Assembly: GCF_900114325.1 (NCBI RefSeq)
Contig: NZ_FOSR01000003.1
Coordinates: 62,001-126,000 of the forward strand
Length of the DNA stretch: 64,000 bases
DNA from: Rhodanobacter glycinis
GTDB lineage: Bacteria > Pseudomonadota > Gammaproteobacteria > Xanthomonadales > Rhodanobacteraceae
Reading direction: 5' to 3'
Shown here: one piece after another, positions 1 to 64,000 of the stretch
Position numbering within the stretch: the stretch's first letter is position 1
Layout of the letters: every line of letters begins with the position of its first letter
Made by a program: the position numbers and the translations under genes
Notes under the pieces: generated by a model
Databases searched by the model: none
What the model was told of the DNA's origin: nothing
The model's input: the letters and a program-made list of their open reading frames with translations, nothing else

Positions 1-472
1 CAAGGATGGCCCTTCGTGCCTGGTGTTCTCGCGCCAGACGCTGAAGCACCAGCAGCGCACCACACAGCAGCTGGCCGACATCGCGCGCGGTGGCTACGTG
101 CTGTCCGATCCGGCCGACACCAAGTTCAAGGCGATCCTGATCGCCACCGGTTCCGAAGTGGAGCTGGCGATGGAAGCGGCGCGTGCGCTGGCGCAGCAGA
201 ATGTGCCGGTACGCGTGGTGTCGATGCCGTGCACCGAAACCTTCGATGCGCAGCCGCTGGAATACCGCGAAGGCGTGTTGCCCGGCTGGTGCCGCGCGCG
301 CGTGGCGGTGGAAGCCGGCATCGCCGACTTCTGGCGCAAGTACGTCGGCCTGGACGGTGAGGTGATCGGCATGACCACCTTCGGCGCCTCGGCTCCGGCG
401 CCGCAGTTGTTCGATTACTTCGGCATCACCGTCGCCCACGTGATCGACGCGACCAGGCGCGTGATCGGCTGA
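1..472 (+). CDS. tkt: Transketolase, C-terminal part (5' end outside window)
   Basis: The reading frame is open from base 2 and encodes the last ~156 residues of transketolase, the thiamine-diphosphate enzyme that moves two-carbon units in the non-oxidative pentose phosphate pathway and Calvin-type sugar interconversions. Visible family features are the [10 protein letters not shown] stretch with the following LKHQQR segment, the ATGSEVELA motif at the start of the C-terminal domain, and the [10 protein letters not shown] and [17 protein letters not shown] motifs. The GTG at 23 is internal and is not the start. The gene is cut by the window edge and ends in a clear intrinsic terminator. Another pentose phosphate gene, rpe, lies 4.7 kb downstream. 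Confidence 0.96.
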
Positions 473-493
473 GGCTGGTTTTCGTGTCGTGAA

Positions 494-524
494 AAAGGCG
501 GGCCGTCATGGCCCGCCTTTTGTT
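494..524 (+). terminator. Rho-independent terminator of tkt
   Basis: A perfect 10-bp stem (aaaggcgggc / gcccgccttt) with a 7-base loop is followed by a T-rich tract, 22 bases after the tkt stop codon. Confidence 0.9.
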
Positions 525-743
525 TATCAGTCAGGGTAGGCGAACGGGTTTGCGTGCTGGGCGTTAGTGCTTCACTGGATGGCGGCGCTTGCCCGCTGCT
601 GTTCGGAAGGCTTTTGGGGGCATGTCGCCTTGGTTGGAATGCCTTTGCTACGTGCCGCCACCTGCGGTGTCGGGGGTTCCGTCCGCCTGCCGGCGGGCGG
701 GTTCATTTTCTCGCTTGTCCACAAACGCGTCTGGAACGTGTTT

Positions 744-789
744 GAACGGCGAAGCCGACCCGAAGGGCGGAGGGCAGGATGCCCGGAGT
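744..789 (+). repeat. 46-bp dispersed repeat, copy A
   Basis: The segment, which contains the core cagggcaggatgcccg-like stretch agggcaggatgcccg, matches the reverse complement of 1210-1255 at 41 of 46 positions by direct comparison. The two copies are therefore in inverted orientation, 420 bp apart. Confidence 0.75.
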
Positions 790-1209
790 AAAAAACGGAA
801 CCAAAAGAGGGACACCCTGCGTTCGCGCCCACCGGCTCTGCGAGCCGGCGGGTTCGCGCACGGCTACGGGGGTTCAGCGACAGGGCATCGGGCAACTGCG
901 TCCTGCGTTGCCTCAACTCCGGCATCCATGCCGTCGCCTGCCCTGGCGCTGAACTGGCCGGCATCCATGCCGACCACCCTGCGGGCCTGATCCTCCGCCG
1001 TGCGCCGCTTCTCGAAGGGTTGGAAGAGCGAGCCAGCGCTCAGCTACAGCGCAACCATGTGCCTTATTTCCTAGCCCTCAGTATCCGGTGACGGCGCGGA
1101 GTGGCCGCCGGTGTAACAGGAAGTGTCACGCTTGTTCCAAACTCCTCGACCGCTATGGCTTGTAGGGTCGGCGGGTCCCATAGGCCATTTCTCTGGGTTA
1201 CGTCTCTTG

Positions 1210-1255
1210 ACTACGGGCATCCTGCCCTACGCCCTTCGGGCCAGCTTCGCTGTTC
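1210..1255 (-). repeat. 46-bp dispersed repeat, copy B (inverted)
   Basis: Reverse-complement copy of the element at 744-789, with five mismatches. It is directly followed on the plus strand by a short palindrome (cactgctcctgcagtgg) that is absent from copy A. Confidence 0.75.
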
Positions 1256-1318
1256 GCCACTGCTCCTGCAGTGGCGTGGGCCAGCAAAGAGAGGTAACTC
1301 GGGCGCCGGCAGGCGCTC

Positions 1319-1459
1319 GAAAGCCCGCTGCAAGCGAGCCAATCACCGACCACGCCAATGCAAGCGAAAGCCCGCCGCAGGCGAGCCACCCACCGACCAC
1401 GTCAGAACGAGCAAAAGCCCGCCGCAGGCGAGCAATCTGGCAATCACGAAGAGCACAAG
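1319..1459. repeat. Tandem repeat, 47-bp period, about three units
   Basis: Units begin at 1319, 1366 and 1413, each opening with [ga]aaagcccgc and continuing cgca[ga]gcgagc. The first two units also share a caccgaccacg block. The third decays after about 25 bases. The period is exact across the three units; the repeat runs up to the 3' end of the small membrane-protein gene on the minus strand. Confidence 0.7.
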
Positions 1460-1475
1460 CCAAACCGAAAAACCG

Positions 1476-1892
1476 TCAGGTCACCCCGACCGAGGTGGCC
1501 ACCCCAAAGACAATCGCCATCACGATGGCGACGGCCAGGCACGCGCTGGTCGGGCGAATGCGCCGCTGGTCGAAGCGCGGAATCAATCGCCACAGCAACA
1601 CCACACCCACCAGCATGTCGATCACCAGCACCAGCCGCAGCAGGCTCGAGTGGAGCAGTTCACCGTAGGGTGGGCGCACATTGCCGACATGGATGGCCAC
1701 ACCGGCCACCATCAGCACCCCAAGCAATGTCCAGAGCAGGCAGGCCATGTAGACGCGGTTGAATACGGGCGGACCCTGTTCGCACCAGCGCAACACCACC
1801 CACGCGATCAAGGCGCAGAACAGCGCGCCGATGGAGCTGTAGAGCACCCACCAGACCAGACTGCTGAGCAGGGTGAGCAAGGTCGCGGTCAT
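1476..1892 (-). CDS. Small polytopic membrane protein, unknown function
   Basis: A 138-residue, very hydrophobic protein with about four predicted transmembrane helices (near residues 5-33, 48-70, 82-105 and 116-138) and short charged loops. I do not recognise a named family. The ATG at 1892 is chosen because it overlaps the stop codon of the Mpo1-like gene as ATGA (1889-1892), indicating translational coupling; longer in-frame extensions would run through the upstream gene. It is the last gene of the purC-emrE-Mpo1 series and ends directly at the 47-bp tandem repeat with no obvious terminator. Confidence 0.7.
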   Translation of the reverse strand: MTATLLTLLSSLVWWVLYSSIGALFCALIAWVVLRWCEQGPPVFNRVYMACLLWTLLGVLMVAGVAIHVGNVRPPYGELLHSSLLRLVLVIDMLVGVVLLWRLIPRFDQRRIRPTSACLAVAIVMAIVFGVATSVGVT

Positions 1893-2359
1893 GCCGAGGC
1901 TCCGAGGCCCAGTTTGCGCAGCAGCTTTTCCATCAGCCACGCGGGGCCGATCAGCAGATAGGACATGTCGGTGAGGAAACTGGGGCGGCGCCCTTCGTAA
2001 TGATGGCCGATGAACTGGCCGATCCAGGCGATCACGAACACGATGACTGCCAGGTAGCACAGGTGCTCGGCACCCAGCCGCTCATACAGCACGTGGGTGA
2101 TCAGGCCGAGCACGGCGAAGGCGACCAACAGGGCCGTCGCCAGGCGACGCGAGCGCTGCCAGTACCAATAGAACGCCAGCACCATCACCAACACGGCCCA
2201 GGAACCTTGGCGGGCCAGCGAGGCCGGTATCGGAATGGCCCAGAGCAGGGCGATTACCGACCACACGATCGGTGGTACGCATAGCCAGTGCAGTCGCTGG
2301 TTGGTCGGATTGCGATGGTCGCTGCTGTAGCTGTCGAGCCACTCCTGCATGGTACGCAT
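1889..2359 (-). CDS. Mpo1-like / DUF962 membrane protein
   Basis: A 156-residue protein of the DUF962 (YGL010w/Mpo1) family. The family signatures are visible: an N-terminal HRNPTNQRLHWLCVPP-type segment with conserved His, and a C-terminal IGHHYEGRRP followed by a membrane-embedded hairpin. About four transmembrane helices are expected. The yeast member Mpo1 is an iron-dependent dioxygenase that shortens 2-hydroxy fatty acids by alpha-oxidation; the conserved histidines are present here, so lipid oxidation is plausible, but the bacterial substrate is unknown. It lies 24 bp after the SMR transporter gene and overlaps the next small membrane-protein gene by 4 bases. Confidence 0.85.
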   Translation of the reverse strand: MRTMQEWLDSYSSDHRNPTNQRLHWLCVPPIVWSVIALLWAIPIPASLARQGSWAVLVMVLAFYWYWQRSRRLATALLVAFAVLGLITHVLYERLGAEHLCYLAVIVFVIAWIGQFIGHHYEGRRPSFLTDMSYLLIGPAWLMEKLLRKLGLGASA

Positions 2360-2383
2360 GGTTGGAATCCCCCGGTTGGGCGC

Positions 2384-2716
2384 TCAGTGGGCGCTGCTTT
2401 TGGATAGCAGGTTCAGCACCAGGACGCCAGCAACGATCAGGCCGATGCCGATGCCCCCGGCAAAGTCGATTTTCTGGCGGAACAGCACCGCGCCGATCAG
2501 TGTGATCAAAACGGTGCCGGCGCCTGCCCATACCGCGTACGCGATGCCCACCGGCATGCGTCGCAAGGTGAGGCTGAGGAAATAGAACGCGGTCGCGTAG
2601 CTGGCGACCACGATCACGCTGGGCCAAAAGCGGCTGAAGCCTTCGCTGGTCTTCAGCGCGCTGGTGCCGATCACTTCGGCGATGATCGCGATGGTCAGCG
2701 ACAGCCAGGCGTTCAT
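2384..2716 (-). CDS. Small multidrug resistance (SMR) family exporter
   Basis: 110 residues, the usual length of EmrE/QacE-type proteins, with four transmembrane helices. The essential proton/substrate-binding glutamate is E14 in [11 protein letters not shown], and the helix-3 signature [11 protein letters not shown] is intact, which points to the EmrE-like rather than the guanidinium-export (Gdx/SugE) subgroup. The protein would act as an antiparallel dimer in the inner membrane, exchanging protons for cationic compounds. The start lies 3 bp after the purC stop, so the two genes are very likely cotranscribed. Confidence 0.9.
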
Positions 2717-2719
2717 GGG

Positions 2720-3616
2720 TCAGTCCAGCCGGATACCGGCGAGCCGTTCCAGCGCCTCGGCATACTTGGCGCGGGTACGCGCGATGACGTCGGCGGGAAT
2801 TTTCGGGCCGGGTGCCGTCTTGTTCCAGTCCTGCGTTTCCAGCCAGTCGCGCACGAATTGCTTGTCGTAGCTGGGCGGGCTGATGCCGACGCGGTATTCG
2901 TCGGCGGGCCAGTAGCGCGACGAATCGGGGGTAAGCATTTCGTCCATCACGTACAGCTTGCCGTCTTCGTCGGTGCCGAACTCGAATTTGGTGTCGGCCA
3001 GGATGATGCCGCGCTCGGCGGCGTAGGCGGCGGCCCATTTGTAGATGGCCAGCGTGGCGTCGCGGACCTGGTTGGCCAGCTCCACGCCGACGGCGGAAAC
3101 CACCGTATCGAAACTCACGTTCTCGTCGTGGTCGCCCACCGCAGCCTTGGTCGAGGGGGTGAAGATCGGTTCCGGCAATTGCTGCGCCTGTTGCAGGCCG
3201 GTGGGCAACGTGATGCCACACAATGTGCCGCTGCGTTGGTAATCCTTCCAGCCCGAGCCGATCAGGTAGCCGCGCGCGATCGCTTCCACCGGCACCGGTT
3301 TCAAGCGACGTGTCACCACCGCGCGCTTTTCGTACAGCGCCGGGTCCACCCCGGCCGGCAACACCTCGGCCAACGGGGTGTGCAGCAGGTGGTTGGGGAT
3401 GATGTGTGCGGTCTTGCCGAACCAGAAATTGGAAATCTGCGTGAGCATCTCGCCCTTGCCGGGAATCGGGTCGGGCATCACCACGTCGAAGGCGGACAGG
3501 CGGTCGGTGGCAACGATCAGCAGCCGATTGCCAGACAGCGCATAAACATCGCGCACCTTGCCGCGGTGGATCAGGTCGAGGCCGGGCAGGTCGGCTTGCA
3601 GCAAGGTGGTAGGCAC
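2720..3616 (-). CDS. purC: Phosphoribosylaminoimidazole-succinocarboxamide synthase (SAICAR synthetase)
   Basis: 298 residues. It joins CAIR and aspartate using ATP in purine biosynthesis. The N-terminal GKVRDVY motif of the ATP-grasp-like fold, the [10 protein letters not shown] motif and the later [12 protein letters not shown] segment are all visible and typical of the longer SAICAR synthetases. A GTG start at 3616 is preferred because GGAG sits 5 bases upstream and it gives the family-typical beginning ([11 protein letters not shown]). A longer frame to 3724 has no matching start site. It is the first gene of a four-gene run with the SMR exporter, the Mpo1-like protein and the small membrane protein. 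Confidence 0.95.
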
Positions 3617-3651
3617 GTGCGCTCCGAATACGTTGGGTGGAGGGATCGCCC

Positions 3652-3657
3652 ATTGTA
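3652..3657 (-). promoter_or_regulatory. Possible -10 element of purC
   Basis: TACAAT on the minus strand, 36 bases upstream of the purC start; no good -35 is seen at 17 bp. Confidence 0.35.
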
Positions 3658-3865
3658 GCGGCGCCGCGCCGCAGTGGCGGCGTGAGCGTTCAGAAGCGTG
3701 GCCACGGCCATCGTCCGACTGCAAAGTCCTGTCTGCGGTCCATTTTTCCGCCGCTTCCTGGCCCAGGGCACTGCCATGGGCCGCCGAATCGCCGAAAAGC
3801 GGGCCTCACAGGTGAGGCATTTCGCCTCGAACCATGGCTGTGACCCACGCTCCCGCGGCCGGCAC

Positions 3866-3874
3866 TGCTAGAAT
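3866..3874 (+). promoter_or_regulatory. Extended -10 promoter for the cytochrome c gene
   Basis: TGCTAGAAT (TGn plus TAGAAT) lies 29 bases upstream of the cytochrome c start codon. No recognisable -35 is needed for an extended -10 promoter. Confidence 0.45.
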
Positions 3875-3902
3875 CGGCGACTTTATTGTTTCCTTCCTGC
3901 CG

Positions 3903-4223
3903 ATGCGAACCGTACTGATTGCGGCACTCAGCTTCGCTTTTGCCTTTCCGGCCGTGGCCGCCACGCCGGCGAAGCCCGTGCGGCTCGGCCTGTGCGCGGC
4001 CTGCCATGGCGACACCGGCATGGCTCGCGTGCCTGGCGTGCCCAATCTCGCCGGGCAGAAGCTGGACTACCTGCGCAAGGCCCTCAAGGACTACCGCGAT
4101 GGCAGCCGCAACGTGGCGGTGATGCGTGCCGCCATCGGCCCGCTCAGCGATGCGGACCTCGATGCGCTAGCGCAGTGGTACAGCGCCCAGTTGCCGCAGC
4201 CGCCGGCCAAGTCGCAGCCATGA
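3903..4223 (+). CDS. Class I c-type cytochrome (c553-like), periplasmic
   Basis: 106 residues. A Sec signal peptide (MRTVLIAALS...AVAA) with a cleavage site near residue 20 is followed by a single haem-binding CAACH motif (C31, C34, H35). A methionine in the VMRAAIGPLSDADLDALAQW region is the likely second axial ligand. Size and pattern fit the small electron-carrier cytochromes c553/c4-half type that feed terminal oxidases. ATG 3903 is chosen because it begins the signal peptide. The stop overlaps the djlA start by 4 bases, so the two are translationally coupled. Confidence 0.9.
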   Translation: MRTVLIAALSFAFAFPAVAATPAKPVRLGLCAACHGDTGMARVPGVPNLAGQKLDYLRKALKDYRDGSRNVAVMRAAIGPLSDADLDALAQWYSAQLPQPPAKSQP

Positions 4224-5035
4224 GTTACACCTACACCATCTGGTTCGCCATAGCCGGCCTGCTGCTGGGCCACGGCGTCGTCGGTGCGGCGGTGGGCGGC
4301 ATCATCGGCTTCGTGCTGGACAACCTGCGCTTCAGCCAGCGCCGCAGCGCCACGCCGGAAGCCGGTGGCTTCGTGGGGCCGCTGTTTGCCCTGCTCGGTG
4401 CGGTGGCGAAATCGGACGGCCGGGTCTCCGAGGCGGAAATCGCCGTCGCCGAACGCATGATGACGCGGATGGGCCTCAGCGCGGAGTTGCGCCAGCAGGC
4501 CGTGGCCAGCTTCAACCGCGGCAAGCAGCCGGAATTCGACGTCACCCCGATGATCGACGAGCTGCGCCAGTGGGTCGGCTTGCGTCGCGACCACGCTTTC
4601 CCCGTGCTCGACGTGGTGATCGAGACGGTGCTGGCCGAAGGCAATCCGCCACCGGAAAAGATGGCGATCCTGCGCCAGTTGGCCTTCGCCCTGCGGGTCA
4701 GCGACATGGAGCTGATGGCGCTGATGGCGATGAAGGGCTACGCATGGAACGCCGGCACCGGTGGCCAGCGCGGCTACAGTCGCGGTACCGGCGGAAGTGG
4801 CGGCTACGTGCCGCCCACGCGAAATACCCAGGGCCCCGATCCCTACGCCATTCTTGGCATTGCCCGTGACGCGGATGACCGCGCGGTGAAGCGCGCTTAT
4901 CGCAAGCTGATTTCCGAACATCATCCGGACCGCCTCGGCGACCTGCCCGAAGACATGCGCAAGCGCGCCGAGTCGCGTGCCAGCGAGATCAATGCCGCCT
5001 ACGACCGCATCAAGGAAGAGCGCGGGTTCAAATGA
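4220..5035 (+). CDS. djlA: DjlA-type membrane-anchored DnaJ co-chaperone
   Basis: 271 residues, the same length as the Escherichia coli protein. Order: N-terminal membrane helix (residues about 6-32, glycine-rich), TerB-like alpha-helical domain (about 48-165), a Gly/Thr/Tyr-rich linker, and a C-terminal J domain with YAILGI...KRAYRKLISEHHPDRL, including the HPD tripeptide that stimulates DnaK ATPase. DjlA is anchored in the inner membrane with the J domain in the cytoplasm and influences envelope stress responses. The ATG at 4220 overlaps the cytochrome stop (ATGA). Confidence 0.93.
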   Translation: MSYTYTIWFAIAGLLLGHGVVGAAVGGIIGFVLDNLRFSQRRSATPEAGGFVGPLFALLGAVAKSDGRVSEAEIAVAERMMTRMGLSAELRQQAVASFNRGKQPEFDVTPMIDELRQWVGLRRDHAFPVLDVVIETVLAEGNPPPEKMAILRQLAFALRVSDMELMALMAMKGYAWNAGTGGQRGYSRGTGGSGGYVPPTRNTQGPDPYAILGIARDADDRAVKRAYRKLISEHHPDRLGDLPEDMRKRAESRASEINAAYDRIKEERGFK

Positions 5036-5045
5036 CCGAATGACA

Positions 5046-5140
5046 TGTAGGAGCGCACCCTGTGCGCGAAAAGCCTACGAAGCGATGACGCCGTAAACTT
5101 CCATCGCACCCCTTCATCGCGCACAGGGTGCGCTCCTACA
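5046..5140. repeat. REP-like palindrome, family A, copy 1
   Basis: Perfect 24-bp inverted arms (5046-5069 and 5117-5140) containing gtaggagcgcaccctgtg flank a 47-base spacer, between djlA and rpe. The same arm sequence occurs at 18140-18221. The form is that of REP/BIME elements mobilised by RAYT transposases, none of which is encoded in this window. Confidence 0.85.
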
Positions 5141-5156
5141 TCGCAGAGACGACGCC

Positions 5157-5831
5157 ATGGCCAAGCAATCCCCCGTCATCGCCCCCTCCATCCTTTCCGC
5201 CGATTTCGCCCGACTGGGCGAGGACACCGCCGCCGTGCTGGCCGCCGGTGGCGACTGGGTGCATTTTGACGTGATGGACAACCATTACGTACCCAACCTC
5301 ACGATGGGGCCGATGGTGCTCAAGGCGCTGCGCAAGTACGGCGTCACCGCGCCGATCGACGTGCACCTGATGGTCAAGCCGGTCGATCGCATCGCCCCGG
5401 ATTTCGCCAAGGCCGGCGCCAGCCTGATCAGCTTCCATCCGGAAGCCAGCGAACATGTCGACCGTACCATCGGCCTGATCCGTGACTCCGGCTGCAAGGC
5501 GGGCCTGGTGTTCAACCCGGCCACGTCGCTGGATTGCCTCGACTACGTGCTGGACAAGCTCGACCTGGTGCTGATCATGTCGGTGAACCCCGGCTTCGGT
5601 GGCCAGAAGTTCATTCCGATGGCGTTGGAGAAACTGCGTCGCGTGCGTCGCATGATCGACGAGCGCGGGCTGGACGTGCGGCTGGAAATCGATGGCGGCG
5701 TCAACGCCGACAACATCGGCGCCATTGCCGCCGCCGGCGCGGATACCTTCGTCGCCGGATCGGCGATCTTCGGTGCGGATGATTACGCGGCGGAGATTGC
5801 CGCCATGCGCGAGGCCATCGCCCGCGCATAA
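5157..5831 (+). CDS. rpe: Ribulose-phosphate 3-epimerase
   Basis: 224 residues. It interconverts D-ribulose 5-phosphate and D-xylulose 5-phosphate. The TIM-barrel signatures are intact: [10 protein letters not shown] at the N-terminus, [17 protein letters not shown] with metal-binding His and Asp, [18 protein letters not shown] and the C-terminal phosphate-binding [10 protein letters not shown] and AGSAIFG. The ATG follows a REP-like palindrome by 16 bases. In related genomes rpe is found close to trpE; here trpE is 6.7 kb away with other genes between. Confidence 0.97.
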
Positions 5832-5833
5832 AA

Positions 5834-5861
5834 ATCCCGACGCAACGAATTGCGCCGGGAT
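5834..5861. terminator. Hairpin after rpe
   Basis: Stem atcccg-cgcaa / ttgcg-cgggat with one internal mismatch and a cgaa tetraloop starts 3 bases after the rpe stop. A run of A residues precedes it on the plus strand, so the U-tract lies on minus-strand transcripts; for rpe it lacks a T-run and may act as a 3' stabilising hairpin. Confidence 0.5.
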
Positions 5862-6090
5862 CAAAGAGCGTCGTGACGACGCTTGAGGAGAGCACCATTG
5901 ACTTGCGCACCTGCGCCGTCGCGATCGTGGAGGCTCAAACCAACGCTCGCGGCGACTTCCACGGCCATGGAAGGCGCGCCTGTCGAAGTATCGGACCGGG
6001 TTCTTTTCGATTGGTTCCCTGAACGCGGAAAATCCGCGACACGGCCCACCTGCGCATGCCGGGCAGCAGCGAGGCCGCGCGCAAAACGCA
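5862..6090. other. Intergenic, no supported gene
   Basis: Open frames on both strands here are unconvincing. A GAGGAG followed by TTG at 5899 could start a 73-codon frame, but the protein is low-complexity and runs into the terminator hairpin at 6091-6117, so I do not call it. Confidence 0.5.
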
Positions 6091-6117
6091 AAAAAAGCCC
6101 CTCCGCGGGGAGGGGCT
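6091..6117 (-). terminator. Rho-independent terminator (minus strand)
   Basis: Read on the minus strand, a GC-rich stem agcccctcc/ggaggggct closes directly before seven T residues. It lies 33 bases after the end of the small ORF at 6150-6287 and supports a minus-strand transcript there. Confidence 0.85.
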
Positions 6118-6149
6118 GAAGGAACGGCGGGAAAGCCGTGAACGTGCGG

Positions 6150-6287
6150 TTACAGCGGTTGCCTGTTCGGATCGGCGCGCTGGCTCCAGGTGGTGACCGG
6201 CGCGCATCCTTTCGCGCCGGTCACGCCCACGCCTTCCACGGCAATCGAAACGATCATGGCAAACGGCATCAAACGGGATCGAGACAT
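6150..6287 (-). CDS. Small hypothetical protein (45 aa)
   Basis: A 45-codon frame starting MSRSRLMPFAMIVSIAVEG with a short hydrophobic N-terminal segment (residues about 6-22), then a polar tail containing a single cysteine and ending in RQPL. It lies 11 bases after the 38-codon membrane peptide on the same strand and is followed by a strong terminator, which together argue for a real bicistronic transcript. The start codon has only a weak upstream GAG. I do not recognise the family. The hydrophobic stretch could be a signal anchor. Confidence 0.5.
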   Translation of the reverse strand: MSRSRLMPFAMIVSIAVEGVGVTGAKGCAPVTTWSQRADPNRQPL

Positions 6288-6298
6288 GTGGGCGCTGC

Positions 6299-6415
6299 TC
6301 AAGGCAGCATCAGCAACAGCGCCAGCAGCAGGGCACCCAGTGCCAGCACCACGCGCAATGGCTCGAAGTGGTGCAGTTCGGCATCGGGATCGGGGCGCTG
6401 GGAGGTGTTGGGCAT
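6299..6415 (-). CDS. Tiny single-pass membrane protein (38 aa)
   Basis: A 38-codon frame with an AGGAA ribosome binding site 8 bases before the ATG. Residues 1-18 are polar (Pro, Asp, His, Glu) and residues 19-38 form one Leu/Ala/Val transmembrane helix running to the C-terminus. It is transcribed divergently from the response regulator gene, whose start is 179 bases away. No family is recognised. Its position makes it a candidate target or accessory of the neighbouring two-component system, but this is inference. Confidence 0.55.
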   Translation of the reverse strand: MPNTSQRPDPDAELHHFEPLRVVLALGALLLALLLMLP

Positions 6416-6593
6416 CGTCGGGGTTCCTGCGGGGCTGGATTCCATCAGGCGCCCGTCAGCGGCGCGTCAGCCGTCCGCCAGCGGGCGAAGCGGCGACCGA
6501 ATCGGGCAAAACGCGGGCAGTGGCGAACGGCGGCTTGCGCGAGACCGCCGCGCATAGCACGCTGCGCAGCATCACCTCACAGGACAATCGCCC

Positions 6594-7283
6594 ATGGGTC
6601 GCAGCATCGCCATCGTCGAGGACGAACCGCTGATTCGCGCCAATTACGTCGAGGCGCTGAACCGTTTCGGCTACGACACGCGCGGTTACGGGTCGCGCCA
6701 GGATGCGTCCACCGCGTTTGCGGCCAGGTTGCCCGAGCTGGTCATCATCGATATTGGCCTGGGCGACGAGCCGGAAGGTGGCTTCGACCTGTGCCGCGAA
6801 TTGCGCGCCAAGTCGGGCACGCTGCCGATCATCTTCCTCACCGCGCGCGATTCGGATTTCGACGTGATCTCCGGCCTGCGCCTGGGCGCCGACGACTACC
6901 TCAGCAAGGACACCAGCCTGCACCAGCTGGCCGCGCGCATCGCCGCGCTGTTCCGCCGGATCGAGTCGCTGAAGGCGCCGACGTCCAGCGAGACGGTGAT
7001 CGAACATGGTCCGCTGAAGCTCGAATCCGAGCGCATGCGCATCACCTGGAATGATGCGGAAGTACCGCTCACCGTCACCGAATTCTGGATGGTGCACACG
7101 CTGGTGCGCTTCCCCGGCCACGTGAAGAACCGCGACCAGCTGATGCGCGAGGCCGAGCTGGTGGTGGATGATGCCACCATCACCTCGCACATCAAGCGCA
7201 TCCGCAAGAAGTTCATCGCGGTGGCGCCGGAGTTCGATGCCATCGAGACCGTGCATGGCGTCGGCTACCGGTGGAAGCCGTGA
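6594..7283 (+). CDS. OmpR-family response regulator
   Basis: 229 residues. The receiver domain (about 1-120) has the acidic pair ED at 9-10, phosphoacceptor D53 in LVIIDIGLGDE, T83 and K105, all canonical. The C-terminal winged helix (about 135-229) ends with the family-typical VHGVGYRWKP. It should bind DNA as a dimer on phosphorylation by the kinase encoded 660 bp downstream. The gene overlaps the following secreted-protein gene (TGATG), which places a periplasmic protein between regulator and kinase in one operon. The sequence resembles regulators annotated with the proteobacterial dedicated sortase system, but no sortase is present. Confidence 0.92.
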   Translation: MGRSIAIVEDEPLIRANYVEALNRFGYDTRGYGSRQDASTAFAARLPELVIIDIGLGDEPEGGFDLCRELRAKSGTLPIIFLTARDSDFDVISGLRLGADDYLSKDTSLHQLAARIAALFRRIESLKAPTSSETVIEHGPLKLESERMRITWNDAEVPLTVTEFWMVHTLVRFPGHVKNRDQLMREAELVVDDATITSHIKRIRKKFIAVAPEFDAIETVHGVGYRWKP

Positions 7284-7909
7284 TGCGCGGATGTCGTGCG
7301 TGGCTGCTGCTAGCGCTGTGCGCGTACGGCATATCGGCATGGGCGGGCGGAGCAGCGGCGACAACGGCCGGGTCGGGCGCCACCCCGGGCAACGTGCTGG
7401 CCCATGGTGCGCGCGACGGCAAGGTTCCGGCTTGGGCGATTGCCGTGGACACGCCGGCCGGCTGGACCCGCGATTGCTGCACCTATGCCCGCGCCATCGG
7501 CGTCGACGCGGTGCTCTACCAGGGCGAATGGACCGGCAAGCCGCAGCGGGTGATGGTGCTCAATGTATGGCCGAGCAAGTTGCCCACGTTGCAGGCCGAG
7601 CTGGATGCCGATCGCAAGCATTACCTGCAGCGCGATCCGACCGCGAAGACGCGCAGCTTTCCCGTGCCGCATGCCGCCATGCCGTGCCAGGCCACCGTTT
7701 ACGAAGGCAGCGACCATGTCGACGACGTGGTCGCCTTCTGCGATCCCGGCAAGGCCAGTGGCGTGCGCCTGAGCTGGTCGATGAGCTTCAACGACGGCGG
7801 CCCGCAGCAGCGCGCCTTGCTCGACGACTTCATGCGCGTGGTGGTGGCTTCGCATTACCGGCACTACGTGGCGCCGCCGTTGGCGAAACCCGCGGCGGCC
7901 GCCCACTGA
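7283..7909 (+). CDS. Secreted hypothetical protein between regulator and kinase
   Basis: 208 residues with a clear signal peptide (hydrophobic residues 6-20, cleavage near AWAGG). The mature protein has a WTRDCCTYARAIGVDAVLYQGEWTG-like segment with adjacent cysteines, a later CQATVYEGSD region, and C-terminal aromatic/basic residues. I do not recognise a family. ATG 7283 shares a base with the regulator's stop. Its place between a response regulator and a kinase that has a large periplasmic domain suggests a periplasmic accessory or signal-binding role; this is inference from context. Confidence 0.75.
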   Translation: MRGCRAWLLLALCAYGISAWAGGAAATTAGSGATPGNVLAHGARDGKVPAWAIAVDTPAGWTRDCCTYARAIGVDAVLYQGEWTGKPQRVMVLNVWPSKLPTLQAELDADRKHYLQRDPTAKTRSFPVPHAAMPCQATVYEGSDHVDDVVAFCDPGKASGVRLSWSMSFNDGGPQQRALLDDFMRVVVASHYRHYVAPPLAKPAAAAH

Positions 7910-7940
7910 GCCGCGCATTGCATAACCTCATGGCCACGCC

Positions 7941-9959
7941 ATGACCCTGCGCCGCAAACTGCTGCTGGTGGCTCTGTGCACGCTGGCTTTGCCGGTGGCC
8001 GGCTGGCTGTACGTGCGGCAGATGGAGACGCTGCTGCGCGAAGGGCAGGCGCAGGCGTTGATTGCCTCGGCGCGGGCGGTGGCGCGCAGCCTGGTGGTGA
8101 CGCATGCGCCGCTGCCGCAGGGCGACACCGGCTGGTATGTGCAGCAGGCGGTGAATCCGATCACCGTGGATGGCTACGGCGACGACTGGGCACCCATGAC
8201 GCCGTGGAGCCAGTCGCTGGGCACGCGCGGCAAATTGCTGCTGGCCAGCGATGCGGATGGCCTCTATCTCTACGCCGATATCCGTTGCGCGCGGCGCACG
8301 CGGGCCGATGCCGACGATCCGGGCGCGCTGCGCGCTGACCACATCACCGTGCTGTTGGCGAATGCCTCCGGCCAACGTCGCTATTTGTTGGCCAGCGCCG
8401 CACCGGGACCGCTGGTGGCCGAGCCGCTGGATCCGGCCGTGCCGGGGTTGCCCGATCGCATCGACGCCTGGTGGCAGGAGGACGGCAGCGGCTACCAGGT
8501 GGAATTGCGCCTGCCGCCTACGCTGGCGCTGGATCGGCTTGGCGTGGGCGTTTACGACGGCGTGGCCGGTGGCGATCCCACGGCAGTCGATACGCGGCCC
8601 CTGCTGCAATATTCCGATCCGCTGGCGCATGAGCTGACCCAGCTCGCCCCGGTCGATGTGCACGCGCGCGTGTTTTCGCGGCAGGGCTGGTTGCTGGCAC
8701 AGAGTGGTCGACTGGGCATGGCCGGGCGGCAGCCGGGCTGGTTCGCTTCCGTGGTTTATCGCGCACTGCTGGCCGATCGTCTGCATGATGCCGAACCGTG
8801 GACCGAGCAGGCGCCGAAGCCAGGCCTGCCCGAAGTGCAGACGGCGCTGAAGGGCAAGCCTTCGGCCATGTGGCGCTGGGGCGAGCAACGCGGCACGGTG
8901 GTGCTGGCGGCGGCAGTGCCGATCGAACGACAGGGCAAGCCGGACGGCGTGCTGCTGCTGGAGCAGGCCAGCCGCGCGGTGCCGCTGCTGGCCAATCGCG
9001 CGCTGTTCGGTCTGCTGCTGACCAGTTTCGGCGTGCTGCTGGCCGCGGGCATCGTGCTGTTCGCGTTCGCCACGCGCTTGAGTCTGCGACTGGGGCGCCT
9101 GCGCGACGCTGCCGAACGGGCCCAGTTGGACGACGGCCGTCTGGACGGCCATTTGCGCGGCGAGCATTTCCCGATGGTCGAGGCCGATGACGAGATTGGC
9201 GATCTGGCGCGCAGCTTCTCGCGCTTGTTCGAGGTGGTGGGTGGCTATACCGACTACCTGCGCACGCTGGCCTCGAAACTGTCGCACGAATTGAATACGC
9301 CATTGGCGATCGTGAAGTCCTCGCTGGACAACCTTGAGCACACCTTGCTGGCACAAGGCGAATTGCCGCCGGATGCGCAGCCCTACCTTGCCCGCGCCCG
9401 CGATGGCGTGGCACGACTGGGCGCACTGGTGCGCGCGATGAGCGAGTCGAGCCGGATGGAGCGCGCCATCGCTGCGGCCGAGCCGGAAGACGTGGACTTG
9501 TGCGAAGTGGTGCGTGGCTGCGCCGAGGCCTACCGTCCGCTGATTGGCGAACGTCGACTGGAATGCGTGTTGCCGGAGGTGCCGTTGCATCTGCATTGCG
9601 CACCCGAACCGATTGCGCAGGCGCTGGACAAGCTGCTGGACAACGCGTTGTCGTTCACGCCACCCGATGGCTGGCTGCGACTGACCCTGCGCGTGATCGA
9701 TGGGGGTGCCGAAATCGAGCTGGCCAACCAGGGACCGCCGCTACCCGCGGCGATGCAGGGCCGCCTGTTCGATTCGCTGGTGAGCCTGCGTGACAAGGCC
9801 ACACCCGGCGATGCACCGCATCTGGGCCTGGGCTTGTACGTGGTGCGCCTGGTTGCCGAGCGCCACGCTGGCACGGCGGCGGCACGCAACCTCGACGATG
9901 GCAGCGGCGTGGCCTTCAGCCTGCGCCTGCGTGGCATGCCGAGGCAGCGGCTGGGTTGA
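7941..9959 (+). CDS. Membrane sensor histidine kinase with large periplasmic domain
   Basis: 672 residues. N-terminal transmembrane helix (about 6-26), a periplasmic region of roughly 320 residues with a DGYGDDWAP segment and LLLASDADGLYLYADIR that resemble CBM9-like carbohydrate-binding folds, a second transmembrane helix (about 353-374), HAMP, then HisKA with phosphoacceptor H449 in KLSHELNTPL and a HATPase_c domain (LLDNALSF N-box, GLGLYVVRL G-box). It should phosphorylate the regulator encoded upstream. Architecture and sequence recall the PdsS kinase of the dedicated sortase system. It starts 31 bases after the secreted protein. Confidence 0.9.
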   Translation: MTLRRKLLLVALCTLALPVAGWLYVRQMETLLREGQAQALIASARAVARSLVVTHAPLPQGDTGWYVQQAVNPITVDGYGDDWAPMTPWSQSLGTRGKLLLASDADGLYLYADIRCARRTRADADDPGALRADHITVLLANASGQRRYLLASAAPGPLVAEPLDPAVPGLPDRIDAWWQEDGSGYQVELRLPPTLALDRLGVGVYDGVAGGDPTAVDTRPLLQYSDPLAHELTQLAPVDVHARVFSRQGWLLAQSGRLGMAGRQPGWFASVVYRALLADRLHDAEPWTEQAPKPGLPEVQTALKGKPSAMWRWGEQRGTVVLAAAVPIERQGKPDGVLLLEQASRAVPLLANRALFGLLLTSFGVLLAAGIVLFAFATRLSLRLGRLRDAAERAQLDDGRLDGHLRGEHFPMVEADDEIGDLARSFSRLFEVVGGYTDYLRTLASKLSHELNTPLAIVKSSLDNLEHTLLAQGELPPDAQPYLARARDGVARLGALVRAMSESSRMERAIAAAEPEDVDLCEVVRGCAEAYRPLIGERRLECVLPEVPLHLHCAPEPIAQALDKLLDNALSFTPPDGWLRLTLRVIDGGAEIELANQGPPLPAAMQGRLFDSLVSLRDKATPGDAPHLGLGLYVVRLVAERHAGTAAARNLDDGSGVAFSLRLRGMPRQRLG

Positions 9960-9968
9960 CGGCGCTGG

Positions 9969-10916
9969 CTAGTGACACGACTCCGGCAGGTAGATCGCTT
10001 CGATGTCAGGGCTTTCGCAGTGCCACACGATGGCCCCGCCCTGCGCTCCGGCGACCCACGCCAGTTGCTTGCCGCGCAGCGGTACGAGGGCGTGTTCATC
10101 GAAGCGGGTCACCAGCGCCGTGCCATCGTCGACCGCGTACACCACGAAGCCGCTCAAGTTGTTGCCGGCGTAGGCCTCGGCCTCCTTTAAACCGGCCTGT
10201 GTGTTGCTCTGTGGCCACGCACGATGGAGACCGATTGCGTCGATGATTTGCTGTTTGAGTGGTTCGGCTTGGGCCAGTGCACCGGCGACTTGCGCGCGCA
10301 CCACGTAAATCTGGTAAGCGGGCAAGGCGAGCGCAGCCACGATGACGACGGCAGGGATGACGAAGCACACCCATAACACGGCCTTGGGCGGCTGTGGCTG
10401 GGTTCGTCCGGTCTGCTGCCAGTGGGCCAGCCAGCGCAGCTGCCCCTGCAGGTAGAGCAGGTTCAGGAAGAACAGCGTAATGGCGCCAATGCGTACCGGA
10501 ACCCGATAGGCGGCCATCTCCCGGCGGATCGACGCGGCCATGGCGAAATAGGCGATCAGGTACAGCACCACGTGAACCAGCTGCAGCAACATGCCCAGGC
10601 GCATCTGGGTGCTCATCGGTGCGCCGATCTCGTGCGATGTCTCGGTACCGGTCAGGACATACCCGAGGATGGAGCACGCCAGCGCGACCCACAACAGCGA
10701 CTTCGCACTGCTCTGCGGGTCGATCTTGCGCACCCAGTTGGCCTGGACGAATGGCCAGATCAAGGTAAACAGGCCAAACGTGAGCACGCTGAACAGGAAG
10801 ACCCAGCCCCAGTGCAATGCAGGCGGGGGCGGCAGGGCGGCGCGTTCGGCCGTCGTCTGCCGCCATGATCCGGCACTGCTGCTCACTGACTCCCGTGTCA
10901 TGTCGTCGCGTTCCAT
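9969..10916 (-). CDS. Polytopic membrane protein with C-terminal pilin-like domain (paralogue 1)
   Basis: 315 residues. After a short cytoplasmic N-terminus there are about four transmembrane helices (LHWGWVFLFSVLTFGLF..., LLWVALACSILGYVL, LLQLVHVVLYLIAYFA, GAITLFFLNLLYL), then a fifth that runs into LPAYQIYVVRAQV, the junction typical of type IV pilin helix alpha-1. The remaining ~110 residues look like a pilin globular domain with two late cysteines. No prepilin peptidase site is present before the fifth helix. ATG 10916 is chosen for its AGGGG six bases upstream. A paralogue lies immediately upstream in the same orientation. Function unknown. Confidence 0.8.
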   Translation of the reverse strand: MERDDMTRESVSSSAGSWRQTTAERAALPPPPALHWGWVFLFSVLTFGLFTLIWPFVQANWVRKIDPQSSAKSLLWVALACSILGYVLTGTETSHEIGAPMSTQMRLGMLLQLVHVVLYLIAYFAMAASIRREMAAYRVPVRIGAITLFFLNLLYLQGQLRWLAHWQQTGRTQPQPPKAVLWVCFVIPAVVIVAALALPAYQIYVVRAQVAGALAQAEPLKQQIIDAIGLHRAWPQSNTQAGLKEAEAYAGNNLSGFVVYAVDDGTALVTRFDEHALVPLRGKQLAWVAGAQGGAIVWHCESPDIEAIYLPESCH

Positions 10917-11097
10917 CGGCATCCCCTGTCGTGAATCGCAAGATTATACGATTGTCACGAGAGGGCAAGCCCGGTTGCAGCGGATGGCACCTGGGGGCTG
11001 CTGAGCGCCTGGCCAGGCGCTCTGGAGGTGCAGCGGTTCCGTGTCGTATCGCGTGTGCGGCGCCGCTTGCATGACGTGGCCAGGAGCAACGGCCGGA

Positions 11098-12261
11098 TCA
11101 GCGGCAGCCGCGCGGCAGATCGCGGTCGGGCAGGGTGCTGTCGCCGCAGCTCCAGCTGAGCGTGGCGCCGCTGGGCGAGGGCGTAAGCACCAGCAGCTTG
11201 TCGCGGATCGTGCGGTTGGTTCCCGCGGTGTCGTAGGTCACCACGATGCGGCCATTCACCACGTGCACGCCGGAAACATAACGGGCGGTGATGCTGTCGC
11301 CGTCGGCCAGGCCGGCGGCCTCGTTGTCGGCCGGAAACTCGCCGTGGCTGGTGTAGTACTCGGTCACCGCCACCCGGGCACCCTGCGCCAGCGTGGCGCC
11401 CTGGTAGACCTGTGCCCGCACGATGTAGCCCTGGTAGGCCGGGATACTGATGGCCGCCAGTATCGACAGCACGAACGGCACGATGAGGAACAATGCCCAG
11501 AACACGCCCTTGGGCGCGCGCGGCGTCACCTGTCCGGTGCGCTTCCAGCGGGCGACCCAGCTGAGCTGGCCTTGCAGGTAGTACATGGTGAAGAAGAACA
11601 GGGTGACGCCGCCGATCTCCAGCGGCAGGCTGCGCCCGCCCAGATGGTCGCGCATCGAGCCGGCCATGGAGAAGAACGCCACCAGGTACAGCACCCAGGA
11701 GGCCAAAAGCAGCAGCCCGGCCAGGCCCAGCGAACTGCCACCGCCATGCGCCAGCGCTGCCAGGCTGATGATATACATCGGATAGCCCAGCACCACGCAA
11801 CCGGTGGCCAGCCCCAGCAGCAGCGTGGCGTTGCTGCGCGAGTCGAGCTTGCGTACCCAACTGGCCTGGATGAAGGGCCACACCAGCCCGAAGATGCCGA
11901 AACTGAGCACGGCGAACAGCCATACCAGGGCCCAGTGCAGCGATGGCGGCATGGGCACGTCGTCGCGCTCGTCGTACGCGGGCGCATCGTCATGCCAGGC
12001 GGAAAAGCCCTGCGTGCGATCAGCAGCAGGTGGGGACGGTGGCGGAGCAGGTGGTGCGGGTGGCGGAGGCGGCGCCGGTGGCTGCGCTGCCTGCGGCGGA
12101 AACAGGGTGGCCAGCGGCACCCAGTCGGCCATCCCCTCGCGCCATGCCACCGCGTCGGCGGACAGCTTGCCCTCGCGCTGCCACTGGCGGATCTGCGCTT
12201 CGCTGTACGGACCGTACTGCTTGCCGTTCTGGCCGATCCATGTCTGGTTCGTGGTTGTCAC
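11098..12261 (-). CDS. GYF_2-domain membrane protein with C-terminal pilin-like domain (paralogue 2)
   Basis: 387 residues. Residues about 6-55 form a GYF_2 (DUF4339) domain: YGPYSEAQIRQW...WREGMADWVPL. A Pro-rich linker (about 58-85) leads to a membrane block with the same helices as the neighbouring paralogue, including shared LQGQLSW and PFIQASWVRK-type segments. The last helix ends in IPAYQGYIVRAQV, typical of type IV pilins, followed by a globular domain with two cysteines near the C-terminus. The GTG at 12261 has AGGGAG seven bases upstream; an ATG seven codons earlier is a weaker alternative. The first paralogue lacks the GYF_2 domain. Confidence 0.82.
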   Translation of the reverse strand: MTTTNQTWIGQNGKQYGPYSEAQIRQWQREGKLSADAVAWREGMADWVPLATLFPPQAAQPPAPPPPPAPPAPPPSPPAADRTQGFSAWHDDAPAYDERDDVPMPPSLHWALVWLFAVLSFGIFGLVWPFIQASWVRKLDSRSNATLLLGLATGCVVLGYPMYIISLAALAHGGGSSLGLAGLLLLASWVLYLVAFFSMAGSMRDHLGGRSLPLEIGGVTLFFFTMYYLQGQLSWVARWKRTGQVTPRAPKGVFWALFLIVPFVLSILAAISIPAYQGYIVRAQVYQGATLAQGARVAVTEYYTSHGEFPADNEAAGLADGDSITARYVSGVHVVNGRIVVTYDTAGTNRTIRDKLLVLTPSPSGATLSWSCGDSTLPDRDLPRGCR

Positions 12262-12569
12262 ATCGCACTCCCTGTGGGTCATCCTGAAGTTCGCTGTCAC
12301 CCACGCGTTGGCGGGTAACGACATGCTTTCCATGGCCGCGCCATCGGAAAAACAATCACCAGGGGAATCCATGCGCGCATCACGCGTCGACAGACCGGAA
12401 GTCCGGTTTGTCTATCGCGAATCGCCGAAATCGAACCGGTTCCCCGTTCGATGCATTCCCCTGAAGCGAGATTAGTGGCAGTGCCATCGGCAGAACAAGC
12501 CGGGGTGAAGAGCGTGCCCATGGCCGTACAGACTGCTATCTTGATGCACTTTCCCCGCAGGACCCCCAC
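12262..12569. other. Divergent intergenic region upstream of trpE
   Basis: This 308-base spacer separates the minus-strand GYF_2 gene from trpE. It contains a short perfect hairpin (accgga / tccggt near 12400-12413) but no tryptophan-rich leader frame and no terminator, so no trpE attenuator is seen. Confidence 0.5.
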
Positions 12570-14060
12570 GTGATTTCCCCAGGCAAAATCAGCCAAGACG
12601 ACTTCGATGCACTGGCCGCGCAGGGCCACACCCGCATTCCGCTGGTGCGCGAGGTGTTCTCCGACCTGGACACGCCGCTGTCGGTTTACCTGAAACTGGC
12701 CGATGGCCCGTACACCTTCCTGTTCGAATCGGTCGAGGGCGGCGCCACCTGGGGACGCTATTCGATCATTGGCCTGCCGGCGAAGCGGGTGTATCGCCTG
12801 CGCGGACATGAACTGGAAGTGGAGGACTCGGGTGAAGTCACCGAGCGCCGCCACCTCGACGATCCGCTGGGCGAGATCGAGAAACTGCGCGCGCAGTACG
12901 ACGTGCCGCGGCTGCCGCAGCTGCCGGCGTTCAGCGGCGGACTGGTGGGCTACTTCGGCTTCGAGACCATCGGCTACATCGAGCCGCGCCTGGCGCAGTG
13001 GGACCGCGCCGACGAGCTGGGTACGCCCGACGTGCTGCTGATGCTGGCCGAGGAAGTGGCGGTTTTCGACAACCTCAAGGGGCGGCTCTACCTGATCGTG
13101 CATGCCGATCCGTCGCAGCCGCAGGCTTACGCGCAGGCGCAGCGCCGGCTCGACGCGCTGGTCTATCGCCTGCGCCAGGGCGGCGCGGCCTATCCGCAGC
13201 TGACCCAGTCCACCGCGCTGGACGAAAGCGATTTCAAATCCTCCTTCACCAAGTCCGAGTTCGAGGCGATGGTGGAGAAGGCGAAGGAATACATCCGCGC
13301 CGGTGACATCTTCCAGGTGGTGCCGTCGCAGCGGCTCAGCGTGGGCTTCAATGCGCGGCCGGTGGATGTGTACCGCGCGTTGCGCGCATTGAATCCGTCG
13401 CCGTACATGTATTTCGTGGATCTCGGCGCGACCCAGATCGTCGGCTCGTCGCCGGAAATCCTCGCCCGGCTGAAAGACGGCAAGGTACTGGTGCGCCCGT
13501 TGGCCGGCACGCGCAAGCGCGGTGCCACCGAGGCCGAGGACCAGGCGCTGGAAGCCGAGCTGCTGGCCGATCCGAAGGAACGCGCCGAGCACGTGATGCT
13601 GATCGACCTGGGTCGCAACGACATCGGCCGGATCAGCGAAACCGGCACGGTCGAGGTCACCGATTCGTTCGCGATCGAGCGTTACTCGCACGTCATGCAC
13701 ATCGTCTCGCAGGTGCAGGGCACCGCCAAGCCGAACCTCAGTTACATGGATGTGCTCAAGGCCACGTTCCCGGCCGGCACGCTCTCGGGCGCGCCGAAGA
13801 TCCGCGCGCTGGAAATCATCCAGGAACTCGAACCGTACAAGCGCAACATCTACGCCGGCGCCATCGGCTGGATCGGCTGGTGGGGCGATGCCGACACTGC
13901 CATCGCGATCCGCACAGCGGTGATCCAGGACGGCCGTCTGCACGTGCAGGCGGGCGCCGGCATCGTCTACGACTCCGACCCCGCCGCCGAGTGGGAAGAG
14001 ACGATGAACAAGGGCCGCGCACTGTTCCGCGCGGTGGCGCAGGCGGCGAAGGGGTTGTGA
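12570..14060 (+). CDS. trpE: Anthranilate synthase component I
   Basis: 496 residues, a normal length. It makes anthranilate from chorismate with ammonia supplied by TrpG. The chorismate-binding C-terminal half is complete: PSPYMYF, GSSPEILARL, RPLAGTRKRG, LIDLGRNDIGRIS, and ATFPAGTLSGAPKIRALEII. The N-terminal half carries the tryptophan feedback-site region. The start is GTG with AGGA upstream. The partner genes trpGDC are 27 kb away, separated by accessory genes. Confidence 0.97.
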   Translation: MISPGKISQDDFDALAAQGHTRIPLVREVFSDLDTPLSVYLKLADGPYTFLFESVEGGATWGRYSIIGLPAKRVYRLRGHELEVEDSGEVTERRHLDDPLGEIEKLRAQYDVPRLPQLPAFSGGLVGYFGFETIGYIEPRLAQWDRADELGTPDVLLMLAEEVAVFDNLKGRLYLIVHADPSQPQAYAQAQRRLDALVYRLRQGGAAYPQLTQSTALDESDFKSSFTKSEFEAMVEKAKEYIRAGDIFQVVPSQRLSVGFNARPVDVYRALRALNPSPYMYFVDLGATQIVGSSPEILARLKDGKVLVRPLAGTRKRGATEAEDQALEAELLADPKERAEHVMLIDLGRNDIGRISETGTVEVTDSFAIERYSHVMHIVSQVQGTAKPNLSYMDVLKATFPAGTLSGAPKIRALEIIQELEPYKRNIYAGAIGWIGWWGDADTAIAIRTAVIQDGRLHVQAGAGIVYDSDPAAEWEETMNKGRALFRAVAQAAKGL

Positions 14061-14200
14061 GGCGGCCGGCGTGGTGTGTCACCGCAGCACTGCTGCTGGC
14101 GATGACTGAGAGCGGCGACCGATTCTGAGTTATGGTTCATGGAAACCCTCCACTGCTGCGCTACCATCCAGTGCAGGACAACAGCGAGGGAACGTTGAAA

Positions 14201-14650
14201 ATGGACAGATGCCCGAAGCAGCCAGCGTGGTACGCCTACTTCCGAGAGAACATGGAGCAGATGCACTTGCCGTCTCCTACATCTTGGTATTCGACGCAAC
14301 ATGAGATAACCGGTGCGATCTCCGGACTGGTCGCGTTGTATTCAAGGCTCGGGCCACGGGTGACCGTCTTTGAACTATTGAAAGCCGGCACAAAGATGGA
14401 CGGGCTGGTTGTGGTCGGCGGAATGTCCGCCTCTTGGTACCTCGGGGCTGCAGTTGGCAGCGCGGCCGTAGCAACTGGTCGGTCCCTTTCGTGTGGCACG
14501 CAGATAATCGATGTGCTTGGCTACGCAGCACGAAATCGCATGCTAACACCGAGTATTTCACGCCAGCTTGTTTCCCACCCAGAGATATACGACACCGTCC
14601 GACGTAATCGTTATCTCTATGGGCAATTGGCACGGGGGGCGGCAGCGTGA
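14201..14650 (+). CDS. Hypothetical protein, lower G+C
   Basis: 149 residues, not recognised. The central part (about residues 62-92) is a Gly/Ala-rich hydrophobic stretch (VVVGGMSASWYLGAAVGSAA) that could be one or two membrane passes; the N-terminus is aromatic (WYAYF) and the C-terminus helical and basic. ATG 14201 is preceded by an AGGGAA ten bases upstream; upstream in-frame codons to 14132 lack a site. The gene is visibly less G+C-rich (near half) than its neighbours, suggesting transfer. Its stop overlaps the next small gene's GTG, so the two form an operon. Confidence 0.65.
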   Translation: MDRCPKQPAWYAYFRENMEQMHLPSPTSWYSTQHEITGAISGLVALYSRLGPRVTVFELLKAGTKMDGLVVVGGMSASWYLGAAVGSAAVATGRSLSCGTQIIDVLGYAARNRMLTPSISRQLVSHPEIYDTVRRNRYLYGQLARGAAA

Positions 14651-14832
14651 AAGCGCAAACTAAGGTAAAAATGAAAGACGACGTGGCGTTACTGACTGTA
14701 GCCATCGTCTGCTGCGCAGGCGCTGTGCTGTTCTGGCGCTTTTTGGGCGAGGCGGGTGGTTCTATCCTGTTTATCATCGCCGTTGCGTCTCTCGCGTGGG
14801 ACAACATCCGGCTTCGCCGGAAGCTGCGCTGA
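14647..14832 (+). CDS. Small membrane protein, partner of preceding gene
   Basis: 61 residues beginning at a GTG that overlaps the previous stop (GTGA). A basic N-terminus (KAQTKVKMKDD) is followed by two hydrophobic helices (VALLTVAIVCCAGAVLFW and GSILFIIAVASLAW) and a strongly basic tail (RLRRKLR), which would put both ends in the cytoplasm. Like its partner it has low G+C. The arrangement of a larger unknown protein with a tiny two-helix membrane protein resembles toxin-immunity or effector-anchor pairs, but there is no direct evidence for that. Confidence 0.6.
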   Translation: MKAQTKVKMKDDVALLTVAIVCCAGAVLFWRFLGEAGGSILFIIAVASLAWDNIRLRRKLR

Positions 14833-14965
14833 CCTTCTTGAAACGGTCGAGAGGTTCTAGTTGGCTTCCCGTGGTGCCAATGAAGCAATGGGCGCACTGC
14901 CGGCAGTAGTACGGAAAGTTCTGAACAGTTTTCGGGATACCGAGAACAGCTTCACGGGTGATCGT

Positions 14966-15151
14966 TTACTTCGCCCAGTCGGCGATGCCTTGGTGCAGTC
15001 CTTGCGCAAAGCCCGTAGCGAACTGCGCTCCGCTTCCAGTGAGGAACAACGCGATGGCCGCAGCGAGCATCAGCTTGCGTGCGTTGCGCCGATAGCCGAT
15101 GACCAGCAGCGTCGCTCCGACCACAAGTAGCACGAGTTGCACATAGATCAT
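14966..15151 (-). CDS. Small conserved membrane protein
   Basis: 61 residues with two transmembrane helices (VQLVLLVVGATLLVIGY and LMLAAAIALFLTGSG) joined by a basic loop (RRNARKL), and an amphipathic C-terminus ending in IADWAK. No family assigned. The start MIYVQ at 15151 gives the compact two-helix protein; an ATG eleven codons upstream is possible. It lies downstream of the amidase gene on the same strand, 57 bases after its stop, and may be cotranscribed. Confidence 0.6.
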   Translation of the reverse strand: MIYVQLVLLVVGATLLVIGYRRNARKLMLAAAIALFLTGSGAQFATGFAQGLHQGIADWAK

Positions 15152-15208
15152 CGGTCGGTCGTCCGTGAGAGATGGAAACCACATGATGCATCATGCGACT
15201 TCTCCATG

Positions 15209-16021
15209 TCAGGGTGACTGTGGTGCCGGTGCGGCGCAGGTGTTGGCCGTCGGTTCGATCTGCTGCGCGAGGTTGTAGAGAACGCGCAGATCCTGTGCGT
15301 CCAGCGTGTCGCCGTCCATGCCGCGGAAATGGTGGTGGAAGGAGCGCACGGCGGCGGGGCGGTCGTCCAGGGGATAGCCAACCACGGCCAGCGCCATCCA
15401 TGGATCGAAACCTGCGGGTGGATCGCATAGCGGGCCTTTTGGCCAGCGGCCGAAACCGGCATCGGCGAGTTGTTGCCACGGGAATAGCGGGCCGGGATCG
15501 TCCTTGCGTCCGGGGGCCAGGTCTTCGTGGCCGATGATTTGCGTGGGCGGGATGTGCAGCCGCGTAGTGAGGTCGGCAAGCAGGCGCAGCAGGCTGGCGA
15601 TCTGCGGTTGGGCGAATGGCGTGTGGCCATCGTTGTCCAGCTCGATGCCGGTCGAAGCGGAGTTGAGGTCGGTGATGGTGCCCCAGCGCCCCGGCCCTGC
15701 GTGCCAGGCACGCAGCTGATCGGCCACCAGTTGGTAGATGTGGCCGTCGCTGCCGATCAGGTAATGCGCACTGACCGGGCCGCCGCTGTTGCGGGTGCGC
15801 AAGGTATCGAGTGCTTCCTGCGCCGTATGCTCGTTGGTGAAGTGCAACACGATCAGCACCGGCCGGCGAATGTCGTGGTTGGGCGAAGGCACCCAGGTGG
15901 CCAGCGGGTTGCGCGGCGGCGCGTGGGCGCAGGCAGCGAGGAGTGCGAGTGCGAGCAGCAGGGTGGCTGTGCGCAGGAGGCGTGGGATCGGGAGTGTCTG
16001 GCGCATGGCGGTGGGTTTCAT
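15209..16021 (-). CDS. N-acetylmuramoyl-L-alanine amidase, AmiD-like lipoprotein
   Basis: 270 residues. A lipoprotein signal with lipobox LLAAC near residue 31 precedes an Amidase_2 (PGRP-like) zinc domain. Zinc-ligand and catalytic positions are visible in VLHFT, RAWHAG, STGIELDNDG and IGHEDLAPGRKDDPG. AmiD-type enzymes sit on the outer membrane facing the periplasm and cut the bond between N-acetylmuramic acid and L-Ala, releasing free stem peptides. This is the first step expected of the murein-peptide cluster that follows upstream. A palindromic repeat lies just before the gene. Confidence 0.9.
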   Translation of the reverse strand: MKPTAMRQTLPIPRLLRTATLLLALALLAACAHAPPRNPLATWVPSPNHDIRRPVLIVLHFTNEHTAQEALDTLRTRNSGGPVSAHYLIGSDGHIYQLVADQLRAWHAGPGRWGTITDLNSASTGIELDNDGHTPFAQPQIASLLRLLADLTTRLHIPPTQIIGHEDLAPGRKDDPGPLFPWQQLADAGFGRWPKGPLCDPPAGFDPWMALAVVGYPLDDRPAAVRSFHHHFRGMDGDTLDAQDLRVLYNLAQQIEPTANTCAAPAPQSP

Positions 16022-16035
16022 GAGTGGTTTTTGCT

Positions 16036-16179
16036 CGTCATTCCGGCGCAGGCCGGAATCCAGTCAAACGACTCGTGCGAAGCACGCAAAACCGGTTTCG
16101 TGTGCTTCGCACGCATGCTTCACTGGATGACCAGACCTTCGTCTGTTGAAAAGCTCCTCCAGCTTGCGCTGGAATGACG
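16036..16179. repeat. Compound palindromic repeat, family C (copy 1)
   Basis: Two hairpins, cgtcattccggc...gccggaatcc at 16036-16064 and ctccagcttgcgctgga followed by atgacgg ending near 16179, flank a segment with its own inverted repeat (gtgcgaagcacg / gtgcttcgcac). Related elements are at 19803-19890 and 34205-34232. The pattern is the common cgtcattcc...ggaatgacg intergenic repeat. Confidence 0.7.
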
Positions 16180-16208
16180 GTAAGGAAAGGTTGGGGTAAT
16201 GACGGTAG

Positions 16209-17261
16209 TCAATGTAAGAACGGCTCGGCGATGGCTAGCACGGTGCGGTAAGGTTCCGGCGTGTTGCGGTTGCTGAGCAGGACCACCGTGAGGTGCTGCT
16301 TCGGCCAGCGCACGATCACGTTGCGGAAGCCGATGCTTTCGCCGGAGTGCCACAGCGTGTCGCCGGTGATGCGCCAGCCGAAACCGTAACTGGCTTCGTA
16401 CGGTTCGCCAGTGACTTTGACGTGCGGGCTGAAGGCCAGCTTGCGCGAGGCATCGCTGAGCAGGCGGTCGTCGTACAGCGCGGCATCCCATTTGGCCAGG
16501 TCGTCGATGGACGAATAGATGCCGCCGTCGCCGCGGGTGGCGCTGGTCAGGTCCTGGTCGGTGCGTTGCCATTGGCCATCGGTTTCGCTGTAGCCGTAGG
16601 CGCGATGTGGCACCGTCTTGTCGTCGTGCACGTAGAGCAGGGTGTGGTCCATGTGCAGTGGCGTGAAGATGCGCTGCTTGAGGAAGTCCTGCAGCGGCAG
16701 GCCGGAGGCTTTTTCCACCACCAGACCGAGCAGCACGTAGCCGGTGTTGCTGTAGCGGTAGGTGGAGCCGGGCGCGAAGTAGGTGTGCGTGGTGGCGGAG
16801 ACCATGCGCAGCACGTCCTGGTCGTTCAACTGCTTCGTGGCGCCGGTTGGAATCAGGTCCTCATAGTCGAGCAGGCCACCGGTATGGCAGAGCAGCTCGC
16901 GCAGCGTCACCTTGCCGGCGAAGGTCGGCAGCGACGGCAGCCAGTGGCGGATCGAGTCGTCGAGTTTCAGCTTGCCGTCCTGCGACAGCAGCAGGATCGC
17001 CGCGGCGGTGAACTGCTTGGTGACGGAAGCGAGGCGATAGTCGGTGGCCGACGTGGCGGCGACGTGGTGTTCCAGGTCGGCCATGCCGTAGCCGCGGTCG
17101 ATCAGCGGCTTGCCATCCTTGATCACCAGCAGCGAGGCACCGGGAACGTCGCCGGTGTATTTCTGCATCAGGCGGTTGGCGTTCTGGATGGTGTCGGCGG
17201 TGGTGGCGTTTGTGGTTCCGACGACGAACAGCGACAGGGCGAAGAGGGTGACAAGACGCAT
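16209..17261 (-). CDS. Secreted serine hydrolase, beta-lactamase/DD-peptidase family (S12)
   Basis: 350 residues with an N-terminal signal peptide (MRLVTLFALSLFVVG). Class C beta-lactamase-type motifs are present: SxxK in LASVTKQF (nucleophile Ser), YSN in STYRYSNTGY, and an HSG motif near the C-terminus in LWHSGESIGF. Members hydrolyse D-amino-acid peptide or ester bonds; whether this one is a DD-carboxypeptidase, D-aminopeptidase or esterase cannot be read from sequence. It lies downstream of the VanX-like gene on the same strand, with a palindromic repeat between, next to other murein peptidases. Confidence 0.85.
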   Translation of the reverse strand: MRLVTLFALSLFVVGTTNATTADTIQNANRLMQKYTGDVPGASLLVIKDGKPLIDRGYGMADLEHHVAATSATDYRLASVTKQFTAAAILLLSQDGKLKLDDSIRHWLPSLPTFAGKVTLRELLCHTGGLLDYEDLIPTGATKQLNDQDVLRMVSATTHTYFAPGSTYRYSNTGYVLLGLVVEKASGLPLQDFLKQRIFTPLHMDHTLLYVHDDKTVPHRAYGYSETDGQWQRTDQDLTSATRGDGGIYSSIDDLAKWDAALYDDRLLSDASRKLAFSPHVKVTGEPYEASYGFGWRITGDTLWHSGESIGFRNVIVRWPKQHLTVVLLSNRNTPEPYRTVLAIAEPFLH

Positions 17262-17289
17262 GGCGGACCTCCGGAAGCCGGGGCTTGGG

Positions 17290-17399
17290 CCCCCTCCCTT
17301 CGGGAGAGGGGTTGGTGAGAGGGTTCGGGCGGAGCGGAGCGTTGCGCTCCGGCCGTACCCTCACCCGCCTGCCGGCACCCTCTCCCGAGGGGAGAGGGA
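17290..17399. repeat. Palindromic repeat, family B (copy 1)
   Basis: Arms cccctcccttcgggagaggg and ccctctcccgaggggagagg with inner arms gagggttcgggcgg and gtaccctcacccgcc. Shares most of its sequence, including cctcacccgcctgccggcac, with the element at 31964-32072. Confidence 0.75.
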
Positions 17400-17433
17400 T
17401 TGTTTCGTGCAGGGCGTGGCGAGAGTGGGGCAT

Positions 17434-18237
17434 TCATTGCACTGGCACGTCGTACAGCGTGTGCGGCGTGGGCTCGGGTGCCAGGGTGTAGTGCCACCAC
17501 TCCATGCTGTAGTTCTTGAACCCTTCGTGCTCCATGGCGGCGCGCAGGCGGTGGCGGTTGGCGAGCTGGGTGGCACTGATGCCGGGGGCGTCGGTGTGGG
17601 CGCGTACGCCGAACCAGTCGAAGCCGGTGCCCATGTCCAGTGGCGCGCAATGCGTGCCATCGGCGGCGCAGCGCTCCATGGTCAGGTCGACGGTGGCGCC
17701 ACGGCTGTGGCCGGACACGGGAGCGATGTAGACGCCGAGCAATTTCGACTTGTCCAGGTTCGGGTAGTGCTGCGGTTTGGTGCGCTGGTCGGAGAGGTCG
17801 TGCGCCCAGTGCACGAAGTCCGCCACCGCGCGGGCGGGGCGGTAGCAATCCCACAGCTTCAGCCGATAGTGCTGCGCTCGCAGATCGTGTTCGACCCGGG
17901 CCAGTGCGTCGGCAGCCGGGCGCAGCAGCAGGCATTTCGGGGCAAGGTAGCCGTGCACCGGCCGACCGACGAAGTTGTCGCGGCCGGCGTACTTGATGTC
18001 TTCGGCGATGTCGGGCACCAGGCTGCGGATGTCGACCAGGTCGGCCTGCGCCGCGGTCTTCGCGGGCGAGAGCTGCGGCGCCTGTTCGGCGGCCCGCACG
18101 ACTTGCAGGCAGGCCGCGAGGACGATGAATGACGCGATGCCGTAGGAGCGCACCCTGTGCGCGAATGCTCTTGGCTTCGACCAAGCGCCAGAGCCTTCGC
18201 GCACAGGGTGCGCTCCTACGGGAAGTCGGTGTTTCAT
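17434..18237 (-). CDS. VanX/DdpX-like D-Ala-D-Ala dipeptidase (M15D)
   Basis: 267 residues. The zinc site is complete: H177 and D184 in SGHSRGATVDL, H249 in EWWHY, with E246 as the catalytic base. Known members cleave free D-Ala-D-Ala; here it would work in the periplasm or outer membrane on murein-derived dipeptide. A lipobox-like VLAAC at residues 39-43 suggests a lipoprotein. The ATG at 18237 overlaps the stop of the upstream serine hydrolase (ATGA). Oddly, residues about 6-33 are encoded by a REP palindrome (18140-18221), which pushes the membrane signal 30 residues inward; a GTG inside the repeat could be the real start. Confidence 0.85.
   Translation of the reverse strand: MKHRLPVGAHPVREGSGAWSKPRAFAHRVRSYGIASFIVLAACLQVVRAAEQAPQLSPAKTAAQADLVDIRSLVPDIAEDIKYAGRDNFVGRPVHGYLAPKCLLLRPAADALARVEHDLRAQHYRLKLWDCYRPARAVADFVHWAHDLSDQRTKPQHYPNLDKSKLLGVYIAPVSGHSRGATVDLTMERCAADGTHCAPLDMGTGFDWFGVRAHTDAPGISATQLANRHRLRAAMEHEGFKNYSMEWWHYTLAPEPTPHTLYDVPVQ
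18140..18221. repeat. REP-like palindrome, family A, copy 2, inside a coding sequence
   Basis: Perfect 26-bp inverted arms (18140-18165 and 18196-18221) with the same gtaggagcgcaccctgtg core as the element at 5046-5140. It lies within the first 33 codons of the VanX-like gene and keeps its reading frame open. Confidence 0.9.
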
Positions 18238-19802
18238 GGGCAGTCCCCCGTGCGGGTGAAGTGCAGGTCTTCGTAGTCGGAGCTGAAATCGCCCAGCGGA
18301 TCGACCTTGGCCATGCTCAGCGTAGCGGGATGGCCGTCTTGCGCCGGATGGAAATCCAGCCATGCGTCGGGCGCCACGCTGCGGTCGGTCCAGCGCACCA
18401 GGTCGCGGTTGCCCAGTTGCATGAGGTCGCCGTTGAGCCGGGGCGATTTGGCGACGGCGAAGTGCACGCGGCCATGGTTCGGACACAGCAGCATCTCGCC
18501 GAGCCAGGGATCGCGGTAGCGACCGGTCCATGCCGCCAGGGCGACTGGCGCGACCGGCCTGGCGGCGGAGGTGTCGGGAGCGGCGGCACGGGTTGTTGCC
18601 TGTTTGTCCGCGCGCGCCAGCGCATCGGCGTACCAGGCGACGCCGCGCGCGTCGCCCGGTGCGGTGAAGTGCTTGAGCAGCACTTCGCCCAGCACGGTGC
18701 GTGCGCTTTCGGCCTCGCCGTTGATCAGGAACACGAAGCCGCTTTGCCGGTCGGGCAACAGCATCAGTTCGGAATACATGCCGGCCAGCGTGCCGGTGTG
18801 CCATACCGTCCAGTGGCCATCGACATCGGCCATGCGCCAGCCGAAACCGTAGGCCATGATGTGGGAGTGATCCCATTCGCGACGTTGCGTGGAGACCGGA
18901 ATCAGCATGTGCGGCGCCTGCAGGATGCGGCGTTGCTTCGCCGACAGCCACTGCAACTGCGCCGGCGTGGGAGCCAGCCAGTTGCGTGCCCAGCTGAGCA
19001 TGTCGTCGAGGTCGCAGCGGATGCCACCGGCCGGCGCGGAGGTGATCGCCGGGATCACCGGGCCATCCTCGCGCATCGGGATGTTGCGCGTGCCATCGCG
19101 GTAGTGCGGCTCGGCCACGTCGCCGACCGCGTCGCGGTTCCACCGGCCGACCTGGCAACGGTCGAGGCCGAGCGGCTGGAACACCTCGCGATGCATCAGT
19201 GTTTCGTAGGGCGTGCCACCCGCGGCGGCGGCCACTTCGCCGGCCACCACGTAAAGCAGGTTGTCGTACTGGTACTTCGAGCGGAAGCTGTAGCCAGGCT
19301 TGATGTAGCGCAGCCCATGGATGATGTCGGCGCGGGTGAAGGCATTCGGCTGGGGCCACAGCATCAGGTCGCCGCCGCCCTCGGGCAGGCCGCTGGAGTG
19401 GGTGAGCAGGTCGGCCACGCGCATGTTCTTCGTGACCCACGGGTCGTGCATGCGGAAGTCCGGCAGGTACTTCGTCACCGGGTCGTTCCAGTGCAGCTTG
19501 CCCTGGTCGACCAGCCGGCCGAGCAAGGCCGTGGTCATCGCCTTGCTGTTGGACGCGATCTTGAACAGCGTGCGCGGGGTGATCTTGTGGCCCGAGCCGG
19601 CGATGGTCTCGCCGCGCGTGCCGATGTAGACCACCTGGCCGTGCTCGATCACGCCCAGCGCGATGCCGGGCAGGTGGTAGCGCGCCACCACGGCGTCGAG
19701 GATGGGGTCGTAGGTGGCGGTGCGGTCTTGCTGAGCGGCCTGTGCTGGAAGGACCAGCCCGAGCAAGAGGCAGGGAAACGCCAAGGCACGGAACAGCCTC
19801 AC
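18234..19802 (-). CDS. Secreted serine hydrolase, beta-lactamase/PBP-like, long form
   Basis: 522 residues. Signal peptide (VRLFRALAFPCLLLGLVLPAQA), then an S12-type domain with SNSK (FKIASNSKAM; SxxK), YDN (SKYQYDNLLYV) and HTG (VWHTGTLAG), then a C-terminal ~120-residue domain of the kind found on D-aminopeptidase/esterase-like relatives. The GTG at 19802 sits at the edge of a family C palindrome; frames extending further upstream would read through that repeat, so I reject them. The stop overlaps the VanX-like start. Likely role: trimming D-amino acids or D-Ala-D-Ala-containing peptides in the periplasm. Confidence 0.85.
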   Translation of the reverse strand: MRLFRALAFPCLLLGLVLPAQAAQQDRTATYDPILDAVVARYHLPGIALGVIEHGQVVYIGTRGETIAGSGHKITPRTLFKIASNSKAMTTALLGRLVDQGKLHWNDPVTKYLPDFRMHDPWVTKNMRVADLLTHSSGLPEGGGDLMLWPQPNAFTRADIIHGLRYIKPGYSFRSKYQYDNLLYVVAGEVAAAAGGTPYETLMHREVFQPLGLDRCQVGRWNRDAVGDVAEPHYRDGTRNIPMREDGPVIPAITSAPAGGIRCDLDDMLSWARNWLAPTPAQLQWLSAKQRRILQAPHMLIPVSTQRREWDHSHIMAYGFGWRMADVDGHWTVWHTGTLAGMYSELMLLPDRQSGFVFLINGEAESARTVLGEVLLKHFTAPGDARGVAWYADALARADKQATTRAAAPDTSAARPVAPVALAAWTGRYRDPWLGEMLLCPNHGRVHFAVAKSPRLNGDLMQLGNRDLVRWTDRSVAPDAWLDFHPAQDGHPATLSMAKVDPLGDFSSDYEDLHFTRTGDCP

Positions 19803-19890
19803 CGTCACCCCAGCGAAAGCTGGGGCCCAGTGCCTTGTGGTTTCGATCGGGCGACGAAGGCGCTGGATCCCAGCTTTCGCTGGGATGACG
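19803..19890. repeat. Palindromic repeat, family C (copy 2)
   Basis: Arms gtcaccccagcgaaagctgg and cccagctttcgctgggatg flank a 35-base centre; located between the M19 dipeptidase and the serine hydrolase. Confidence 0.75.
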
Positions 19891-19938
19891 AGCATGTTGG
19901 TCTCCAGCAGGTGATTGATGTCGGGCGTGCCCAGGCGC

Positions 19939-21180
19939 TCAGCGTTGTGCATCGCGTTCCACCTCGCCCCACACGCGCAGCAGGTTGCCGCCCCAGATTT
20001 TCGCGATGTCGGCATCGCTGAAGCCGGCGTGGCGCAGCGCCATCGTGACGTTGCGGGTTTCGCTGGCGTCCTTCCATCCGGTGATGCCGCCGCCGCCATC
20101 GAAGTCCGAGGCGATGCCCACGTGGTCGATCCCGGCCACCTGCACCATGTGCCGGATCTGCTTCACGTAGTCGTCCAGGGTGGGCAACGGGTATGTCTTC
20201 TCGATCTCGGCCATGCCTCGGGCCATCGCTGGCAGGTAGTCGTCCTTGTCGCTGTCGTATTCGGCGTCGCCATGGGCCTTGGCCACGGCGTCCTGCAGCT
20301 TCTTTTCGGCGGCCTCGCGACCGGGGTCGTGCTTGAGGAATTCCTTGTATGCCACCGCCTGGATCACGCCACCCTTGGCGGCGATCGCGCGCAGCAGGTC
20401 GTCGGGCAGGTTGCGCGGGTGGTCGAGCACGGCGCGCGCACCGGAGTGCGAGGCGATGATCGGTGCCTTCGAATAGGCCAGCGCGTCGCGTACGCAGCGA
20501 TCGGAGGCGTGCGAGATATCGACCATCATGCCGAGCTGGTTGGCGCGTGCCACCACCTGGCGACCGAACGCGCTCATGCCCTTGTCGCCCGCGCTGTTCA
20601 TGGCCGGCTCGCCGTACTTCGTGTCCGGCAACGAACTGGTGCACAGATCGTTGTCGCCCACGTGGACCAGTCCCACGTAGCGCGCGCCCCGGTCGTAGGC
20701 GGCATCCAGGCGATGGATGTCGTGGCCGAGCGAATAGCTGTTCTCGATGCCGATCATGGCCGAGAGCAGGCCGGCGCGGCGGTTGGCCATGGCCTGCGCG
20801 GGCGTGGTGGCGAGGCGGATGCGGTCGGGATAGCGCATCAGCATGCGTTCGATGCCTTCGTACTTTTTCTCGGCCTGGCGCACGGCCTTGGCGTAGCCCG
20901 CGGGCGTGAGCGGCCCCTGTGGCACCCAGATCACGAAGAACGCGGCATTGAGCCCGCCGCGTTCCATCTTGCCCAGGTCGACCAGCAATCGGGTGTCCTT
21001 GCCGACATCGAAGCGTGGCTCGCGCATGTAGGTGAACGGGATGTCGACGTGGGTGTCGATGGTGATCGGTGGATCGGCGAGCCGGGCCGTTTGCGTGGCG
21101 CCGGCGGCGGGCTGGCCAAAGGCGAGCAGGCCCGATGCCAGCGCGCCAAGCATGAGCGTGTGCGGTGAAAAATGTTTCAT
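19939..21180 (-). CDS. Membrane-type (renal) dipeptidase, peptidase family M19, secreted
   Basis: 413 residues. Signal peptide (MKHFSPHTLMLGALASGLLA). Zinc-site signatures are present: IDTHVDIP, IGIENSYSLG with bridging Glu, the MVDISHASD and IIASHSGARAV histidines, and DHVGIASDFDGGG. Family members hydrolyse dipeptides, often with a D-residue at the second position, so L-Ala-D-Glu or L-Ala-L-Glu from murein are natural candidates here. ATG 21180 has GGGAG upstream and overlaps the lysA stop (ATGA). Part of the minus-strand run lysA - M19 - serine hydrolase - VanX. Confidence 0.92.
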   Translation of the reverse strand: MKHFSPHTLMLGALASGLLAFGQPAAGATQTARLADPPITIDTHVDIPFTYMREPRFDVGKDTRLLVDLGKMERGGLNAAFFVIWVPQGPLTPAGYAKAVRQAEKKYEGIERMLMRYPDRIRLATTPAQAMANRRAGLLSAMIGIENSYSLGHDIHRLDAAYDRGARYVGLVHVGDNDLCTSSLPDTKYGEPAMNSAGDKGMSAFGRQVVARANQLGMMVDISHASDRCVRDALAYSKAPIIASHSGARAVLDHPRNLPDDLLRAIAAKGGVIQAVAYKEFLKHDPGREAAEKKLQDAVAKAHGDAEYDSDKDDYLPAMARGMAEIEKTYPLPTLDDYVKQIRHMVQVAGIDHVGIASDFDGGGGITGWKDASETRNVTMALRHAGFSDADIAKIWGGNLLRVWGEVERDAQR

Positions 21181-22466
21181 GCCGTCTCCCAATGCCGGGC
21201 CGATGGTTCGCCGGCGGTCATTTCCTCGAAATGCTGGCGCCTGCGAACCACGGCGTAGCGGCCGCGATCGAGCAGCGCCTCGGCGGCCAGGGGCCGCGAG
21301 TTGTAGGTGGAGGCCATCGAGGCACCATAGGCGCCGGTGGTGCGGATCATCAACAGGTCGCCGGCGGCACAGGCGGGCAGGCGGCGGTCGCGGGCGAAGG
21401 TGTCGCCGGTTTCGCAGACCGGCCCGACCACGTCGTAGACGGTTTCCGGTCGGGCCTCGTTCGCGACCGGCACGATATCGTGCCAGGCGTCGTACAGGCT
21501 CGGGCGCGCCAGGTCGTTCATGGCCGCGTCCAGCACCAGGAAGTCGCGCGCTTCGCCGTGCTTGATGCGTATCACGCGGGTCAGCAATACGCCGGCTTCG
21601 GCCACCAGATAGCGGCCAGGTTCGAGCAGCAGATCCCCGTCGAAGCCGGCCAGCGCCTCGCGGATGGTCGCCGCATAGTCTTCCGCCGCGATCGGCGTGT
21701 CGTCCTCGCGATAGCGCACGCCGAGGCCGCCGCCGACATCGATGCTGGCAATGGGATGACCGGCCTCGCGCAGCTCGTGCCAGAACGCGGCCACGCGCTG
21801 CAGGGCGAGACGGAACGGTTCCAGCGAAAGGATCTGCGAGCCGATGTGCACGTGCAGGCCGTCCAGTCGCACGTGCCGCAGTTGTTCGCGCGCGGCGAAC
21901 CAGTGACGTGCCTCGTCGATGCTTACGCCGAACTTGTTCTCCGACTTGCCAGTGGCGATCTTGGCGTGGGTGAGCGCGTCCACGTCCGGGTTGATGCGCA
22001 CCGCGGCGCGTGCGGTGGTGTGTTGCGTCGAGGCCAGTCGTTCGATGGCATGCAGTTCGTCCAGCGATTCCACGTTGAAGCGCCGGATGCCCACGTCGAG
22101 TGCGCCGGCGATCTCGTCCTCGCTCTTGCCCACGCCGGAGAACACGATGCGCTCGGGCGGGATGCCCGCCTGCAATGCGCGGCGCAGTTCGCCGGCGGAG
22201 ACGATGTCCGCACCCAGTCCCGCCGCGGCCATCAGTTCGAGGATGGCGCGATTGCCGTTGGCCTTGACGGCGTAGCAGATCGTCGCGTCGAGGCCATGCA
22301 GCGCCTGCTGCAGCGCGTTGATGCGTTGGCGGATCGCGCTGGCGGAGTAGGCGTGGAGCGGCGTGCCGAGCCGGCCGGCGAGCGCGGCGAGATCGACGCC
22401 GTCGAACTGCGCCGAGGACCTGGCGTCCATGCCGGTGGCAGTCTGCTGGATGGACAGCGTGCTCAT
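21177..22466 (-). CDS. lysA: Diaminopimelate decarboxylase
   Basis: 429 residues. PLP enzyme of the alanine-racemase-like fold that converts meso-diaminopimelate to L-lysine. Visible: PLP lysine K68 in ICYAVKAN, HIGSQ, DVGGGLG, EPGRYLV, the VCETGD cysteine motif that contributes to the active site of the partner subunit, and GAYGASMASTYNSRP. No signal peptide, so cytoplasmic. It is placed in an operon with murein peptidases rather than with other lysine genes, suggesting DAP catabolism; whether it is the only lysA of the genome cannot be seen here. Confidence 0.92.
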   Translation of the reverse strand: MSTLSIQQTATGMDARSSAQFDGVDLAALAGRLGTPLHAYSASAIRQRINALQQALHGLDATICYAVKANGNRAILELMAAAGLGADIVSAGELRRALQAGIPPERIVFSGVGKSEDEIAGALDVGIRRFNVESLDELHAIERLASTQHTTARAAVRINPDVDALTHAKIATGKSENKFGVSIDEARHWFAAREQLRHVRLDGLHVHIGSQILSLEPFRLALQRVAAFWHELREAGHPIASIDVGGGLGVRYREDDTPIAAEDYAATIREALAGFDGDLLLEPGRYLVAEAGVLLTRVIRIKHGEARDFLVLDAAMNDLARPSLYDAWHDIVPVANEARPETVYDVVGPVCETGDTFARDRRLPACAAGDLLMIRTTGAYGASMASTYNSRPLAAEALLDRGRYAVVRRRQHFEEMTAGEPSARHWETA

Positions 22467-22484
22467 GGGCTTGCTCGTGGAATC

Positions 22485-22518
22485 AAAAAAAGGCGACCCG
22501 CAAGCTGTGCGGGTCGCC
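22485..22518 (-). terminator. Rho-independent terminator between TonB receptor and lysA
   Basis: On the minus strand an 11-bp perfect stem (ggcgacccgca / tgcgggtcgcc, 5-base loop) is followed by seven T residues. It lies 15 bases after the receptor stop and 18 bases before the lysA start, so lysA must be reached by read-through or has its own promoter. Confidence 0.92.
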
Positions 22519-22532
22519 ACGCGGGGAGGCCG

Positions 22533-25500
22533 TCAGAAATCGAGGGCTACGGCGAGCTGCACGTAACGCGGAGGCTGGAAGATGAACGGTTGCAGGAAGG
22601 TGCTGTTGGTGGAGTTGGAGATGCTGGTTTGCAGGTCCTGGTCCACCTGCACCGTACGCTGCTGGTTGAACAGGTTGAACGCCGTCAGCTTCACGCGCAG
22701 GGTGCCGCCGTCGAACGGACGCAGGTAGGTGATGTTGGCGTCGACGGTATAGGTCCACGGCAGGCGCCCGTAGTTGCCGCGTTTCACCTCGTGGTAGACG
22801 CGGTCTTCGGAGGGGTATTGCACCGGGTTGCCGTCCGCGTCGAACTGCCCGGGAATGGAACCGCACTTGTCCACGCAGATGAAGTAGCTGTGATAGTTGG
22901 TGGCGTCATAGGGATTGCCCACGCCGTAGCTGGTGATCGGCCCACCCGAGTTGAGCTCGAGGTTGGCGCCGACCTGCCAGTGCTTGGCGAGCGCGTAGGT
23001 GCCGCGCACCTTCAGCTGGTGGCGGCGATCGTTGGGCAGGAAGCCGTTGCTGAGATTGACGTAGGGGTTGTCCCAGTTTTCGGTGCGGCCGGTATCGTCG
23101 AAGTCGGTATCGGAGTTGACCGGGCCTTCCGCGTTGCCACGGTTCCACGCGATCGTGTACGAGGCGTTCAGCGACCACTTCTCGTCCCATGCGCGGTCGA
23201 GCTGGAATTCGAAGGCGCCATAGGTGCGCTTGGGTTTCTTCCAGCCGCGCTGGCCCAGGTAGTTGCCGGCCGAGTCGTACATCGCCCAGCCGTACTTGGC
23301 GGTGTTGATGGTGACCCAGCCGTCCGGCGTGCCATCGCAGTTGGTGTCGCCCCACACCGTGACATTCTTGCCGGGGTTGGCCATCACCCAGCCCACGTAG
23401 CCATTGCCGCCGCATTGCGGGGTGGCGCTGATTTCCATGTCGTCGATCGCGTTGTGCATGCGCCGGTAGATGCCACGCACGCCCCACGACCACTTCGCGC
23501 TCAGCAGTTGCTGGAAGCCGAGAATGGCTTCGTCCTGGTAGACCGGATCCATGTGGCGGTCGACCTCGGAGCGCAGGTCGCCGACGGTGCCATTGCCCTG
23601 CGATTCGTCCACGTTGCCGATTTGCGGCCCGAGCCTGGGCACCACGTACGACACGCCGTTGAGGGTCTGGGTTTCCCAGCCATCGAAACCGTAGTAGGTG
23701 CGCCGGTCGAGCAGTCCACCAGCCTGCTTGATGTTGATCACGTTGGCCACCGGCAGGTAGTAACGGCCGAGATTGCCGAAGATCTTCATCGTGGCGTCGC
23801 CCTTCACGTCCCACGAGAAACCCAGGCGCGGCGCGATCTGCTTGTCGATCTTGATGTAGCTCTGGCCGTTGGCGGCCTCGTTGTCGAAGCTGTCGTTGCG
23901 AATGCCGGCGTTGAGCACCAGGTTCGGCGTGATCGACCAGTTGTCTTCCAGGTACACCGCCGAGTTGATGGTGGGGAAGGTGCCGGCGATCACGTACTGG
24001 CGGGCGCGGACGTAGGCGTTGTAGCCGGGTGGCACCACGCCGCCATTGTCGATGGTGCTGCCGGGCGTGGTGGCGTAGACGTTGTAGTAGTAGCCGCCCG
24101 GACCGGCGTAGTGCCGCGCGTAGTCGGAGACGTCCTTCTCGTGGTCGTAGCCGAAACGCAGCAGGTGGTTGCCCAGCGTCCATTCGAAGTCGGCACGGTA
24201 CTGGGTGCGCTTGTCGGTGCGTGCATACACGGTGGAGCTGTTGGTGCAGCCCAGTGCCGCACCCGGCGGATACTGGTTCAGCACCGCGCTGGTGGCAGCC
24301 ACGACGTTGCATTGCTCGTCGAGTTGCGACTCGGTGTTGGACTGGCGCTGGTTCTTGCCGTACATCAACTTCATCGAGAAGTCGTTGGTGAGGTAACTGC
24401 TCCAGGTCAGCGCCCAGTTGCGGCCACCGGTCCGGTTGTTGACCACGTTGGTGCGCGCGCCTTCCGTATCGGTGGCGTAGTCGTAGCCGTAGACGCTGTC
24501 GACGTCGTGGTCCTTGTCGGAGAAGGCCATCAGCGACAGCGTGTTCCTGTCGGTGATGTTCCAGTCGACGGTGGCGCCCCAGAAGCCGTTGTCGCCGTTG
24601 TGCTCGTTCATGATCTCACCGAGGTCATCGGTGTTGCGCGGGGAGTTGCCGCGCTGCTCGTACATCGCGAAGAAGAACAGCTTGTCCTTCACGATCGGGC
24701 CGGACGCCCAGACATTGGTCTTGATCAGCGACTGCCGATCGCGGCTGGAGGTGATGTAGCGGTTGCCGTCGGCGTCGTAGCGGTTCAGTGCCACCGAATG
24801 CCAGTTGCCCGGCTCCATGGTGATGGTGGTGCCGAACTTGAATTCGTTGGTACCCGTGCGGGCCACCGCGTTGACCACGCCGCCGGTGGTGCGGCCGAAC
24901 TCCACCGAGTAGCCGCCGGTCTTGACCTGGAATTCCTGGTAGAAATCGAACGGCGCTTCCGAGAAGCCGTTGCGGTTGTAGAAGTCGGTGACGTTGAGGC
25001 CGTTGACGTAGAACGCGTTTTCGGCGATCGACGAGCCGCCGAAGGAGATGCCGCCGATGCCGGCATTGCCCTTGACCACGCCGGGCGCCAGCATCGCCAC
25101 CGAAGCCACGTTCTGCTCCACCGGCAGGCGCTGGAGCTGGGCGTGGGAAATGTTGGTGGCCGATTCGGTGGAGGTGACGTCGATGATCGGCAGCGTGCTG
25201 CTGACCACGTTCACCGCGGCCAGCTCGGTCGCTGCGGTCTTGATGCCCACATCCACGGTGGTGGTGTTGCCCAGGCTCACGGTGACGTTTTGCGGCTCGC
25301 CCAGGGCATGTCCCGCGCTGCTGGCGGTGAGCACGTAGCGGCCGACGGGCAGGAACGGAAAGCGGTAGTTGCCGTGGCTGTCCGCGACAATGGTTCGGGT
25401 CAGCCCGGTGGAGGGGCTGGTGATGGTCAACGTGGCGGCGGCCTGGGTCCGCCCGACCACCGCACCATCGGTATTGCCGGCCCGTGCCGGGGTCATCGCC

Positions 25501-25568
25501 AGCGACGACAGGCCGAGGCCCAGCGCCGCGCACAACACGGTCCTGCGAAAGTATCGGCTGCTGCTCAT
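22533..25568 (-). CDS. TonB-dependent receptor, Oar-like, with N-terminal carboxypeptidase-regulatory-like domain
   Basis: 1011 residues. Signal peptide ending in MTPARA, then a CarboxypepD_reg-like beta domain (about 30-115; TGLTRTIVADSHGNYRFPFLPVGRYVLT), a plug domain (about 125-260) and a large C-terminal beta-barrel ending in LAVALDF with the terminal aromatic residue needed for outer-membrane assembly. ATG 25568 has GGGGAG nine bases upstream. Receptors of this Oar-like group import bulky nutrients, often peptides. It heads the minus-strand set of murein peptidases, so murein peptides or oligomers are the inferred substrate. Confidence 0.92.
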   Translation of the reverse strand: MSSSRYFRRTVLCAALGLGLSSLAMTPARAGNTDGAVVGRTQAAATLTITSPSTGLTRTIVADSHGNYRFPFLPVGRYVLTASSAGHALGEPQNVTVSLGNTTTVDVGIKTAATELAAVNVVSSTLPIIDVTSTESATNISHAQLQRLPVEQNVASVAMLAPGVVKGNAGIGGISFGGSSIAENAFYVNGLNVTDFYNRNGFSEAPFDFYQEFQVKTGGYSVEFGRTTGGVVNAVARTGTNEFKFGTTITMEPGNWHSVALNRYDADGNRYITSSRDRQSLIKTNVWASGPIVKDKLFFFAMYEQRGNSPRNTDDLGEIMNEHNGDNGFWGATVDWNITDRNTLSLMAFSDKDHDVDSVYGYDYATDTEGARTNVVNNRTGGRNWALTWSSYLTNDFSMKLMYGKNQRQSNTESQLDEQCNVVAATSAVLNQYPPGAALGCTNSSTVYARTDKRTQYRADFEWTLGNHLLRFGYDHEKDVSDYARHYAGPGGYYYNVYATTPGSTIDNGGVVPPGYNAYVRARQYVIAGTFPTINSAVYLEDNWSITPNLVLNAGIRNDSFDNEAANGQSYIKIDKQIAPRLGFSWDVKGDATMKIFGNLGRYYLPVANVINIKQAGGLLDRRTYYGFDGWETQTLNGVSYVVPRLGPQIGNVDESQGNGTVGDLRSEVDRHMDPVYQDEAILGFQQLLSAKWSWGVRGIYRRMHNAIDDMEISATPQCGGNGYVGWVMANPGKNVTVWGDTNCDGTPDGWVTINTAKYGWAMYDSAGNYLGQRGWKKPKRTYGAFEFQLDRAWDEKWSLNASYTIAWNRGNAEGPVNSDTDFDDTGRTENWDNPYVNLSNGFLPNDRRHQLKVRGTYALAKHWQVGANLELNSGGPITSYGVGNPYDATNYHSYFICVDKCGSIPGQFDADGNPVQYPSEDRVYHEVKRGNYGRLPWTYTVDANITYLRPFDGGTLRVKLTAFNLFNQQRTVQVDQDLQTSISNSTNSTFLQPFIFQPPRYVQLAVALDF

Positions 25569-25623
25569 ATTCCCCATCTCCCCATCGACGCCGTCGATGC
25601 CATATATGAAAAGCGGTGGTGGT

Positions 25624-27129
25624 TTAGTGGTGCGCGTTTCCCTGCGCCGATGCGGCAGGCCCGGACACCGGCGTCCAGTTGAAGCCGTAGTGCCACTGGT
25701 CGTAGTAGAGGTTTCCCCCGCTCCACTCGACCTCGCCGCGCTGCGAATCCACGGTGTCGGAACGGAAGTCGTGCTTGGCCGGCACGAAGTCCCGGCCGAA
25801 GTCGCTGTTGAAGGCGACGCGCCAGGCATCCAGTCCACCGAGGTAGAACCATTCCAGTGCGGCATCGCCCGGTTTCGGGTGAGCGCCCGGATACAAGCGT
25901 CCGAAGGTCACGTCCATCGGAATCCAGCCGTAGGGCGCCAGGTAGAGCTGGCCCCAGTCGTGGATGTCGTCGTAGCCGCCCGGCGCGAAGATCGCGCCGG
26001 ACTGCCAGCGTGCGGGAATCCCGTTCATCCGCAGCAAGGTGATCAGCAGCATGGTCTGCTGGCCGCAATCGGCGTGGCCGGCGTGCAGCGCGTAATCGCT
26101 GAGGTTGCCGATGGTGGAGTACTCGCGCGCACCGGCCCAGGGAATGTCGTCCACCGCGGCGAACAGCTTCTGCGCGATGCGGTACGGGTTCTTTTCGTTG
26201 CCGACCACCTGTCGCGAGAACAGCTGCATCTGCTCGGTGAACACGACATGCGGCGGACGTTCGGCCACGTAGGGCGCCAGTTCCGGCGTGATCTTCGCCG
26301 GCACCACCTTGTCCGGGTCGATGACGTGGTACTGCGCGGACAGGGTCAGCTCGTAGGTGACCGAGAAACGGGTGGGCTTGCCGGCTTGTGCGGTTTTCTC
26401 GAAATAGGCCGTGCGCTGCGGGGCGCTGGCTGGCGCGAGTTCGTGCTTCGCCGGCACGCTGGCGATGAAGCGGATGTCGTCCTGCTGGCCGGGCAGCGGT
26501 TTCGGATAGGGAATCCATGCGCGCACGACCTGACCGGCCGGCACCGCGTCGGCATCCACCGTCAGCGTCTGGGTAATGCGCACGCGATGCGCTTCCACGC
26601 TGCTGCGATGGCTGGCCAGCGCGGCCTGGCGCACGGACCGGTGATAGTCGCCCAGCGTTCCGTACGGATCGTCATTGAACGGTGCGGGATGGGCCCGACG
26701 CGCGGCGGCCTCGGCGCTGAGCCGGTACAGGTTGGCGGCGTCGCGCTTGAAGTAACGGAGATGGCCGTCGATCACCATGTGCTCGAACAGGCCGTGGGCG
26801 TCCCAGCGCTGGAACTCGTCCTCGCGCAGGTCGGGAATCTGTTCGCGGATGCGCGCCTTCAGCGTGGTCGCGTCGAGCGAAAAATCCATGCCGATGCGGC
26901 GCATGCGCTCGCGCTGGAACAGCAGTGCCCGGCGGGTGGCGGCGTCCAGCCCGGGTTGGGCTAGCGCGGCATCGATGTTGGCGGTCGCGGTCTGGAACTG
27001 GCCGGCGTCGATGCTGGCGGCGATCCGGTGGGTCGTGTCCGCTGTCGTCGCTGGCGCCGCGCCCGCGACCACGCAGGTGGCGGCGAGCCACGAGCCGGCA
27101 AGCAGCAGACGCAGCCCGTGTTGCATCAT
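25624..27129 (-). CDS. Secreted transglutaminase-like protein
   Basis: About 502 residues with a signal peptide (LRLLLAGSWLAATCVVAGA). An N-terminal helical repeat-like region (about 30-130) is followed by a beta-rich region and a transglutaminase-like core with C355 in HADCGQQTMLLITLLRMNGIPARW, then the catalytic His and Asp in DDIHDWGQLYLAPYGWIPMDV. The triad is complete. Such proteins act as cysteine proteases or amide-bond transferases; the substrate is not known. It precedes the TonB receptor by 55 bases on the same strand and is divergent from the NlpC/P60-epimerase operon. Start could be either of two adjacent ATGs (27129 or 27126). Confidence 0.82.
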   Translation of the reverse strand: MMQHGLRLLLAGSWLAATCVVAGAAPATTADTTHRIAASIDAGQFQTATANIDAALAQPGLDAATRRALLFQRERMRRIGMDFSLDATTLKARIREQIPDLREDEFQRWDAHGLFEHMVIDGHLRYFKRDAANLYRLSAEAAARRAHPAPFNDDPYGTLGDYHRSVRQAALASHRSSVEAHRVRITQTLTVDADAVPAGQVVRAWIPYPKPLPGQQDDIRFIASVPAKHELAPASAPQRTAYFEKTAQAGKPTRFSVTYELTLSAQYHVIDPDKVVPAKITPELAPYVAERPPHVVFTEQMQLFSRQVVGNEKNPYRIAQKLFAAVDDIPWAGAREYSTIGNLSDYALHAGHADCGQQTMLLITLLRMNGIPARWQSGAIFAPGGYDDIHDWGQLYLAPYGWIPMDVTFGRLYPGAHPKPGDAALEWFYLGGLDAWRVAFNSDFGRDFVPAKHDFRSDTVDSQRGEVEWSGGNLYYDQWHYGFNWTPVSGPAASAQGNAHH

Positions 27130-27322
27130 GATGATCGGAAGTGGTGCGGTTCTCACCGTGGAACACCCCGCTAAGTTTTCCCCGAGGTGGCTGTGTAGCA
27201 TGCTTGCAATCGATGGTCAATAATTTATGCTTCAAACTGTTATTTGTTGAATTAAGTATTCCAGTTCGAAGTAGACTGGCTGCGCCTGCACGTCCGGCAG
27301 CAGTCCATGGCAAGGGGAAACG
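27130..27322. promoter_or_regulatory. Divergent promoter region of the murein-peptide cluster
   Basis: This 193-base spacer, shared by the two arms of the cluster, is clearly AT-rich at 27210-27280. It contains an inverted repeat cttcaaact (27230-27238) / agttcgaag (27263-27271) and a gaat-taagt-attc palindrome between them, plausible sites for the RpiR-like regulator encoded at 31069. Promoter hexamers are not clear. Confidence 0.5.
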
Positions 27323-28477
27323 ATGATCCACACGGTCTGGCCCTATCTCGCGGTGATGCTGCTGGTCGCTGGCCTGTTCCCGGCGGTCGAGCGTTACTCC
27401 GGCTGGCGCGTGTTCAATGTGCTGCCGCCGATCGTGCTGACCTATCTGGTGGTCACGGCGCTCTCGGTGTCGGGGCTGTGGCAGGTGAATGCCGAGATCC
27501 ATGCTGCGCAAGCGACGGTGATCGGGCGCGCCATCCCGGCGCTGTTGTTCCTGCTGATGATCAATTGCGATTTGCGTGCGATCTTCGCCCTGGGTCCACG
27601 CGTGCTGGCGGTATTTGCCTGCACTTCGGCATGCCTGTTCGCGGCGTTCATGGGGGCCTTCCTGATCTATCGCCAATGGCTGCCAGCGGGCAATGGCTGG
27701 ATGCCGCTGGCTGCACTGTCCGGCAGCTGGATGGGCGGCAGCGCCAACATGGTGGCGGTGAAGCAGGCCATCGGCATGCCCGATTCGATGCTGGCTTTCT
27801 CGCTGCTCACCGACGCACTGGGTTATTCGACCTGGGTGGTGGTGCTGTTCTCGATCGGGCCGCTGGCAACCGCGTTCAACCGCTGGACGCGGGCAAAATC
27901 CAGCGGTGACCTGGTCGTGGCTGAGCGACCGGCGATCGGACCGATCCGATATGACAACGTGCTGCTGTGGCTGGGCGCGGCGCTGGCGGTAGGTGCGCTC
28001 TCGGTATGGCTGGGCGGCAAGCTGCCCACGTCAAACATGGTGTCGGCGACGACTTGGGCGATCCTGCTGGCCACCGTGGCGGGGCTGCTGGTGGCGCACA
28101 CGCCGGTGGCGCGCTTCCCGGGCGCGGGGGCGATTTCCAGCGCGCTGCTGATCGTGGTGGTGGCGGTGCTGGCCTCGCAGAGCAATTTCCAGGGTATCGC
28201 GCAGGCGCCGCTGTACATCGCCTGCGGGTTCACCGTGATTGCCATCCACGCCACGCTGCTGGTGCTGCTGGCGCGGCTGTTCCATTTCGACCTGTATTTG
28301 TGTGGCATCTCTTCGCTGGCGTGCATCGGCGGGGTGGCGGCCACGCCGGTGCTGGCCGCCAGCTATTCGAAGTCGCTGGTGCCGGTGGGCGTCCTGCTGG
28401 CCTTGCTCGGCTATATCCTCGGAACCGGTTTTGGCCTGGTGGTGGCCAGCCTGATGTCGCACGCGGCGGCGATGTAG
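27323..28477 (+). CDS. DUF819 family integral membrane protein (YjcL-like)
   Basis: 384 residues, almost entirely hydrophobic, with about ten to eleven transmembrane helices. DUF819 features include the GSWMGGSANMVAVKQAIG stretch and a second internal-repeat segment SSLACIGGVAATPVLAASY, resembling inverted-repeat secondary transporters. An AAGGGG ribosome site precedes ATG 27323. No biochemical function is established for the family. As first gene of the plus-strand arm, directly before an NlpC/P60 endopeptidase and a dipeptide epimerase, it is a good candidate for inner-membrane uptake of murein peptides; this is inference from position. Confidence 0.85.
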   Translation: MIHTVWPYLAVMLLVAGLFPAVERYSGWRVFNVLPPIVLTYLVVTALSVSGLWQVNAEIHAAQATVIGRAIPALLFLLMINCDLRAIFALGPRVLAVFACTSACLFAAFMGAFLIYRQWLPAGNGWMPLAALSGSWMGGSANMVAVKQAIGMPDSMLAFSLLTDALGYSTWVVVLFSIGPLATAFNRWTRAKSSGDLVVAERPAIGPIRYDNVLLWLGAALAVGALSVWLGGKLPTSNMVSATTWAILLATVAGLLVAHTPVARFPGAGAISSALLIVVVAVLASQSNFQGIAQAPLYIACGFTVIAIHATLLVLLARLFHFDLYLCGISSLACIGGVAATPVLAASYSKSLVPVGVLLALLGYILGTGFGLVVASLMSHAAAM

Positions 28478-28487
28478 GAGTGAAGCG

Positions 28488-29894
28488 ATGAAACGTTCGA
28501 TGTTCGCGGCTTTGGCGTTGGCCTTCGTGTTCGCCCATGCACCGTTGCAGGCGCGCGATGCAGCCGGCACGTTGCCGATACCGCCGAGCGGCGTGCTCGG
28601 CGTGGGCGAGGCGCAGCTCACCCCGACGTTCTGGATCGGCCTGCAGGCCACGCCTGACCAGCCCATCCTCACCCGCGCGCAGATCGATGCGCAGAACGCG
28701 AAACTGCTGAAGCTCGATCCGTCGATGCACGACCTCGCCGCATTGCCCGCGTCGGTGTCGCGGGCGCAGGTGACCGGCTGGATCGAGCACCGTTCGAAAC
28801 GACCCACGCACACGCTTTTCGACGTGCATGGCCAGCCGGTGCCCAAGGCCACGCTGGATAGCCTGATGAGCGAGCTGGCACTGGGCGCGATCCCTGCGCA
28901 ACAGCCGGTGCGCTATGGCCTGGTGGTGCATCGTGCCGCGTTGCGCAGCTTTCCGACCATGCTGCGTGTGTTCAGTCGGCAGGGCGATACCGACATCGAC
29001 CGTTTCCAGGAAAGCGCCGAATTTCCCGGTACGCCGGTGGCCATCGTGCACACCAGCGGGGATGGCCGGTGGCTGTTCGTGATCAGCCCGCGCTACGCGG
29101 CATGGATGGAAAAGAAGTACGTGGCCGAAGCACCGAAGAACGTGGTGCTCGGTTACGCCGCGAAAACGCCGTACCGGGTGGTCACCGGCGCCAGTGTGCG
29201 CACGGTATTCACCCCCGAGCAGCCGGCGGTGTCGCAATTGCAGCTGGACATGGCCACGCGCGTGCCGCTGCTGACCACGCTGCCGCCCGACCAGCCGGTG
29301 AACGGCCAGACCCCGTACACCTCGTACACGCTGCAATTGCCGATGCGCAAGGACGACGGCAGTCTCGCGCTGGTGCCCGCGTTGTTGCAGAAGAACACCG
29401 ACACCGCCGGCGACTACCTGCCGCTGACGCCACGCAACCTGATCACCCAGGCGTTCAAGTTCCTTGGCGAGCGCTACGGTTGGGGCCATGCCTACGACGG
29501 TCGCGACTGCTCGGGCTTCGTCTCCGACGTCTATCGCAGCATGGGCGTGCAGATGCCGCGCAACACCAGTGACCAGGGCGTGAGCCCGGCGCTGGCGCAT
29601 CGCCTGTTCACTGCCGCCGACAGCCACGAGGTGCGGTTGAAGGCGGCGATGCAGCTCCGGCTCGGCGACCTGGTCTACATCCCCGGCCACGTGATGATGG
29701 TGCTGGGCCAGTGGCAGGGCCAGCCGTGGGTGATCCACGACGTGCTGGGCATGAGCTACCTCAAGCCCGACGGTTCCACTGCGCACGTCAAGCTCAACGC
29801 GGTGTCGGTCACGCCGTTGTTGCCGATGCTGTACGGCAAGGACGGCACCACCTTCATCGACCACATGACCAGCATCGTGCGCATGCGTCGCTGA
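28488..29894 (+). CDS. SH3-domain NlpC/P60 cell-wall endopeptidase (YkfC-like)
   Basis: 468 residues with a signal peptide (MKRSMFAALALAFVFAHAPLQA). N-terminal part carries bacterial SH3-type domains (NlpC/P60 N-terminal and SH3b1 types, about 40-270). The C-terminal NlpC/P60 domain has nucleophile C341 in DGRDCSGFVSDVY and the catalytic His near residue 400 in IPGHVMMVLG. YkfC-type enzymes cut the gamma-D-Glu-diaminopimelate bond of free murein peptides carrying an N-terminal L-Ala, releasing L-Ala-D-Glu. The next gene encodes the epimerase that acts on exactly this product. RBS GGAG lies just upstream. Confidence 0.9.
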   Translation: MKRSMFAALALAFVFAHAPLQARDAAGTLPIPPSGVLGVGEAQLTPTFWIGLQATPDQPILTRAQIDAQNAKLLKLDPSMHDLAALPASVSRAQVTGWIEHRSKRPTHTLFDVHGQPVPKATLDSLMSELALGAIPAQQPVRYGLVVHRAALRSFPTMLRVFSRQGDTDIDRFQESAEFPGTPVAIVHTSGDGRWLFVISPRYAAWMEKKYVAEAPKNVVLGYAAKTPYRVVTGASVRTVFTPEQPAVSQLQLDMATRVPLLTTLPPDQPVNGQTPYTSYTLQLPMRKDDGSLALVPALLQKNTDTAGDYLPLTPRNLITQAFKFLGERYGWGHAYDGRDCSGFVSDVYRSMGVQMPRNTSDQGVSPALAHRLFTAADSHEVRLKAAMQLRLGDLVYIPGHVMMVLGQWQGQPWVIHDVLGMSYLKPDGSTAHVKLNAVSVTPLLPMLYGKDGTTFIDHMTSIVRMRR

Positions 29895-29949
29895 TCGCCG
29901 GCGACAGACGGTCGACGAATTTCCATCGAACTCACGGACACGGCTCTCC

Positions 29950-31050
29950 ATGAAAATTACCGACATTCAATTCGGCATGCTGCGGGTTCCGCTGAAGACG
30001 CCGTTCAAGACGGCGCTGCGGACCGTCAACCAGGTCGAGGACATCGTGGTCATGGTGCATACCGACACCGGCCACATCGGTTATGGCGAAGCCCCGGCCA
30101 CGGCGGTGATCACGGGCGATACCCATGGCTCCATCATCGACGCGATCCGCCATTACATTTCGCCACGGCTGATCGGCCAGGACGTGGCCGACCTCAATCG
30201 GCTTGCCGGCCTGGTGCAGTCCTCGATGGAGAAAAACACCAGCGCCAAGGCGGCCGTGGAAATCGCGCTGTACGACTTGTGGGGCCAGTTGTACAAGGCG
30301 CCGCTGTACAAGTTGCTCGGTGGCGGCGATCCGGTGATCACCACCGACATCACCATCAGCGTGGACTACATCGACAAGATGGTGGCCGACTCCATCAGTG
30401 CCGTGGAACGCGGTTTCGAATCGCTGAAGATCAAGGTGGGCAAGGACATCGGCGTGGACATCGAGCGGGTCAAGGCGATCTATGCCGCGGTGGAAGGCCG
30501 CGCGTTGCTGCGGCTGGACGCCAACCAGGGCTGGACCGCGAAGCAGGCGGTATATGCGCTGCAGACGCTGGAGGATGCCGGCATCAAGCTGGAGCTGGTC
30601 GAGCAGCCGGTGAAGGCGCGTGACCTGGCCGGCATGCGCTACGTCACCGAGCGCGTGCACACGCCGGTAATGGCCGACGAAAGCGTGTTCGGGCCGATGG
30701 AGGTGATCGAGTTGATCCGGCTGCGCGCGGCCGACATCATCAACATCAAGCTGATGAAGACCGGGGGCATTTCCAATGCCATCCGGATTGCCGACATCGC
30801 GGCCATGCATGGCATCGAATGCATGATCGGCTGCATGCTGGAAACCAGCATCAGCGTGGCCGCCGCGGTGCACGTGGCGGTGGCCAAGGCCGACGTGATC
30901 ACCAAGGTCGACCTGGACGGCCCCTCGCTGTGCCAGTTCAATCCGGTGGACGGTGGGGTAATCTTCAACGAATCCGAGATCTCGGTGACGGATGCACCGG
31001 GTCTGGGCATCCGCGAGATCCGTGGGCTGGAAACCGATATCGCCGCCTGA
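29950..31050 (+). CDS. L-Ala-D/L-Glu epimerase, enolase superfamily (YkfB/YcjG-like)
   Basis: 366 residues. It converts L-Ala-D-Glu from murein into L-Ala-L-Glu so that ordinary dipeptidases can use it. The catalytic lysine pair is K162 (in LKIKVGKD) and K267 (INIKLMKTGG); metal ligands are D190 (DANQGW), E218 (EQPV) and D243 (ADES). The substrate-amine binding D-x-D motif typical of the L-Ala-D/L-Glu subgroup is present as D321-L-D323, which distinguishes it from other dipeptide epimerases and from muconate enzymes. No signal peptide. It follows the NlpC/P60 gene by 55 bases, with the regulator gene 18 bases downstream. Confidence 0.95.
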   Translation: MKITDIQFGMLRVPLKTPFKTALRTVNQVEDIVVMVHTDTGHIGYGEAPATAVITGDTHGSIIDAIRHYISPRLIGQDVADLNRLAGLVQSSMEKNTSAKAAVEIALYDLWGQLYKAPLYKLLGGGDPVITTDITISVDYIDKMVADSISAVERGFESLKIKVGKDIGVDIERVKAIYAAVEGRALLRLDANQGWTAKQAVYALQTLEDAGIKLELVEQPVKARDLAGMRYVTERVHTPVMADESVFGPMEVIELIRLRAADIINIKLMKTGGISNAIRIADIAAMHGIECMIGCMLETSISVAAAVHVAVAKADVITKVDLDGPSLCQFNPVDGGVIFNESEISVTDAPGLGIREIRGLETDIAA

Positions 31051-31068
31051 GCAGGAACCCGATCCGAC

Positions 31069-31926
31069 ATGTCGCCCCTCGTCAAGATCCGCTCCGAACG
31101 CGACCAGATGTCGGCGGTGGAACGTCGCATCGCGGATTTCATCCTGGACAACGCCCAGTTGTTGCGCGACTACTCTTCGCAGCAATTGGCCAACGCGCTG
31201 GGCATCAGCCAGTCCAGCGTGGTCAAGTTCACCCAGAAGCTCGGTTTCAAGGGCTATCCCGACCTGAAGTATTCGGTAGGCGAGGCGATTGCCCGCGCCG
31301 ACAATGGCGGCGTTGAACAAGCCACGGCGCATGCCGGCGGCGAAACGGACGATTCGTCGGCCGGTGGCCTGTGGCGGCGCAAGTCCGAGGCGGAGGAGGC
31401 CACCCGGCTGATCAACACGTCGCAGACGCTCGCCGCCGTGGCCGGGGCGATCGGTACGGCCGGACGCAGCGGCAAGGTGTTCATCATCGGCCTGGGCGAC
31501 GACGACATCTACGCGCGCGGCTTCGCGCTGAAACTGTCGTTGCTGGGCATCCTCACCGTGCACAACTTCGATACCGCGCGGATGACCGCCAACGTTTCCG
31601 CGGCCAGTGCCGGCGACGTGCTGCTGGTGTTTTCCGAACACGGCAACCACCCGGCGCTGTGCAAGATCAGCCGTTATTTCCGCGAGCGCCGTGGCCAGGT
31701 GATCAGCGTGACCCGGCATACCGCCAACCCGCTGCGCACGCTGGCGGACATTGCCTTGCTGGTGTCCGCGCACGACGAGCAGCCGTACATCCAGCCGCTG
31801 CTCTATCAATCCGCGTTGCAGCACCTGCTGGATGGCATCTTCGTGCGTCTGTGCGAAAGCGACGATTCGCGCCATGCGCAACTGGTGGCGAACCTGGATC
31901 GCATCCAGCAGATGCTGGAGCCGTGA
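31069..31926 (+). CDS. RpiR/MurR-family transcription regulator with atypical SIS domain
   Basis: 285 residues. N-terminal HTH_6 domain (about 1-77; SSQQLANALGISQSSVVKFTQKLGFKGYPDLK) and C-terminal SIS domain (about 130-265). The phosphosugar pocket of typical members is changed: the first loop reads GLGDDDIYARGFA instead of a Gly-x-Ser type loop, and the second reads VLLVFSEHGNHP instead of an S-x-S-G-x-T type loop. The protein therefore probably senses something other than a sugar phosphate, plausibly a peptide or amino acid of the pathway. It lies in the plus-strand arm and is the obvious candidate regulator of the whole cluster. Confidence 0.9.
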   Translation: MSPLVKIRSERDQMSAVERRIADFILDNAQLLRDYSSQQLANALGISQSSVVKFTQKLGFKGYPDLKYSVGEAIARADNGGVEQATAHAGGETDDSSAGGLWRRKSEAEEATRLINTSQTLAAVAGAIGTAGRSGKVFIIGLGDDDIYARGFALKLSLLGILTVHNFDTARMTANVSAASAGDVLLVFSEHGNHPALCKISRYFRERRGQVISVTRHTANPLRTLADIALLVSAHDEQPYIQPLLYQSALQHLLDGIFVRLCESDDSRHAQLVANLDRIQQMLEP

Positions 31927-31963
31927 TGGTCGTCCGGACGTCCATCCGTGCTGCGATTTTTAA

Positions 31964-32072
31964 CCCCCCTCCCGTCGGGAGAGGGGTTGGGGTGAGGGTG
32001 CGGTGTCGCCGTGACACCCGTCTCCGCCCGAACCCTCACCCGCCTGCCGGCACCCTCTTCCGAAGGGAGAGG
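31964..32072. repeat. Palindromic repeat, family B (copy 2)
   Basis: Outer arms cccctcccgtcgggagaggg and accctcttccgaagggagagg, with cctcacccgcctgccggcac inside, matching the copy at 17290-17399. It separates the regulator gene from the YkuD-like gene. Confidence 0.8.
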
Positions 32073-32100
32073 AATTCCTTCGTTGGAGGATTCCACATCC

Positions 32101-32868
32101 ATGCGTAACCGTCTCGTCACACTGCTGATCGCCGGGCTCGCGCTGTCCGGCAACGTCGTCGCCGGCGATGCCCCCGCCGCCTGGTCCGATGCTCGCCAGA
32201 TGGTGCTGGTCACCGTCCCCGGCTGGAATGCGATGCAGGGCACGCTGCGAACTTACGAGCGTAGTGATGGCGGTGCGTGGCACGAAGCAGGCAAGGCCCG
32301 GCCGGTGGTGATCGGCCACAGCGGCGCGGCCTGGGGCATCGGTCTCAGTCCGGCGCAGCACGACGGCCCACAGAAGCGCGAAGGCGACGGCCGCAGCCCG
32401 GCCGGCGTGTTCCGCATTGGCACCACGTTCGGTTACGCCGCCCATGCGGACACGACGATGCCCTACCTCGCGCTCACCGCCACCGACTACTGCATGGACG
32501 TCAGCGGCTCGCCGTTGTACAACCACATCGCTGACACCGCCAAGGTAGGCGCGGCGGCGTTGAAGGGCTCCAGCGAACCGATGCGGCGCGATCTGCATTT
32601 CCAGGGCGATCAGCGCTACCGGCTCGGCTTCGTGATCGAGCACAACCCGAACGGTGTGCCGCAGGGTGGCAGTTGCATCTTCGGCCATCTGTGGAAAACG
32701 CCGGATACCGGCACCACCGGCTGCACCGCGATGAACCCCGCCACCATGCGCCGTTTGCTGGCGTGGCTGAAGCCGCAGGCGCATCCGATTTTCGTGCTGT
32801 TGCCGCAGAACGAATACGCACGCCTGCGTCATGGCTGGCAGTTGCCGTCCACGCAGGGTGGCCGATGA
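32101..32868 (+). CDS. Secreted L,D-transpeptidase-fold (YkuD) protein
   Basis: 255 residues. Signal peptide (MRNRLVTLLIAGLALSGNVVAG). YkuD-type catalytic residues are visible: H196 in CIFGHLW and C208 in TTGCTAM, with an upstream GRSPAGVFRIG segment typical of the fold. Members form or break bonds at the diaminopimelate carboxyl of murein stem peptides (L,D-transpeptidases, and some act as L,D-carboxypeptidases). In this cluster it could trim tetrapeptides. GGAGG lies eleven bases before ATG 32101. The stop overlaps the symporter start by 4 bases. Confidence 0.85.
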   Translation: MRNRLVTLLIAGLALSGNVVAGDAPAAWSDARQMVLVTVPGWNAMQGTLRTYERSDGGAWHEAGKARPVVIGHSGAAWGIGLSPAQHDGPQKREGDGRSPAGVFRIGTTFGYAAHADTTMPYLALTATDYCMDVSGSPLYNHIADTAKVGAAALKGSSEPMRRDLHFQGDQRYRLGFVIEHNPNGVPQGGSCIFGHLWKTPDTGTTGCTAMNPATMRRLLAWLKPQAHPIFVLLPQNEYARLRHGWQLPSTQGGR

Positions 32869-34139
32869 GCGCCACCACGCGCGTACTGTCGGGTCTCGCG
32901 GCCGGCGCACTGGTGGGTCTGGCGCTTGCGGCGTGGGCGCCGGCATGGGCGGCGCACGCCGCGGATGTCGCGCAGCCGATCGGCCACCTGTGGTTGAACG
33001 CCTTGCAGATGACGGTGGTGCCGCTGGTGCTGGCGCTGGTGGTGGTGGGCGTGAATACCGCCAGCGACGCGGCGGCTTCCGGACGCATCGCGCGGCGCAC
33101 GCTGGTCACCATCATCGTGCTGCTGGCCGGTGGTGCGGCAGTGGCGGCACTGGTCGCGCCGCCGCTGTTTGCATTGTTTCCGCACAACCCCGAATTGGGT
33201 GCGGTGCTGGCTGGCCACGCGGCGCAGGCGCCGTCCGGGGCCGTGCCCGGTTGGTCCCACTGGTTCGAGGACATCGTGCCGAGCAATGCCCTGATGGCCG
33301 CGGCGCAGAGCGCGATGTTGCCGCTGGTGGTGTTCGCGTTGTTTCTGGGGTTTGCACTGACCCGGTTGCAGGCCTCGCGGCGTGCCTTGCTGGTGGAATT
33401 CTTCCAGGCAGTGGCGGACGCGATGATCGTGATCGTGCGCTGGGTGCTGTGGCTGGCGCCGCTGGGCGTGTTCGCGCTGATCCTGGCGGTGTGCGCGCGT
33501 GCCGGCGTGGGCATGGTGCGCGCGTTGGGCGTGTACGTGTTGACCGAGATCCTGCTCTACCTGCTGGTGACCGCGTTGATGCTGCCGGTGGCGGTGCTGT
33601 GGGGCGGCGAGCGCTTGCGCCGATTCGTCGTCGCGCTGGCGCCGGCGCAGGCGGTGGCGGCCAGCACGCAATCGTCGCTGGCGTCGTTGCCGGCGATGCT
33701 GGAAAGCGCGGAAGAGCGGCTCGGTTATCCACCGCAGGTGAATGCGCTGGTGTTGCCGATGGCGGTGTCGCTGTGTCGCCTCACCAGCCCGGTGCAATAC
33801 GTGGCCTCGGCCTGCTTCATCGCCTGGGCCAGCGGCATCGACCTCAGCGCGGCGCAACTGATTGCCGGCGCGGCGCTGGCCGTGGTGATCAGCCTGGGCT
33901 CGGTCGGCCTGCCCGGGCAGGTCACCTTCATGGCCACCAACCTGCCGGTGGCGCAAGCCATGGGCGTGCCGCTGGGGCCGCTGGGCCTGATGCTTGCCGT
34001 CGACACGCTGCCGGATGTCTTCGCCACGCTGGGCAACGTCACCGCCGACCTCACCGTGAACAGCGTGGTGGTGCGGCAGTCGCGCCGCGATGCGGCCGGG
34101 CCGCCTCCCGGCATGCAGCAAGAGGCCGGAACGGAGTGA
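32865..34139 (+). CDS. Dicarboxylate/amino acid:cation symporter (DAACS family)
   Basis: 424 residues with about eight transmembrane helices plus re-entrant loops. The serine-rich hairpin is STQSSLASLPAMLES and the substrate/cation region shows LPMAVSLCRLTSPVQYVA and a later SLGSVGLPGQVTFM; both are recognisable for the GltP/DctA family but diverge from the standard glutamate-binding consensus. It would carry an amino acid or dicarboxylate across the inner membrane with Na+ or H+. In context, D/L-Glu, Ala or DAP are candidate cargoes. ATG 32865 overlaps the YkuD gene stop. Confidence 0.88.
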   Translation: MSATTRVLSGLAAGALVGLALAAWAPAWAAHAADVAQPIGHLWLNALQMTVVPLVLALVVVGVNTASDAAASGRIARRTLVTIIVLLAGGAAVAALVAPPLFALFPHNPELGAVLAGHAAQAPSGAVPGWSHWFEDIVPSNALMAAAQSAMLPLVVFALFLGFALTRLQASRRALLVEFFQAVADAMIVIVRWVLWLAPLGVFALILAVCARAGVGMVRALGVYVLTEILLYLLVTALMLPVAVLWGGERLRRFVVALAPAQAVAASTQSSLASLPAMLESAEERLGYPPQVNALVLPMAVSLCRLTSPVQYVASACFIAWASGIDLSAAQLIAGAALAVVISLGSVGLPGQVTFMATNLPVAQAMGVPLGPLGLMLAVDTLPDVFATLGNVTADLTVNSVVVRQSRRDAAGPPPGMQQEAGTE

Positions 34140-34204
34140 CCCGGCCTCGACCCGAACCGCAGGATTTACCTTGAACTGCTCCCGCAGGAAAACTCGAATA
34201 ACTC

Positions 34205-34232
34205 CGTCATTCCAGCGAAAGCTGGAATGACG
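34205..34232. repeat. Palindromic repeat, family C (copy 3)
   Basis: A perfect hairpin with 12-bp arms cgtcattccagc / gctggaatgacg and a gaaa tetraloop, 65 bases after the symporter stop. It may also act as a 3' hairpin. Confidence 0.85.
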
Positions 34233-34290
34233 CATCAATGGAATTATTCGGGTTTCCCTGCAGGAGGGAACGTCTGGACGGAATGCCGAT

Positions 34291-35427
34291 ATGCATGAGA
34301 ACACATTCGACGCCATCGTCATCGGCGCCGGCATGGCCGGTGCCTCGGTGGCCTGGTTTCTGGCGCCGCACGCGCGCGTGCTGGTGCTGGAGCGCGAGGC
34401 GTGGCCGGGCGTGCATTCCACCGGCCGCTCGGCGGCCTTGTTCAGCGAAACCTATGGCTCTGCCCAGGTGCGTGCGCTGACGCGTGCCACGCGTCCGTTT
34501 CTGGAACGCCCGCCGAGCGGCTTCGCCGCGCATCCCATCCTCACGCCGCGCGGCACCGTGGTGATCGGCTCGGCGGAGCAGGCCGACCAGGTGCGGGCGA
34601 TGCACGATGCCAACGCGCCGTTTGTCAGCGACCTGCACCTGCTGGGTACCGACGCCTTGCTCGGCATGGTGCCGGTGCTGCGACCGGAAGCGGCATGCCT
34701 CGGCCTGTACGAGCCGGGCTCTGCCGACATCGACGTCAACGAGCTGCACCAGGGTTTCCTGCGCGGACTGCGCGAGCGCGGCGGGCAACTGCTGGCGAAT
34801 GCCGACATCCGCACGATCGAGCGCGCGCAAGGGCACTGGGAGATCGATTGCGGTGAGTCGCGATTCCGCGCGCCGCTGCTGCTCGACGCGGCGGGGGCGT
34901 GGGCCGATGACGTGGCGCGCCTGGCCGGCGTCGCTCCGCTGGGACTGCAGCCGAAGCGACGCTCGGCCTTTCTGTTCGAACCGCCGGAAGGCATGGCCAC
35001 GGCAAGCTGGCCGTTCGTGATGGCGGCCGACGAAAGCTGCTACTTCAAGCCCGATGCCGGCCTGTTGCTCGGCTCGCCCGCCAATGCCGATCCGGTGCCG
35101 CCACACGATGTGCAGCCGGAAGAGTTCGACATCGCGCTGGGCATTCATCGCATCGAGGAAATCACCACGATGACGATCCGCCGGCCGACCCGAAGCTGGG
35201 CCGGCCTGCGCTCCTTCGTGCCGGACGGCAACCTGGTGGGCGGTTTCGCGCCGGACGCGGAAGGCTTCTTCTGGGTCGCGGCGCAAGGTGGCTACGGCAT
35301 CCAGACCAGTGCGGCGATGGCCGAGGCCTGCGCGCAACTGGTGCTGGGTCGTGCGTTGTCGGCGCATCTGCAGGACGCGGGCATTTCCGCCGCGCTGCTG
35401 GCGCCGCGCCAGGGCGCGACGCCATGA
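34291..35427 (+). CDS. FAD-dependent D-amino-acid oxidase/dehydrogenase-like enzyme
   Basis: 378 residues of the DAO (DadA/glycine-oxidase/ThiO) fold. The N-terminal dinucleotide-binding motif is VIGAGMAGASVAWFL, followed by the STGRSAALFSETYG loop near FAD, and the C-terminal FAD loop is FVPDGNLVGGFAP...FWVAAQGGYGIQTS. No signal peptide, so cytoplasmic or peripheral. The family oxidises D-amino acids or other small amines; D-Ala or D-Glu released by the neighbouring peptidases are natural substrates, but this is contextual. Ends the plus-strand arm, facing the convergent alpha-galactosidase gene 13 bases away. Confidence 0.85.
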   Translation: MHENTFDAIVIGAGMAGASVAWFLAPHARVLVLEREAWPGVHSTGRSAALFSETYGSAQVRALTRATRPFLERPPSGFAAHPILTPRGTVVIGSAEQADQVRAMHDANAPFVSDLHLLGTDALLGMVPVLRPEAACLGLYEPGSADIDVNELHQGFLRGLRERGGQLLANADIRTIERAQGHWEIDCGESRFRAPLLLDAAGAWADDVARLAGVAPLGLQPKRRSAFLFEPPEGMATASWPFVMAADESCYFKPDAGLLLGSPANADPVPPHDVQPEEFDIALGIHRIEEITTMTIRRPTRSWAGLRSFVPDGNLVGGFAPDAEGFFWVAAQGGYGIQTSAAMAEACAQLVLGRALSAHLQDAGISAALLAPRQGATP

Positions 35428-35439
35428 GTTGACCGTGTC

Positions 35440-36666
35440 TCAGCCGGGAGTCCCGGTGTCGGCTGGCGCTTTGCCGGCCCATACGCGGAACATGGCCACC
35501 GCGTGGGTGGGCACGTCGGCTTCGATGGCACCGGCGCTGGTCGAACTATGGTGTTGCCACAGGTCGCGCACGGTATAGCTTGAAGCCGACTTCAAGCCGA
35601 TCGCCGTTGCGCTGGTGGCGATGTGCAGCGGACCGCTGCCGCGGTTGAGCAGGATCACCGCCACCGAACCGTCGGACATCGGCTTGGCCCAGACGTCGGC
35701 GTTGCCGTCGCGGTGCACGCGATAGCCCTGGCGACCACCCCAGTCCTGGTCCACCGCGATCACTTCGCGGTTGGTCAGGATCGCGCGCACGTCCTTCGAC
35801 ATCTTGCGCAGGTCATTGCCTGCGATCAGCGGCGCGTTGAGCAAGGCCCACAGGCTGAAGTGCGCACGGTTTTCGTCGTTGTTGAGGTAGCCGTTGCCCA
35901 CTTCCAGCATGTCCGGGTCGTTCCACGCGCCTGGGCGGGAGGCGTGCGACAGCGCGGCCTGCTGGTCGAGGATGTCCAGGATGCCCTGGGGATAGCCGTT
36001 GGCCGGCTGGTCGGTATGCCAGCGCGGGGTGATGTCCTGGGTGGTGCGCCACGAGTTGCCGATGGCCTGCGCCCAGTTCCATGGCGACTGATTACCCCAT
36101 TCGCACAGGCTGTAGACGATCGGGCGCCCGGTCGCGCGCAGCGCATCGCGCATGGCGGTGTAGCGTTGCGGATAGGTCTCGCCGCGGTAGTCGCCGCAGT
36201 TGTCGTATTTGAGGTAATCCACGCCCCAGCGTGCGAACTCCTTCGCGTCCTGCTTCTCGTGACCGAGGCTGCCGGGGTAACCGGCGCAGGTGATGGTGCC
36301 GGCCGACTCGTAGATGCCGAGTTTCAGCCCCTTGCGGTGCACGTAGTCGGCCACCGCCTTGATGCCCTGCGGGAACTTCGCCGGGTCCGCCACCAGCTCG
36401 CCGTGCGGCCCGCGCTGCTTGAGCAGCCAGCAGTCGTCGATGTTGACGTAACGGTAGCCGGCCGCCTTCATGCCGGAGCTGACCATGATGTCGGCAGTGG
36501 CCTCGATCAGCTTGGCGCTGACGTCGCAGTGGAACGTGTTCCAGCTGTTCCAGCCCATCGGCGGGGTGCGTGCAAGGCCGTTGTCGAGCGCATGTGCGGG
36601 CGTGTTGGCCAGCACGCAGAGCGCTGCGGCCAGAACCATCGATGGCAATTTTCGCCAGGCAATCAT
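35440..36666 (-). CDS. Secreted alpha-galactosidase, glycoside hydrolase family 27
   Basis: 408 residues with a signal peptide ending AHA. GH27 hallmarks: TPPMGWNSWNTFHCDV at the mature N-terminus, nucleophile D155 in DYLKYDNCGDY, and acid/base D250 in GAWNDPDMLEVGN, followed by a C-terminal beta-sandwich. It removes terminal alpha-galactosyl residues (alpha-N-acetylgalactosaminidases share the family). ATG 36666 has GGAG ten bases upstream; an ATG five codons earlier lacks one. It is divergent from the GH2 gene with two palindromic operators between them. Confidence 0.93.
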   Translation of the reverse strand: MIAWRKLPSMVLAAALCVLANTPAHALDNGLARTPPMGWNSWNTFHCDVSAKLIEATADIMVSSGMKAAGYRYVNIDDCWLLKQRGPHGELVADPAKFPQGIKAVADYVHRKGLKLGIYESAGTITCAGYPGSLGHEKQDAKEFARWGVDYLKYDNCGDYRGETYPQRYTAMRDALRATGRPIVYSLCEWGNQSPWNWAQAIGNSWRTTQDITPRWHTDQPANGYPQGILDILDQQAALSHASRPGAWNDPDMLEVGNGYLNNDENRAHFSLWALLNAPLIAGNDLRKMSKDVRAILTNREVIAVDQDWGGRQGYRVHRDGNADVWAKPMSDGSVAVILLNRGSGPLHIATSATAIGLKSASSYTVRDLWQHHSSTSAGAIEADVPTHAVAMFRVWAGKAPADTGTPG

Positions 36667-36730
36667 CAGGGGATTCTCCATGCGGCGGTGGCAGTGGTGG
36701 GGCAGGTCGACAGTTTGCAACCACCATGCT

Positions 36731-36753
36731 GGACATTTGTCGGACAATTGTCC
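36731..36753. promoter_or_regulatory. Tandem palindromic operator between GH27 and GH2 genes
   Basis: Two abutting 12-bp sites, ggacatttgtcg (36731-36742) and ggacaattgtcc (36742-36753); the second is a perfect palindrome. An overlapping register reads ttgtcggacaa, like operators of GntR-type regulators. The location midway between two divergent glycosidase genes fits joint repression. Confidence 0.6.
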
Positions 36754-36809
36754 ACCCTCGGGCATGGCGGTGCCTTCGCCGCATCGACATGACCACGAGG
36801 AGAGGGCGG

Positions 36810-38678
36810 ATGATCGGCAGTATCGGGATGCGGCGCATGGGCGCCAGCCTTGGGTTGGCCATGGCAATGGGTTTCGTCGTGCCGGCGATGGCGGCACCGG
36901 ATCAAGTGGCCACCTGGTCCGGCAAGATGGCCCCACTGGCTACGCCGTGGACGGCCGAAGTGTCGCCTCGCAATGCCTTGCCCGATTATCCGCGCCCGCA
37001 ACTGGCTCGCCCCTCGCTGGCGCACCCGCAGTGGCTGAACCTCAACGGCTTGTGGCAGTACGCGGCGACTGATGGCAAGGCCGCGCCACCGTTCGGCAAG
37101 ACCCTGGCGGGGAAGGTGCTGGTGCCGTATCCGATCGAGTCGGTGTTGTCGGGTGTGCAGAAGCATGCGGACTTCATGTTCTACCGCCGGCTGGTGACGA
37201 TTCCCGCCGGCTTCACCGCGCATGGCCAGCACGTGCGCCTGAATTTCGGCGCGGTGGACCGCGAGGCCACGGTCTACGTCAACGGCAAGCAGGTGGCGCA
37301 CCATGTCGGCGGCTACACCTCGTTCAGCGCGGACATCACGCCCGAGCTGCGCGCGCACGGCCCACAGGAGATCGTCGTCGCCGTGCATGCGCCGGTGGAC
37401 GGCGCCAACGTGATGATCGGCAAGCAGCGGCTGAAGCCGAGCGGCATCTTCTACACCGCTGCCTCGGGCATCTGGCAGACGGCATGGCTGGAACCGGTGC
37501 CGGCCACCAGTCTGGCGCAACTGACCTTCACTCCTGCGCGCAGCCTGGATGCGTTCACCGTGACCGCGCGCGTGCATGGCGACGAGCATGCGGCGATGCT
37601 GCACGTCACCGCTTACGCGGACGGCAAGGCGGTGGGCGAGGCCAGCGGACCGGCCAACCAGCCGCTGCACCTGGCCATCGCGCATCCGCACTTGTGGAGC
37701 CCGCACGATCCGTTCCTGTACACCTTCAAGGCCGCGCTCGACGCGGGCGGGCAGAGCGATCACGCGACCAGCTACGCCGGCCTGCGCAGCATCGCCATTG
37801 CCAAGGTGGGCGGCCGCAATCGCATCGTGCTGAATGGCAAGCCGACCTTCCTGCTGGCCACGCTGGACCAGGGCTATTGGCCCGACGGCATCTACACCGC
37901 GCCCACCGACGCGGCGCTGAAGTTCGATATCCAGAAGACCAGGGACCTGGGCTTCAACACCATTCGCAAGCACATCAAGGTGGAACCGGCGCGCTGGTAT
38001 TACTGGGCCGACCGCATCGGCCTGATGGTGTGGCAGGACATGCCGGCGTTGCCCACCGGCAGCAACGACAAGCTCAGTGCCGCGGACAAGGCCAACTTCC
38101 GCGCCCAGGTCACCGCGATCGTCGATCAGCTCAAGGGCGAGACCTCGATCATCGGCTGGATTCCGTTCAACGAAGGCTGGGGCCAGTGGAGCATCCCGGC
38201 TGCCGCGGAGCTGGCGGCGCAGATCAAGCAACTCGATCCCTCGCGCCTGGTCGATGCACGCAGCGGCGCCAACTGCTGTGACATGAAGGGCGACCCGCAT
38301 GCCGGCGACGTGTATGACGTGCACGATTACCAGGGGCCCGGCCTGCCCAGCCCGGATGCGCAGCGCGCCGCCATCGATGGCGAACACGGCGGCCTGACCC
38401 TGGGCATTCCCGGTCACGTCTGGCCGAACACGCCGATCAATCCCTACGGCGCGGTGAAGGATCGCGCCGCACTGAACGCGGGCTACGTCGCCAACACCAA
38501 GGTGTTGCTCGACAAGGGCGTGCCCAAGGGCATGTCCGGCAGCGTCTACACCCAGATCACCGATGTCGAGGGCGAGCACAACGGCCTGTACACCTACGAC
38601 CGCAAGGTGGAAAAAGTGGACGAGGCGAAGGTACGCGCGATCAACCAGGCGGTGATCCGCGCCGGCGCACAGCCGTAG
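36810..38678 (+). CDS. Secreted glycoside hydrolase family 2 protein (beta-galactosidase-like)
   Basis: 622 residues. Signal peptide (LGLAMAMGFVVPAMA), a sugar-binding jelly-roll domain (about 60-215; RLNFGAVDREATVYVNGKQV), an immunoglobulin-like domain (about 215-315) and a TIM barrel with acid/base E455 in WIPFNEGWGQW; the nucleophile is likely the Glu of ITDVEGEHNG. ATG 36810 follows AGGAG at good spacing. GH2 includes beta-galactosidases, beta-mannosidases and beta-glucuronidases; specificity cannot be read here. The divergent pairing with an alpha-galactosidase suggests a galactoside- or galactomannan-type substrate. Confidence 0.9.
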   Translation: MIGSIGMRRMGASLGLAMAMGFVVPAMAAPDQVATWSGKMAPLATPWTAEVSPRNALPDYPRPQLARPSLAHPQWLNLNGLWQYAATDGKAAPPFGKTLAGKVLVPYPIESVLSGVQKHADFMFYRRLVTIPAGFTAHGQHVRLNFGAVDREATVYVNGKQVAHHVGGYTSFSADITPELRAHGPQEIVVAVHAPVDGANVMIGKQRLKPSGIFYTAASGIWQTAWLEPVPATSLAQLTFTPARSLDAFTVTARVHGDEHAAMLHVTAYADGKAVGEASGPANQPLHLAIAHPHLWSPHDPFLYTFKAALDAGGQSDHATSYAGLRSIAIAKVGGRNRIVLNGKPTFLLATLDQGYWPDGIYTAPTDAALKFDIQKTRDLGFNTIRKHIKVEPARWYYWADRIGLMVWQDMPALPTGSNDKLSAADKANFRAQVTAIVDQLKGETSIIGWIPFNEGWGQWSIPAAAELAAQIKQLDPSRLVDARSGANCCDMKGDPHAGDVYDVHDYQGPGLPSPDAQRAAIDGEHGGLTLGIPGHVWPNTPINPYGAVKDRAALNAGYVANTKVLLDKGVPKGMSGSVYTQITDVEGEHNGLYTYDRKVEKVDEAKVRAINQAVIRAGAQP

Positions 38679-38835
38679 CCGGCAGCAGCGCTTGTGCCGC
38701 AGGGCCGCTTCGCGGGAGCGCTGGACGCTGCATCACCACGTGAGCGATACCTGCCGTGCAACGTGTGGTCTTGTCGGCCACCAGCCTGCAAGCGCGGAGG
38801 GCTTCGGTTTCCCATCATCTGATCGAGGTGCGTCG

Positions 38836-39693
38836 ATGAAAAAACTTCTGTTGCCATGCCTGTCCGTGTTGCTTGCTGGCATCGCGGCACCCGCGCTGGC
38901 CGCCGGGCCGACCCACGGTGCGACCTACGTCGCCATGGGCAGTTCGTTCGCGTCCGGGCCCGGCGTGGCGACGCGCGTGCCGGGCAGTCCGCCAGGTTGC
39001 GCGCGCTCGACGGCCGACTACGCGCATGTGCTGGCGCGCAAGCGCGGTTTGCACTTGGTGGACATGACCTGCGCCGGCGCGACGACCGCGGACATCCTGG
39101 ACAGGTCGCAGGCCGGGCAGCCACCCGAAATCGATGCGGTGGATGCCGATACGCGCCTGGTCACGATCACCATAGGCGGCAACGATCTCGCCTACATCGG
39201 CAATCTGTGGGCCGAATCGTGCCTGCGTCGCCCCGACGCAGTGCCCGCTGCCTGGCATCCACAGGACTGCAAGGTGGTGCCCGAGGATCAGGTGCAGGCG
39301 GCGTCGCGCCGCTTGCCGATGCAGTTCCATCGCATCATCGCGCAGATCCGTGCGCGTGCGCCCCATGCCGAGATCGTGCTGGCCGATTACACCAACATTC
39401 TTCCGTCCCATGGCTCCTGCCCGCAGCGTTTGCCGTTGTCGCCGGAACAGATCGCGGCCGGGCGCCGCGTGGCCGCGCAACTGGCGCGAATCACCGCCGA
39501 GGCGGCGAAGGCCGATCACGTGAAGCTGGTCGCGGCTTCGGCCGTGACCATGGCTCATGACGTGTGTGCTGCCGATCCGTGGGTGTCCGGTTTCCGGTTT
39601 CCGCCGAACCCCCGCGTGTTCGCGCCGGTTCCCTATCACCCGACGGGCCAGGCCATGGCGGCTATCGCCGCAGCTGTCGATCGCGCGCTGTAG
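38836..39693 (+). CDS. Secreted SGNH/GDSL-type lipase or esterase
   Basis: 285 residues with a signal peptide (KKLLLPCLSVLLAGIAAPALA). The SGNH blocks are visible: block I as MGSSFASGPG, with the serine (S37) in a GSS rather than GDS context, block III as ITIGGNDLAYIG, and block V as PYHPTGQAMA with the catalytic His. Four to six cysteines suggest disulphides, as in Streptomyces-type secreted lipases. Substrate unknown. It stands alone between the GH2 gene and the Hsp70-like gene. Confidence 0.87.
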   Translation: MKKLLLPCLSVLLAGIAAPALAAGPTHGATYVAMGSSFASGPGVATRVPGSPPGCARSTADYAHVLARKRGLHLVDMTCAGATTADILDRSQAGQPPEIDAVDADTRLVTITIGGNDLAYIGNLWAESCLRRPDAVPAAWHPQDCKVVPEDQVQAASRRLPMQFHRIIAQIRARAPHAEIVLADYTNILPSHGSCPQRLPLSPEQIAAGRRVAAQLARITAEAAKADHVKLVAASAVTMAHDVCAADPWVSGFRFPPNPRVFAPVPYHPTGQAMAAIAAAVDRAL

Positions 39694-39856
39694 CGCGATC
39701 ACGTGGGGGCATCATCCGGCGGCCGACCCGGAGCGGCCGTCTGTCTGGTTGTCCGTCATCGCCGCGGGCACGCGCCGTCATGCGTCTGCGCGAGTCACCG
39801 GGATTACCCGATGCTGCCATAATGGCCGGCTTGCCCTTGCATCACGGTGGCATCGC

Positions 39857-41200
39857 ATGCGCATCGGAATCGATTTCGGAACCAGTTATTCGGCGGCGGC
39901 TGCGTTGGTGGGTGGACGGCTGGAGCTGATCCGCTTCGGCGACGCCAGGCAGTTCCGCACGGCGGTCTTCTTCCCGGAACAGATCCCCAACCCCGAGGAT
40001 TTTCAGCTCACCCCGGCACTGGCCGCGCAGGTGGAGTCGATCGTGCGTGCCTCGCGGCAGCAGCGTGCGCAGGCCACGGAAACGCAACTGCGGCGCGATG
40101 CGATCCGCGTGGTGCGGCGCCAGTGGATGGAGGAGCAGACGCGCAGCGCATCGACGGTGATCGATCGCTTCCAGCAGGCGCTGTTCGGCGAGGAGGCCGT
40201 CGAGGCCTATCTGGATGAAGGCGCCGGCCATCTGATCGAATCGCCGAAGTCGATGCTCGGCTACCGGCTCGATGCGCCGGTACGCAAGATCATCGTCAAC
40301 ATCGCCGCGCACATCCTTGAACACATGCGATTGGCCGCCACGCGCCAGCTTGGCGTGTCGGTGCGTGGCGTGGTGATCGGCCGGCCGGTGGAGTTCCGCA
40401 GCTCGATGGGTGCAGCCGGTGGCGAGCAGGCGCTGGAGCTGCTGCGCGAGGCGGCCGGCATGGCCGGCTTCGACGACGTCTCGTTCCTGGAGGAGCCGGC
40501 AGCCGCGGCGATGCACTACCACCTGCAACTGGCCGAGCGGCAGCGCACGCTGATCGTCGACATCGGCGGCGGCACCACCGACCTGGCCTGGGCCGAGCTG
40601 GGCGGTGGCGAGGCGCCGCACATCCATCGCAGCTGGGGCCTGACCAAGGGCGGCACCGATCTCGATATCGGCCTGAACCTGCACAGCTTCATGCCGCATT
40701 TCGGCAAGGGTGAGGCACCGATACCGGCCCACCATTTCGTGGAAGCGGCCAGCGTACACATCCTGCCCAAACAGCGCGAGTTCCGGCAGCAGAATTACCG
40801 GCTGGTCGACGAACCGTTCGGCTCGCGCCTGCGCGCACTGCAGGAACTCGGCGCCACCACGCGGCTGAACCGGCTGGCCGAGCGGATCAAGATCGAACTG
40901 GGCGAAGCCGCGCAGAGCCGTGCATTGCTGGACTTCATCGAAAACGACCTGGCCGTGGACGTGGACCGCGACGACTTCCTGCGCGGCGCCGACGATTTCC
41001 TCAAGCGGCTGCAGCAGTTGCTGGCACAGGCGCGCGAGGACATGGGCGAAGCGCCGGGCGGCATCTTCCTGACCGGCGGCAGCTCGCGTTCGCCACACCT
41101 GCAGGCTTGTGTGCAGGCATGTTTCCCGGAGATTCCGCTGGTGTGCGGCGAGGCCTCGCTGGGCGTGGTGTCGGGGCTGGCCGTGGCCGCCGCTGGTTGA
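39857..41200 (+). CDS. Hsp70-like protein (YegD family)
   Basis: 447 residues. The actin/Hsp70 ATPase fold is clear: IGIDFGTSYSAAA (phosphate 1), FLEEPAAAAMHYHL, LIVDIGGGTTDLAW (phosphate 2) and GIFLTGGSSRSPHLQ (adenosine motif). The protein stops after the ATPase region and lacks a normal substrate-binding beta domain, like E. coli YegD. Its biological role is not established for the family. ATG 39857 is chosen because it begins the phosphate-1 strand directly. Confidence 0.9.
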   Translation: MRIGIDFGTSYSAAAALVGGRLELIRFGDARQFRTAVFFPEQIPNPEDFQLTPALAAQVESIVRASRQQRAQATETQLRRDAIRVVRRQWMEEQTRSASTVIDRFQQALFGEEAVEAYLDEGAGHLIESPKSMLGYRLDAPVRKIIVNIAAHILEHMRLAATRQLGVSVRGVVIGRPVEFRSSMGAAGGEQALELLREAAGMAGFDDVSFLEEPAAAAMHYHLQLAERQRTLIVDIGGGTTDLAWAELGGGEAPHIHRSWGLTKGGTDLDIGLNLHSFMPHFGKGEAPIPAHHFVEAASVHILPKQREFRQQNYRLVDEPFGSRLRALQELGATTRLNRLAERIKIELGEAAQSRALLDFIENDLAVDVDRDDFLRGADDFLKRLQQLLAQAREDMGEAPGGIFLTGGSSRSPHLQACVQACFPEIPLVCGEASLGVVSGLAVAAAG

Positions 41201-41268
41201 GTTCATTGGCAGGTTCCGTCGCCACGGCTCGGCGATGTCATCTTCGAAATCTGCGCAAATACAGATGG

Positions 41269-41343
41269 ATGGCCAAATGGCAGGGGTGGGAGCCACGCCT
41301 GAACGCGCCGGATTCAGCTTGGTTCACGGGCGGCAATGCGTGA
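41269..41343 (+). CDS. trpL: Possible tryptophan-rich leader peptide of trpGDC
   Basis: A 24-codon frame with tryptophan codons at positions 4, 7 and 18 lies 130 bases upstream of trpG. In Pseudomonas, trpGDC is controlled by attenuation, so a leader is expected in principle. Against it: the tryptophans are not adjacent, the ribosome binding site is poor, and the downstream hairpin (ggccc/gggcc at about 41427-41442) lacks a following T-run. Confidence 0.3.
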
Positions 41344-41473
41344 AAATGGCCTCTGCTGCGACAAAGGTGCATCGCCATATCCCTGCGCCCATGGGAAATG
41401 CGGGTATGGTGGCGCCAATGAGTCCGGCCCTTCAGCGGGCCGTGGCACCAAAAATCATGGGATGTATTCCGAC

Positions 41474-42073
41474 ATGCTGCTGATGATCGACAATTACGAC
41501 AGCTTCACCTTCAACCTCGTGCAGTACCTGGGCGAGCTGGGGCAGGAGGTGAAGGTGGTGCGCAATGATGCGCTGGACGTGGCGGGCATCCGTGCGCTGA
41601 AGCCGGCGCACATCATGATTTCGCCCGGGCCGGGTACGCCGGACGACGCGGGCGTGTCGCTGGACCTGCTGCGCGAGTTGTCCGGCGAGATTCCGATCTT
41701 TGGCGTGTGCCTGGGGCATCAGGCGATCGGGCAGGCGTTCGGCGGCCGGGTGATTCGCGCCAAGCAGATCATGCACGGCAAGATTTCGCCGGTACGCCAT
41801 CGCGGCGAGGGCGTGTTCGCCGGCTTGCCCGATCCGTTCGAGGCCACGCGTTACCACTCGCTGGTGGTGGAGCAGTCGTCGCTGCCGGACTGCCTGGAAG
41901 TGACGGCGTGGACCGAGAACGCGGATGGCTCCATCGACGAGATCATGGGCCTGCGCCACAAGACGTTGCCGGTCGAAGGCGTGCAATTCCATCCGGAATC
42001 GATCCTGACCCAGCGCGGTCACGACCTGCTGGCCAACTTCCTCGGCTTGCCGCGGCGGATGCTGGCGGCATGA
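41474..42073 (+). CDS. trpG: Anthranilate synthase component II (glutamine amidotransferase)
   Basis: 199 residues. Class I glutamine amidotransferase that supplies ammonia to TrpE. Catalytic Cys in [12 protein letters not shown] and the His/Glu pair in [11 protein letters not shown] are present, with the N-terminal [16 protein letters not shown]. The ATG at 41474 gives the family-typical MLLMIDNYD start; an ATG four codons upstream is possible. Its stop overlaps trpD by 4 bases. Confidence 0.96.
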
Positions 42074-43122
42074 GCGGGCGCGAGATCACCATCACCCCGC
42101 ACGAGGCCTTGCAGCGCACGATCGAACATCGCGAGATCTTTCACGACGAAATGATCTCGCTGATGCGCCAGATCATGAGCGGGCAGGTGAGTCCGCTGAT
42201 GACGGCGGCGATCATCACCGGCCTGCGCGTGAAGAAGGAAACCATCGGCGAGATCACCGGCGCGGCGCGGGTGATGCGCGAGCTGTCGGCGAAGGTGGAT
42301 GCGCCGGCCAGCGGGCATTTCCTCGATATCGTGGGCACCGGCGGCGATGGCGCGTCGAGCTTCAACATTTCCACCGCCTCGATGTTCGTGGCGGCGGCGG
42401 CCGGGGCGAAGATCGCCAAGCATGGCGGCCGCAGCGTGTCGTCGAAGTCCGGCAGTGCCGACGTGCTGGAGGCGCTGGGCGCCTCGATCGAGCTCAAGCC
42501 GGCGCAGGTGGCTGCCTGCCTGGCCGAGACCGGTATCGGCTTCATGTTCGCGCCCAACCATCATCCGGCGATGAAGGTGGTGGCGCCGGTGCGCAAGGAA
42601 ATGGGCGTGCGCACGCTGTTCAACATCCTCGGGCCGCTGACCAATCCGGCCGGTGCGCCGAACATCCTGATGGGCGTGTTCCATCCCGACCTAGTCGGCA
42701 TCCAGGTGCGCGTACTGCAGCAACTGGGCGCACGTCATGCGCTGGTGGTGTGGGGGCGCGACGGCATGGACGAGATTTCGCTGGGTGCGGCCACCCTGGT
42801 CGGTGAGCTGCGCGACGGCGAAGTGCGTGAATACGAGGTGGAGCCGGAAGACTTCGGTCTGTCGATGGCCTCCAGTCGCAATCTGCGCGTGGACAACGTG
42901 GCGGAGTCGAAGGCGATGCTGTTGCAGGCACTGGATGGCGAGCCCGGCGTGCCGCATGACATCGTGTGCCTGAACGCCGGTGCGGCACTGTATGCGGCGA
43001 ACGTGGCCGGCTCCATCGGCGAGGGCATTGAGCGCGCGCGGTCGACGATTGCCAGCGGCGCGGCACGTGCGAAAATGGAAGCCTTCGTGGCTGTCACGCG
43101 CCGATTGGCCAATGCCGGGTAA
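42070..43122 (+). CDS. trpD: Anthranilate phosphoribosyltransferase
   Basis: 350 residues. Adds the phosphoribosyl group from PRPP to anthranilate. Visible motifs: [17 protein letters not shown] (PRPP-binding GTGGD), [21 protein letters not shown], and [22 protein letters not shown]. Start ATG 42070 overlaps the trpG stop. Confidence 0.97.
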
Positions 43123-43174
43123 GATGGCGCCATTCCCCTTGTTGTTTCCCTTCCCCGACTGCCGGTGACCACGC

Positions 43175-43969
43175 ATGGCCGACATTCTCAATCGTATTCT
43201 CGCGCGCAAGGTGGAGGAGATCGCCGAGCGCAGTGCCCAGTTGCCGCTGGAAGCGCTGGCGGCACGGGTCGAAGGCTTGCCGCCGACGCGTGGCTTCGCC
43301 GCCGCGCTGGAGGCGAAGATCGACCAGGGCCTGCCGGCGGTGATCGCCGAGGTCAAGAAAGCCAGTCCGAGCAAGGGCGTGATTCGCCCGGAGTTCGACC
43401 CGGCCGCGATTGCGAAGAGCTACGAAGCTGGTGGTGCGGCCTGCCTGTCGGTGCTGACCGACAAGGATTTCTTCCACGGCAGCGAGGAGTTCCTGCGTCA
43501 GGCGCGTGACGCGTGTTCGTTGCCAGTGCTGCGCAAGGATTTCGTGATCGATCCGTACCAGGTGTACGAGGCGCGTGCGATCGGTGCGGACTGCATCCTG
43601 CTGATCGTCGCCGCGCTGAGTGATGCCGCGCTGCTCGACCTGTCGATGCTGGCCGCCGAGCTGGACCTGGACGTGCTGTGCGAAGTGCACGATGTCGAGG
43701 AGCTGGAGCGTGCGTTGGCGCTGCCGGTGCCGCTGGTGGGCGTGAACAACCGCAACCTGCGCACCTTCGAGACGTCGCTGGAAACCTCGCTCGAGCTGCA
43801 GGAGCTGATGGAATACGACCGCATCATGGTCACCGAGTCCGGCATTCGTACCGCCGAGGACGTGGCCTTGCTGCGCGACGCCGGCATCAACGCGTTCCTG
43901 GTCGGCGAAGCGTTCATGCGCGCGGACAACCCGGGTCTCGAACTGCAGCGATTGTTCGCCACGACCTGA
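43175..43969 (+). CDS. trpC: Indole-3-glycerol phosphate synthase
   Basis: 264 residues. TIM-barrel enzyme that closes the indole ring. Motifs: [14 protein letters not shown] with catalytic lysines, [35 protein letters not shown] and VTESGI. It is monofunctional (no PRA isomerase fused). It follows trpD by 52 bases and precedes a HAD phosphatase gene by 5 bases. Confidence 0.97.
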
Positions 43970-43974
43970 CACGC

Positions 43975-44676
43975 ATGGGAACAGGGGAATTCCAGGCAAC
44001 GCCATCCACGGCGGACGGCGACGCGTCCGCGTCGCGCGTGGTGCTGTTCGATTTCGACGGCGTGCTGATCCACGGCGACTCCTTTTACCTGTTCATGCGC
44101 GACCGCTACGCACGGGCGTGGTGGCGCAAGGCGCTGGCCCTGCTGGCCTTGCCGTGGCTGCTGTTGTGCCTGCCATTCTCGCGCCGCCGGGCGATGCGCA
44201 CATTGGTGCATATCGGCCTGTGCGGGGTGGGCGAGCAGCGTTATCGCGAGATCGCCACCCGGTTCGGCGCCGCGCTGGTGCGTCGTCCGCGCCAGTTCTG
44301 TCGCGATGGCCTGCAACAGTTGCGGCGTCATCAGGCCGCGGGTGATCGCGTGCTGGTGGTGACCGGCTGCGAGGAAACCCTCGCACGCAGCGTGCTTGCC
44401 GAGCTGGGCCTTGACGGTCTCGAAGTCGTCGCCTCGTCGCTGCAACCGGGGTGGTCGGGCATGCGGATGCAGCGCCACAACGTGGGGCGGCGCAAGCCGG
44501 AGGCGCTGGCGGCACTCGGCATCCGCGCCAGTGCGGTGGCCTACAGTGATTCGAGCCAGGACATCCCGATGTTGAAAATGACAGCCGATCCCGTGCTGGT
44601 GAATGCCGTGCCGGTGATCTGCAAGCGGGTCGAGAAGGCACTTGGGCGCAGCGTGCGCCGGGTCGAGTGGTACTGA
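43975..44676 (+). CDS. HAD-superfamily phosphatase (subfamily IB-like)
   Basis: 233 residues. Motif I is VVLFDFDGVLIHGDS with the nucleophilic first Asp; motif II is RVLVVTGC; motif III lysine and motif IV SDSSQDIPML close the active site. A hydrophobic/basic stretch (about 45-75) suggests membrane contact. The fold matches phosphoserine-phosphatase-like IB members; the substrate is not evident. It starts 5 bases after trpC and is probably cotranscribed with trpGDC. Confidence 0.85.
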   Translation: MGTGEFQATPSTADGDASASRVVLFDFDGVLIHGDSFYLFMRDRYARAWWRKALALLALPWLLLCLPFSRRRAMRTLVHIGLCGVGEQRYREIATRFGAALVRRPRQFCRDGLQQLRRHQAAGDRVLVVTGCEETLARSVLAELGLDGLEVVASSLQPGWSGMRMQRHNVGRRKPEALAALGIRASAVAYSDSSQDIPMLKMTADPVLVNAVPVICKRVEKALGRSVRRVEWY

Positions 44677-44806
44677 GCCGGCGTGCTATGGCCGGGTGAT
44701 CCATGCCGGCCGGGCTCCGCAGTTTTCGCCGCACGCGGATGGCTGGCCTGCGTGTGACGAAGTGGGCGTGACGCGCGATGGGCGGGGGTGGTGCCGCCCG
44801 CTTTCC

Positions 44807-45502
44807 TCAGCGGGTGCCGCGCACCACGATGGTCTTGCCGGAGACGTCGATCATGCGCTGCTCCTCCAACTGCTTGAGCACGCGGCCGACCATTTCGCGC
44901 GAACAACCCACGATGCGGCTCACTTCCTGGCGCGAGATGCGAATCTGGGTGCCGTCGGGGTGGGTCATCGCGTCCGGCTCCTGGCACAGGTCCAGCAGGG
45001 TGCGCGAGATGCGGTTGGTGACGTCCATGAAGGCCATGCGGCTGACCTGGCGCGAGGTGCGCAACAGGCGGTTGGTGAGCTGCGAGCCGATCGCGAACAG
45101 GATCTTCGGGCATTCCTCGCGCAGCGGACCTTCCATCAGCTGGAACAGGCGTTCATAGCTGATCTCGGCCATTTCGCAGGGGGTGCGGGTGCGCACCACC
45201 GATTCGCGCTGGGCCTGCTCCACGAACAAGCCCATCTCGCCGATGAACTGGCCGCGGCTGAGGTAGGCCAGGATCAGTTCGCGGCCCTGTTCGTCCTCGG
45301 TGCAGACCGCAAGCGAGCCGTCGATGATGTAGTAAAGCGTGTTGGCGGGGTCGCCGGGGCGGATGATGGCCGTCTTGCCCGGATAACGCCGGCGGTGGCA
45401 CAAGGCCAGGAAGCGTTCCATCGAAGCCGGGTCCGGTGCGAAACCGAGCGGCGCCTGGGAACGTTCGAAGGCCTGCTGGAGTTGGTATTTGAGTTGCGCC
45501 AC
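44807..45502 (-). CDS. clp: CRP-like global regulator Clp
   Basis: 231 residues. N-terminal cyclic-nucleotide-binding domain (about 20-140) and C-terminal helix-turn-helix (about 185-213; ISRQEVSRIVGCSREMVGRVLKQLEEQ). Sequence and genomic place match Clp of Xanthomonas, a CRP homologue whose DNA binding is inhibited by cyclic di-GMP and which controls extracellular enzymes and virulence-type genes. Divergent from speD across a 291-base spacer. Confidence 0.93.
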   Translation of the reverse strand: MAQLKYQLQQAFERSQAPLGFAPDPASMERFLALCHRRRYPGKTAIIRPGDPANTLYYIIDGSLAVCTEDEQGRELILAYLSRGQFIGEMGLFVEQAQRESVVRTRTPCEMAEISYERLFQLMEGPLREECPKILFAIGSQLTNRLLRTSRQVSRMAFMDVTNRISRTLLDLCQEPDAMTHPDGTQIRISRQEVSRIVGCSREMVGRVLKQLEEQRMIDVSGKTIVVRGTR

Positions 45503-45793
45503 GTGCTCTTTCCCCCAAAAAAATGTCTCAAGGGCCGCCGATGAACGGTGGCCGCGTCTGTGTTGTGCGGGTCCCTTGCAACCGGCCCATTATGGCAAAC
45601 GCAGGCAAAACGGCGCAGGTTCAATTTTTCTCCGCTTTCCATCATACTTTGCAGTTCTGCGGTCGGGTGAGAACTCGCGCGGACTATCAAGTGGACACGA
45701 AAGATAAGGGTCTTTCGTGCCATGTTTCCAGCGGGGACCCTTGCTGCTAACCCGCCTCGTCTGCTGACCGCACCCCGGTCATGGAGAGTCGCC

Positions 45794-46579
45794 GTGGTCA
45801 AGCCACTTCCCCGTCTGCGCCTGCAGGGTTTCAACAACCTCACCAAGGCGCTCAGCTTCAACATCTACGACATCTGCTATGCGGTGTCCGAAGAACAGCG
45901 CCAGCGCTACATCGAGTACATCGATGAACAGTACGACGCCGATCGGCTGACCCAGATCCTCACCGACGTGGCCGAGATCATCGGCGCGAACATCCTGAAC
46001 GTGGCCCGCCAGGACTACGACCCGCAGGGTGCCTCGGTGACCATGCTGATCTCCGAGGAACCGGTGGTCGAGAAGCTCGGTCGCGATTCGATCGCCGGGG
46101 CTGTGGTGGCGCACATGGACAAGAGCCACATCACCGTCCATACCTATCCGGAGACGCACCCGCACAACGGCATCGCCACCTTCCGCGCGGACATCGACGT
46201 GGCCACCTGCGGCGTGATCTCGCCGCTGAAGGCATTGAACTACCTGATCGACAGCTTCGAGTCGGACATCGTGGTGTGCGACTACCGCGTGCGCGGCTTC
46301 ACCCGCGACGTGAAGGGCAAGAAGCACTTCATCGACCACAAGATCAATTCGGTACAGGATTACCTGGCACGCCACATCAAGCAGAAGTACGAGATGTTCG
46401 ACGTGAACGTGTACCAGGAGAACATGTTCCACACCAAGATGCACATCAAGGACTTCGACCTCGACACCTACCTGTTCGAGGCCCATGCCGACGACCTCTC
46501 GTTCAAGGAGCGCCAGCGCATCGAGTCGCTGCTGCGACGCGAGATCGAGGAACTGTTCCACGGCCGCAACCTGATGTGA
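45794..46579 (+). CDS. speD: S-adenosylmethionine decarboxylase proenzyme
   Basis: 261 residues, the long enterobacterial-type enzyme. It supplies decarboxylated AdoMet for spermidine synthesis. Self-cleavage at S111 in [12 protein letters not shown] generates the pyruvoyl cofactor. The GTG at 45794 is preferred: GGAGAG lies five bases upstream and the protein then begins [19 protein letters not shown] as in related bacteria. An intrinsic terminator follows directly. Confidence 0.95.
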
Positions 46580-46581
46580 CG

Positions 46582-46609
46582 AAAAACCCGCCGCGAGGCG
46601 CGGTTTTTT
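46582..46609 (+). terminator. Rho-independent terminator of speD
   Basis: Stem aaaaacccgcc / ggcgcggttttt-type with a gcga loop region and a run of six T residues, starting 3 bases after the speD stop. Confidence 0.85.
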
Positions 46610-46635
46610 CTTTGGGCATGGTACCCGCCGATCTT

Positions 46636-46672
46636 CTCCCTCTCCCCTTTGGGGAGAGGGCCGGGGTGGGGG
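46636..46672. repeat. Palindromic repeat, family B, half element
   Basis: ctccctctcccctttgggga followed by gagggccggggtgggg: a short hairpin with the ctctcccc/ggggagag core of the larger family B elements. Confidence 0.6.
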
Positions 46673-46711
46673 GCGGGTGCTCGTGAAAGCTTTGGCTGAA
46701 CCAGACCCCCG

Positions 46712-47353
46712 TCAGACCCGGTACGCCACCGTCTTCATCACCATCGAGCTGGCGTGCATCAGTTGCGGGATCGGGAACGGCAGGTCGATGCCGCCGCGGG
46801 CCTGGGCGTTCTGGGCATGGCGCACCTCGTCGGCCTGCATTTGCCGCAGCACCGCGCGCGAGCGCTCGTCCTGCGCGGGCAGGCGGTCCAGGTGCTCGGC
46901 CAGATGGGCTTCCACCTGGTGTTCGGTCTCCACCACGAAACCCAGGCTCACCGCGTCACCGGCCAGTGCGGCCAGCGCGCCGATCGCGTAGCTGCCGGCA
47001 TACCACAGTGGGTTGAACAGGCTGGGGCGGCTATCCAGCTCCTTCAGTCGCTCGGAGCACCAGGCGAGGTGGTCGGTCTCCTCGTCGGCAGCCTCGCGCA
47101 GGTGAACGCGGTTCTCCTCGCGCCGGGCCAGTGCGGCCTGACCGTCATACAGGGCCTGGGCACAGACTTCGCCGGTATGGTTGATGCGCATCAGGCCGGC
47201 GGCATGGCGGCGTTCGGCGTCATCCAGATCGGCACTGGCGATGGTGGCGCCGGGTGACGGGCGGTTGCCCTGTGGCGTGCCGGCGACCGTTTCCAGGGCG
47301 CGTTCGAGGCCGCTCAGCAGGCGGTCCAGTGGGGTCAGGGTACGTGCAGTCAT
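46712..47353 (-). CDS. coq7: 3-demethoxyubiquinol 3-hydroxylase (Coq7-type di-iron monooxygenase)
   Basis: 213 residues. Hydroxylates 2-octaprenyl-3-methyl-6-methoxy-1,4-benzoquinol in ubiquinone biosynthesis. Two ExxH di-iron motifs are visible (EETDHL and ADEVRH), plus Glu ligands in [11 protein letters not shown] and [13 protein letters not shown] 47353 gives the usual start; longer in-frame extension is out of keeping with the family. Single gene facing a divergent ribosomal-protein operon. Confidence 0.93.
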
Positions 47354-47637
47354 CACGTCGCTCCGGTAGTTCGAATAATTGGGCCGGCAGCCGTCGGCGA
47401 AGGTCGCTGTGCCGGTTGTCCATGCCGATCGGGTACAGGCGGCAGCCCATGATAGGACGACAGCTGCCCATGGGCGGCCAGCGCCATGATGTCGTTGCAT
47501 GGCATCGGCTGGGACGGGCCGGCCGGCCGGGTGTGCGCTGCCCATGGCCGGTCGGAACGGAAATGTGGGTGGGGGTATTCTCAAGCGGCCGGTCGTTCAT
47601 GCTATCATTGCCAGCTCGCAACCCGCCGAGTTCGGGC
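47354..47637. other. Divergent spacer coq7 / rplM
   Basis: Nothing coding is supported. A TATCAT at 47603-47608 could be an additional -10 for rplM-rpsI, but has no convincing -35. Confidence 0.45.
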
Positions 47638-47667
47638 TTGCGCGATGGATGAAAGCTCAGCTATCAT
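47638..47667 (+). promoter_or_regulatory. Candidate promoter of rplM-rpsI
   Basis: TTGCGC (47638-47643) and TATCAT (47662-47667) with an 18-bp spacer. The leader downstream contains a small hairpin (ccgcc / ggcgg near 47700-47715) before the rplM start. Confidence 0.5.
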
Positions 47668-47731
47668 CTCGCGCCTTTGCTCCACACGATTCCGCTAACC
47701 GCCCTAGTGGCGGCAGATCAGGTATTCCGAA

Positions 47732-48160
47732 ATGAAAACGTTCAGCGCCAAGCCGGAAAGCGTCAAGCGCGACTGGTTCGTGGTTGATGCCACGAACAAG
47801 ACGCTCGGCCGTCTGTCGACCGAGATTGCTCGTCGCCTGCGCGGCAAGCACAAGCCGGAGTTCACCCCGCACGTCGACACCGGCGATTACATCGTCGTGA
47901 TCAACGCCGACAAGGTGGCCGTCACCGGTGCCAAGCTGGACGACAAGATGTACCACCGCTTCACCGGCTATGTCGGCAACCTGAAGACCATGAGTCTGCG
48001 GGACCTGCTGGCTACCCATCCGGAGCGCGTCATCGAGATCGCCGTCAAGGGCATGTTGCCGAAGAACCCGCTGGGCCGCGCGATGTACCGCAAGCTCAAG
48101 GTGTACGGCGGCGCCGAACATCCGCATACCGCCCAGCAGCCGCAGGCGCTGGAGATCTAA
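47732..48160 (+). CDS. rplM: 50S ribosomal protein L13
   Basis: 142 residues, normal length. Hallmarks: [54 protein letters not shown] and [11 protein letters not shown]. First gene of the conserved rplM-rpsI pair; rpsI starts 9 bases after its stop. Confidence 0.99.
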
Positions 48161-48169
48161 GGAATCATC

Positions 48170-48562
48170 ATGGCAATCCAGCAGAATTACGGCACTGGCC
48201 GCCGCAAGTCCTCCGCCGCCCGCGTGTTCCTGCGCAAGGGCAGTGGTGCGATCGTGGTCAACGGCAAGAGCCTCGAGCAGTTCTTCGGTCGCGAGACCTC
48301 GTGCATGATCGTGCGCCAGCCGCTTGAGCTGACCGAGAACATGGACAAGTTCGACATCATGGTCACCGTCAGCGGTGGCGGCATCACCGGCCAGGCCGGC
48401 GCGATCCGCCTGGGCATCGCCCGCGCCCTGATCGAGTACGACGAATCGCTGAAGTCGCCGCTGCGCAAGGCCGGTTTCGTGACCCGCGACGCTCGTGAAG
48501 TCGAGCGCAAGAAGGTCGGTCTGCACAAGGCACGTCGCGCCACGCAGTTCTCGAAGCGCTAA
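48170..48562 (+). CDS. rpsI: 30S ribosomal protein S9
   Basis: 130 residues. [15 protein letters not shown] at the N-terminus, [19 protein letters not shown] in the middle and the basic C-terminal tail ending QFSKR, which contacts P-site tRNA. Directly followed by a tRNA-Gln gene. Confidence 0.99.
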
Positions 48563-48574
48563 ACTCAGCTTCAT

Positions 48575-48649
48575 AGCCCCGTCGCCAAGCGGTAAGGCAC
48601 CTGACTCTGACTCAGGCATTCGGAGGTTCGAATCCTTCCGGGGCTGCCA
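48575..48649 (+). tRNA. tRNA-Gln (anticodon CUG)
   Basis: 75 bases including an encoded CCA end. Acceptor stem agccccg / cggggct, D arm gccaagcggtaaggc, anticodon stem cctga / tcagg with loop ctctgac placing CTG at 34-36, and T loop ttcgaat. It reads CAG codons. It lies 12 bases after rpsI. Confidence 0.97.
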
Positions 48650-48688
48650 AACCCAAGTCGATAGCGTGATTCCGGTCGCGCCATCGCC

Positions 48689-48716
48689 CGAAAACCCGCC
48701 GCATGGCGGGTTTTCG
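48689..48716. terminator. Intrinsic terminator after tRNA-Gln
   Basis: A 12-bp perfect stem cgaaaacccgcc / ggcgggttttcg with a gcat loop, whose A/T ends could work for either strand. Confidence 0.8.
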
Positions 48717-48893
48717 CGTTTCCGGCATGGCGACACGAAAGAGCGCTCTGCGAGGTTCGGATGATGGACGTGGGGCGATGCGCGCCGATCACCGGAAATC
48801 GCAGAATATTACGGCGTTATTTGCGTTTTGATCCCTTCGGTTTTGCACTGCAACAGCGTAAAATTCCCGTTTTTACCCTCCTGTGATGATTCC

Positions 48894-50861
48894 ATGACGC
48901 CAGCAACTGACGAACCCGTCGGGCACGCAGACGTGCGTACTGTCGGCAGCACCGACGCGCTCCCTATCGCCCCGGCCCTGGGCCTGTCCCTGGACGCGGC
49001 GAGCATGCCGCGCAAATCGACCCTGGTGACGCGCCGAATTCTGTTGATCAGCGTGCTGGCCGTGATTCTTGGCGTGGCGGCGGCTTACGTGGCACAGCTG
49101 CTGATGCTGTTGATCAACCTGATCACCGACCTGTGCTTTTATGGCCGTGTTTCGGATGTGATCGGGCCCACGGCGCACAAGGGTTCCTTCGTGTTGTCGC
49201 CGGCCGGGAATCATCTTGGCGTCTGGGTCATCCTGATCCCGGTGATTGGCGGCCTGCTTGCCGGTATCATGGCTCGCTGGGGTTCCCGTGCGATCCAGGG
49301 CCACGGCATTCCCGAGGCGATGGAGCAGATCCTTACCAACGAATCCAACATTCCGGCCCGCATCACCTGGCTGAAGCCGCTGTCTTCGGCGTTTGCGATC
49401 GGTACCGGCGGCCCGTTCGGCGCGGAAGGTCCGATCATTTCCACCGGCGGCGCCCTGGGTTCGCTGATCGGCCAGTTGCTGCGGGTGACGGCGAACGAGC
49501 GCAAGGTGTTGCTGGCGGCGGGTGCCGCGGCAGGCATGGCGGCGGTGTTCGGCGCGCCGGTGGCCTCGCTGGTGCTGGCCGTGGAACTGCTGTTGTTCGA
49601 GCTGCGCCCGCGTTCGCTGATTCCGGTGGCGTTGGCCACGGTGACCGCGGTGGGCGTGCGCTATGCCACGTATGGCGCGGCGCCGGTGTTTCCGATGCCG
49701 AGCGTGTTGCAACCGGGCGGAATGGCGCTGATCGGCTTCGTGCTGATCGGCGGCCTGGTCGGTTATGCGTCGGTGTGGGTGACCAAGGCGGTGTACGGCG
49801 TCGAGGACATGTTCGAAAAGCTGCCGATCCACTGGATGTGGTGGCCGGCGCTTGGCGCCTTGGTGGCGGGCGTCGTTGGCTGGATCGAGCCGCACACCCT
49901 GGGCGTGGGTTACGACAACATCGACGCGCTGGTGCAGGGGCATTGGGGCCTGACCATGCTGCTCACGTTCGGTGCGCTGAAGTTCATCTCGTGGGTGATT
50001 GCGCTGGGCAGCGGCACCTCCGGCGGTACGCTGGCGCCGTTGTTCATGATCGGCGGTTCGATGGGCGCCGCGATCGGCATGGGCATCAACCATTTCATGC
50101 CGGCGGCCGACATCGATCCGCGCATCGCGGCACTGGTAGGCATGGCGGCAATCTTCGCGGGTTCTTCGCGCGCACTGCTGACGGCGGTGGTGTTCGCCTT
50201 CGAAACCACGCGCCAGCCGGCGTGCCTGCTGCCCCTGCTGGGTGGTTGCACGGCGGCCTACCTGATCTCGGCGTTGATCATGCGCAACACCATCATGACC
50301 GAGAAAATCGCCCGTCGCGGCGTGCGCGTGCCCTCCGAATACGCGGCCGATTATCTGGATCAGGTAGCGGTGGGCGAGGTGTGCTCGCGTAACGTGGTGT
50401 CGCTGAAGGCCAACCAGACCCTGGCGGAAGTGCGCCCGTGGCTGAACGAGAGCGGGGAAGATACGCGCCACCAGGGTTTCCCGGTGGTGGACGAAGCCGG
50501 GCACGTGTGCGGTGTACTTACCCGGCGCACCCTGCTCGATCCGCAGTGGCATTACACCCACACCTTGGCCGAGCTGGTGACGCGCAAGCCGATTGCGGTG
50601 AATGAAGCGCATTCCCTGCGCGAGGCAGCCGATCACATGGTGGCCGAAAAGGTGGGCCGGCTGATCGTGGTGAGCAAGGATGATCCGCACAAGCTGGTGG
50701 GCATTCTCACCCGTGGCGACATCCTGGCCTCGCACGCGCAGCGCCTGCGCGAGGCACGCGAATCGTCACGGCATCTGAAATTGCGCCAAGGCTTCAAGCC
50801 GCAACCGCGCAGCGGCAACACGATGGATGGCCACGGCCACGGGCGTGGTTCAGGCCGCTAA
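48894..50861 (+). CDS. ClC-family chloride channel/transporter with CBS domains
   Basis: 655 residues. A variable cytoplasmic N-terminus (about 1-40), then the ClC membrane domain with GHGIPEA, GTGGPFGAEGPII (gating glutamate E178) and GSGTSGGTLAP, then two CBS domains (about 500-615; regulation by adenine nucleotides is known for such pairs) and a His/Gly-rich tail. It moves chloride across the inner membrane, as channel or Cl-/H+ exchanger; the sequence does not settle which. ATG 48894 lies just before the first conserved residues. Confidence 0.92.
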   Translation: MTPATDEPVGHADVRTVGSTDALPIAPALGLSLDAASMPRKSTLVTRRILLISVLAVILGVAAAYVAQLLMLLINLITDLCFYGRVSDVIGPTAHKGSFVLSPAGNHLGVWVILIPVIGGLLAGIMARWGSRAIQGHGIPEAMEQILTNESNIPARITWLKPLSSAFAIGTGGPFGAEGPIISTGGALGSLIGQLLRVTANERKVLLAAGAAAGMAAVFGAPVASLVLAVELLLFELRPRSLIPVALATVTAVGVRYATYGAAPVFPMPSVLQPGGMALIGFVLIGGLVGYASVWVTKAVYGVEDMFEKLPIHWMWWPALGALVAGVVGWIEPHTLGVGYDNIDALVQGHWGLTMLLTFGALKFISWVIALGSGTSGGTLAPLFMIGGSMGAAIGMGINHFMPAADIDPRIAALVGMAAIFAGSSRALLTAVVFAFETTRQPACLLPLLGGCTAAYLISALIMRNTIMTEKIARRGVRVPSEYAADYLDQVAVGEVCSRNVVSLKANQTLAEVRPWLNESGEDTRHQGFPVVDEAGHVCGVLTRRTLLDPQWHYTHTLAELVTRKPIAVNEAHSLREAADHMVAEKVGRLIVVSKDDPHKLVGILTRGDILASHAQRLREARESSRHLKLRQGFKPQPRSGNTMDGHGHGRGSGR

Positions 50862-50883
50862 GCCGCTAGCGAGGAAGCAGGCC

Positions 50884-50915
50884 ACAAAAAAACCGCCGGA
50901 CAGGCGGTTTTTTTG
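50884..50915. terminator. Bidirectional intrinsic terminator
   Basis: aaaaaaaccgcc / ggcggttttttt with a ggaca loop, 22 bases after the ClC gene; the A and T runs allow use by the convergent rpiA gene as well. Confidence 0.9.
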
Positions 50916-50965
50916 TGGAGTCGGGATGGCGCACATGGAGCCAATGACGGGCGTCCGTCAAAAGC

Positions 50966-51607
50966 TCACATTTCCTGGCTGCCCATCAGCACCACGTCGG
51001 CCGGGCGCCGTGCGAACAGACCCACGGTGACGATGCCGGGCAACTGGTTCAGCTGCTTTTCCAGCGCCACCGGATCGGTGATGCGCCAGCCGTGCACGTC
51101 GATGATCCAGTTGCCGTTGTCGGTGACCACGCCGTCGCGCCACACCGGCTGGCCGCCCAGCTTGACGATTTCGCGGCCGACCAGGCTGCGCGCCATCGGG
51201 ATCACCTCGATCGGCAGCGGGAACGTGCCCAGCACGTCCACGCGCTTGCTCGAATCGATGATGCAGATGAATTTCTGCGACGCTTCGGCGACGATCTTCT
51301 CGCGGGTCAGCGCAGCGCCGCCGCCCTTGATCAGGCGCTTGTGCGGGTCGCATTCGTCGGCGCCATCGATGTAGATCGACAGCGGGCCGGCGGTGTTGAG
51401 GTCGAGCACCGGGATGCCGTGCTTCTTCAGTTGCGCGGACGACTGTTCGGAGCTGGACACCGCACCCTGGATGCGGTCCTTCAGGTCTGCCAGTGCATCG
51501 ATGAAGAAGGCGACGGTGGAGCCGGTGCCGACGCCCACGATGGCGCCGTCCTCCACGTAGCGGATGGCGGCTTCGCCGGCCTGGCGTTTCTCGTTGGCAT
51601 TGCTCAT
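50966..51607 (-). CDS. rpiA: Ribose-5-phosphate isomerase A
   Basis: 213 residues. Interconverts ribose 5-phosphate and ribulose 5-phosphate. Visible motifs: [41 protein letters not shown] with catalytic Asp/Glu/Lys, and [13 protein letters not shown] 51607 matches the family start. The EVE-domain gene lies 31 bases upstream in the same direction. Confidence 0.97.
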
Positions 51608-51638
51608 CGGGTGATTCCGGCAGTCATGAAAAGGGAGC

Positions 51639-52091
51639 TCATTCCAGCGCCAGGATGGTGCGCCAGTCTTCGGCATCGACCGGCATCACCGACAGGCGGT
51701 TGCCCTTGCGCACCAGCGCCATCCCGGACAAGGCCGGCAGTGCCTGCATTTCCTTCAGCGTGATGGTGCGCTTGAGCTTGCGCACGAAGGCCACGTCCAC
51801 CAGCACCCAGCGCGGATTGTCGCGCGAGCTGGCGGCATCGAAGTGCCCGTTCTTCGGATCGAACTGGGTCGGGTCAGGGTAGGCGTCGGTGGCGATCCTG
51901 GCGATGCCGACGATGCCCGGTTCGGCGCAGTTGGAATGGTAGAAAAAAACCTGATCACCCACACGCATGCCGTCGCGCATGAAATTGCGCGCCTGGTAGT
52001 TGCGCACGCCGTCCCATGGTTCCCGTTTCTTGCGCTTCAGGTCGTCGATGGAGAAGGCGTCCGGCTCGGACTTCATCAGCCAGTGATTCAT
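51639..52091 (-). CDS. EVE-domain protein (thymocyte nuclear protein 1-like)
   Basis: 150 residues, nearly the whole length an EVE (PUA-like) domain: [42 protein letters not shown] and [20 protein letters not shown] domains bind modified bases in DNA or RNA; the physiological target in bacteria is unknown. Its ATG overlaps the stop of the folate cyclo-ligase gene (ATGA). Confidence 0.92.
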
Positions 52092-52702
52092 GCAGGCGTT
52101 CCGTGGTCGGTGGCGTGACAGTCGATCAGTTCGCGATCGGTGGCCACGTAATCCAGCGGGATGTCCCAGGATTCGGCGTCGATCGCGTCCATTTCCTGGA
52201 AAGCATAGGCGATGCCGACCAATAGCGGTTCGGTGGGGCGGGCCTGGTCGCCGAGGAAGGCGAAGCTGCGGTCGTAATAGCCGCCGCCGTAGCCGAGCCG
52301 ATGGCCACGGCGATCGAACGCCAGCAGCGGCACCAGCACCAGGTCGAGCTGGAACGCGGCGAACCATTCGTGCGGCGTCACCGGTTCGGGAATGCCGTAG
52401 CGGTTCGGCTCCACCGGGTCGCCGGCACGCCACGGCGCGAAACGCAGTTCGCGTTCGCGCCCGATCATCGGCAGCAGGAATTGCTGGCCGCGTTCAGCCA
52501 GTGGAGGAATGGCGAGGTTCAGCGGCAGCTCGCCGTCAGTGGCCCAGTAGCCGGCCACGCGGGCGTCGGTGTGGAACTCGGGCAGCTGCTCCAGGCTGCG
52601 CCGCAGGCCCTGAGCGGCCGCCATGCGCTGCGGGGGCGTCAGTGCGCGCCGGCGCGCGGCCAGCTGCTGGCGGATTTCGCGGCGTTCGGCGGGGGCGTCC
52701 AC
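52088..52702 (-). CDS. fthC: 5-formyltetrahydrofolate cyclo-ligase
   Basis: 204 residues (ygfA homologue). ATP-dependent conversion of 5-formyl-THF to 5,10-methenyl-THF. Motifs: RREIRQQLAARRRAL at the N-terminus, GELPLNLAI, VLVPLLAFDRRGHRLGYGGGYYDR (nucleotide-binding GYGGGYYDR) and the C-terminal D-E-S-W-D-I-P-L region. GTG 52702 has AGGAG upstream; frames extending further would run into the 6S RNA gene. It is the conserved downstream partner of ssrS. Confidence 0.93.
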   Translation of the reverse strand: MDAPAERREIRQQLAARRRALTPPQRMAAAQGLRRSLEQLPEFHTDARVAGYWATDGELPLNLAIPPLAERGQQFLLPMIGRERELRFAPWRAGDPVEPNRYGIPEPVTPHEWFAAFQLDLVLVPLLAFDRRGHRLGYGGGYYDRSFAFLGDQARPTEPLLVGIAYAFQEMDAIDAESWDIPLDYVATDRELIDCHATDHGTPA

Positions 52703-52804
52703 GGTGGCGCGGCTCCTGGAAGAAAGCGCGTCCGGCGGACGTCGCGGCAGGCGGCCCGTGACCGGTGATCGCCTTGCAAGCGGCCACCGGACGGAGAAAG
52801 AGGT

Positions 52805-52994
52805 GGCGTCGACCGCGATGCCGCTGCCCACCAAACGACCTTGATCCACGATGGATCAGGTGGGAGGGCGTTCAGGGTCTCGAGGCTTTCCGCACGTGGC
52901 GGACATGCACAACAACCGATGAAGCGCCGACCCGGGGCCGTATTTAGGAACAAGGCAAATGTAAGAGTGTGCTGGCGCACACCGCAGAGACGCC
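52805..52994 (-). ncRNA. ssrS: 6S RNA
   Basis: About 190 bases in the classic place between zapA and fthC. The minus strand shows a closing stem GGCGTC...GACGCC with a second helix GCGGTG/CATCGC, and internal segments matching E. coli 6S: CGGTTGTTGTGCATG, GGAAAGCC, and CACCTGATCC...GGATCAAGG (the E. coli CACCTTGAACC...GGTTCAAGG hairpin). It binds sigma-70 RNA polymerase as an open-promoter mimic in stationary phase. Ends are set by the closing stem and may be off by a few bases. Confidence 0.88.
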
Positions 52995-52999
52995 GGGGC

Positions 53000-53326
53000 C
53001 TATTTTAGTAGCGGCTCGGCTTGCGCGTCGAGTGCCGCTTCCAGCTTGCGGCGCAATGCGACGATGGCGTCAGTCACGTTGTGGTCATTCCCGTCGTGCT
53101 GCTTGCGCAGGGCCAGGTATTCGTGGGTGACGCTGATCGCGGCCAGCACGGCCAACCGGTCGAAGCCGGGCGCCTTGGCGTTGGCGCGCAGTTCGCGCAT
53201 CTTGCGGTCGAGATAGCTGGCCGCATCCAACAGGCCCTCGCGCTCATCCGGCGCGCAGGCGATCAGGAATTCGCGGTCGATCAGGCGCAGCGCGACCGGT
53301 TCGCTGGTATTTGTCGTCTCAGCCAT
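53000..53326 (-). CDS. zapA: Cell division protein ZapA
   Basis: 108 residues. N-terminal beta-rich domain with VALRLIDREFLIACAPDEREGLLDAASYLD and a C-terminal coiled coil (about 65-105). ZapA crosslinks and stabilises FtsZ filaments at the Z-ring. Start overlaps the upstream coiled-coil gene by 8 bases; the 6S RNA begins 6 bases after the stop. Confidence 0.95.
   Translation of the reverse strand: MAETTNTSEPVALRLIDREFLIACAPDEREGLLDAASYLDRKMRELRANAKAPGFDRLAVLAAISVTHEYLALRKQHDGNDHNVTDAIVALRRKLEAALDAQAEPLLK
53002..53031 (-). promoter_or_regulatory. Candidate promoter of 6S RNA
   Basis: TAAAAT at 53007-53002 (minus strand) is 7 bases before the predicted 6S 5' end; TCGACG lies 18 bp upstream as a partial -35. 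The -10 lies in the last codons of zapA. Confidence 0.5.
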
Positions 53327-53543
53327 TGCTTTCGAGCGCCTTCAGTCGCTGGATCATCGCCTCGACGCGGCCGCGCGCCTGCTCGTTGCGGGCCATCAGC
53401 CCGGCGCGCTCGTTGGCCAGTTGTTCCTGGCTGTGGCGCAGGCTGCGGTTTTCCTCGTGGAGTCGTCGCACGATGTCCAGCATGCGATCGAGCTGCTGGC
53501 TCAGTGCGGCGACCTCGTGCTGAATGGAATCGGGCGTGCTCAT
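53319..53543 (-). CDS. Small coiled-coil protein of the zapA locus (TIGR02449 family)
   Basis: 74 residues, almost entirely one amphipathic coiled coil (about 8-70; QHEVAALSQQLDRMLDIV... and LKALESNG at the end). Proteins of this type occur directly upstream of zapA in many gammaproteobacteria and look like ZapB-sized division accessories, but no function is proven. Overlaps zapA by 8 bases. Confidence 0.85.
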   Translation of the reverse strand: MSTPDSIQHEVAALSQQLDRMLDIVRRLHEENRSLRHSQEQLANERAGLMARNEQARGRVEAMIQRLKALESNG

Positions 53544-53710
53544 GCGTCGAACTATATCAGCACGCGCTGCGAAATCTGCGGGGCATATCGCGTTTGCCCG
53601 GCCAGCGCGTGGTGCGTGCGCCGGCACCCGGCAGCGGGCCCGGAAAAGTCCGTCGACCGCCGCGGGTGCGCTGTTAGACTGGCGCCCTGTATGCCTTTGG
53701 GAGTGCCGCG

Positions 53711-54277
53711 ATGACCGTCGATGAACCGATCGGCCATGACGAACTGGACGGCGTGTGTGCACGCCTGCGTCTGGCCATTGCGGCCAGCGAATTGCATGGC
53801 TCGCTGTGCGGCTTTCTTGCCGGCGGCGGCCACCTGGATGGCACGTCGCTGCTGACTGCCCTGCATCTGGACGGCGAGGAAACCACGCCTTCGACGGCCG
53901 ACCAATCCGTACTCGAACGGGTGGCACGGCAAAGCGCGAATGAACTGGCCGACCCCGAGCTGGGGTTCGAGCCGCTGCTGCCGCCGGACGACCGCCCCTT
54001 GCCTGAACGTGCCGATGCGCTGGGCGACTGGTGTCGCGGTTTCCTCGGCGGCTTCGGGCTGGCCGGTGCCGGCACGCACGCGAAATTGTCGGAGGAGGCG
54101 CAGGAGATCCTGCGCGACCTCGGCACGCTGGCCGGCGCCGCGTTCGATTTCGGTGACGAAGGCGAGGACGAGGATTCGCTGATCGAATTGCACGAATTCG
54201 TGCGCATGGCCGCGATGTTGCTGCACGCCGAATGCGCGGGTGGCCGCAATCGCCCCACCGGCGACACCGTGCATTGA
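53711..54277 (+). CDS. ygfB: UPF0149 (YgfB-like) protein
   Basis: 188 residues. Conserved features: SELHGSLCGFLAGG near the N-terminus and DWCRGFLGGFGLAG in the middle, with an acidic stretch DEGEDEDS before the C-terminal helix. YgfB proteins are helical; a Pseudomonas member affects expression of a murein amidase (AmpDh3). The gene precedes pepP, with the stop overlapping its TTG start, as in the common ygfB-pepP arrangement. Confidence 0.92.
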   Translation: MTVDEPIGHDELDGVCARLRLAIAASELHGSLCGFLAGGGHLDGTSLLTALHLDGEETTPSTADQSVLERVARQSANELADPELGFEPLLPPDDRPLPERADALGDWCRGFLGGFGLAGAGTHAKLSEEAQEILRDLGTLAGAAFDFGDEGEDEDSLIELHEFVRMAAMLLHAECAGGRNRPTGDTVH

Positions 54278-55584
54278 GCATCGCCGCGGCCGAGTTTGCG
54301 CGTCGCCGGCGCCAGTTGATGAAGATGGCTGGCGACGACGCGGCCTTGCTGATCGCCGCCGCGCCCGAACGCATGCGCAACGCCGATGCGGCATGGCCGT
54401 ACCGGCAGGATTCGGATTTCCACTACCTGGCCGGTTTCCCGGAGACCGACGCGGTGCTGGCGCTGCTGCCCGGGCGCAAGCACGGCGAGGTGGTGCTGTT
54501 CTGCCGCGAGCGTGACGCCGAGCGCGAGCGTTGGCACGGCGAGATCACCGGTACCGAGCGCGCCGTCGCCGATTTCGGCATGGACGACGCGTTCCCGATC
54601 GACGATATCGACGACATCCTGCCCGGCATGATCGAGGGCAGGGCGCGCGTGTATTGCCACTTCGGTCGCGAGCCCGCGTTCGACGCCCAACTGATGGGCT
54701 GGATGCGGCGCCTGCGCCAATTGCGCGGTGGTGGCGTGGCGCCCAAGGAATTCGTGGCGCTGGGCCATCTGCTGCACGACCTGCGCCTGTACAAATCGCG
54801 CGACGAATTGCGCCTGATGCGCACGGCCGCTGCCGTGGCCGCCGAGGCGCACCTGGCCGCGATGCGCACCGCGTTGCCCGGCCGTTACGAATACGAAGTG
54901 GAAGCGGAGATTTTGCACACGATTCGCCGTCACGGCGCGGTGCCTTCGTTCCCGCCCATCGTGGCCGGAGGCGCGCGTGCCTGCACCATGCATTACACCG
55001 CCAATCGCGCGCCGCTGGCCGATGGCGAGCTGTTGCTGATCGACGCCGGCGCCGAGGTGGATTGCTACGCCTCCGATATCAGCCGCACGTTCCCCGTGGG
55101 TGGTCGCTACAGCCGTGAGCAGCGCGCGCTGTACGAGGTGGTGCTCACCGCCCAGCTTGCCGCGATCGACGAGGTTCGGCCGGGCAATCCGTTCGATGCC
55201 GCGCATCACGTCGCGATACGCGTGATTGCCGAAGGGCTGTGCGCGCTGGGGCTGCTCGACGGCGATGCCGACAGCGCGATTGCCGAAGGAAGCTACAAGC
55301 GTTTCTTCCCCAGCAAGACCGGCCACTGGCTGGGCCTGGACGTGCACGACGTGGGCGACTACCGCATCGACGGCGAGCCGCGCCTGCTGGAACCGGGCAT
55401 GGTGGTGACGGTGGAGCCGGGCATCTATGTGCCGCCGGACGAGACGGGAGTACCCGAGCGCTGGCGCGGCATCGGCATCCGCATCGAGGACGACGTGGCG
55501 GTGACGCGCGACGGCCACGAGGTGCTGTCCGCCGGCGTACCAAAGGATCCTGGCGAAATCGAGGCGCTGCTGGCCGGGCGTTGA
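54274..55584 (+). CDS. pepP: Xaa-Pro aminopeptidase (aminopeptidase P)
   Basis: 436 residues. Removes N-terminal residues next to proline. The creatinase-like N-domain (RQDSDFHYLAGFPETDAV) is followed by the pita-bread catalytic domain with di-metal ligands in LLIDAGAEVDCYASDISRTFP, GHWLGLDVHD, VTVEPGIY and GIGIRIEDDV. TTG 54274 is chosen: it overlaps the ygfB stop (TTGA) and aligns with the N-terminus of E. coli PepP (441 residues). A downstream ATG would cut into conserved sequence. Confidence 0.94.
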   Translation: MSIAAAEFARRRRQLMKMAGDDAALLIAAAPERMRNADAAWPYRQDSDFHYLAGFPETDAVLALLPGRKHGEVVLFCRERDAERERWHGEITGTERAVADFGMDDAFPIDDIDDILPGMIEGRARVYCHFGREPAFDAQLMGWMRRLRQLRGGGVAPKEFVALGHLLHDLRLYKSRDELRLMRTAAAVAAEAHLAAMRTALPGRYEYEVEAEILHTIRRHGAVPSFPPIVAGGARACTMHYTANRAPLADGELLLIDAGAEVDCYASDISRTFPVGGRYSREQRALYEVVLTAQLAAIDEVRPGNPFDAAHHVAIRVIAEGLCALGLLDGDADSAIAEGSYKRFFPSKTGHWLGLDVHDVGDYRIDGEPRLLEPGMVVTVEPGIYVPPDETGVPERWRGIGIRIEDDVAVTRDGHEVLSAGVPKDPGEIEALLAGR

Positions 55585-55719
55585 GGCGCGGCGGCCTGTC
55601 CTTTCGAGCCCCTTCTCCTTGCCGCCTTGGGTGTCCGTTTCAGCTGAGACGGTGCCGGCCGGTGGGTGGGTCCGGGAACGGATGGAGCGAGTGCGTCGAA
55701 CACCGGCGCAGGCCCGGAT

Positions 55720-55746
55720 CCTCTCCCTTCGAGGGGAGAGGATTTT
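55720..55746 (+). terminator. Hairpin/terminator after pepP, built from a family B repeat
   Basis: cctctcccttcgaggggaga with closing gg is a strong hairpin followed by atttttc; it carries the same ctctccc/gggagag core as the family B repeats and sits between convergent pepP and pepQ. Confidence 0.65.
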
Positions 55747-55762
55747 TCACCAGCGTACGGAG

Positions 55763-57079
55763 TTACACCTGCGCAAACGCGTCCCGCGTGAGATTTTCCG
55801 GCTCGCCGTCGGTGCACACCACTTCGTCTTCGATGCGGATGCCGCCGTATTGGCGGAAGTGGTCGACCTTGGTCCAGTCGATATCGGCGGCGACGGGTTT
55901 GTCTTTCAGTTCGGCCAGCAGCATGTCGATGAAGTACAGGCCCGGCTCGATCGTCACGACCATGCCCGGTTCCAGGGTACGGGTCAGGCGCAGGTACGGG
56001 TGGCCGTCGGGTTGCGCGACGGTGCCGCCGCGCTCGCTTTGCTGGAAGCCGGCGACGTCGTGGGTCTGCACGCCGATCGAGTGGCCAAGGCCATGTGGGA
56101 AGAATGCGGTGGTGACACCGGATTCCACCGCGCTTTCCGCGCTCATGCGGATAAAACCGTGTTCGCGCAGGATGCCGGCCAATACGTGGTGGGCATGGAT
56201 GTGCAGTTCAGGGTAGCTCTGGCCGGCGCGCACTTTCGCCGCATAAGTCTGCTGGGCGGCGTCCATGCTGTCGATCAGCGCCTGGAATTCGCCCGCATCC
56301 GGCATCGCGTAGGTCCGGGTGATGTCGCAACCGTAGCCGGCGGCACTGGCACCGGCGTCGATCAGGAACGAGCGATTCCGGGCGGGCGGCGTGCGGTCGA
56401 AATGCATGTAATGCAGCACGGCGCCGTGTTCGTTCAATGCCACGATGCTGGCGTACGGCAGTTCGGCATCGATCTGCCGCGCGGCAGCGAGGTAGGCCAT
56501 GTGGATGCCGAACTCGCTTTCGCCGGCGCGAAAAGCCGCCGCGGCGGCGCGGTGCGCGCGGGTGCCGATGCGGTTGGCCTCGCGCATCAGTTCCAGTTCG
56601 TAGGGTGTCTTGTAGCTGCGGTGCCAGTGCAGATAGTCGACCACGGCCTGCGGATTGTTCGCCTCCACGTCGCGGGTGGCGGGGCAGGTGGGTGCGATCA
56701 CCGCGCGCTTGCCGGCTGGCAACTGCGCCACGGCTTCCGTCGCATTGCGCACGGTGACGATGTCGAAATGCTCCACCCAGTAGCCTTGCGGCGCCTCGGG
56801 CACTACGTGCCAGTAGTCGCGCGGCTGCACGAACACCAGCTTCGGTTTCGCGCCGGGCGTGTAGACGATCCAGCTGCCCGGTGCGTCGGTCAGCGGCAGC
56901 CAGTGCTTGAAGTGCGGATTGACCGTGAACGGGTAGTCCTGGTCGTCAAGGAACTTGCGCAGCGGCAGCCCGGCGGCGATGACCAGATGGTCGAAGCCGC
57001 CCAGCGCCAATGCCTTGTCGGCGCGTTCGCAAAGGGTGGCCAGATGCTGGGAATAAAGCGGGGCGAGGTGGGCGTTCAT
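55763..57079 (-). CDS. pepQ: Xaa-Pro dipeptidase (prolidase)
   Basis: 438 residues, close to E. coli PepQ (443). Splits X-Pro dipeptides. Metal ligands occur in FLIDAGASAAGYGCDITRTYA, FFPHGLGHSIGVQTHDV, VTIEPGLYFI and GGIRIEDEVV. ATG 57079 has AGGAG upstream. It converges on pepP, with which it shares the pita-bread fold; a repeat-derived hairpin lies between. Confidence 0.94.
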   Translation of the reverse strand: MNAHLAPLYSQHLATLCERADKALALGGFDHLVIAAGLPLRKFLDDQDYPFTVNPHFKHWLPLTDAPGSWIVYTPGAKPKLVFVQPRDYWHVVPEAPQGYWVEHFDIVTVRNATEAVAQLPAGKRAVIAPTCPATRDVEANNPQAVVDYLHWHRSYKTPYELELMREANRIGTRAHRAAAAAFRAGESEFGIHMAYLAAARQIDAELPYASIVALNEHGAVLHYMHFDRTPPARNRSFLIDAGASAAGYGCDITRTYAMPDAGEFQALIDSMDAAQQTYAAKVRAGQSYPELHIHAHHVLAGILREHGFIRMSAESAVESGVTTAFFPHGLGHSIGVQTHDVAGFQQSERGGTVAQPDGHPYLRLTRTLEPGMVVTIEPGLYFIDMLLAELKDKPVAADIDWTKVDHFRQYGGIRIEDEVVCTDGEPENLTRDAFAQV

Positions 57080-57153
57080 GCGGACTCCTGACAGCAGCAG
57101 CCTGTCAGTGTAACGCGCCGGGCACAGGCGGCCGGCGACGTCGCTCGCTGGCG

Positions 57154-57501
57154 TCAGTGCTGCTGCAACCAGTGTTCCAGTCGCGTGGCATCGTTGCTCG
57201 TGATGGCGATGATGCGGTAGCCCGCCCAGACCTGCCCCGGGCTGGCCGCGGGTTCGTGCCACTGCGCCTGGATGCCGACCTCGATCGTGCTGGCACGCGC
57301 ATCCGGGCCGGGTAGCGGCAGGCGCACCTGATAGACCGCGTCGCGACGTGGTGCGTGCGTGCCGATCAGCAGCAGGCCGGTGGCCGAGAGATTGCCGAGA
57401 TGTCCCATGGGCTGGTCGCGGATCACGTCCATGACCGGTGCGCGGGAGCCGACCGGCTTGCGCGCCGCGCGGCGTTGTTCATTGCCGGGTGCAGTCGTCA
57501 C
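57154..57501 (-). CDS. PilZ-domain protein
   Basis: 115 residues. Begins with a basic segment (QRRAARKPVGSR) containing the RxxxR-type motif that binds cyclic di-GMP in PilZ domains, followed by the beta-barrel with LGNLSATGLLLIG (D/NxSxxG motif) and a C-terminal helix. The GTG at 57501 overlaps the stop of the DUF1631 gene (GTGA), a tight coupling. Likely a cyclic di-GMP receptor; partner unknown, with the DUF1631 protein the obvious candidate. Confidence 0.88.
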   Translation of the reverse strand: MTTAPGNEQRRAARKPVGSRAPVMDVIRDQPMGHLGNLSATGLLLIGTHAPRRDAVYQVRLPLPGPDARASTIEVGIQAQWHEPAASPGQVWAGYRIIAITSNDATRLEHWLQQH

Positions 57502-60005
57502 GGGCGGGCTCCGGAGCGCGTGGGTCGCAGCAGGTTGCTGGTGAGCGAGTGCCAGGCGCGATCGAGCAGGCCGTCGCGTTGCGCGGGCATCTCGCGTACG
57601 CGACCGCTGGCCATGGCGCGGGCCAGCTCGCGCAGATTCATTTCCTCGCCGCGTTGACCGCGCCGGGTGACGAACAGGCTGTTGCCCGAGATCGGCGAGA
57701 ACCAGGCCAGCTTCAGCGCGGTGGGCGCACCACCGGCCGGGTCGGCGAACTCGAACCAGCTGCCGAACGGCAGTTGGCGCAGGCGGTTGTGGATGCGTGC
57801 CTCCTGCGGACCCAGCGGTGGCTGCTCGGCCGTATCGTTGCCGCGACGACCTTCCTGGCTGCGCTGTTCGCCCAGCCGCTGGCGCTGCTTGAGGCGCAAG
57901 GCCAGATCGGTGGCGCTGGGCAGGTTGTCGGTGGTGGCGGCGAGCGTTGGATGCGGGATGGCGGAGGCCATGGGTGCCTGCGCCTGTACGACCGGCAGGG
58001 GTGCAGTGGCCTCGGGTGCCGGCGCAGGTGTGGGCATGGCGGCGGGCACGGTAGCCGTCTCGGATGACGTGATCGCTGGCGCTTTTTTCGAGGCCGCTTT
58101 GGTCACCGATGTTTTCCGGGCGACGGTCGGTGCTGGCGGAGCGTTGCTTGGTATCGGTGCGGTGGCATCGACCTGCGGGGCCGCCGCGGTGGGCGCCGGA
58201 ACGGGGGTGCCGATCAGGCGTTGCGCCACCTGTTCGGCCTCCTCGGCGTGCATGCCGATCTGTTGCAAGCCGGCTTCCACTTCCTGTCGCAGCAGCGCCG
58301 GGTCGTCCACCGGCAACTGGCCCAGCAACTGATCGGTAATGCGCAGGCGCCATGCAAAGGTTTCGCTGTCCTCGCCGTGGCGCAGCAGGGTCAATGCGAG
58401 CACGTCGGACCACGCGCGTTCCAGCAGGGCGCGCAGCAGGCCGCGCGGCTGGGTTTTGGCAAAGCGTTCGCCCATCAGCTCGCTGGCGCGATGACGCGCC
58501 TGATCGAGTTTTTCGCGGCCTTGCATGGCCTCGATATGACGGCGCTCGGTGGTTTGTGCCTTGCGGTTGAGCTGGGCCAGATGATGTTCGATATCGGCCA
58601 GCAGGGTGGTGTACAAACCCGCGCTGGGCGGTTCGCGGCGGGCGCGTTCGACCAGTTGTTCCAACCGGGCCAGCAACGGGCCGTCGGTTTCGCCATCGGG
58701 GCCGTCGAGCCAGTCATTGGCGGCCTCGGCGACGGTGCTGAGCAGGCGTCGGCCGGGGTGTTCGCGCTGGTCGAAGAAATCGTGGTCGGTGACGGCCAGG
58801 CGCAGCATCGGCAGCTGCAGGTCGCCGAGCAGCGCACGTGCGTGCGGCCCCTGGTGCAGTTGCTGGCCGAGCTGTTCGAACAGCATCGCCACCAGTTCCA
58901 CGGTGTCGTCCTGTTCGGCGCTCAGTTGCGTGGGTTCGGCGCCGAGCGGCTTGCCGGTATTGAGCTGCAGTACCAATTCCTCGCGCAGGCGCTGTGCACT
59001 GCGCAGTTCGCGGCTGGCCTTGTCGGTGACCTGGACCAGGTGTTGCTGCAAGGCGTCGAGCGCGACTTGCAATTCGTCCGCAGTGGCGGCGCGACCCTGT
59101 GCCGCGGCGCTGCTGTTGTGGGTGCGTCCGCGGGCGAGCAGGTCGCGCAAGGTTTCGAGGACCGCGATGGGTTCGTTGCTGGTGGCGCTGGTCGCGGCCG
59201 TAGCGGATGGCGCGACGGGGGCTTCGCTGGCGTGCACCGGTTCGTCCGTCGTTGCGGGAGCGGCGCGGCCGCTGCCGGCGTGTGCCGGGCCCGAACGTGC
59301 AACGGAGAAGGTTCGCAGTTGCGGCAGGATGCCGTCGTCGAGCAGGTGCGCGTTGAGGCTTTCGTAGAGTTTCCCGAGAGTGCCGGTCACCGTCTGCTCG
59401 AAGACCTGCAGCAACAGCAGGCGGTGCTCGATCGGCAGTTGCATCGGCTCGCTGGCCGTGCGCAAGGCGCGGGCCAGATTGGCCGGGCTGGGCGGCAGCG
59501 CGTCGCCTTCCAATGGCGGCATGGCCACCAGTACGGCGAAGCGGTAGCCGAGTTCGGACAGCAGCAGGCTGTTATGCCCCTCGCCGCGTGCGGCCAGCTT
59601 GTCCAGTGCGGTATTGAGCTCGTGTTCGTTGCGGTCAAGCAGTGACAGTGGCTGCAGCGGACCATCGTCGGCCGGCGGGGTGTCGGACTCGTCGAGGCGG
59701 GCGAAGCTGTCGCTCAGGTCTTCGATGAAGCGTTGCGCGAACGCGACACGTTGCTGGTCGAGTAGTGCCCGACTGTCGAAGCAGCGTTGCTGCTCCAGAT
59801 GGTTGCGCGAGCGTTCGGCCTGCTGGTACAGGCTCTGGTCGAAAGCATCCAGGCAGCGTTTCAGCGGGGCACCGAGCCAGTCGGCAGACAGTGCGCAGGA
59901 TTCCTCGATCAGCCGGCGTGCGCGCGGCGACCATGACTGGCGCGCAGGGCGCTGGCCAAAACTGGCCATCCCCGCGTGGCGTCGAAGCTGAGGTTCGACA
60001 TCCAT
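57498..60005 (-). CDS. DUF1631 family protein
   Basis: 835 residues, largely helical. N-terminal and middle regions show DUF1631 features (ARRLIEESCALSADWLGAPLKRCLDAFDQSLY; MLFEQLGQQLHQGPHARALLGDLQLPMLRLAVTDHDFF), and a long Pro/Ala-rich linker (about 600-690) leads to a C-terminal domain (about 700-835; WFEFADPAGGAPTALKLAWFSPISGNSLFVTRRG) that resembles PilZ-like beta structure. Function unknown. Members are often found with PilZ genes, as here. Confidence 0.85.
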   Translation of the reverse strand: MDVEPQLRRHAGMASFGQRPARQSWSPRARRLIEESCALSADWLGAPLKRCLDAFDQSLYQQAERSRNHLEQQRCFDSRALLDQQRVAFAQRFIEDLSDSFARLDESDTPPADDGPLQPLSLLDRNEHELNTALDKLAARGEGHNSLLLSELGYRFAVLVAMPPLEGDALPPSPANLARALRTASEPMQLPIEHRLLLLQVFEQTVTGTLGKLYESLNAHLLDDGILPQLRTFSVARSGPAHAGSGRAAPATTDEPVHASEAPVAPSATAATSATSNEPIAVLETLRDLLARGRTHNSSAAAQGRAATADELQVALDALQQHLVQVTDKASRELRSAQRLREELVLQLNTGKPLGAEPTQLSAEQDDTVELVAMLFEQLGQQLHQGPHARALLGDLQLPMLRLAVTDHDFFDQREHPGRRLLSTVAEAANDWLDGPDGETDGPLLARLEQLVERARREPPSAGLYTTLLADIEHHLAQLNRKAQTTERRHIEAMQGREKLDQARHRASELMGERFAKTQPRGLLRALLERAWSDVLALTLLRHGEDSETFAWRLRITDQLLGQLPVDDPALLRQEVEAGLQQIGMHAEEAEQVAQRLIGTPVPAPTAAAPQVDATAPIPSNAPPAPTVARKTSVTKAASKKAPAITSSETATVPAAMPTPAPAPEATAPLPVVQAQAPMASAIPHPTLAATTDNLPSATDLALRLKQRQRLGEQRSQEGRRGNDTAEQPPLGPQEARIHNRLRQLPFGSWFEFADPAGGAPTALKLAWFSPISGNSLFVTRRGQRGEEMNLRELARAMASGRVREMPAQRDGLLDRAWHSLTSNLLRPTRSGARP

Positions 60006-60107
60006 GACCCAATCCCCTGATTTTCCCGAGCGGATAGTGTATGACGGCCGAAGCCGGCGTGCCTATCAGGCCCGAACATCGTCAACTGGCCGGCATGGCC
60101 CGGGGAC

Positions 60108-61289
60108 TCAGGGCAGGAAACTGGCGATCACGTCGTTCAGGAAGCGCTGGCCGAGGGGCGTGGTGCGCAATTGCCGTGGATCGTCGGCGAGCCAGCCACG
60201 GCGGCGTGCGTCGGCCAGCGTGGCAGCAATGTGCTCCGGGGGCAGGCCGGTGCGGGCGGCGAAATCGGCCATGGGTACGCCGTCGATCAGGCGCAGCGCA
60301 TTGAGCATGTATTCGAACGGCAGCTCGGTTGTGCTGATCACGCTGTCGCCGCCGATGCAGGCCGGGCTGGCGCCCGCTTCCATATAGGCTCGCGGAAGGC
60401 GCGTTTTCCAGCGGCGGTGGATTTGGCCGCTGGCGGCATCGCTGAGCTTGCCGTGGGCGCCGGCGCCGATGCCGAGGTAGTCGCCGAATTGCCAGTAGTT
60501 GAGGTTGTGCGCGCAGCGGCGGTCCGGCTGCGCGTAGGCGGAAATTTCGTATTGGCCATACCCGGCCTGGGCCAGGCGCGCTTCGCAGGCTTCCTGCATT
60601 GCCCAGGCATGATCATCGTCGGGCAGCGGCGGCGGATTGGCGGCGAAGGCGGTGTTCGGTTCCAGCGTGAGCTGGTAATGCGAGATGTGCGTGGGCGCCA
60701 AGGCGATGGCGCGTTCCACGTCGGCCAGGGCACCGTCCAGGGTTTGCTGTGGCAGCGCGTACATCAGGTCGAGGTTGATGTTGGCGTAGCCGGCATCCTG
60801 CGCCGATTTCACTGCCGCCTCGGCTTCGCTGGCCGAGTGAATGCGGCCGAGGCGCTTCAGCTTGTCATCGTCGAAGCTCTGCACGCCGAACGAGATGCGG
60901 TTGACCCCGGCGGCCAGATAGCCGTCGAAACGGCCGTGCTCGACCGTGCCCGGATTGGTTTCCAGGGTGATCTCGGTGTCATTCGCCAGCGGCAGGCGCT
61001 GGCGCACACCGTCGAGCAGGCGGCCGATCAGCTCCGGCGCGAACAGGCTGGGCGTGCCGCCGCCGAAGAAGACGCTGACGATGGGGCGGCCCTGCGCCGC
61101 TGCGCCGAAGTCGCGCAGGTCGGCATCGAGATCGGCCAGCAGGAGCTCGATGTAGTCGGCGTAAGGCGGTGGTTCGCTGCGCAAGCCATGCGAGTTGAAG
61201 TCGCAGTACGGGCACTTCTTCACGCACCACGGCATGTGGATATACAGCGACAGCGGTGGCGCGACCAGACTCATTGCGATCAGGCTCAT
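60108..61289 (-). CDS. hemW: HemW, radical SAM haem chaperone
   Basis: 393 residues. Radical-SAM cluster motif C22-x3-C26-x2-C29 in PWCVKKCPYCDF, followed by FFGGGTPSLF, ETNPGTV, RISFGVQSFDD and NLDLMYALP. It lacks the features of true coproporphyrinogen oxidase HemN and matches HemW, which delivers haem to target proteins. ATG 61289 overlaps the rdgB stop. Confidence 0.93.
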   Translation of the reverse strand: MSLIAMSLVAPPLSLYIHMPWCVKKCPYCDFNSHGLRSEPPPYADYIELLLADLDADLRDFGAAAQGRPIVSVFFGGGTPSLFAPELIGRLLDGVRQRLPLANDTEITLETNPGTVEHGRFDGYLAAGVNRISFGVQSFDDDKLKRLGRIHSASEAEAAVKSAQDAGYANINLDLMYALPQQTLDGALADVERAIALAPTHISHYQLTLEPNTAFAANPPPLPDDDHAWAMQEACEARLAQAGYGQYEISAYAQPDRRCAHNLNYWQFGDYLGIGAGAHGKLSDAASGQIHRRWKTRLPRAYMEAGASPACIGGDSVISTTELPFEYMLNALRLIDGVPMADFAARTGLPPEHIAATLADARRRGWLADDPRQLRTTPLGQRFLNDVIASFLP

Positions 61290-61885
61290 GCGTACCGCTC
61301 GCGCAAGCGCTCGCGCAACTTCACCAGCGCCTGGCCGCGATGGCTGAGGCGATTCTTCAGCGCGTCGTCCATTTCGGCCACGCTCTGTTCGTAACCATCG
61401 GGCAGGAACACCGGGTTGTAGCCGAAGCCACCGGTGCCGCGGCCTGCTTCGAGGATGCGTCCGTGCCAGCGCGCCTCGGCGATCAGCGGCGCCGGGTCGT
61501 CGGCGTGTTGCAGCAGCACCAGTACGCAGATGAAGAACGCGCCGCGCTGGTTGCCTGGTACGCCGTCCAGTGCGCGCAGCAACTTGGCGTTGTTCGCCGC
61601 GGCGTCGCCGTGGCCGCCGCTGTAGCGCGCCGAATACAGGCCGGGCGCGCCGTTGAGATGGTTCACGCACAGGCCCGAATCATCGGCCAGCGCGGGCAGG
61701 CCGCTGGCTTGCGCGGCGTGGCGTGCCTTGAGCAGAGCGTTCTCGACGAAGGTCAGGCCGGTTTCCTCGGCATCGTCGATGCCCAGCGTGGCCTGGGGCA
61801 CGACTTCGAGCCCGCTGTCGGCCAGCAATGCGCCGAATTCCTTGAGCTTGCCCGGGTTGCTGCTGGCCAGAACGATGCGTTGCAT
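61286..61885 (-). CDS. rdgB: Non-canonical purine NTP pyrophosphatase (dITP/XTP)
   Basis: 199 residues. ASSNPGKLKEF, TFVENALLKARHAA and ALADDSGLCV, GAPGLYSARYSG, GFGYNPVFLP and LSHRGQAL are the family signatures. It cleans the nucleotide pool of deaminated purines. It is translationally coupled to hemW, as in E. coli. Confidence 0.96.
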   Translation of the reverse strand: MQRIVLASSNPGKLKEFGALLADSGLEVVPQATLGIDDAEETGLTFVENALLKARHAAQASGLPALADDSGLCVNHLNGAPGLYSARYSGGHGDAAANNAKLLRALDGVPGNQRGAFFICVLVLLQHADDPAPLIAEARWHGRILEAGRGTGGFGYNPVFLPDGYEQSVAEMDDALKNRLSHRGQALVKLRERLRERYA

Positions 61886-61914
61886 GGTGATGTGGATCTC
61901 CTGAGCCTGGTTGC

Positions 61915-61955
61915 CCTCACCCCGTGCTCTCTGCCGCAGGCGGGAGAGAGGGAGT
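61915..61955. repeat. Degenerate family B palindrome
   Basis: ccctcaccccgtgctctctg followed by ccgcaggcgggagagaggg, an imperfect hairpin between rdgB and rph. Confidence 0.45.
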
Positions 61956-61980
61956 GATCGTCGCGCTGCACGCGACCACG

Positions 61981-62715
61981 TTATTCGATGGAAGTGGCCA
62001 ACGCGGCGCGTTGCGCGGCCACCAGTTCGCCGATGCCCTTTTCGGCCAGCGCCAGCAAGGCATCCATCTCGTCGCGGCGGAAGGCGTGGCCTTCGGCGGT
62101 GCCCTGGACTTCGATGAAGCCGCCACCGTCGTTCATTACCACGTTCATGTCGGTGTCGCAGTTCGAATCCTCGGCGTAGTCGAGGTCGAGCACCGGCAGG
62201 CCCTTGTAGATGCCGACCGAGACGGCGGCAATCGCGCCGACGATCGGGTTGCGCTTCAGGTTCTCGCGCTTCATCAGCAGGCTCACCGCGTCGACCAGGG
62301 CCACGTAGGCGCCGGTAATGGCCGCGGTGCGGGTGCCGCCATCGGCCTGCAGCACGTCGCAGTCGAGGGTGATCACGCGCTCGCCCAGCGCCTGGCGATT
62401 GATGCAGGCGCGCAGGCTGCGGCCGATCAGGCGCTGGATTTCCATGGTGCGGCCGCCCTGGCCACCGCGCGCGGCTTCGCGCTGCATGCGGGTGTTGGTG
62501 GCGCGCGGCAGCATGCCGTATTCGGCGGTGACCCAGCCTTCGCCCTTGCCGCGCAGCCAGGCGGGTGCCCGATCCTCGATGCTGGCGGTGCACAGTACGC
62601 GGGTGTCGCCGAAGCTGACCAGTACCGATCCTTCGGCGTGGCGGGTGTAATGGCGTTCGATGGTGACGGGGCGCAGCTGATCGCTGGCACGGCCGCTGGG
62701 GCGAGTGACGTTCAT
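61981..62715 (-). CDS. rph: Ribonuclease PH
   Basis: 244 residues, full length. Phosphorolytic 3'-5' exoribonuclease that matures tRNA ends. Motifs: RPSGR near the N-terminus, [67 protein letters not shown] and [17 protein letters not shown]. Divergent from yicC over 91 bases. Confidence 0.97.
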
Positions 62716-62806
62716 GGGGGCTTTCCTGGCTTCGCGTGGCCGGATTGGGCAGGCGGGGCGCCAGAGTTTACCATTGCGTCCTTTCCACCACCTCCGGAAG
62801 CCTCCG

Positions 62807-63667
62807 ATGATCCGCAGCATGACGGCTTACGCCAGCGCCGAAACCACCGGTTCCGCCGGCACGCTCAGTTGCGAGCTGCGTACGGTCAATCATCGTTACC
62901 TGGAGCTGAGTCCACGCCTGCCGGACGACTTGCGCAATGCCGAGTCGCTGTTGCGCGAGCGCGTCGCGGCGAAACTGTCGCGCGGCAAGGTGGACCTGAC
63001 CGTGCGTCGCAACGGCGAGTCGCGCGGAAGTTCGCTGCAGCTCGACCGGACGCTGCTGGCGCGTTTGTCCGAGCTGTCGCTGGATATGGAGGCGCAGTTC
63101 CCGCGCATGCGCGTGGAATTCACCGAACTGCTGCGTTTTCCTGGCGTGATGCAGCAAGAGGCAGTCGATCCGGAAGCACAGCAGGCGGCGCTGTTCGAGG
63201 TGCTTGATCGCGCCCTGGACGTGCTGACTGCCACCCGCGAGCGCGAAGGCGCCAAGATCGAGGAGGCGTTGCGCGACAAGCTCGACGCGATCGAACGCAT
63301 CGTCGCTGACGTGCGCGGCTGGATGCCGGAAATACGCACTGCCCTGCGCGCACGGCTGGAATCGCGCCTGGCCGACCTCAAGCAGCCCGCCGACCCGGGC
63401 CGGCTGGAGCAGGAACTGGTGCTGCAGATCACCCGTTGCGACGTGGACGAAGAGCTGGACCGCCTGGCCACCCATATTGCCGAAACACGCCGCGTGCTCG
63501 GCCTGAAGGAGCCGGTCGGCCGTCGCCTCGACTTCCTGATGCAGGAATTCAATCGCGAGGCGAACACGCTGGGTTCCAAGTCGGTCGACGCGCGCACCAC
63601 CAATGCCGCAGTGGAACTCAAGGTGCTGATCGAGCAGATGCGCGAACAGGTGCAAAACGTGGAATGA
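62807..63667 (+). CDS. yicC: YicC-family endoribonuclease
   Basis: 286 residues, usual length. N-terminal [27 protein letters not shown] and the C-terminal conserved block [23 protein letters not shown]...[19 protein letters not shown]-type segment are typical. YicC was shown to be an endoribonuclease that affects small-RNA decay in E. coli. In many relatives gmk follows directly; here an intrinsic terminator and an integrase gene follow. Confidence 0.93.
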
Positions 63668-63714
63668 TGTTTCATGGTGTCCAATGCCGTCCGGTGTGAA
63701 ACGTTAAGTTACTG

Positions 63715-63739
63715 AAAGCCCGCGAATTGCGGGCTTTTT
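63715..63739 (+). terminator. Rho-independent terminator of yicC
   Basis: Stem aaagcccgc / gcgggcttt with a gaatt loop and five T residues, 47 bases after the stop. Confidence 0.9.
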
Positions 63740-63780
63740 CTTGTCCGACATCCACCGATGGTGTCCATCTCCATCCGGCT

Positions 63781-63839
63781 GTACCCTTGTACCCAAGCTT
63801 GTACCCAATGGGTACAAATTGGCTTCGGATTGGGTACAA
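63781..63839. repeat. Cluster of GTACCC direct and inverted repeats upstream of integrase
   Basis: ttgtacccaa occurs twice in direct orientation (63787-63796 and 63799-63808); inverted copies tgggtacaa (63809-63817) and ttgggtacaa (63830-63839) follow, and a fifth gtaccc begins at 63781. Two of them form a palindrome ttgtaccca-a-tgggtacaa. These are likely integrase/excisionase arm sites or an operator, near the attachment site of the element. Confidence 0.65.
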
Positions 63840-63854
63840 CGTCGAGAGGTGGCT

Positions 63855-64000
63855 ATGGGCAAGCTGTCAGACGTCGAGATACGGCACTGGATCGCTGCCG
63901 GCGAGCGGTTCGAGGGGAAGGGCGACGGCGGCGGTTTGAGTCTGCGCTATCGCCAAGGGGACGCCGTACCGCGCTGGCTGTTCCGCTACCGGCTCGCCGG
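63855..64000 (+). CDS. Tyrosine recombinase (phage-type integrase), N-terminal part
   Basis: The frame from ATG 63855 runs off the window after 48 complete codons. It begins MGKLSDVEIRHWIAAGERFE, followed by GGGLSLRY and a WLFRYRLAG segment, the pattern of the DUF4102 arm-DNA-binding domain at the N-terminus of P4-type integrases. The catalytic domain is outside the window. Its position immediately after the yicC terminator and a set of GTACCC repeats marks the left end of an integrated element. Confidence 0.8.
   Translation, partial: MGKLSDVEIRHWIAAGERFEGKGDGGGLSLRYRQGDAVPRWLFRYRLA

Follow-up and report, generated by a model that had tools for sequence, protein, structure and literature searches.

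What use might a soil bacterium make of a locus in which putative wall hydrolases are grouped with an outer-membrane receptor, inner-membrane transporters and a local regulator? The window analysed here is a 64,000-nucleotide stretch of the Rhodanobacter glycinis contig NZ_FOSR01000003.1, and the locus in question comprises 15 genes at positions 15209-35427, arranged in two divergent arms, the left on the minus strand and the right on the plus strand (Table 1). The original prediction read it as a cluster for the catabolism of murein peptides built around a single divergent region (27130-27322). The sequence bears out both that region and the named genes, each of which has a Pfam match at its predicted position (that of the YkuD-fold protein falling just below the curated cut-off); the inventory was complete except for a transglutaminase-like gene (TGc), which had been overlooked. 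The predicted lack of MurNAc/GlcNAc genes also holds for the cluster proteins scanned, none of which is an amino-sugar enzyme. The enzymes of the cluster point to the stem peptides of peptidoglycan as its target, and the locus looks designed to degrade and use wall peptides, perhaps of extracellular origin. Peptidoglycan-peptide utilisation is probably its function; its substrate, uptake and any growth on such peptides are predicted.

Table 1. Features of the locus, in window coordinates. An internal ATG was picked as the start of SxxK hydrolase 2, M19, LysA, the TonB receptor, YkuD and the symporter.
Feature	Position	Strand	Evidence
AmiD/AmpD-like N-acetylmuramoyl-L-alanine amidase	15209..16021	-	PF01510 114.5 bits; lipobox LAAC
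SxxK serine hydrolase 1, D-aminopeptidase/AmpH-like	16209..17261	-	PF00144 242.8 bits
VanX-type D-Ala-D-Ala dipeptidase (M15)	17434..18237	-	PF01427 137.6 bits
SxxK serine hydrolase 2, DUF3471-like end	18234..~19895	-	PF00144 208.4 bits; uncertain start, REP-like leader
M19 dipeptidase, signal-like N-terminus	19939..~21180	-	PF01244 315.2 bits
Diaminopimelate decarboxylase LysA, second copy	21177..~22466	-	TIGR01048 474.7 bits, cut-off 297.9
Intrinsic-terminator-like hairpin	22492..22518	-	between receptor and lysA; 11-pair stem, T7
TonB-dependent receptor	22533..~25568	-	OMP_b-brl_4 107.7, CarboxypepD_reg 48.9, Plug 31.7 bits
Transglutaminase-like enzyme (TGc), left arm gene 1	25624..27129	-	PF01841 58.9 bits
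Left-arm promoter, proposed	27192..27220	-	TTGACC (27215-27220, reverse), 17 nt, TACACA (27192-27197, reverse)
Right-arm promoter, proposed	27204..27231	+	TTGCAA, 16 nt, TATGCT; overlaps left promoter
Control motif, proposed RpiR operator	27216..27262	+	GTCAATAATTTAT (27216-27228), GAATTAAGTATTCC (27249-27262)
DUF819 transporter (CPA/AT superfamily)	27323..28477	+	PF05684 224.7 bits; 10 TM-like segments
SH3-NlpC/P60 enzyme	28488..29894	+	SH3_6 and NLPC_P60 matches
L-Ala-D/L-Glu epimerase, YkfB-like	29950..31050	+	nearest 1JPM/1TKK 342.7 bits
RpiR/MurR-family regulator, altered SIS motifs	31069..31926	+	HTH_6 78.3, SIS 50.1 bits
YkuD-fold L,D-peptidase/transpeptidase-like	~32101..32868	+	PF03734 20.8 bits, under cut-off 23.4
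DAACS sodium:dicarboxylate symporter	~32865..34139	+	PF00375 254.5 bits
DauA-type FAD D-amino-acid dehydrogenase	34291..35427	+	3NYC 454.1 bits

The locus was compared with those of relatives drawn from 60 of the 101 epimerase-bearing genomes of the family plus 29 further regions, a sample chosen for spread instead of randomly. Named loci number 80, the best of 420; two sets, L033-L092 and L093-L172, overlap in genomes, and duplicates were merged by epimerase sequence to give 138 distinct loci. The cluster proved to be kept far beyond the genus, contrary to the refuting condition of no co-conservation named with the original prediction, with gene order and strand mostly retained across many genera of the order. 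Presence at the locus is highest for nlpC (134/137), ykuD (123/136), rpiR (111/137), tgc (104/133) and tonB (100/131), followed by DUF819 (92/135), SxxK hydrolase 2 (at least 83/129), LysA (only 66/129), SxxK hydrolase 1 (at least 52/129), the FAD oxidoreductase (48/128) and AmiD (at least 22/129); for genes that lie over 9 kb upstream of the epimerase (amiD, sxk1, vanX, sxk2 and M19) the counts are minimum values, as some of the loci stop short of them. Chance clustering is ruled out by the downstream neighbours, a melibiase (at the locus in 1/96 cases) and a GH2 gene (1/77). This control is one-sided, since the upstream flank is seldom within the fetched stretch and trpE, the upstream neighbour, does adjoin same-genus clusters and the reduced clusters L085, L087, L088, L089 and L092.

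Across 233 genomes of the family, epimerase and TGc occur together in 85, the epimerase alone in 16, TGc alone in 17 and neither in 115 (Fisher 1.6e-29, uncorrected for relatedness). A partial set with the same layout (both SxxK hydrolases, receptor, TGc, DUF819, NlpC, epimerase and RpiR) is found in Steroidobacter, a member of another order, where LysA, M19, VanX, YkuD and DAACS were not found at the locus. In the reduced clusters L078-L092, nlpC, the epimerase gene and ykuD persist, usually together with vanX. The 80-95% identity of the epimerase is not explained by recent spread: among 12 relatives its four-fold sites differ by 0.23-0.47 and those of five further cluster genes by 0.22-0.58, and this similar divergence indicates that purifying selection on the protein is the chief cause.

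In the epimerase, the metal ligands, the DxD that we take to bind the L-Ala amine and the Arg24 to which a role is likewise presumed are all in place. So are Lys162 and Lys268, the acid-base pair according to an excerpt of PMC5808125, and the nine key positions are invariant in 136 sequences except for one row at Lys162. With 1JPM/1TKK as its nearest solved relatives, the protein is YkfB-like, in agreement with the predicted epimerisation of L-Ala-D-Glu, and it scores below the equivalog cut-offs of NF041118 (252 bits; 500) and NF011708 (114 bits; 343), models that, judged by their names, presumably describe the Thermotoga and E. coli branches. A search of the genome gave no match to a glutamate racemase, so that epimerisation of the dipeptide may be the organism's sole route from D-Glu to L-Glu. 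Decarboxylation of diaminopimelate (DAP) by LysA is upheld by the curated family match, and the gene is a second copy, as a further DapDC frame lies elsewhere in the genome.

Three of the proposed catabolic roles had to be altered. Cleavage of gamma-D-Glu-DAP had been assigned to the NlpC/P60 enzyme, which does keep its catalytic Cys341 and His401 (each 130/130; the second His differs in one row). Its nearest solved relative is 3M1U (100 bits), which we take to be a cell-wall lysin, and YkfC (3H41) is distant (24 bits, in an alignment that begins past the SH3b Tyr118 region). Asp256 of YkfC, described in an excerpt of PMC2954226 as neutralising the free L-Ala amine and as marking enzymes for free stem peptides, is replaced by Asn359 in the window protein (Asn in 123 and Asp in 7 of 130). 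The second altered role is that of the M19 protein (nearest solved 2RAG, 216.8 bits; metal-ligand positions 50/50), which appears periplasmic by a crude signal test and is thus a weak candidate for the predicted hydrolysis of L-Ala-L-Glu in the cytoplasm; the cluster proteins gave no match to a further dipeptidase family. The third is the FAD oxidoreductase, predicted as a D-amino-acid oxidase, which is similar over its full length (residues 5-374) to the D-arginine dehydrogenase 3NYC and is DauA-like, as well as being present at fewer than half of the loci.

Most of the other hydrolases also have signal-like N-termini by the same crude test, and catalytic positions are invariant in the VanX, SxxK, TGc, LysA and M19 sets. 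These include SxxK, YxN and HxG of SxxK hydrolase 1 (40/40), the motifs of hydrolase 2 (68/68; its DUF3471 match, at 26.9 bits, misses the cut-off of 29.3), the VanX zinc-ligand positions (71/71; NF033115 191.6 bits, below the cut-off of 320) and Cys-His-Asp of TGc (105/105). His196, Gly207 and Cys208 of the YkuD-fold protein occur in 125/125 sequences. Searches of PDB sequences gave two weak matches for TGc, only spurious WD40 matches for YkuD and no match for DUF819.

The receptor, presumably of the Oar type, is present in 98 of the 106 clusters with an epimerase of 80% identity or more. Of the seven other genomes of the genus that have the epimerase, five lack the receptor, along with M19 and DUF819, at this locus, which counts against the predicted TonB feeding. 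A terminator-like hairpin 3' of the receptor, found in 70 of 96 relatives, divides the left arm between the receptor and LysA. The symporter scores 116 bits against the GltP model (cut-off 638), and in L185 an APC permease takes its position.

The overlapping proposed promoters are both conserved in a 106-row alignment of the intergenic region (33 of the 138 loci gave no such region and were excluded), with the right-arm TTGCAA not retained in the Lysobacter-type rows among those listed. The two halves of the control motif, each with a single exact site genome-wide, occur in 104 and 88 of 108 clusters with rpiR and in 0 of 23 without it (7 loci without nlpC in range were dropped). On the epimerase tree rpiR presence changes 3 times and the motif 6 times, with agreement in 3/3 pairs; the resulting p of 0.25 is non-significant alone because rpiR presence changes so rarely. 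As to co-regulation of the arms, comparison shows that they have one conserved control region in common, and the rpiR-motif agreement falls short of significance; the arms may form a single regulon. A sigma-70 scan of 15000-34999 returned 1 site against a shuffle mean of 2.3 and missed the conserved promoters. The motifs SxSGxT and GxGxS in the SIS domain serve MurR/RpiR regulators in phosphosugar sensing. The local RpiR has the HTH_6 plus SIS architecture of that group, whereas the Ser/Thr of both motifs, present in its solved relatives, are largely replaced: the window protein reads SEHGNH and GLGDDD, with the first Ser in 101/110, Glu190 in 110/110, His191 in 82/110 and Asp145 in more than 95% of 84 sequences. 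Comparative evidence suggests that this regulator might govern both arms by putative binding to one operator within the divergent promoters.

Co-conservation, the shared control region and the enzyme families partly support the reading of a murein-peptide catabolic cluster, with the roles of NlpC, M19 and the oxidoreductase changed as described. In the pathway that we propose, the receptor would import murein fragments into the periplasm, where the amidase, the two SxxK hydrolases and the VanX-type, YkuD and transglutaminase-like enzymes would trim them, to judge by their families, and the NlpC/P60 enzyme, to judge by its nearest solved relatives, would cleave gamma-D-Glu from DAP. DUF819 is the proposed carrier of L-Ala-D-Glu to the cytoplasm; freed amino acids might follow through DAACS or the permease exchanged for it. 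There the epimerase, as its residues strongly argue, would yield L-Ala-L-Glu, to be split perhaps by a peptidase encoded outside the cluster, and the extra LysA, as its family match indicates, would convert DAP to lysine.

The same genes could instead recover stem peptides shed from the cell's own wall during growth, the receptor being a bystander or serving other cargo. The signal-like N-termini of most hydrolases suit such recycling, as do the five same-genus relatives whose locus keeps epimerase and NlpC but not the receptor, and the reduced clusters L078-L092, which have no receptor match except a 31% one in L079. We nevertheless judge it rather unlikely: the receptor's prevalence among close homologues speaks against it, LysA draws DAP off from reuse, and elsewhere in the genome the standard recycling route is already represented by AmpG and Mpl, a finding that together with the second lysA favours catabolism over plain recycling.

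It is unlikely, too, that the locus scavenges D-peptides and D-amino acids broadly, with murein as one substrate among others. The oxidoreductase's nearness to D-arginine dehydrogenase fits that idea, and TGc occurs without the epimerase in the 17 genomes counted above, accompanied by YkuD and DAACS in L214-L216; in L211 and L214, the two annotated loci, it adjoins an M61 peptidase and lies near a class IV aminotransferase, that of L211 reaching 246 bits against a D-amino-acid transaminase model (cut-off 277). The YkfB-type positions, LysA and the VanX-type enzyme, however, suit murein specifically, and the DauA gene is optional. A bacteriolytic or wall-remodelling role in beta-lactam response or competition, with the enzymes acting on whole peptidoglycan, would accord with the NlpC enzyme's closeness to 3M1U and its Asn, with the presence of beta-lactamase-fold hydrolases and with the habits of Lysobacter, which are lytic predators. 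This we regard as very unlikely, as lysis offers no evident role for the epimerase, LysA or the two transporters and the SxxK proteins score 103 and 80 bits against a curated class C beta-lactamase model with a cut-off of 415.

Utilisation of peptidoglycan peptides, the preferred reading, has partial precedents. A receptor is likewise grouped with an inner-membrane carrier, catabolic enzymes and a local regulator in the CUT loci of Xanthomonas and the PULs of Bacteroides. An excerpt of PMC13046382 describes the like for GlcNAc clusters of Caulobacter; such TonB-dependent loci serve sugars, whereas the substrate proposed here is a peptide containing D-amino acids. Bacillus ykfABCD, as excerpted in PMC2954226, places a YkfB-type epimerase beside NlpC/P60 for murein peptide catabolism, as here, but the excerpt mentions no TonB receptor, DUF819, RpiR, LysA, VanX or TGc, all present in our locus, and its YkfC has the Asp that the cluster NlpC lacks. 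The same excerpt from 2010 reports ykfB-ykfC pairs in Listeria, Acidobacterium, Solibacter, Bacteroides and Gramella, which share the epimerase-NlpC association, mentions neither a shared operator nor the fuller set for them, and gives E. coli MpaA-YcjG-PepD a like chemistry (gamma-D-Glu-DAP cut, epimerisation, dipeptide hydrolysis); its MpaA is an unrelated metallocarboxypeptidase, in place of the NlpC/P60 with a signal-like N-terminus. The nearest match in the literature covered is a table excerpted from PMC6090828, which lists a dipeptide epimerase among genes common to bean-pathogenic Xanthomonas strains. Among the open-access matches listed, we found no literature on this cluster (subscription papers lay outside the scope of the search). 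That it is the first TonB-fed murein-peptide locus, with a private RpiR whose conserved acidic and histidine SIS residues sense murein peptide or DAP in place of a phosphosugar, is a possibility we put forward tentatively and with some doubt.

The gene set is conserved, apparently under one shared control point, in soil bacteria, for which peptidoglycan is an abundant, nitrogen-rich polymer. To our knowledge, uptake of external peptidoglycan peptides by Gram-negative bacteria is poorly known; a locus that is conserved and carries its own regulator would offer a testable genetic handle on it. The proposed pathway also suggests what DUF819 and a conserved transglutaminase-like enzyme may do, and the altered regulator points to a possible class of ligand new to the RpiR family.

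The fifteen genes of the locus fill a single segment of the Rhodanobacter glycinis genome (3.87 Mb on 29 contigs) and lie in two arms that diverge from one intergenic region, as can be read directly from the window sequence (see the table of features). The original prediction described a two-armed, TonB-fed cluster for the catabolism of murein peptides with a nearly complete pathway, and its gene inventory stands except for the gene at the head of the left arm, which it had overlooked; this gene encodes a transglutaminase-like protein (TGc, PF01841) whose Cys-His-Asp residues are invariant in 105 of 105 sequences.

Positions and structure of the features of the locus (window coordinates)
Feature	Position	Strand	Description
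Gene locus	15209-35427		fifteen genes, two arms
Divergent region	27130-27322		between the two arms
Predicted left-arm promoter		minus	TTGACC-17-TACACA
Predicted right-arm promoter		plus	TTGCAA-16-TATGCT; overlaps the left-arm promoter
Imperfect palindrome GAATTAAGTATTCC	27249-27262		after the overlapping promoters
Hairpin	22492-22518		11 pairs with T7; after the TonB receptor gene, before the downstream enzyme genes
Epimerase gene	29950-31050	plus	YkfB-like
REP-like palindromes	18140-18221; 19803-19890		vanX and sxk2 leaders
REP-like palindromes	17290-17408		upstream of sxk1
REP-like palindromes	31962-32083		upstream of ykuD

Relatives of the epimerase are encoded by 101 of 233 genomes of the family (E at most 1e-40) and, at E at most 1e-60, by 121 of 299 of the order, only 6 of 369 of the class (four from the same order, two at 35-36% identity) and 10 of 349 of the phylum (seven from the same order and three at 50-65%); the four samples overlap and contain the window's genome. 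Gene presence was scored at 138 distinct loci, with the loci that reach far enough as denominator. On the right arm the counts are nlpC 134/137, ykuD 123/136, rpiR 111/137, DUF819 92/135, the DAACS symporter 89/132 and the FAD oxidoreductase (DAO) 48/128; on the left arm they are TGc 104/133, the TonB receptor 100/131 and lysA 66/129, with at least 83/129 for the SxxK hydrolase sxk2, 79/129 for vanX, 68/129 for M19, 52/129 for sxk1 and 22/129 for amiD. The predicted co-occurrence is thus found in relatives, as against 1/96 and 1/77 for the two genes immediately downstream of the locus. For 12 of the 14 genes strand and side almost always agree with expectation (e.g. TGc 104/105, nlpC 132/134), and they do so less often for sxk1 (46/52) and amiD (18/23). 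Across the 233 family genomes TGc and the epimerase occur together in 85, singly in 16 and 17, and are both absent from 115 (Fisher 1.6e-29, uncorrected for relatedness). The layout is unchanged in Steroidobacter gossypii (Steroidobacterales), where sxk1, sxk2, the receptor, TGc, DUF819, nlpC, the epimerase, rpiR and the first half of the motif described below are present, and vanX, M19, lysA, ykuD and the symporter were not found at the locus.

The locus is nevertheless not of fixed composition. Although the TonB receptor of the predicted complete cluster is present at most loci, the receptor, M19 and DUF819 are all missing at the locus in five (G197, G200, G201, G202 and G207) of the seven further genomes of the genus that encode the epimerase (the remaining two being G195 and G205). 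At loci L035 and L036 TGc directly adjoins nlpC, and at L185 an APC amino-acid permease takes the place of the DAACS symporter. Several reduced clusters (L078-L092; genera g17, g6, g15 and g5) keep nlpC, the epimerase, ykuD and mostly vanX, while DUF819, M19, DAACS or DAO vary; RpiR, TGc and the receptor were not found in them, apart from a 31% receptor match in L079. The upstream neighbour trpE adjoins the cluster in the window's genus as well as the reduced clusters L085, L087, L088, L089 and L092, and the upstream flank is for this reason less free than the downstream one. The epimerase of these five is a different one (57-68% identical), and their position may point to replacement at a single site of the chromosome. 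More distant epimerase loci (L191, L194 and L204) have another arrangement, in which an Amidase_2-like gene lies upstream. In 17 of 233 genomes TGc is found but the epimerase is not; L211-L216 (genera g2 and g24) are loci of this kind. In the two annotated, L211 and L214, the neighbours of TGc are an M61 peptidase and either an amino-acid permease or YkuD-DAACS, with a class IV aminotransferase nearby, and the palindrome GAATGCGTGTATTC is found in L211-L214.

Intergenic regions could be cut from 105 of the 138 loci, and all 105 contain GTCAATAA, compared with 1 in shuffles. The alignment of 106 rows, window included, reads TGTGTAaCA, then GGTCAATAAtTTATgCT, then GAAT and taTtCc; the TTGCAA of the predicted right-arm promoter is not conserved in the Lysobacter-type rows printed. 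Of the 108 clusters with rpiR, 104 contain the first half of the motif, GTCAATAAWTTAT, and 88 contain the second; neither half occurs in any of the 23 clusters that lack rpiR (7 loci without nlpC in range being left out of this count); each half has one exact site genome-wide. On the epimerase tree (128 rows) rpiR is gained or lost three times and the motif six times, and the motif accompanies rpiR in 3 of 3 independent pairs (p 0.25, too few for significance). Co-regulation of the arms is favoured by a shared conserved motif that is absent without rpiR, but the left arm is split by the terminator-like hairpin. Such structures lie 3' of the receptor gene in 70 of 96 relatives, compared with 13/103 for TGc, 5/90 for DUF819, 4/129 for nlpC, 36/135 for the epimerase, 16/109 for rpiR and 7/64 for sxk2. 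Judging from the hairpin and its counterparts, the left arm would not be one simple transcript, and lysA and the genes beyond it probably need read-through or a promoter of their own. The REP-like palindromes of vanX and sxk2 are in frame beside the signal peptide, given the chosen starts.

Solved relatives of the RpiR protein carry SSSGST, SLSGST or SQSGRS and a Ser within a GxGxS stretch, where the window protein has SEHGNH and GLGDDD. Glu190, His217 and Asp236 are invariant in 110 sequences, of which 101 retain the first Ser and 82 His191, and Asp145, aligned with the lost Ser, occurs in more than 95% of 84. The predicted lack of MurNAc/GlcNAc genes agrees with our scan of cluster proteins, in which no amino-sugar enzyme turned up, and a peptide or DAP would for this reason be a reasonable candidate ligand.

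The best match of the epimerase is the B. subtilis L-Ala-D/L-Glu epimerase (1JPM/1TKK, 342.7 bits); Arg24, the two KxK lysines, three metal ligands, the other catalytic Lys and the DxD aspartates do not vary among 136 sequences, apart from a single row that deviates at one position. Among the best 80 of 420 loci it is 95% identical in named genomes that include Fulvimonas, Dyella, Frateuria and Rhodanobacter species. In 12 relatives its protein identity is 80-95%, versus 51-91% for five other cluster proteins, and its four-fold-site divergence is comparable to that of the five genes.

Several enzyme assignments had to be changed. The requirement for a free N-terminal L-Ala has been tied to Asp at position 256 (part of PMC2954226). 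The NlpC/P60 protein, predicted to cleave gamma-D-Glu-DAP, departs from the YkfC type here: it has Asn359 at this position (among 130 sequences, 123 have Asn and 7 have Asp) and matches YkfC (3H41) with 24 bits, and on these grounds it may act earlier, on larger fragments. The FAD enzyme proposed for D-amino-acid oxidation is present but is DauA-like, its nearest match being D-arginine dehydrogenase 3NYC (454 bits); DauA acts preferentially on basic D-amino acids. By a crude test the N-terminus of M19 is signal-like, which argues against a cytoplasmic dipeptide hydrolase, so that a cytoplasmic L-Ala-L-Glu peptidase would have to come from elsewhere. YkuD scores 20.8 bits, below the Pfam cut-off of 23.4, with His196 and Gly207-Cys208 invariant in 125 of 125 sequences.

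DUF819 is a member of the CPA/AT superfamily, which also includes the glutamate:sodium symporter family (PMC8396727, in part). In Neisseria meningitidis an M15-family peptidase gene is followed by a DUF819 gene, according to an excerpt of PMC12671195, an adjacency that would fit a murein-peptide role by analogy.

The cluster LysA (474.7 bits against a curated cut-off of 297.9) is a second copy in the genome. The other match over the cut-off (309.3 bits) sits in an 858-codon frame that is already open where the fetched locus begins and runs to its TGA, and a third match (91.9 bits) is below the cut-off. The frame bears N-terminal MKFGGTSV, an aspartokinase motif, and on that basis is read as a putative bifunctional aspartokinase-DapDC. 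AmpG and Mpl are encoded elsewhere in the genome, both above their cut-offs, and ordinary wall recycling therefore seems covered outside the cluster. A search for glutamate racemase gave no match in this genome and was positive in 10 of 14 control genomes. Xanthomonas oryzae is described, in part of PMC5808125, as using MurL instead of this enzyme; given the null result, wall synthesis here may likewise go by a MurL-type route. In a cell without glutamate racemase, D-Glu might perhaps be converted to L-Glu only at the dipeptide stage.

The chemistry and the ykfB-ykfC pairing were already known, and we found no combination of TonB receptor, DUF819, TGc and a private, altered RpiR in the open-access literature, among the matches listed. 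The locus is real and conserved, its arms are probably under joint control, and it most likely serves peptidoglycan peptides; a catabolic role is well supported, and the scavenging of external peptides moderately so.
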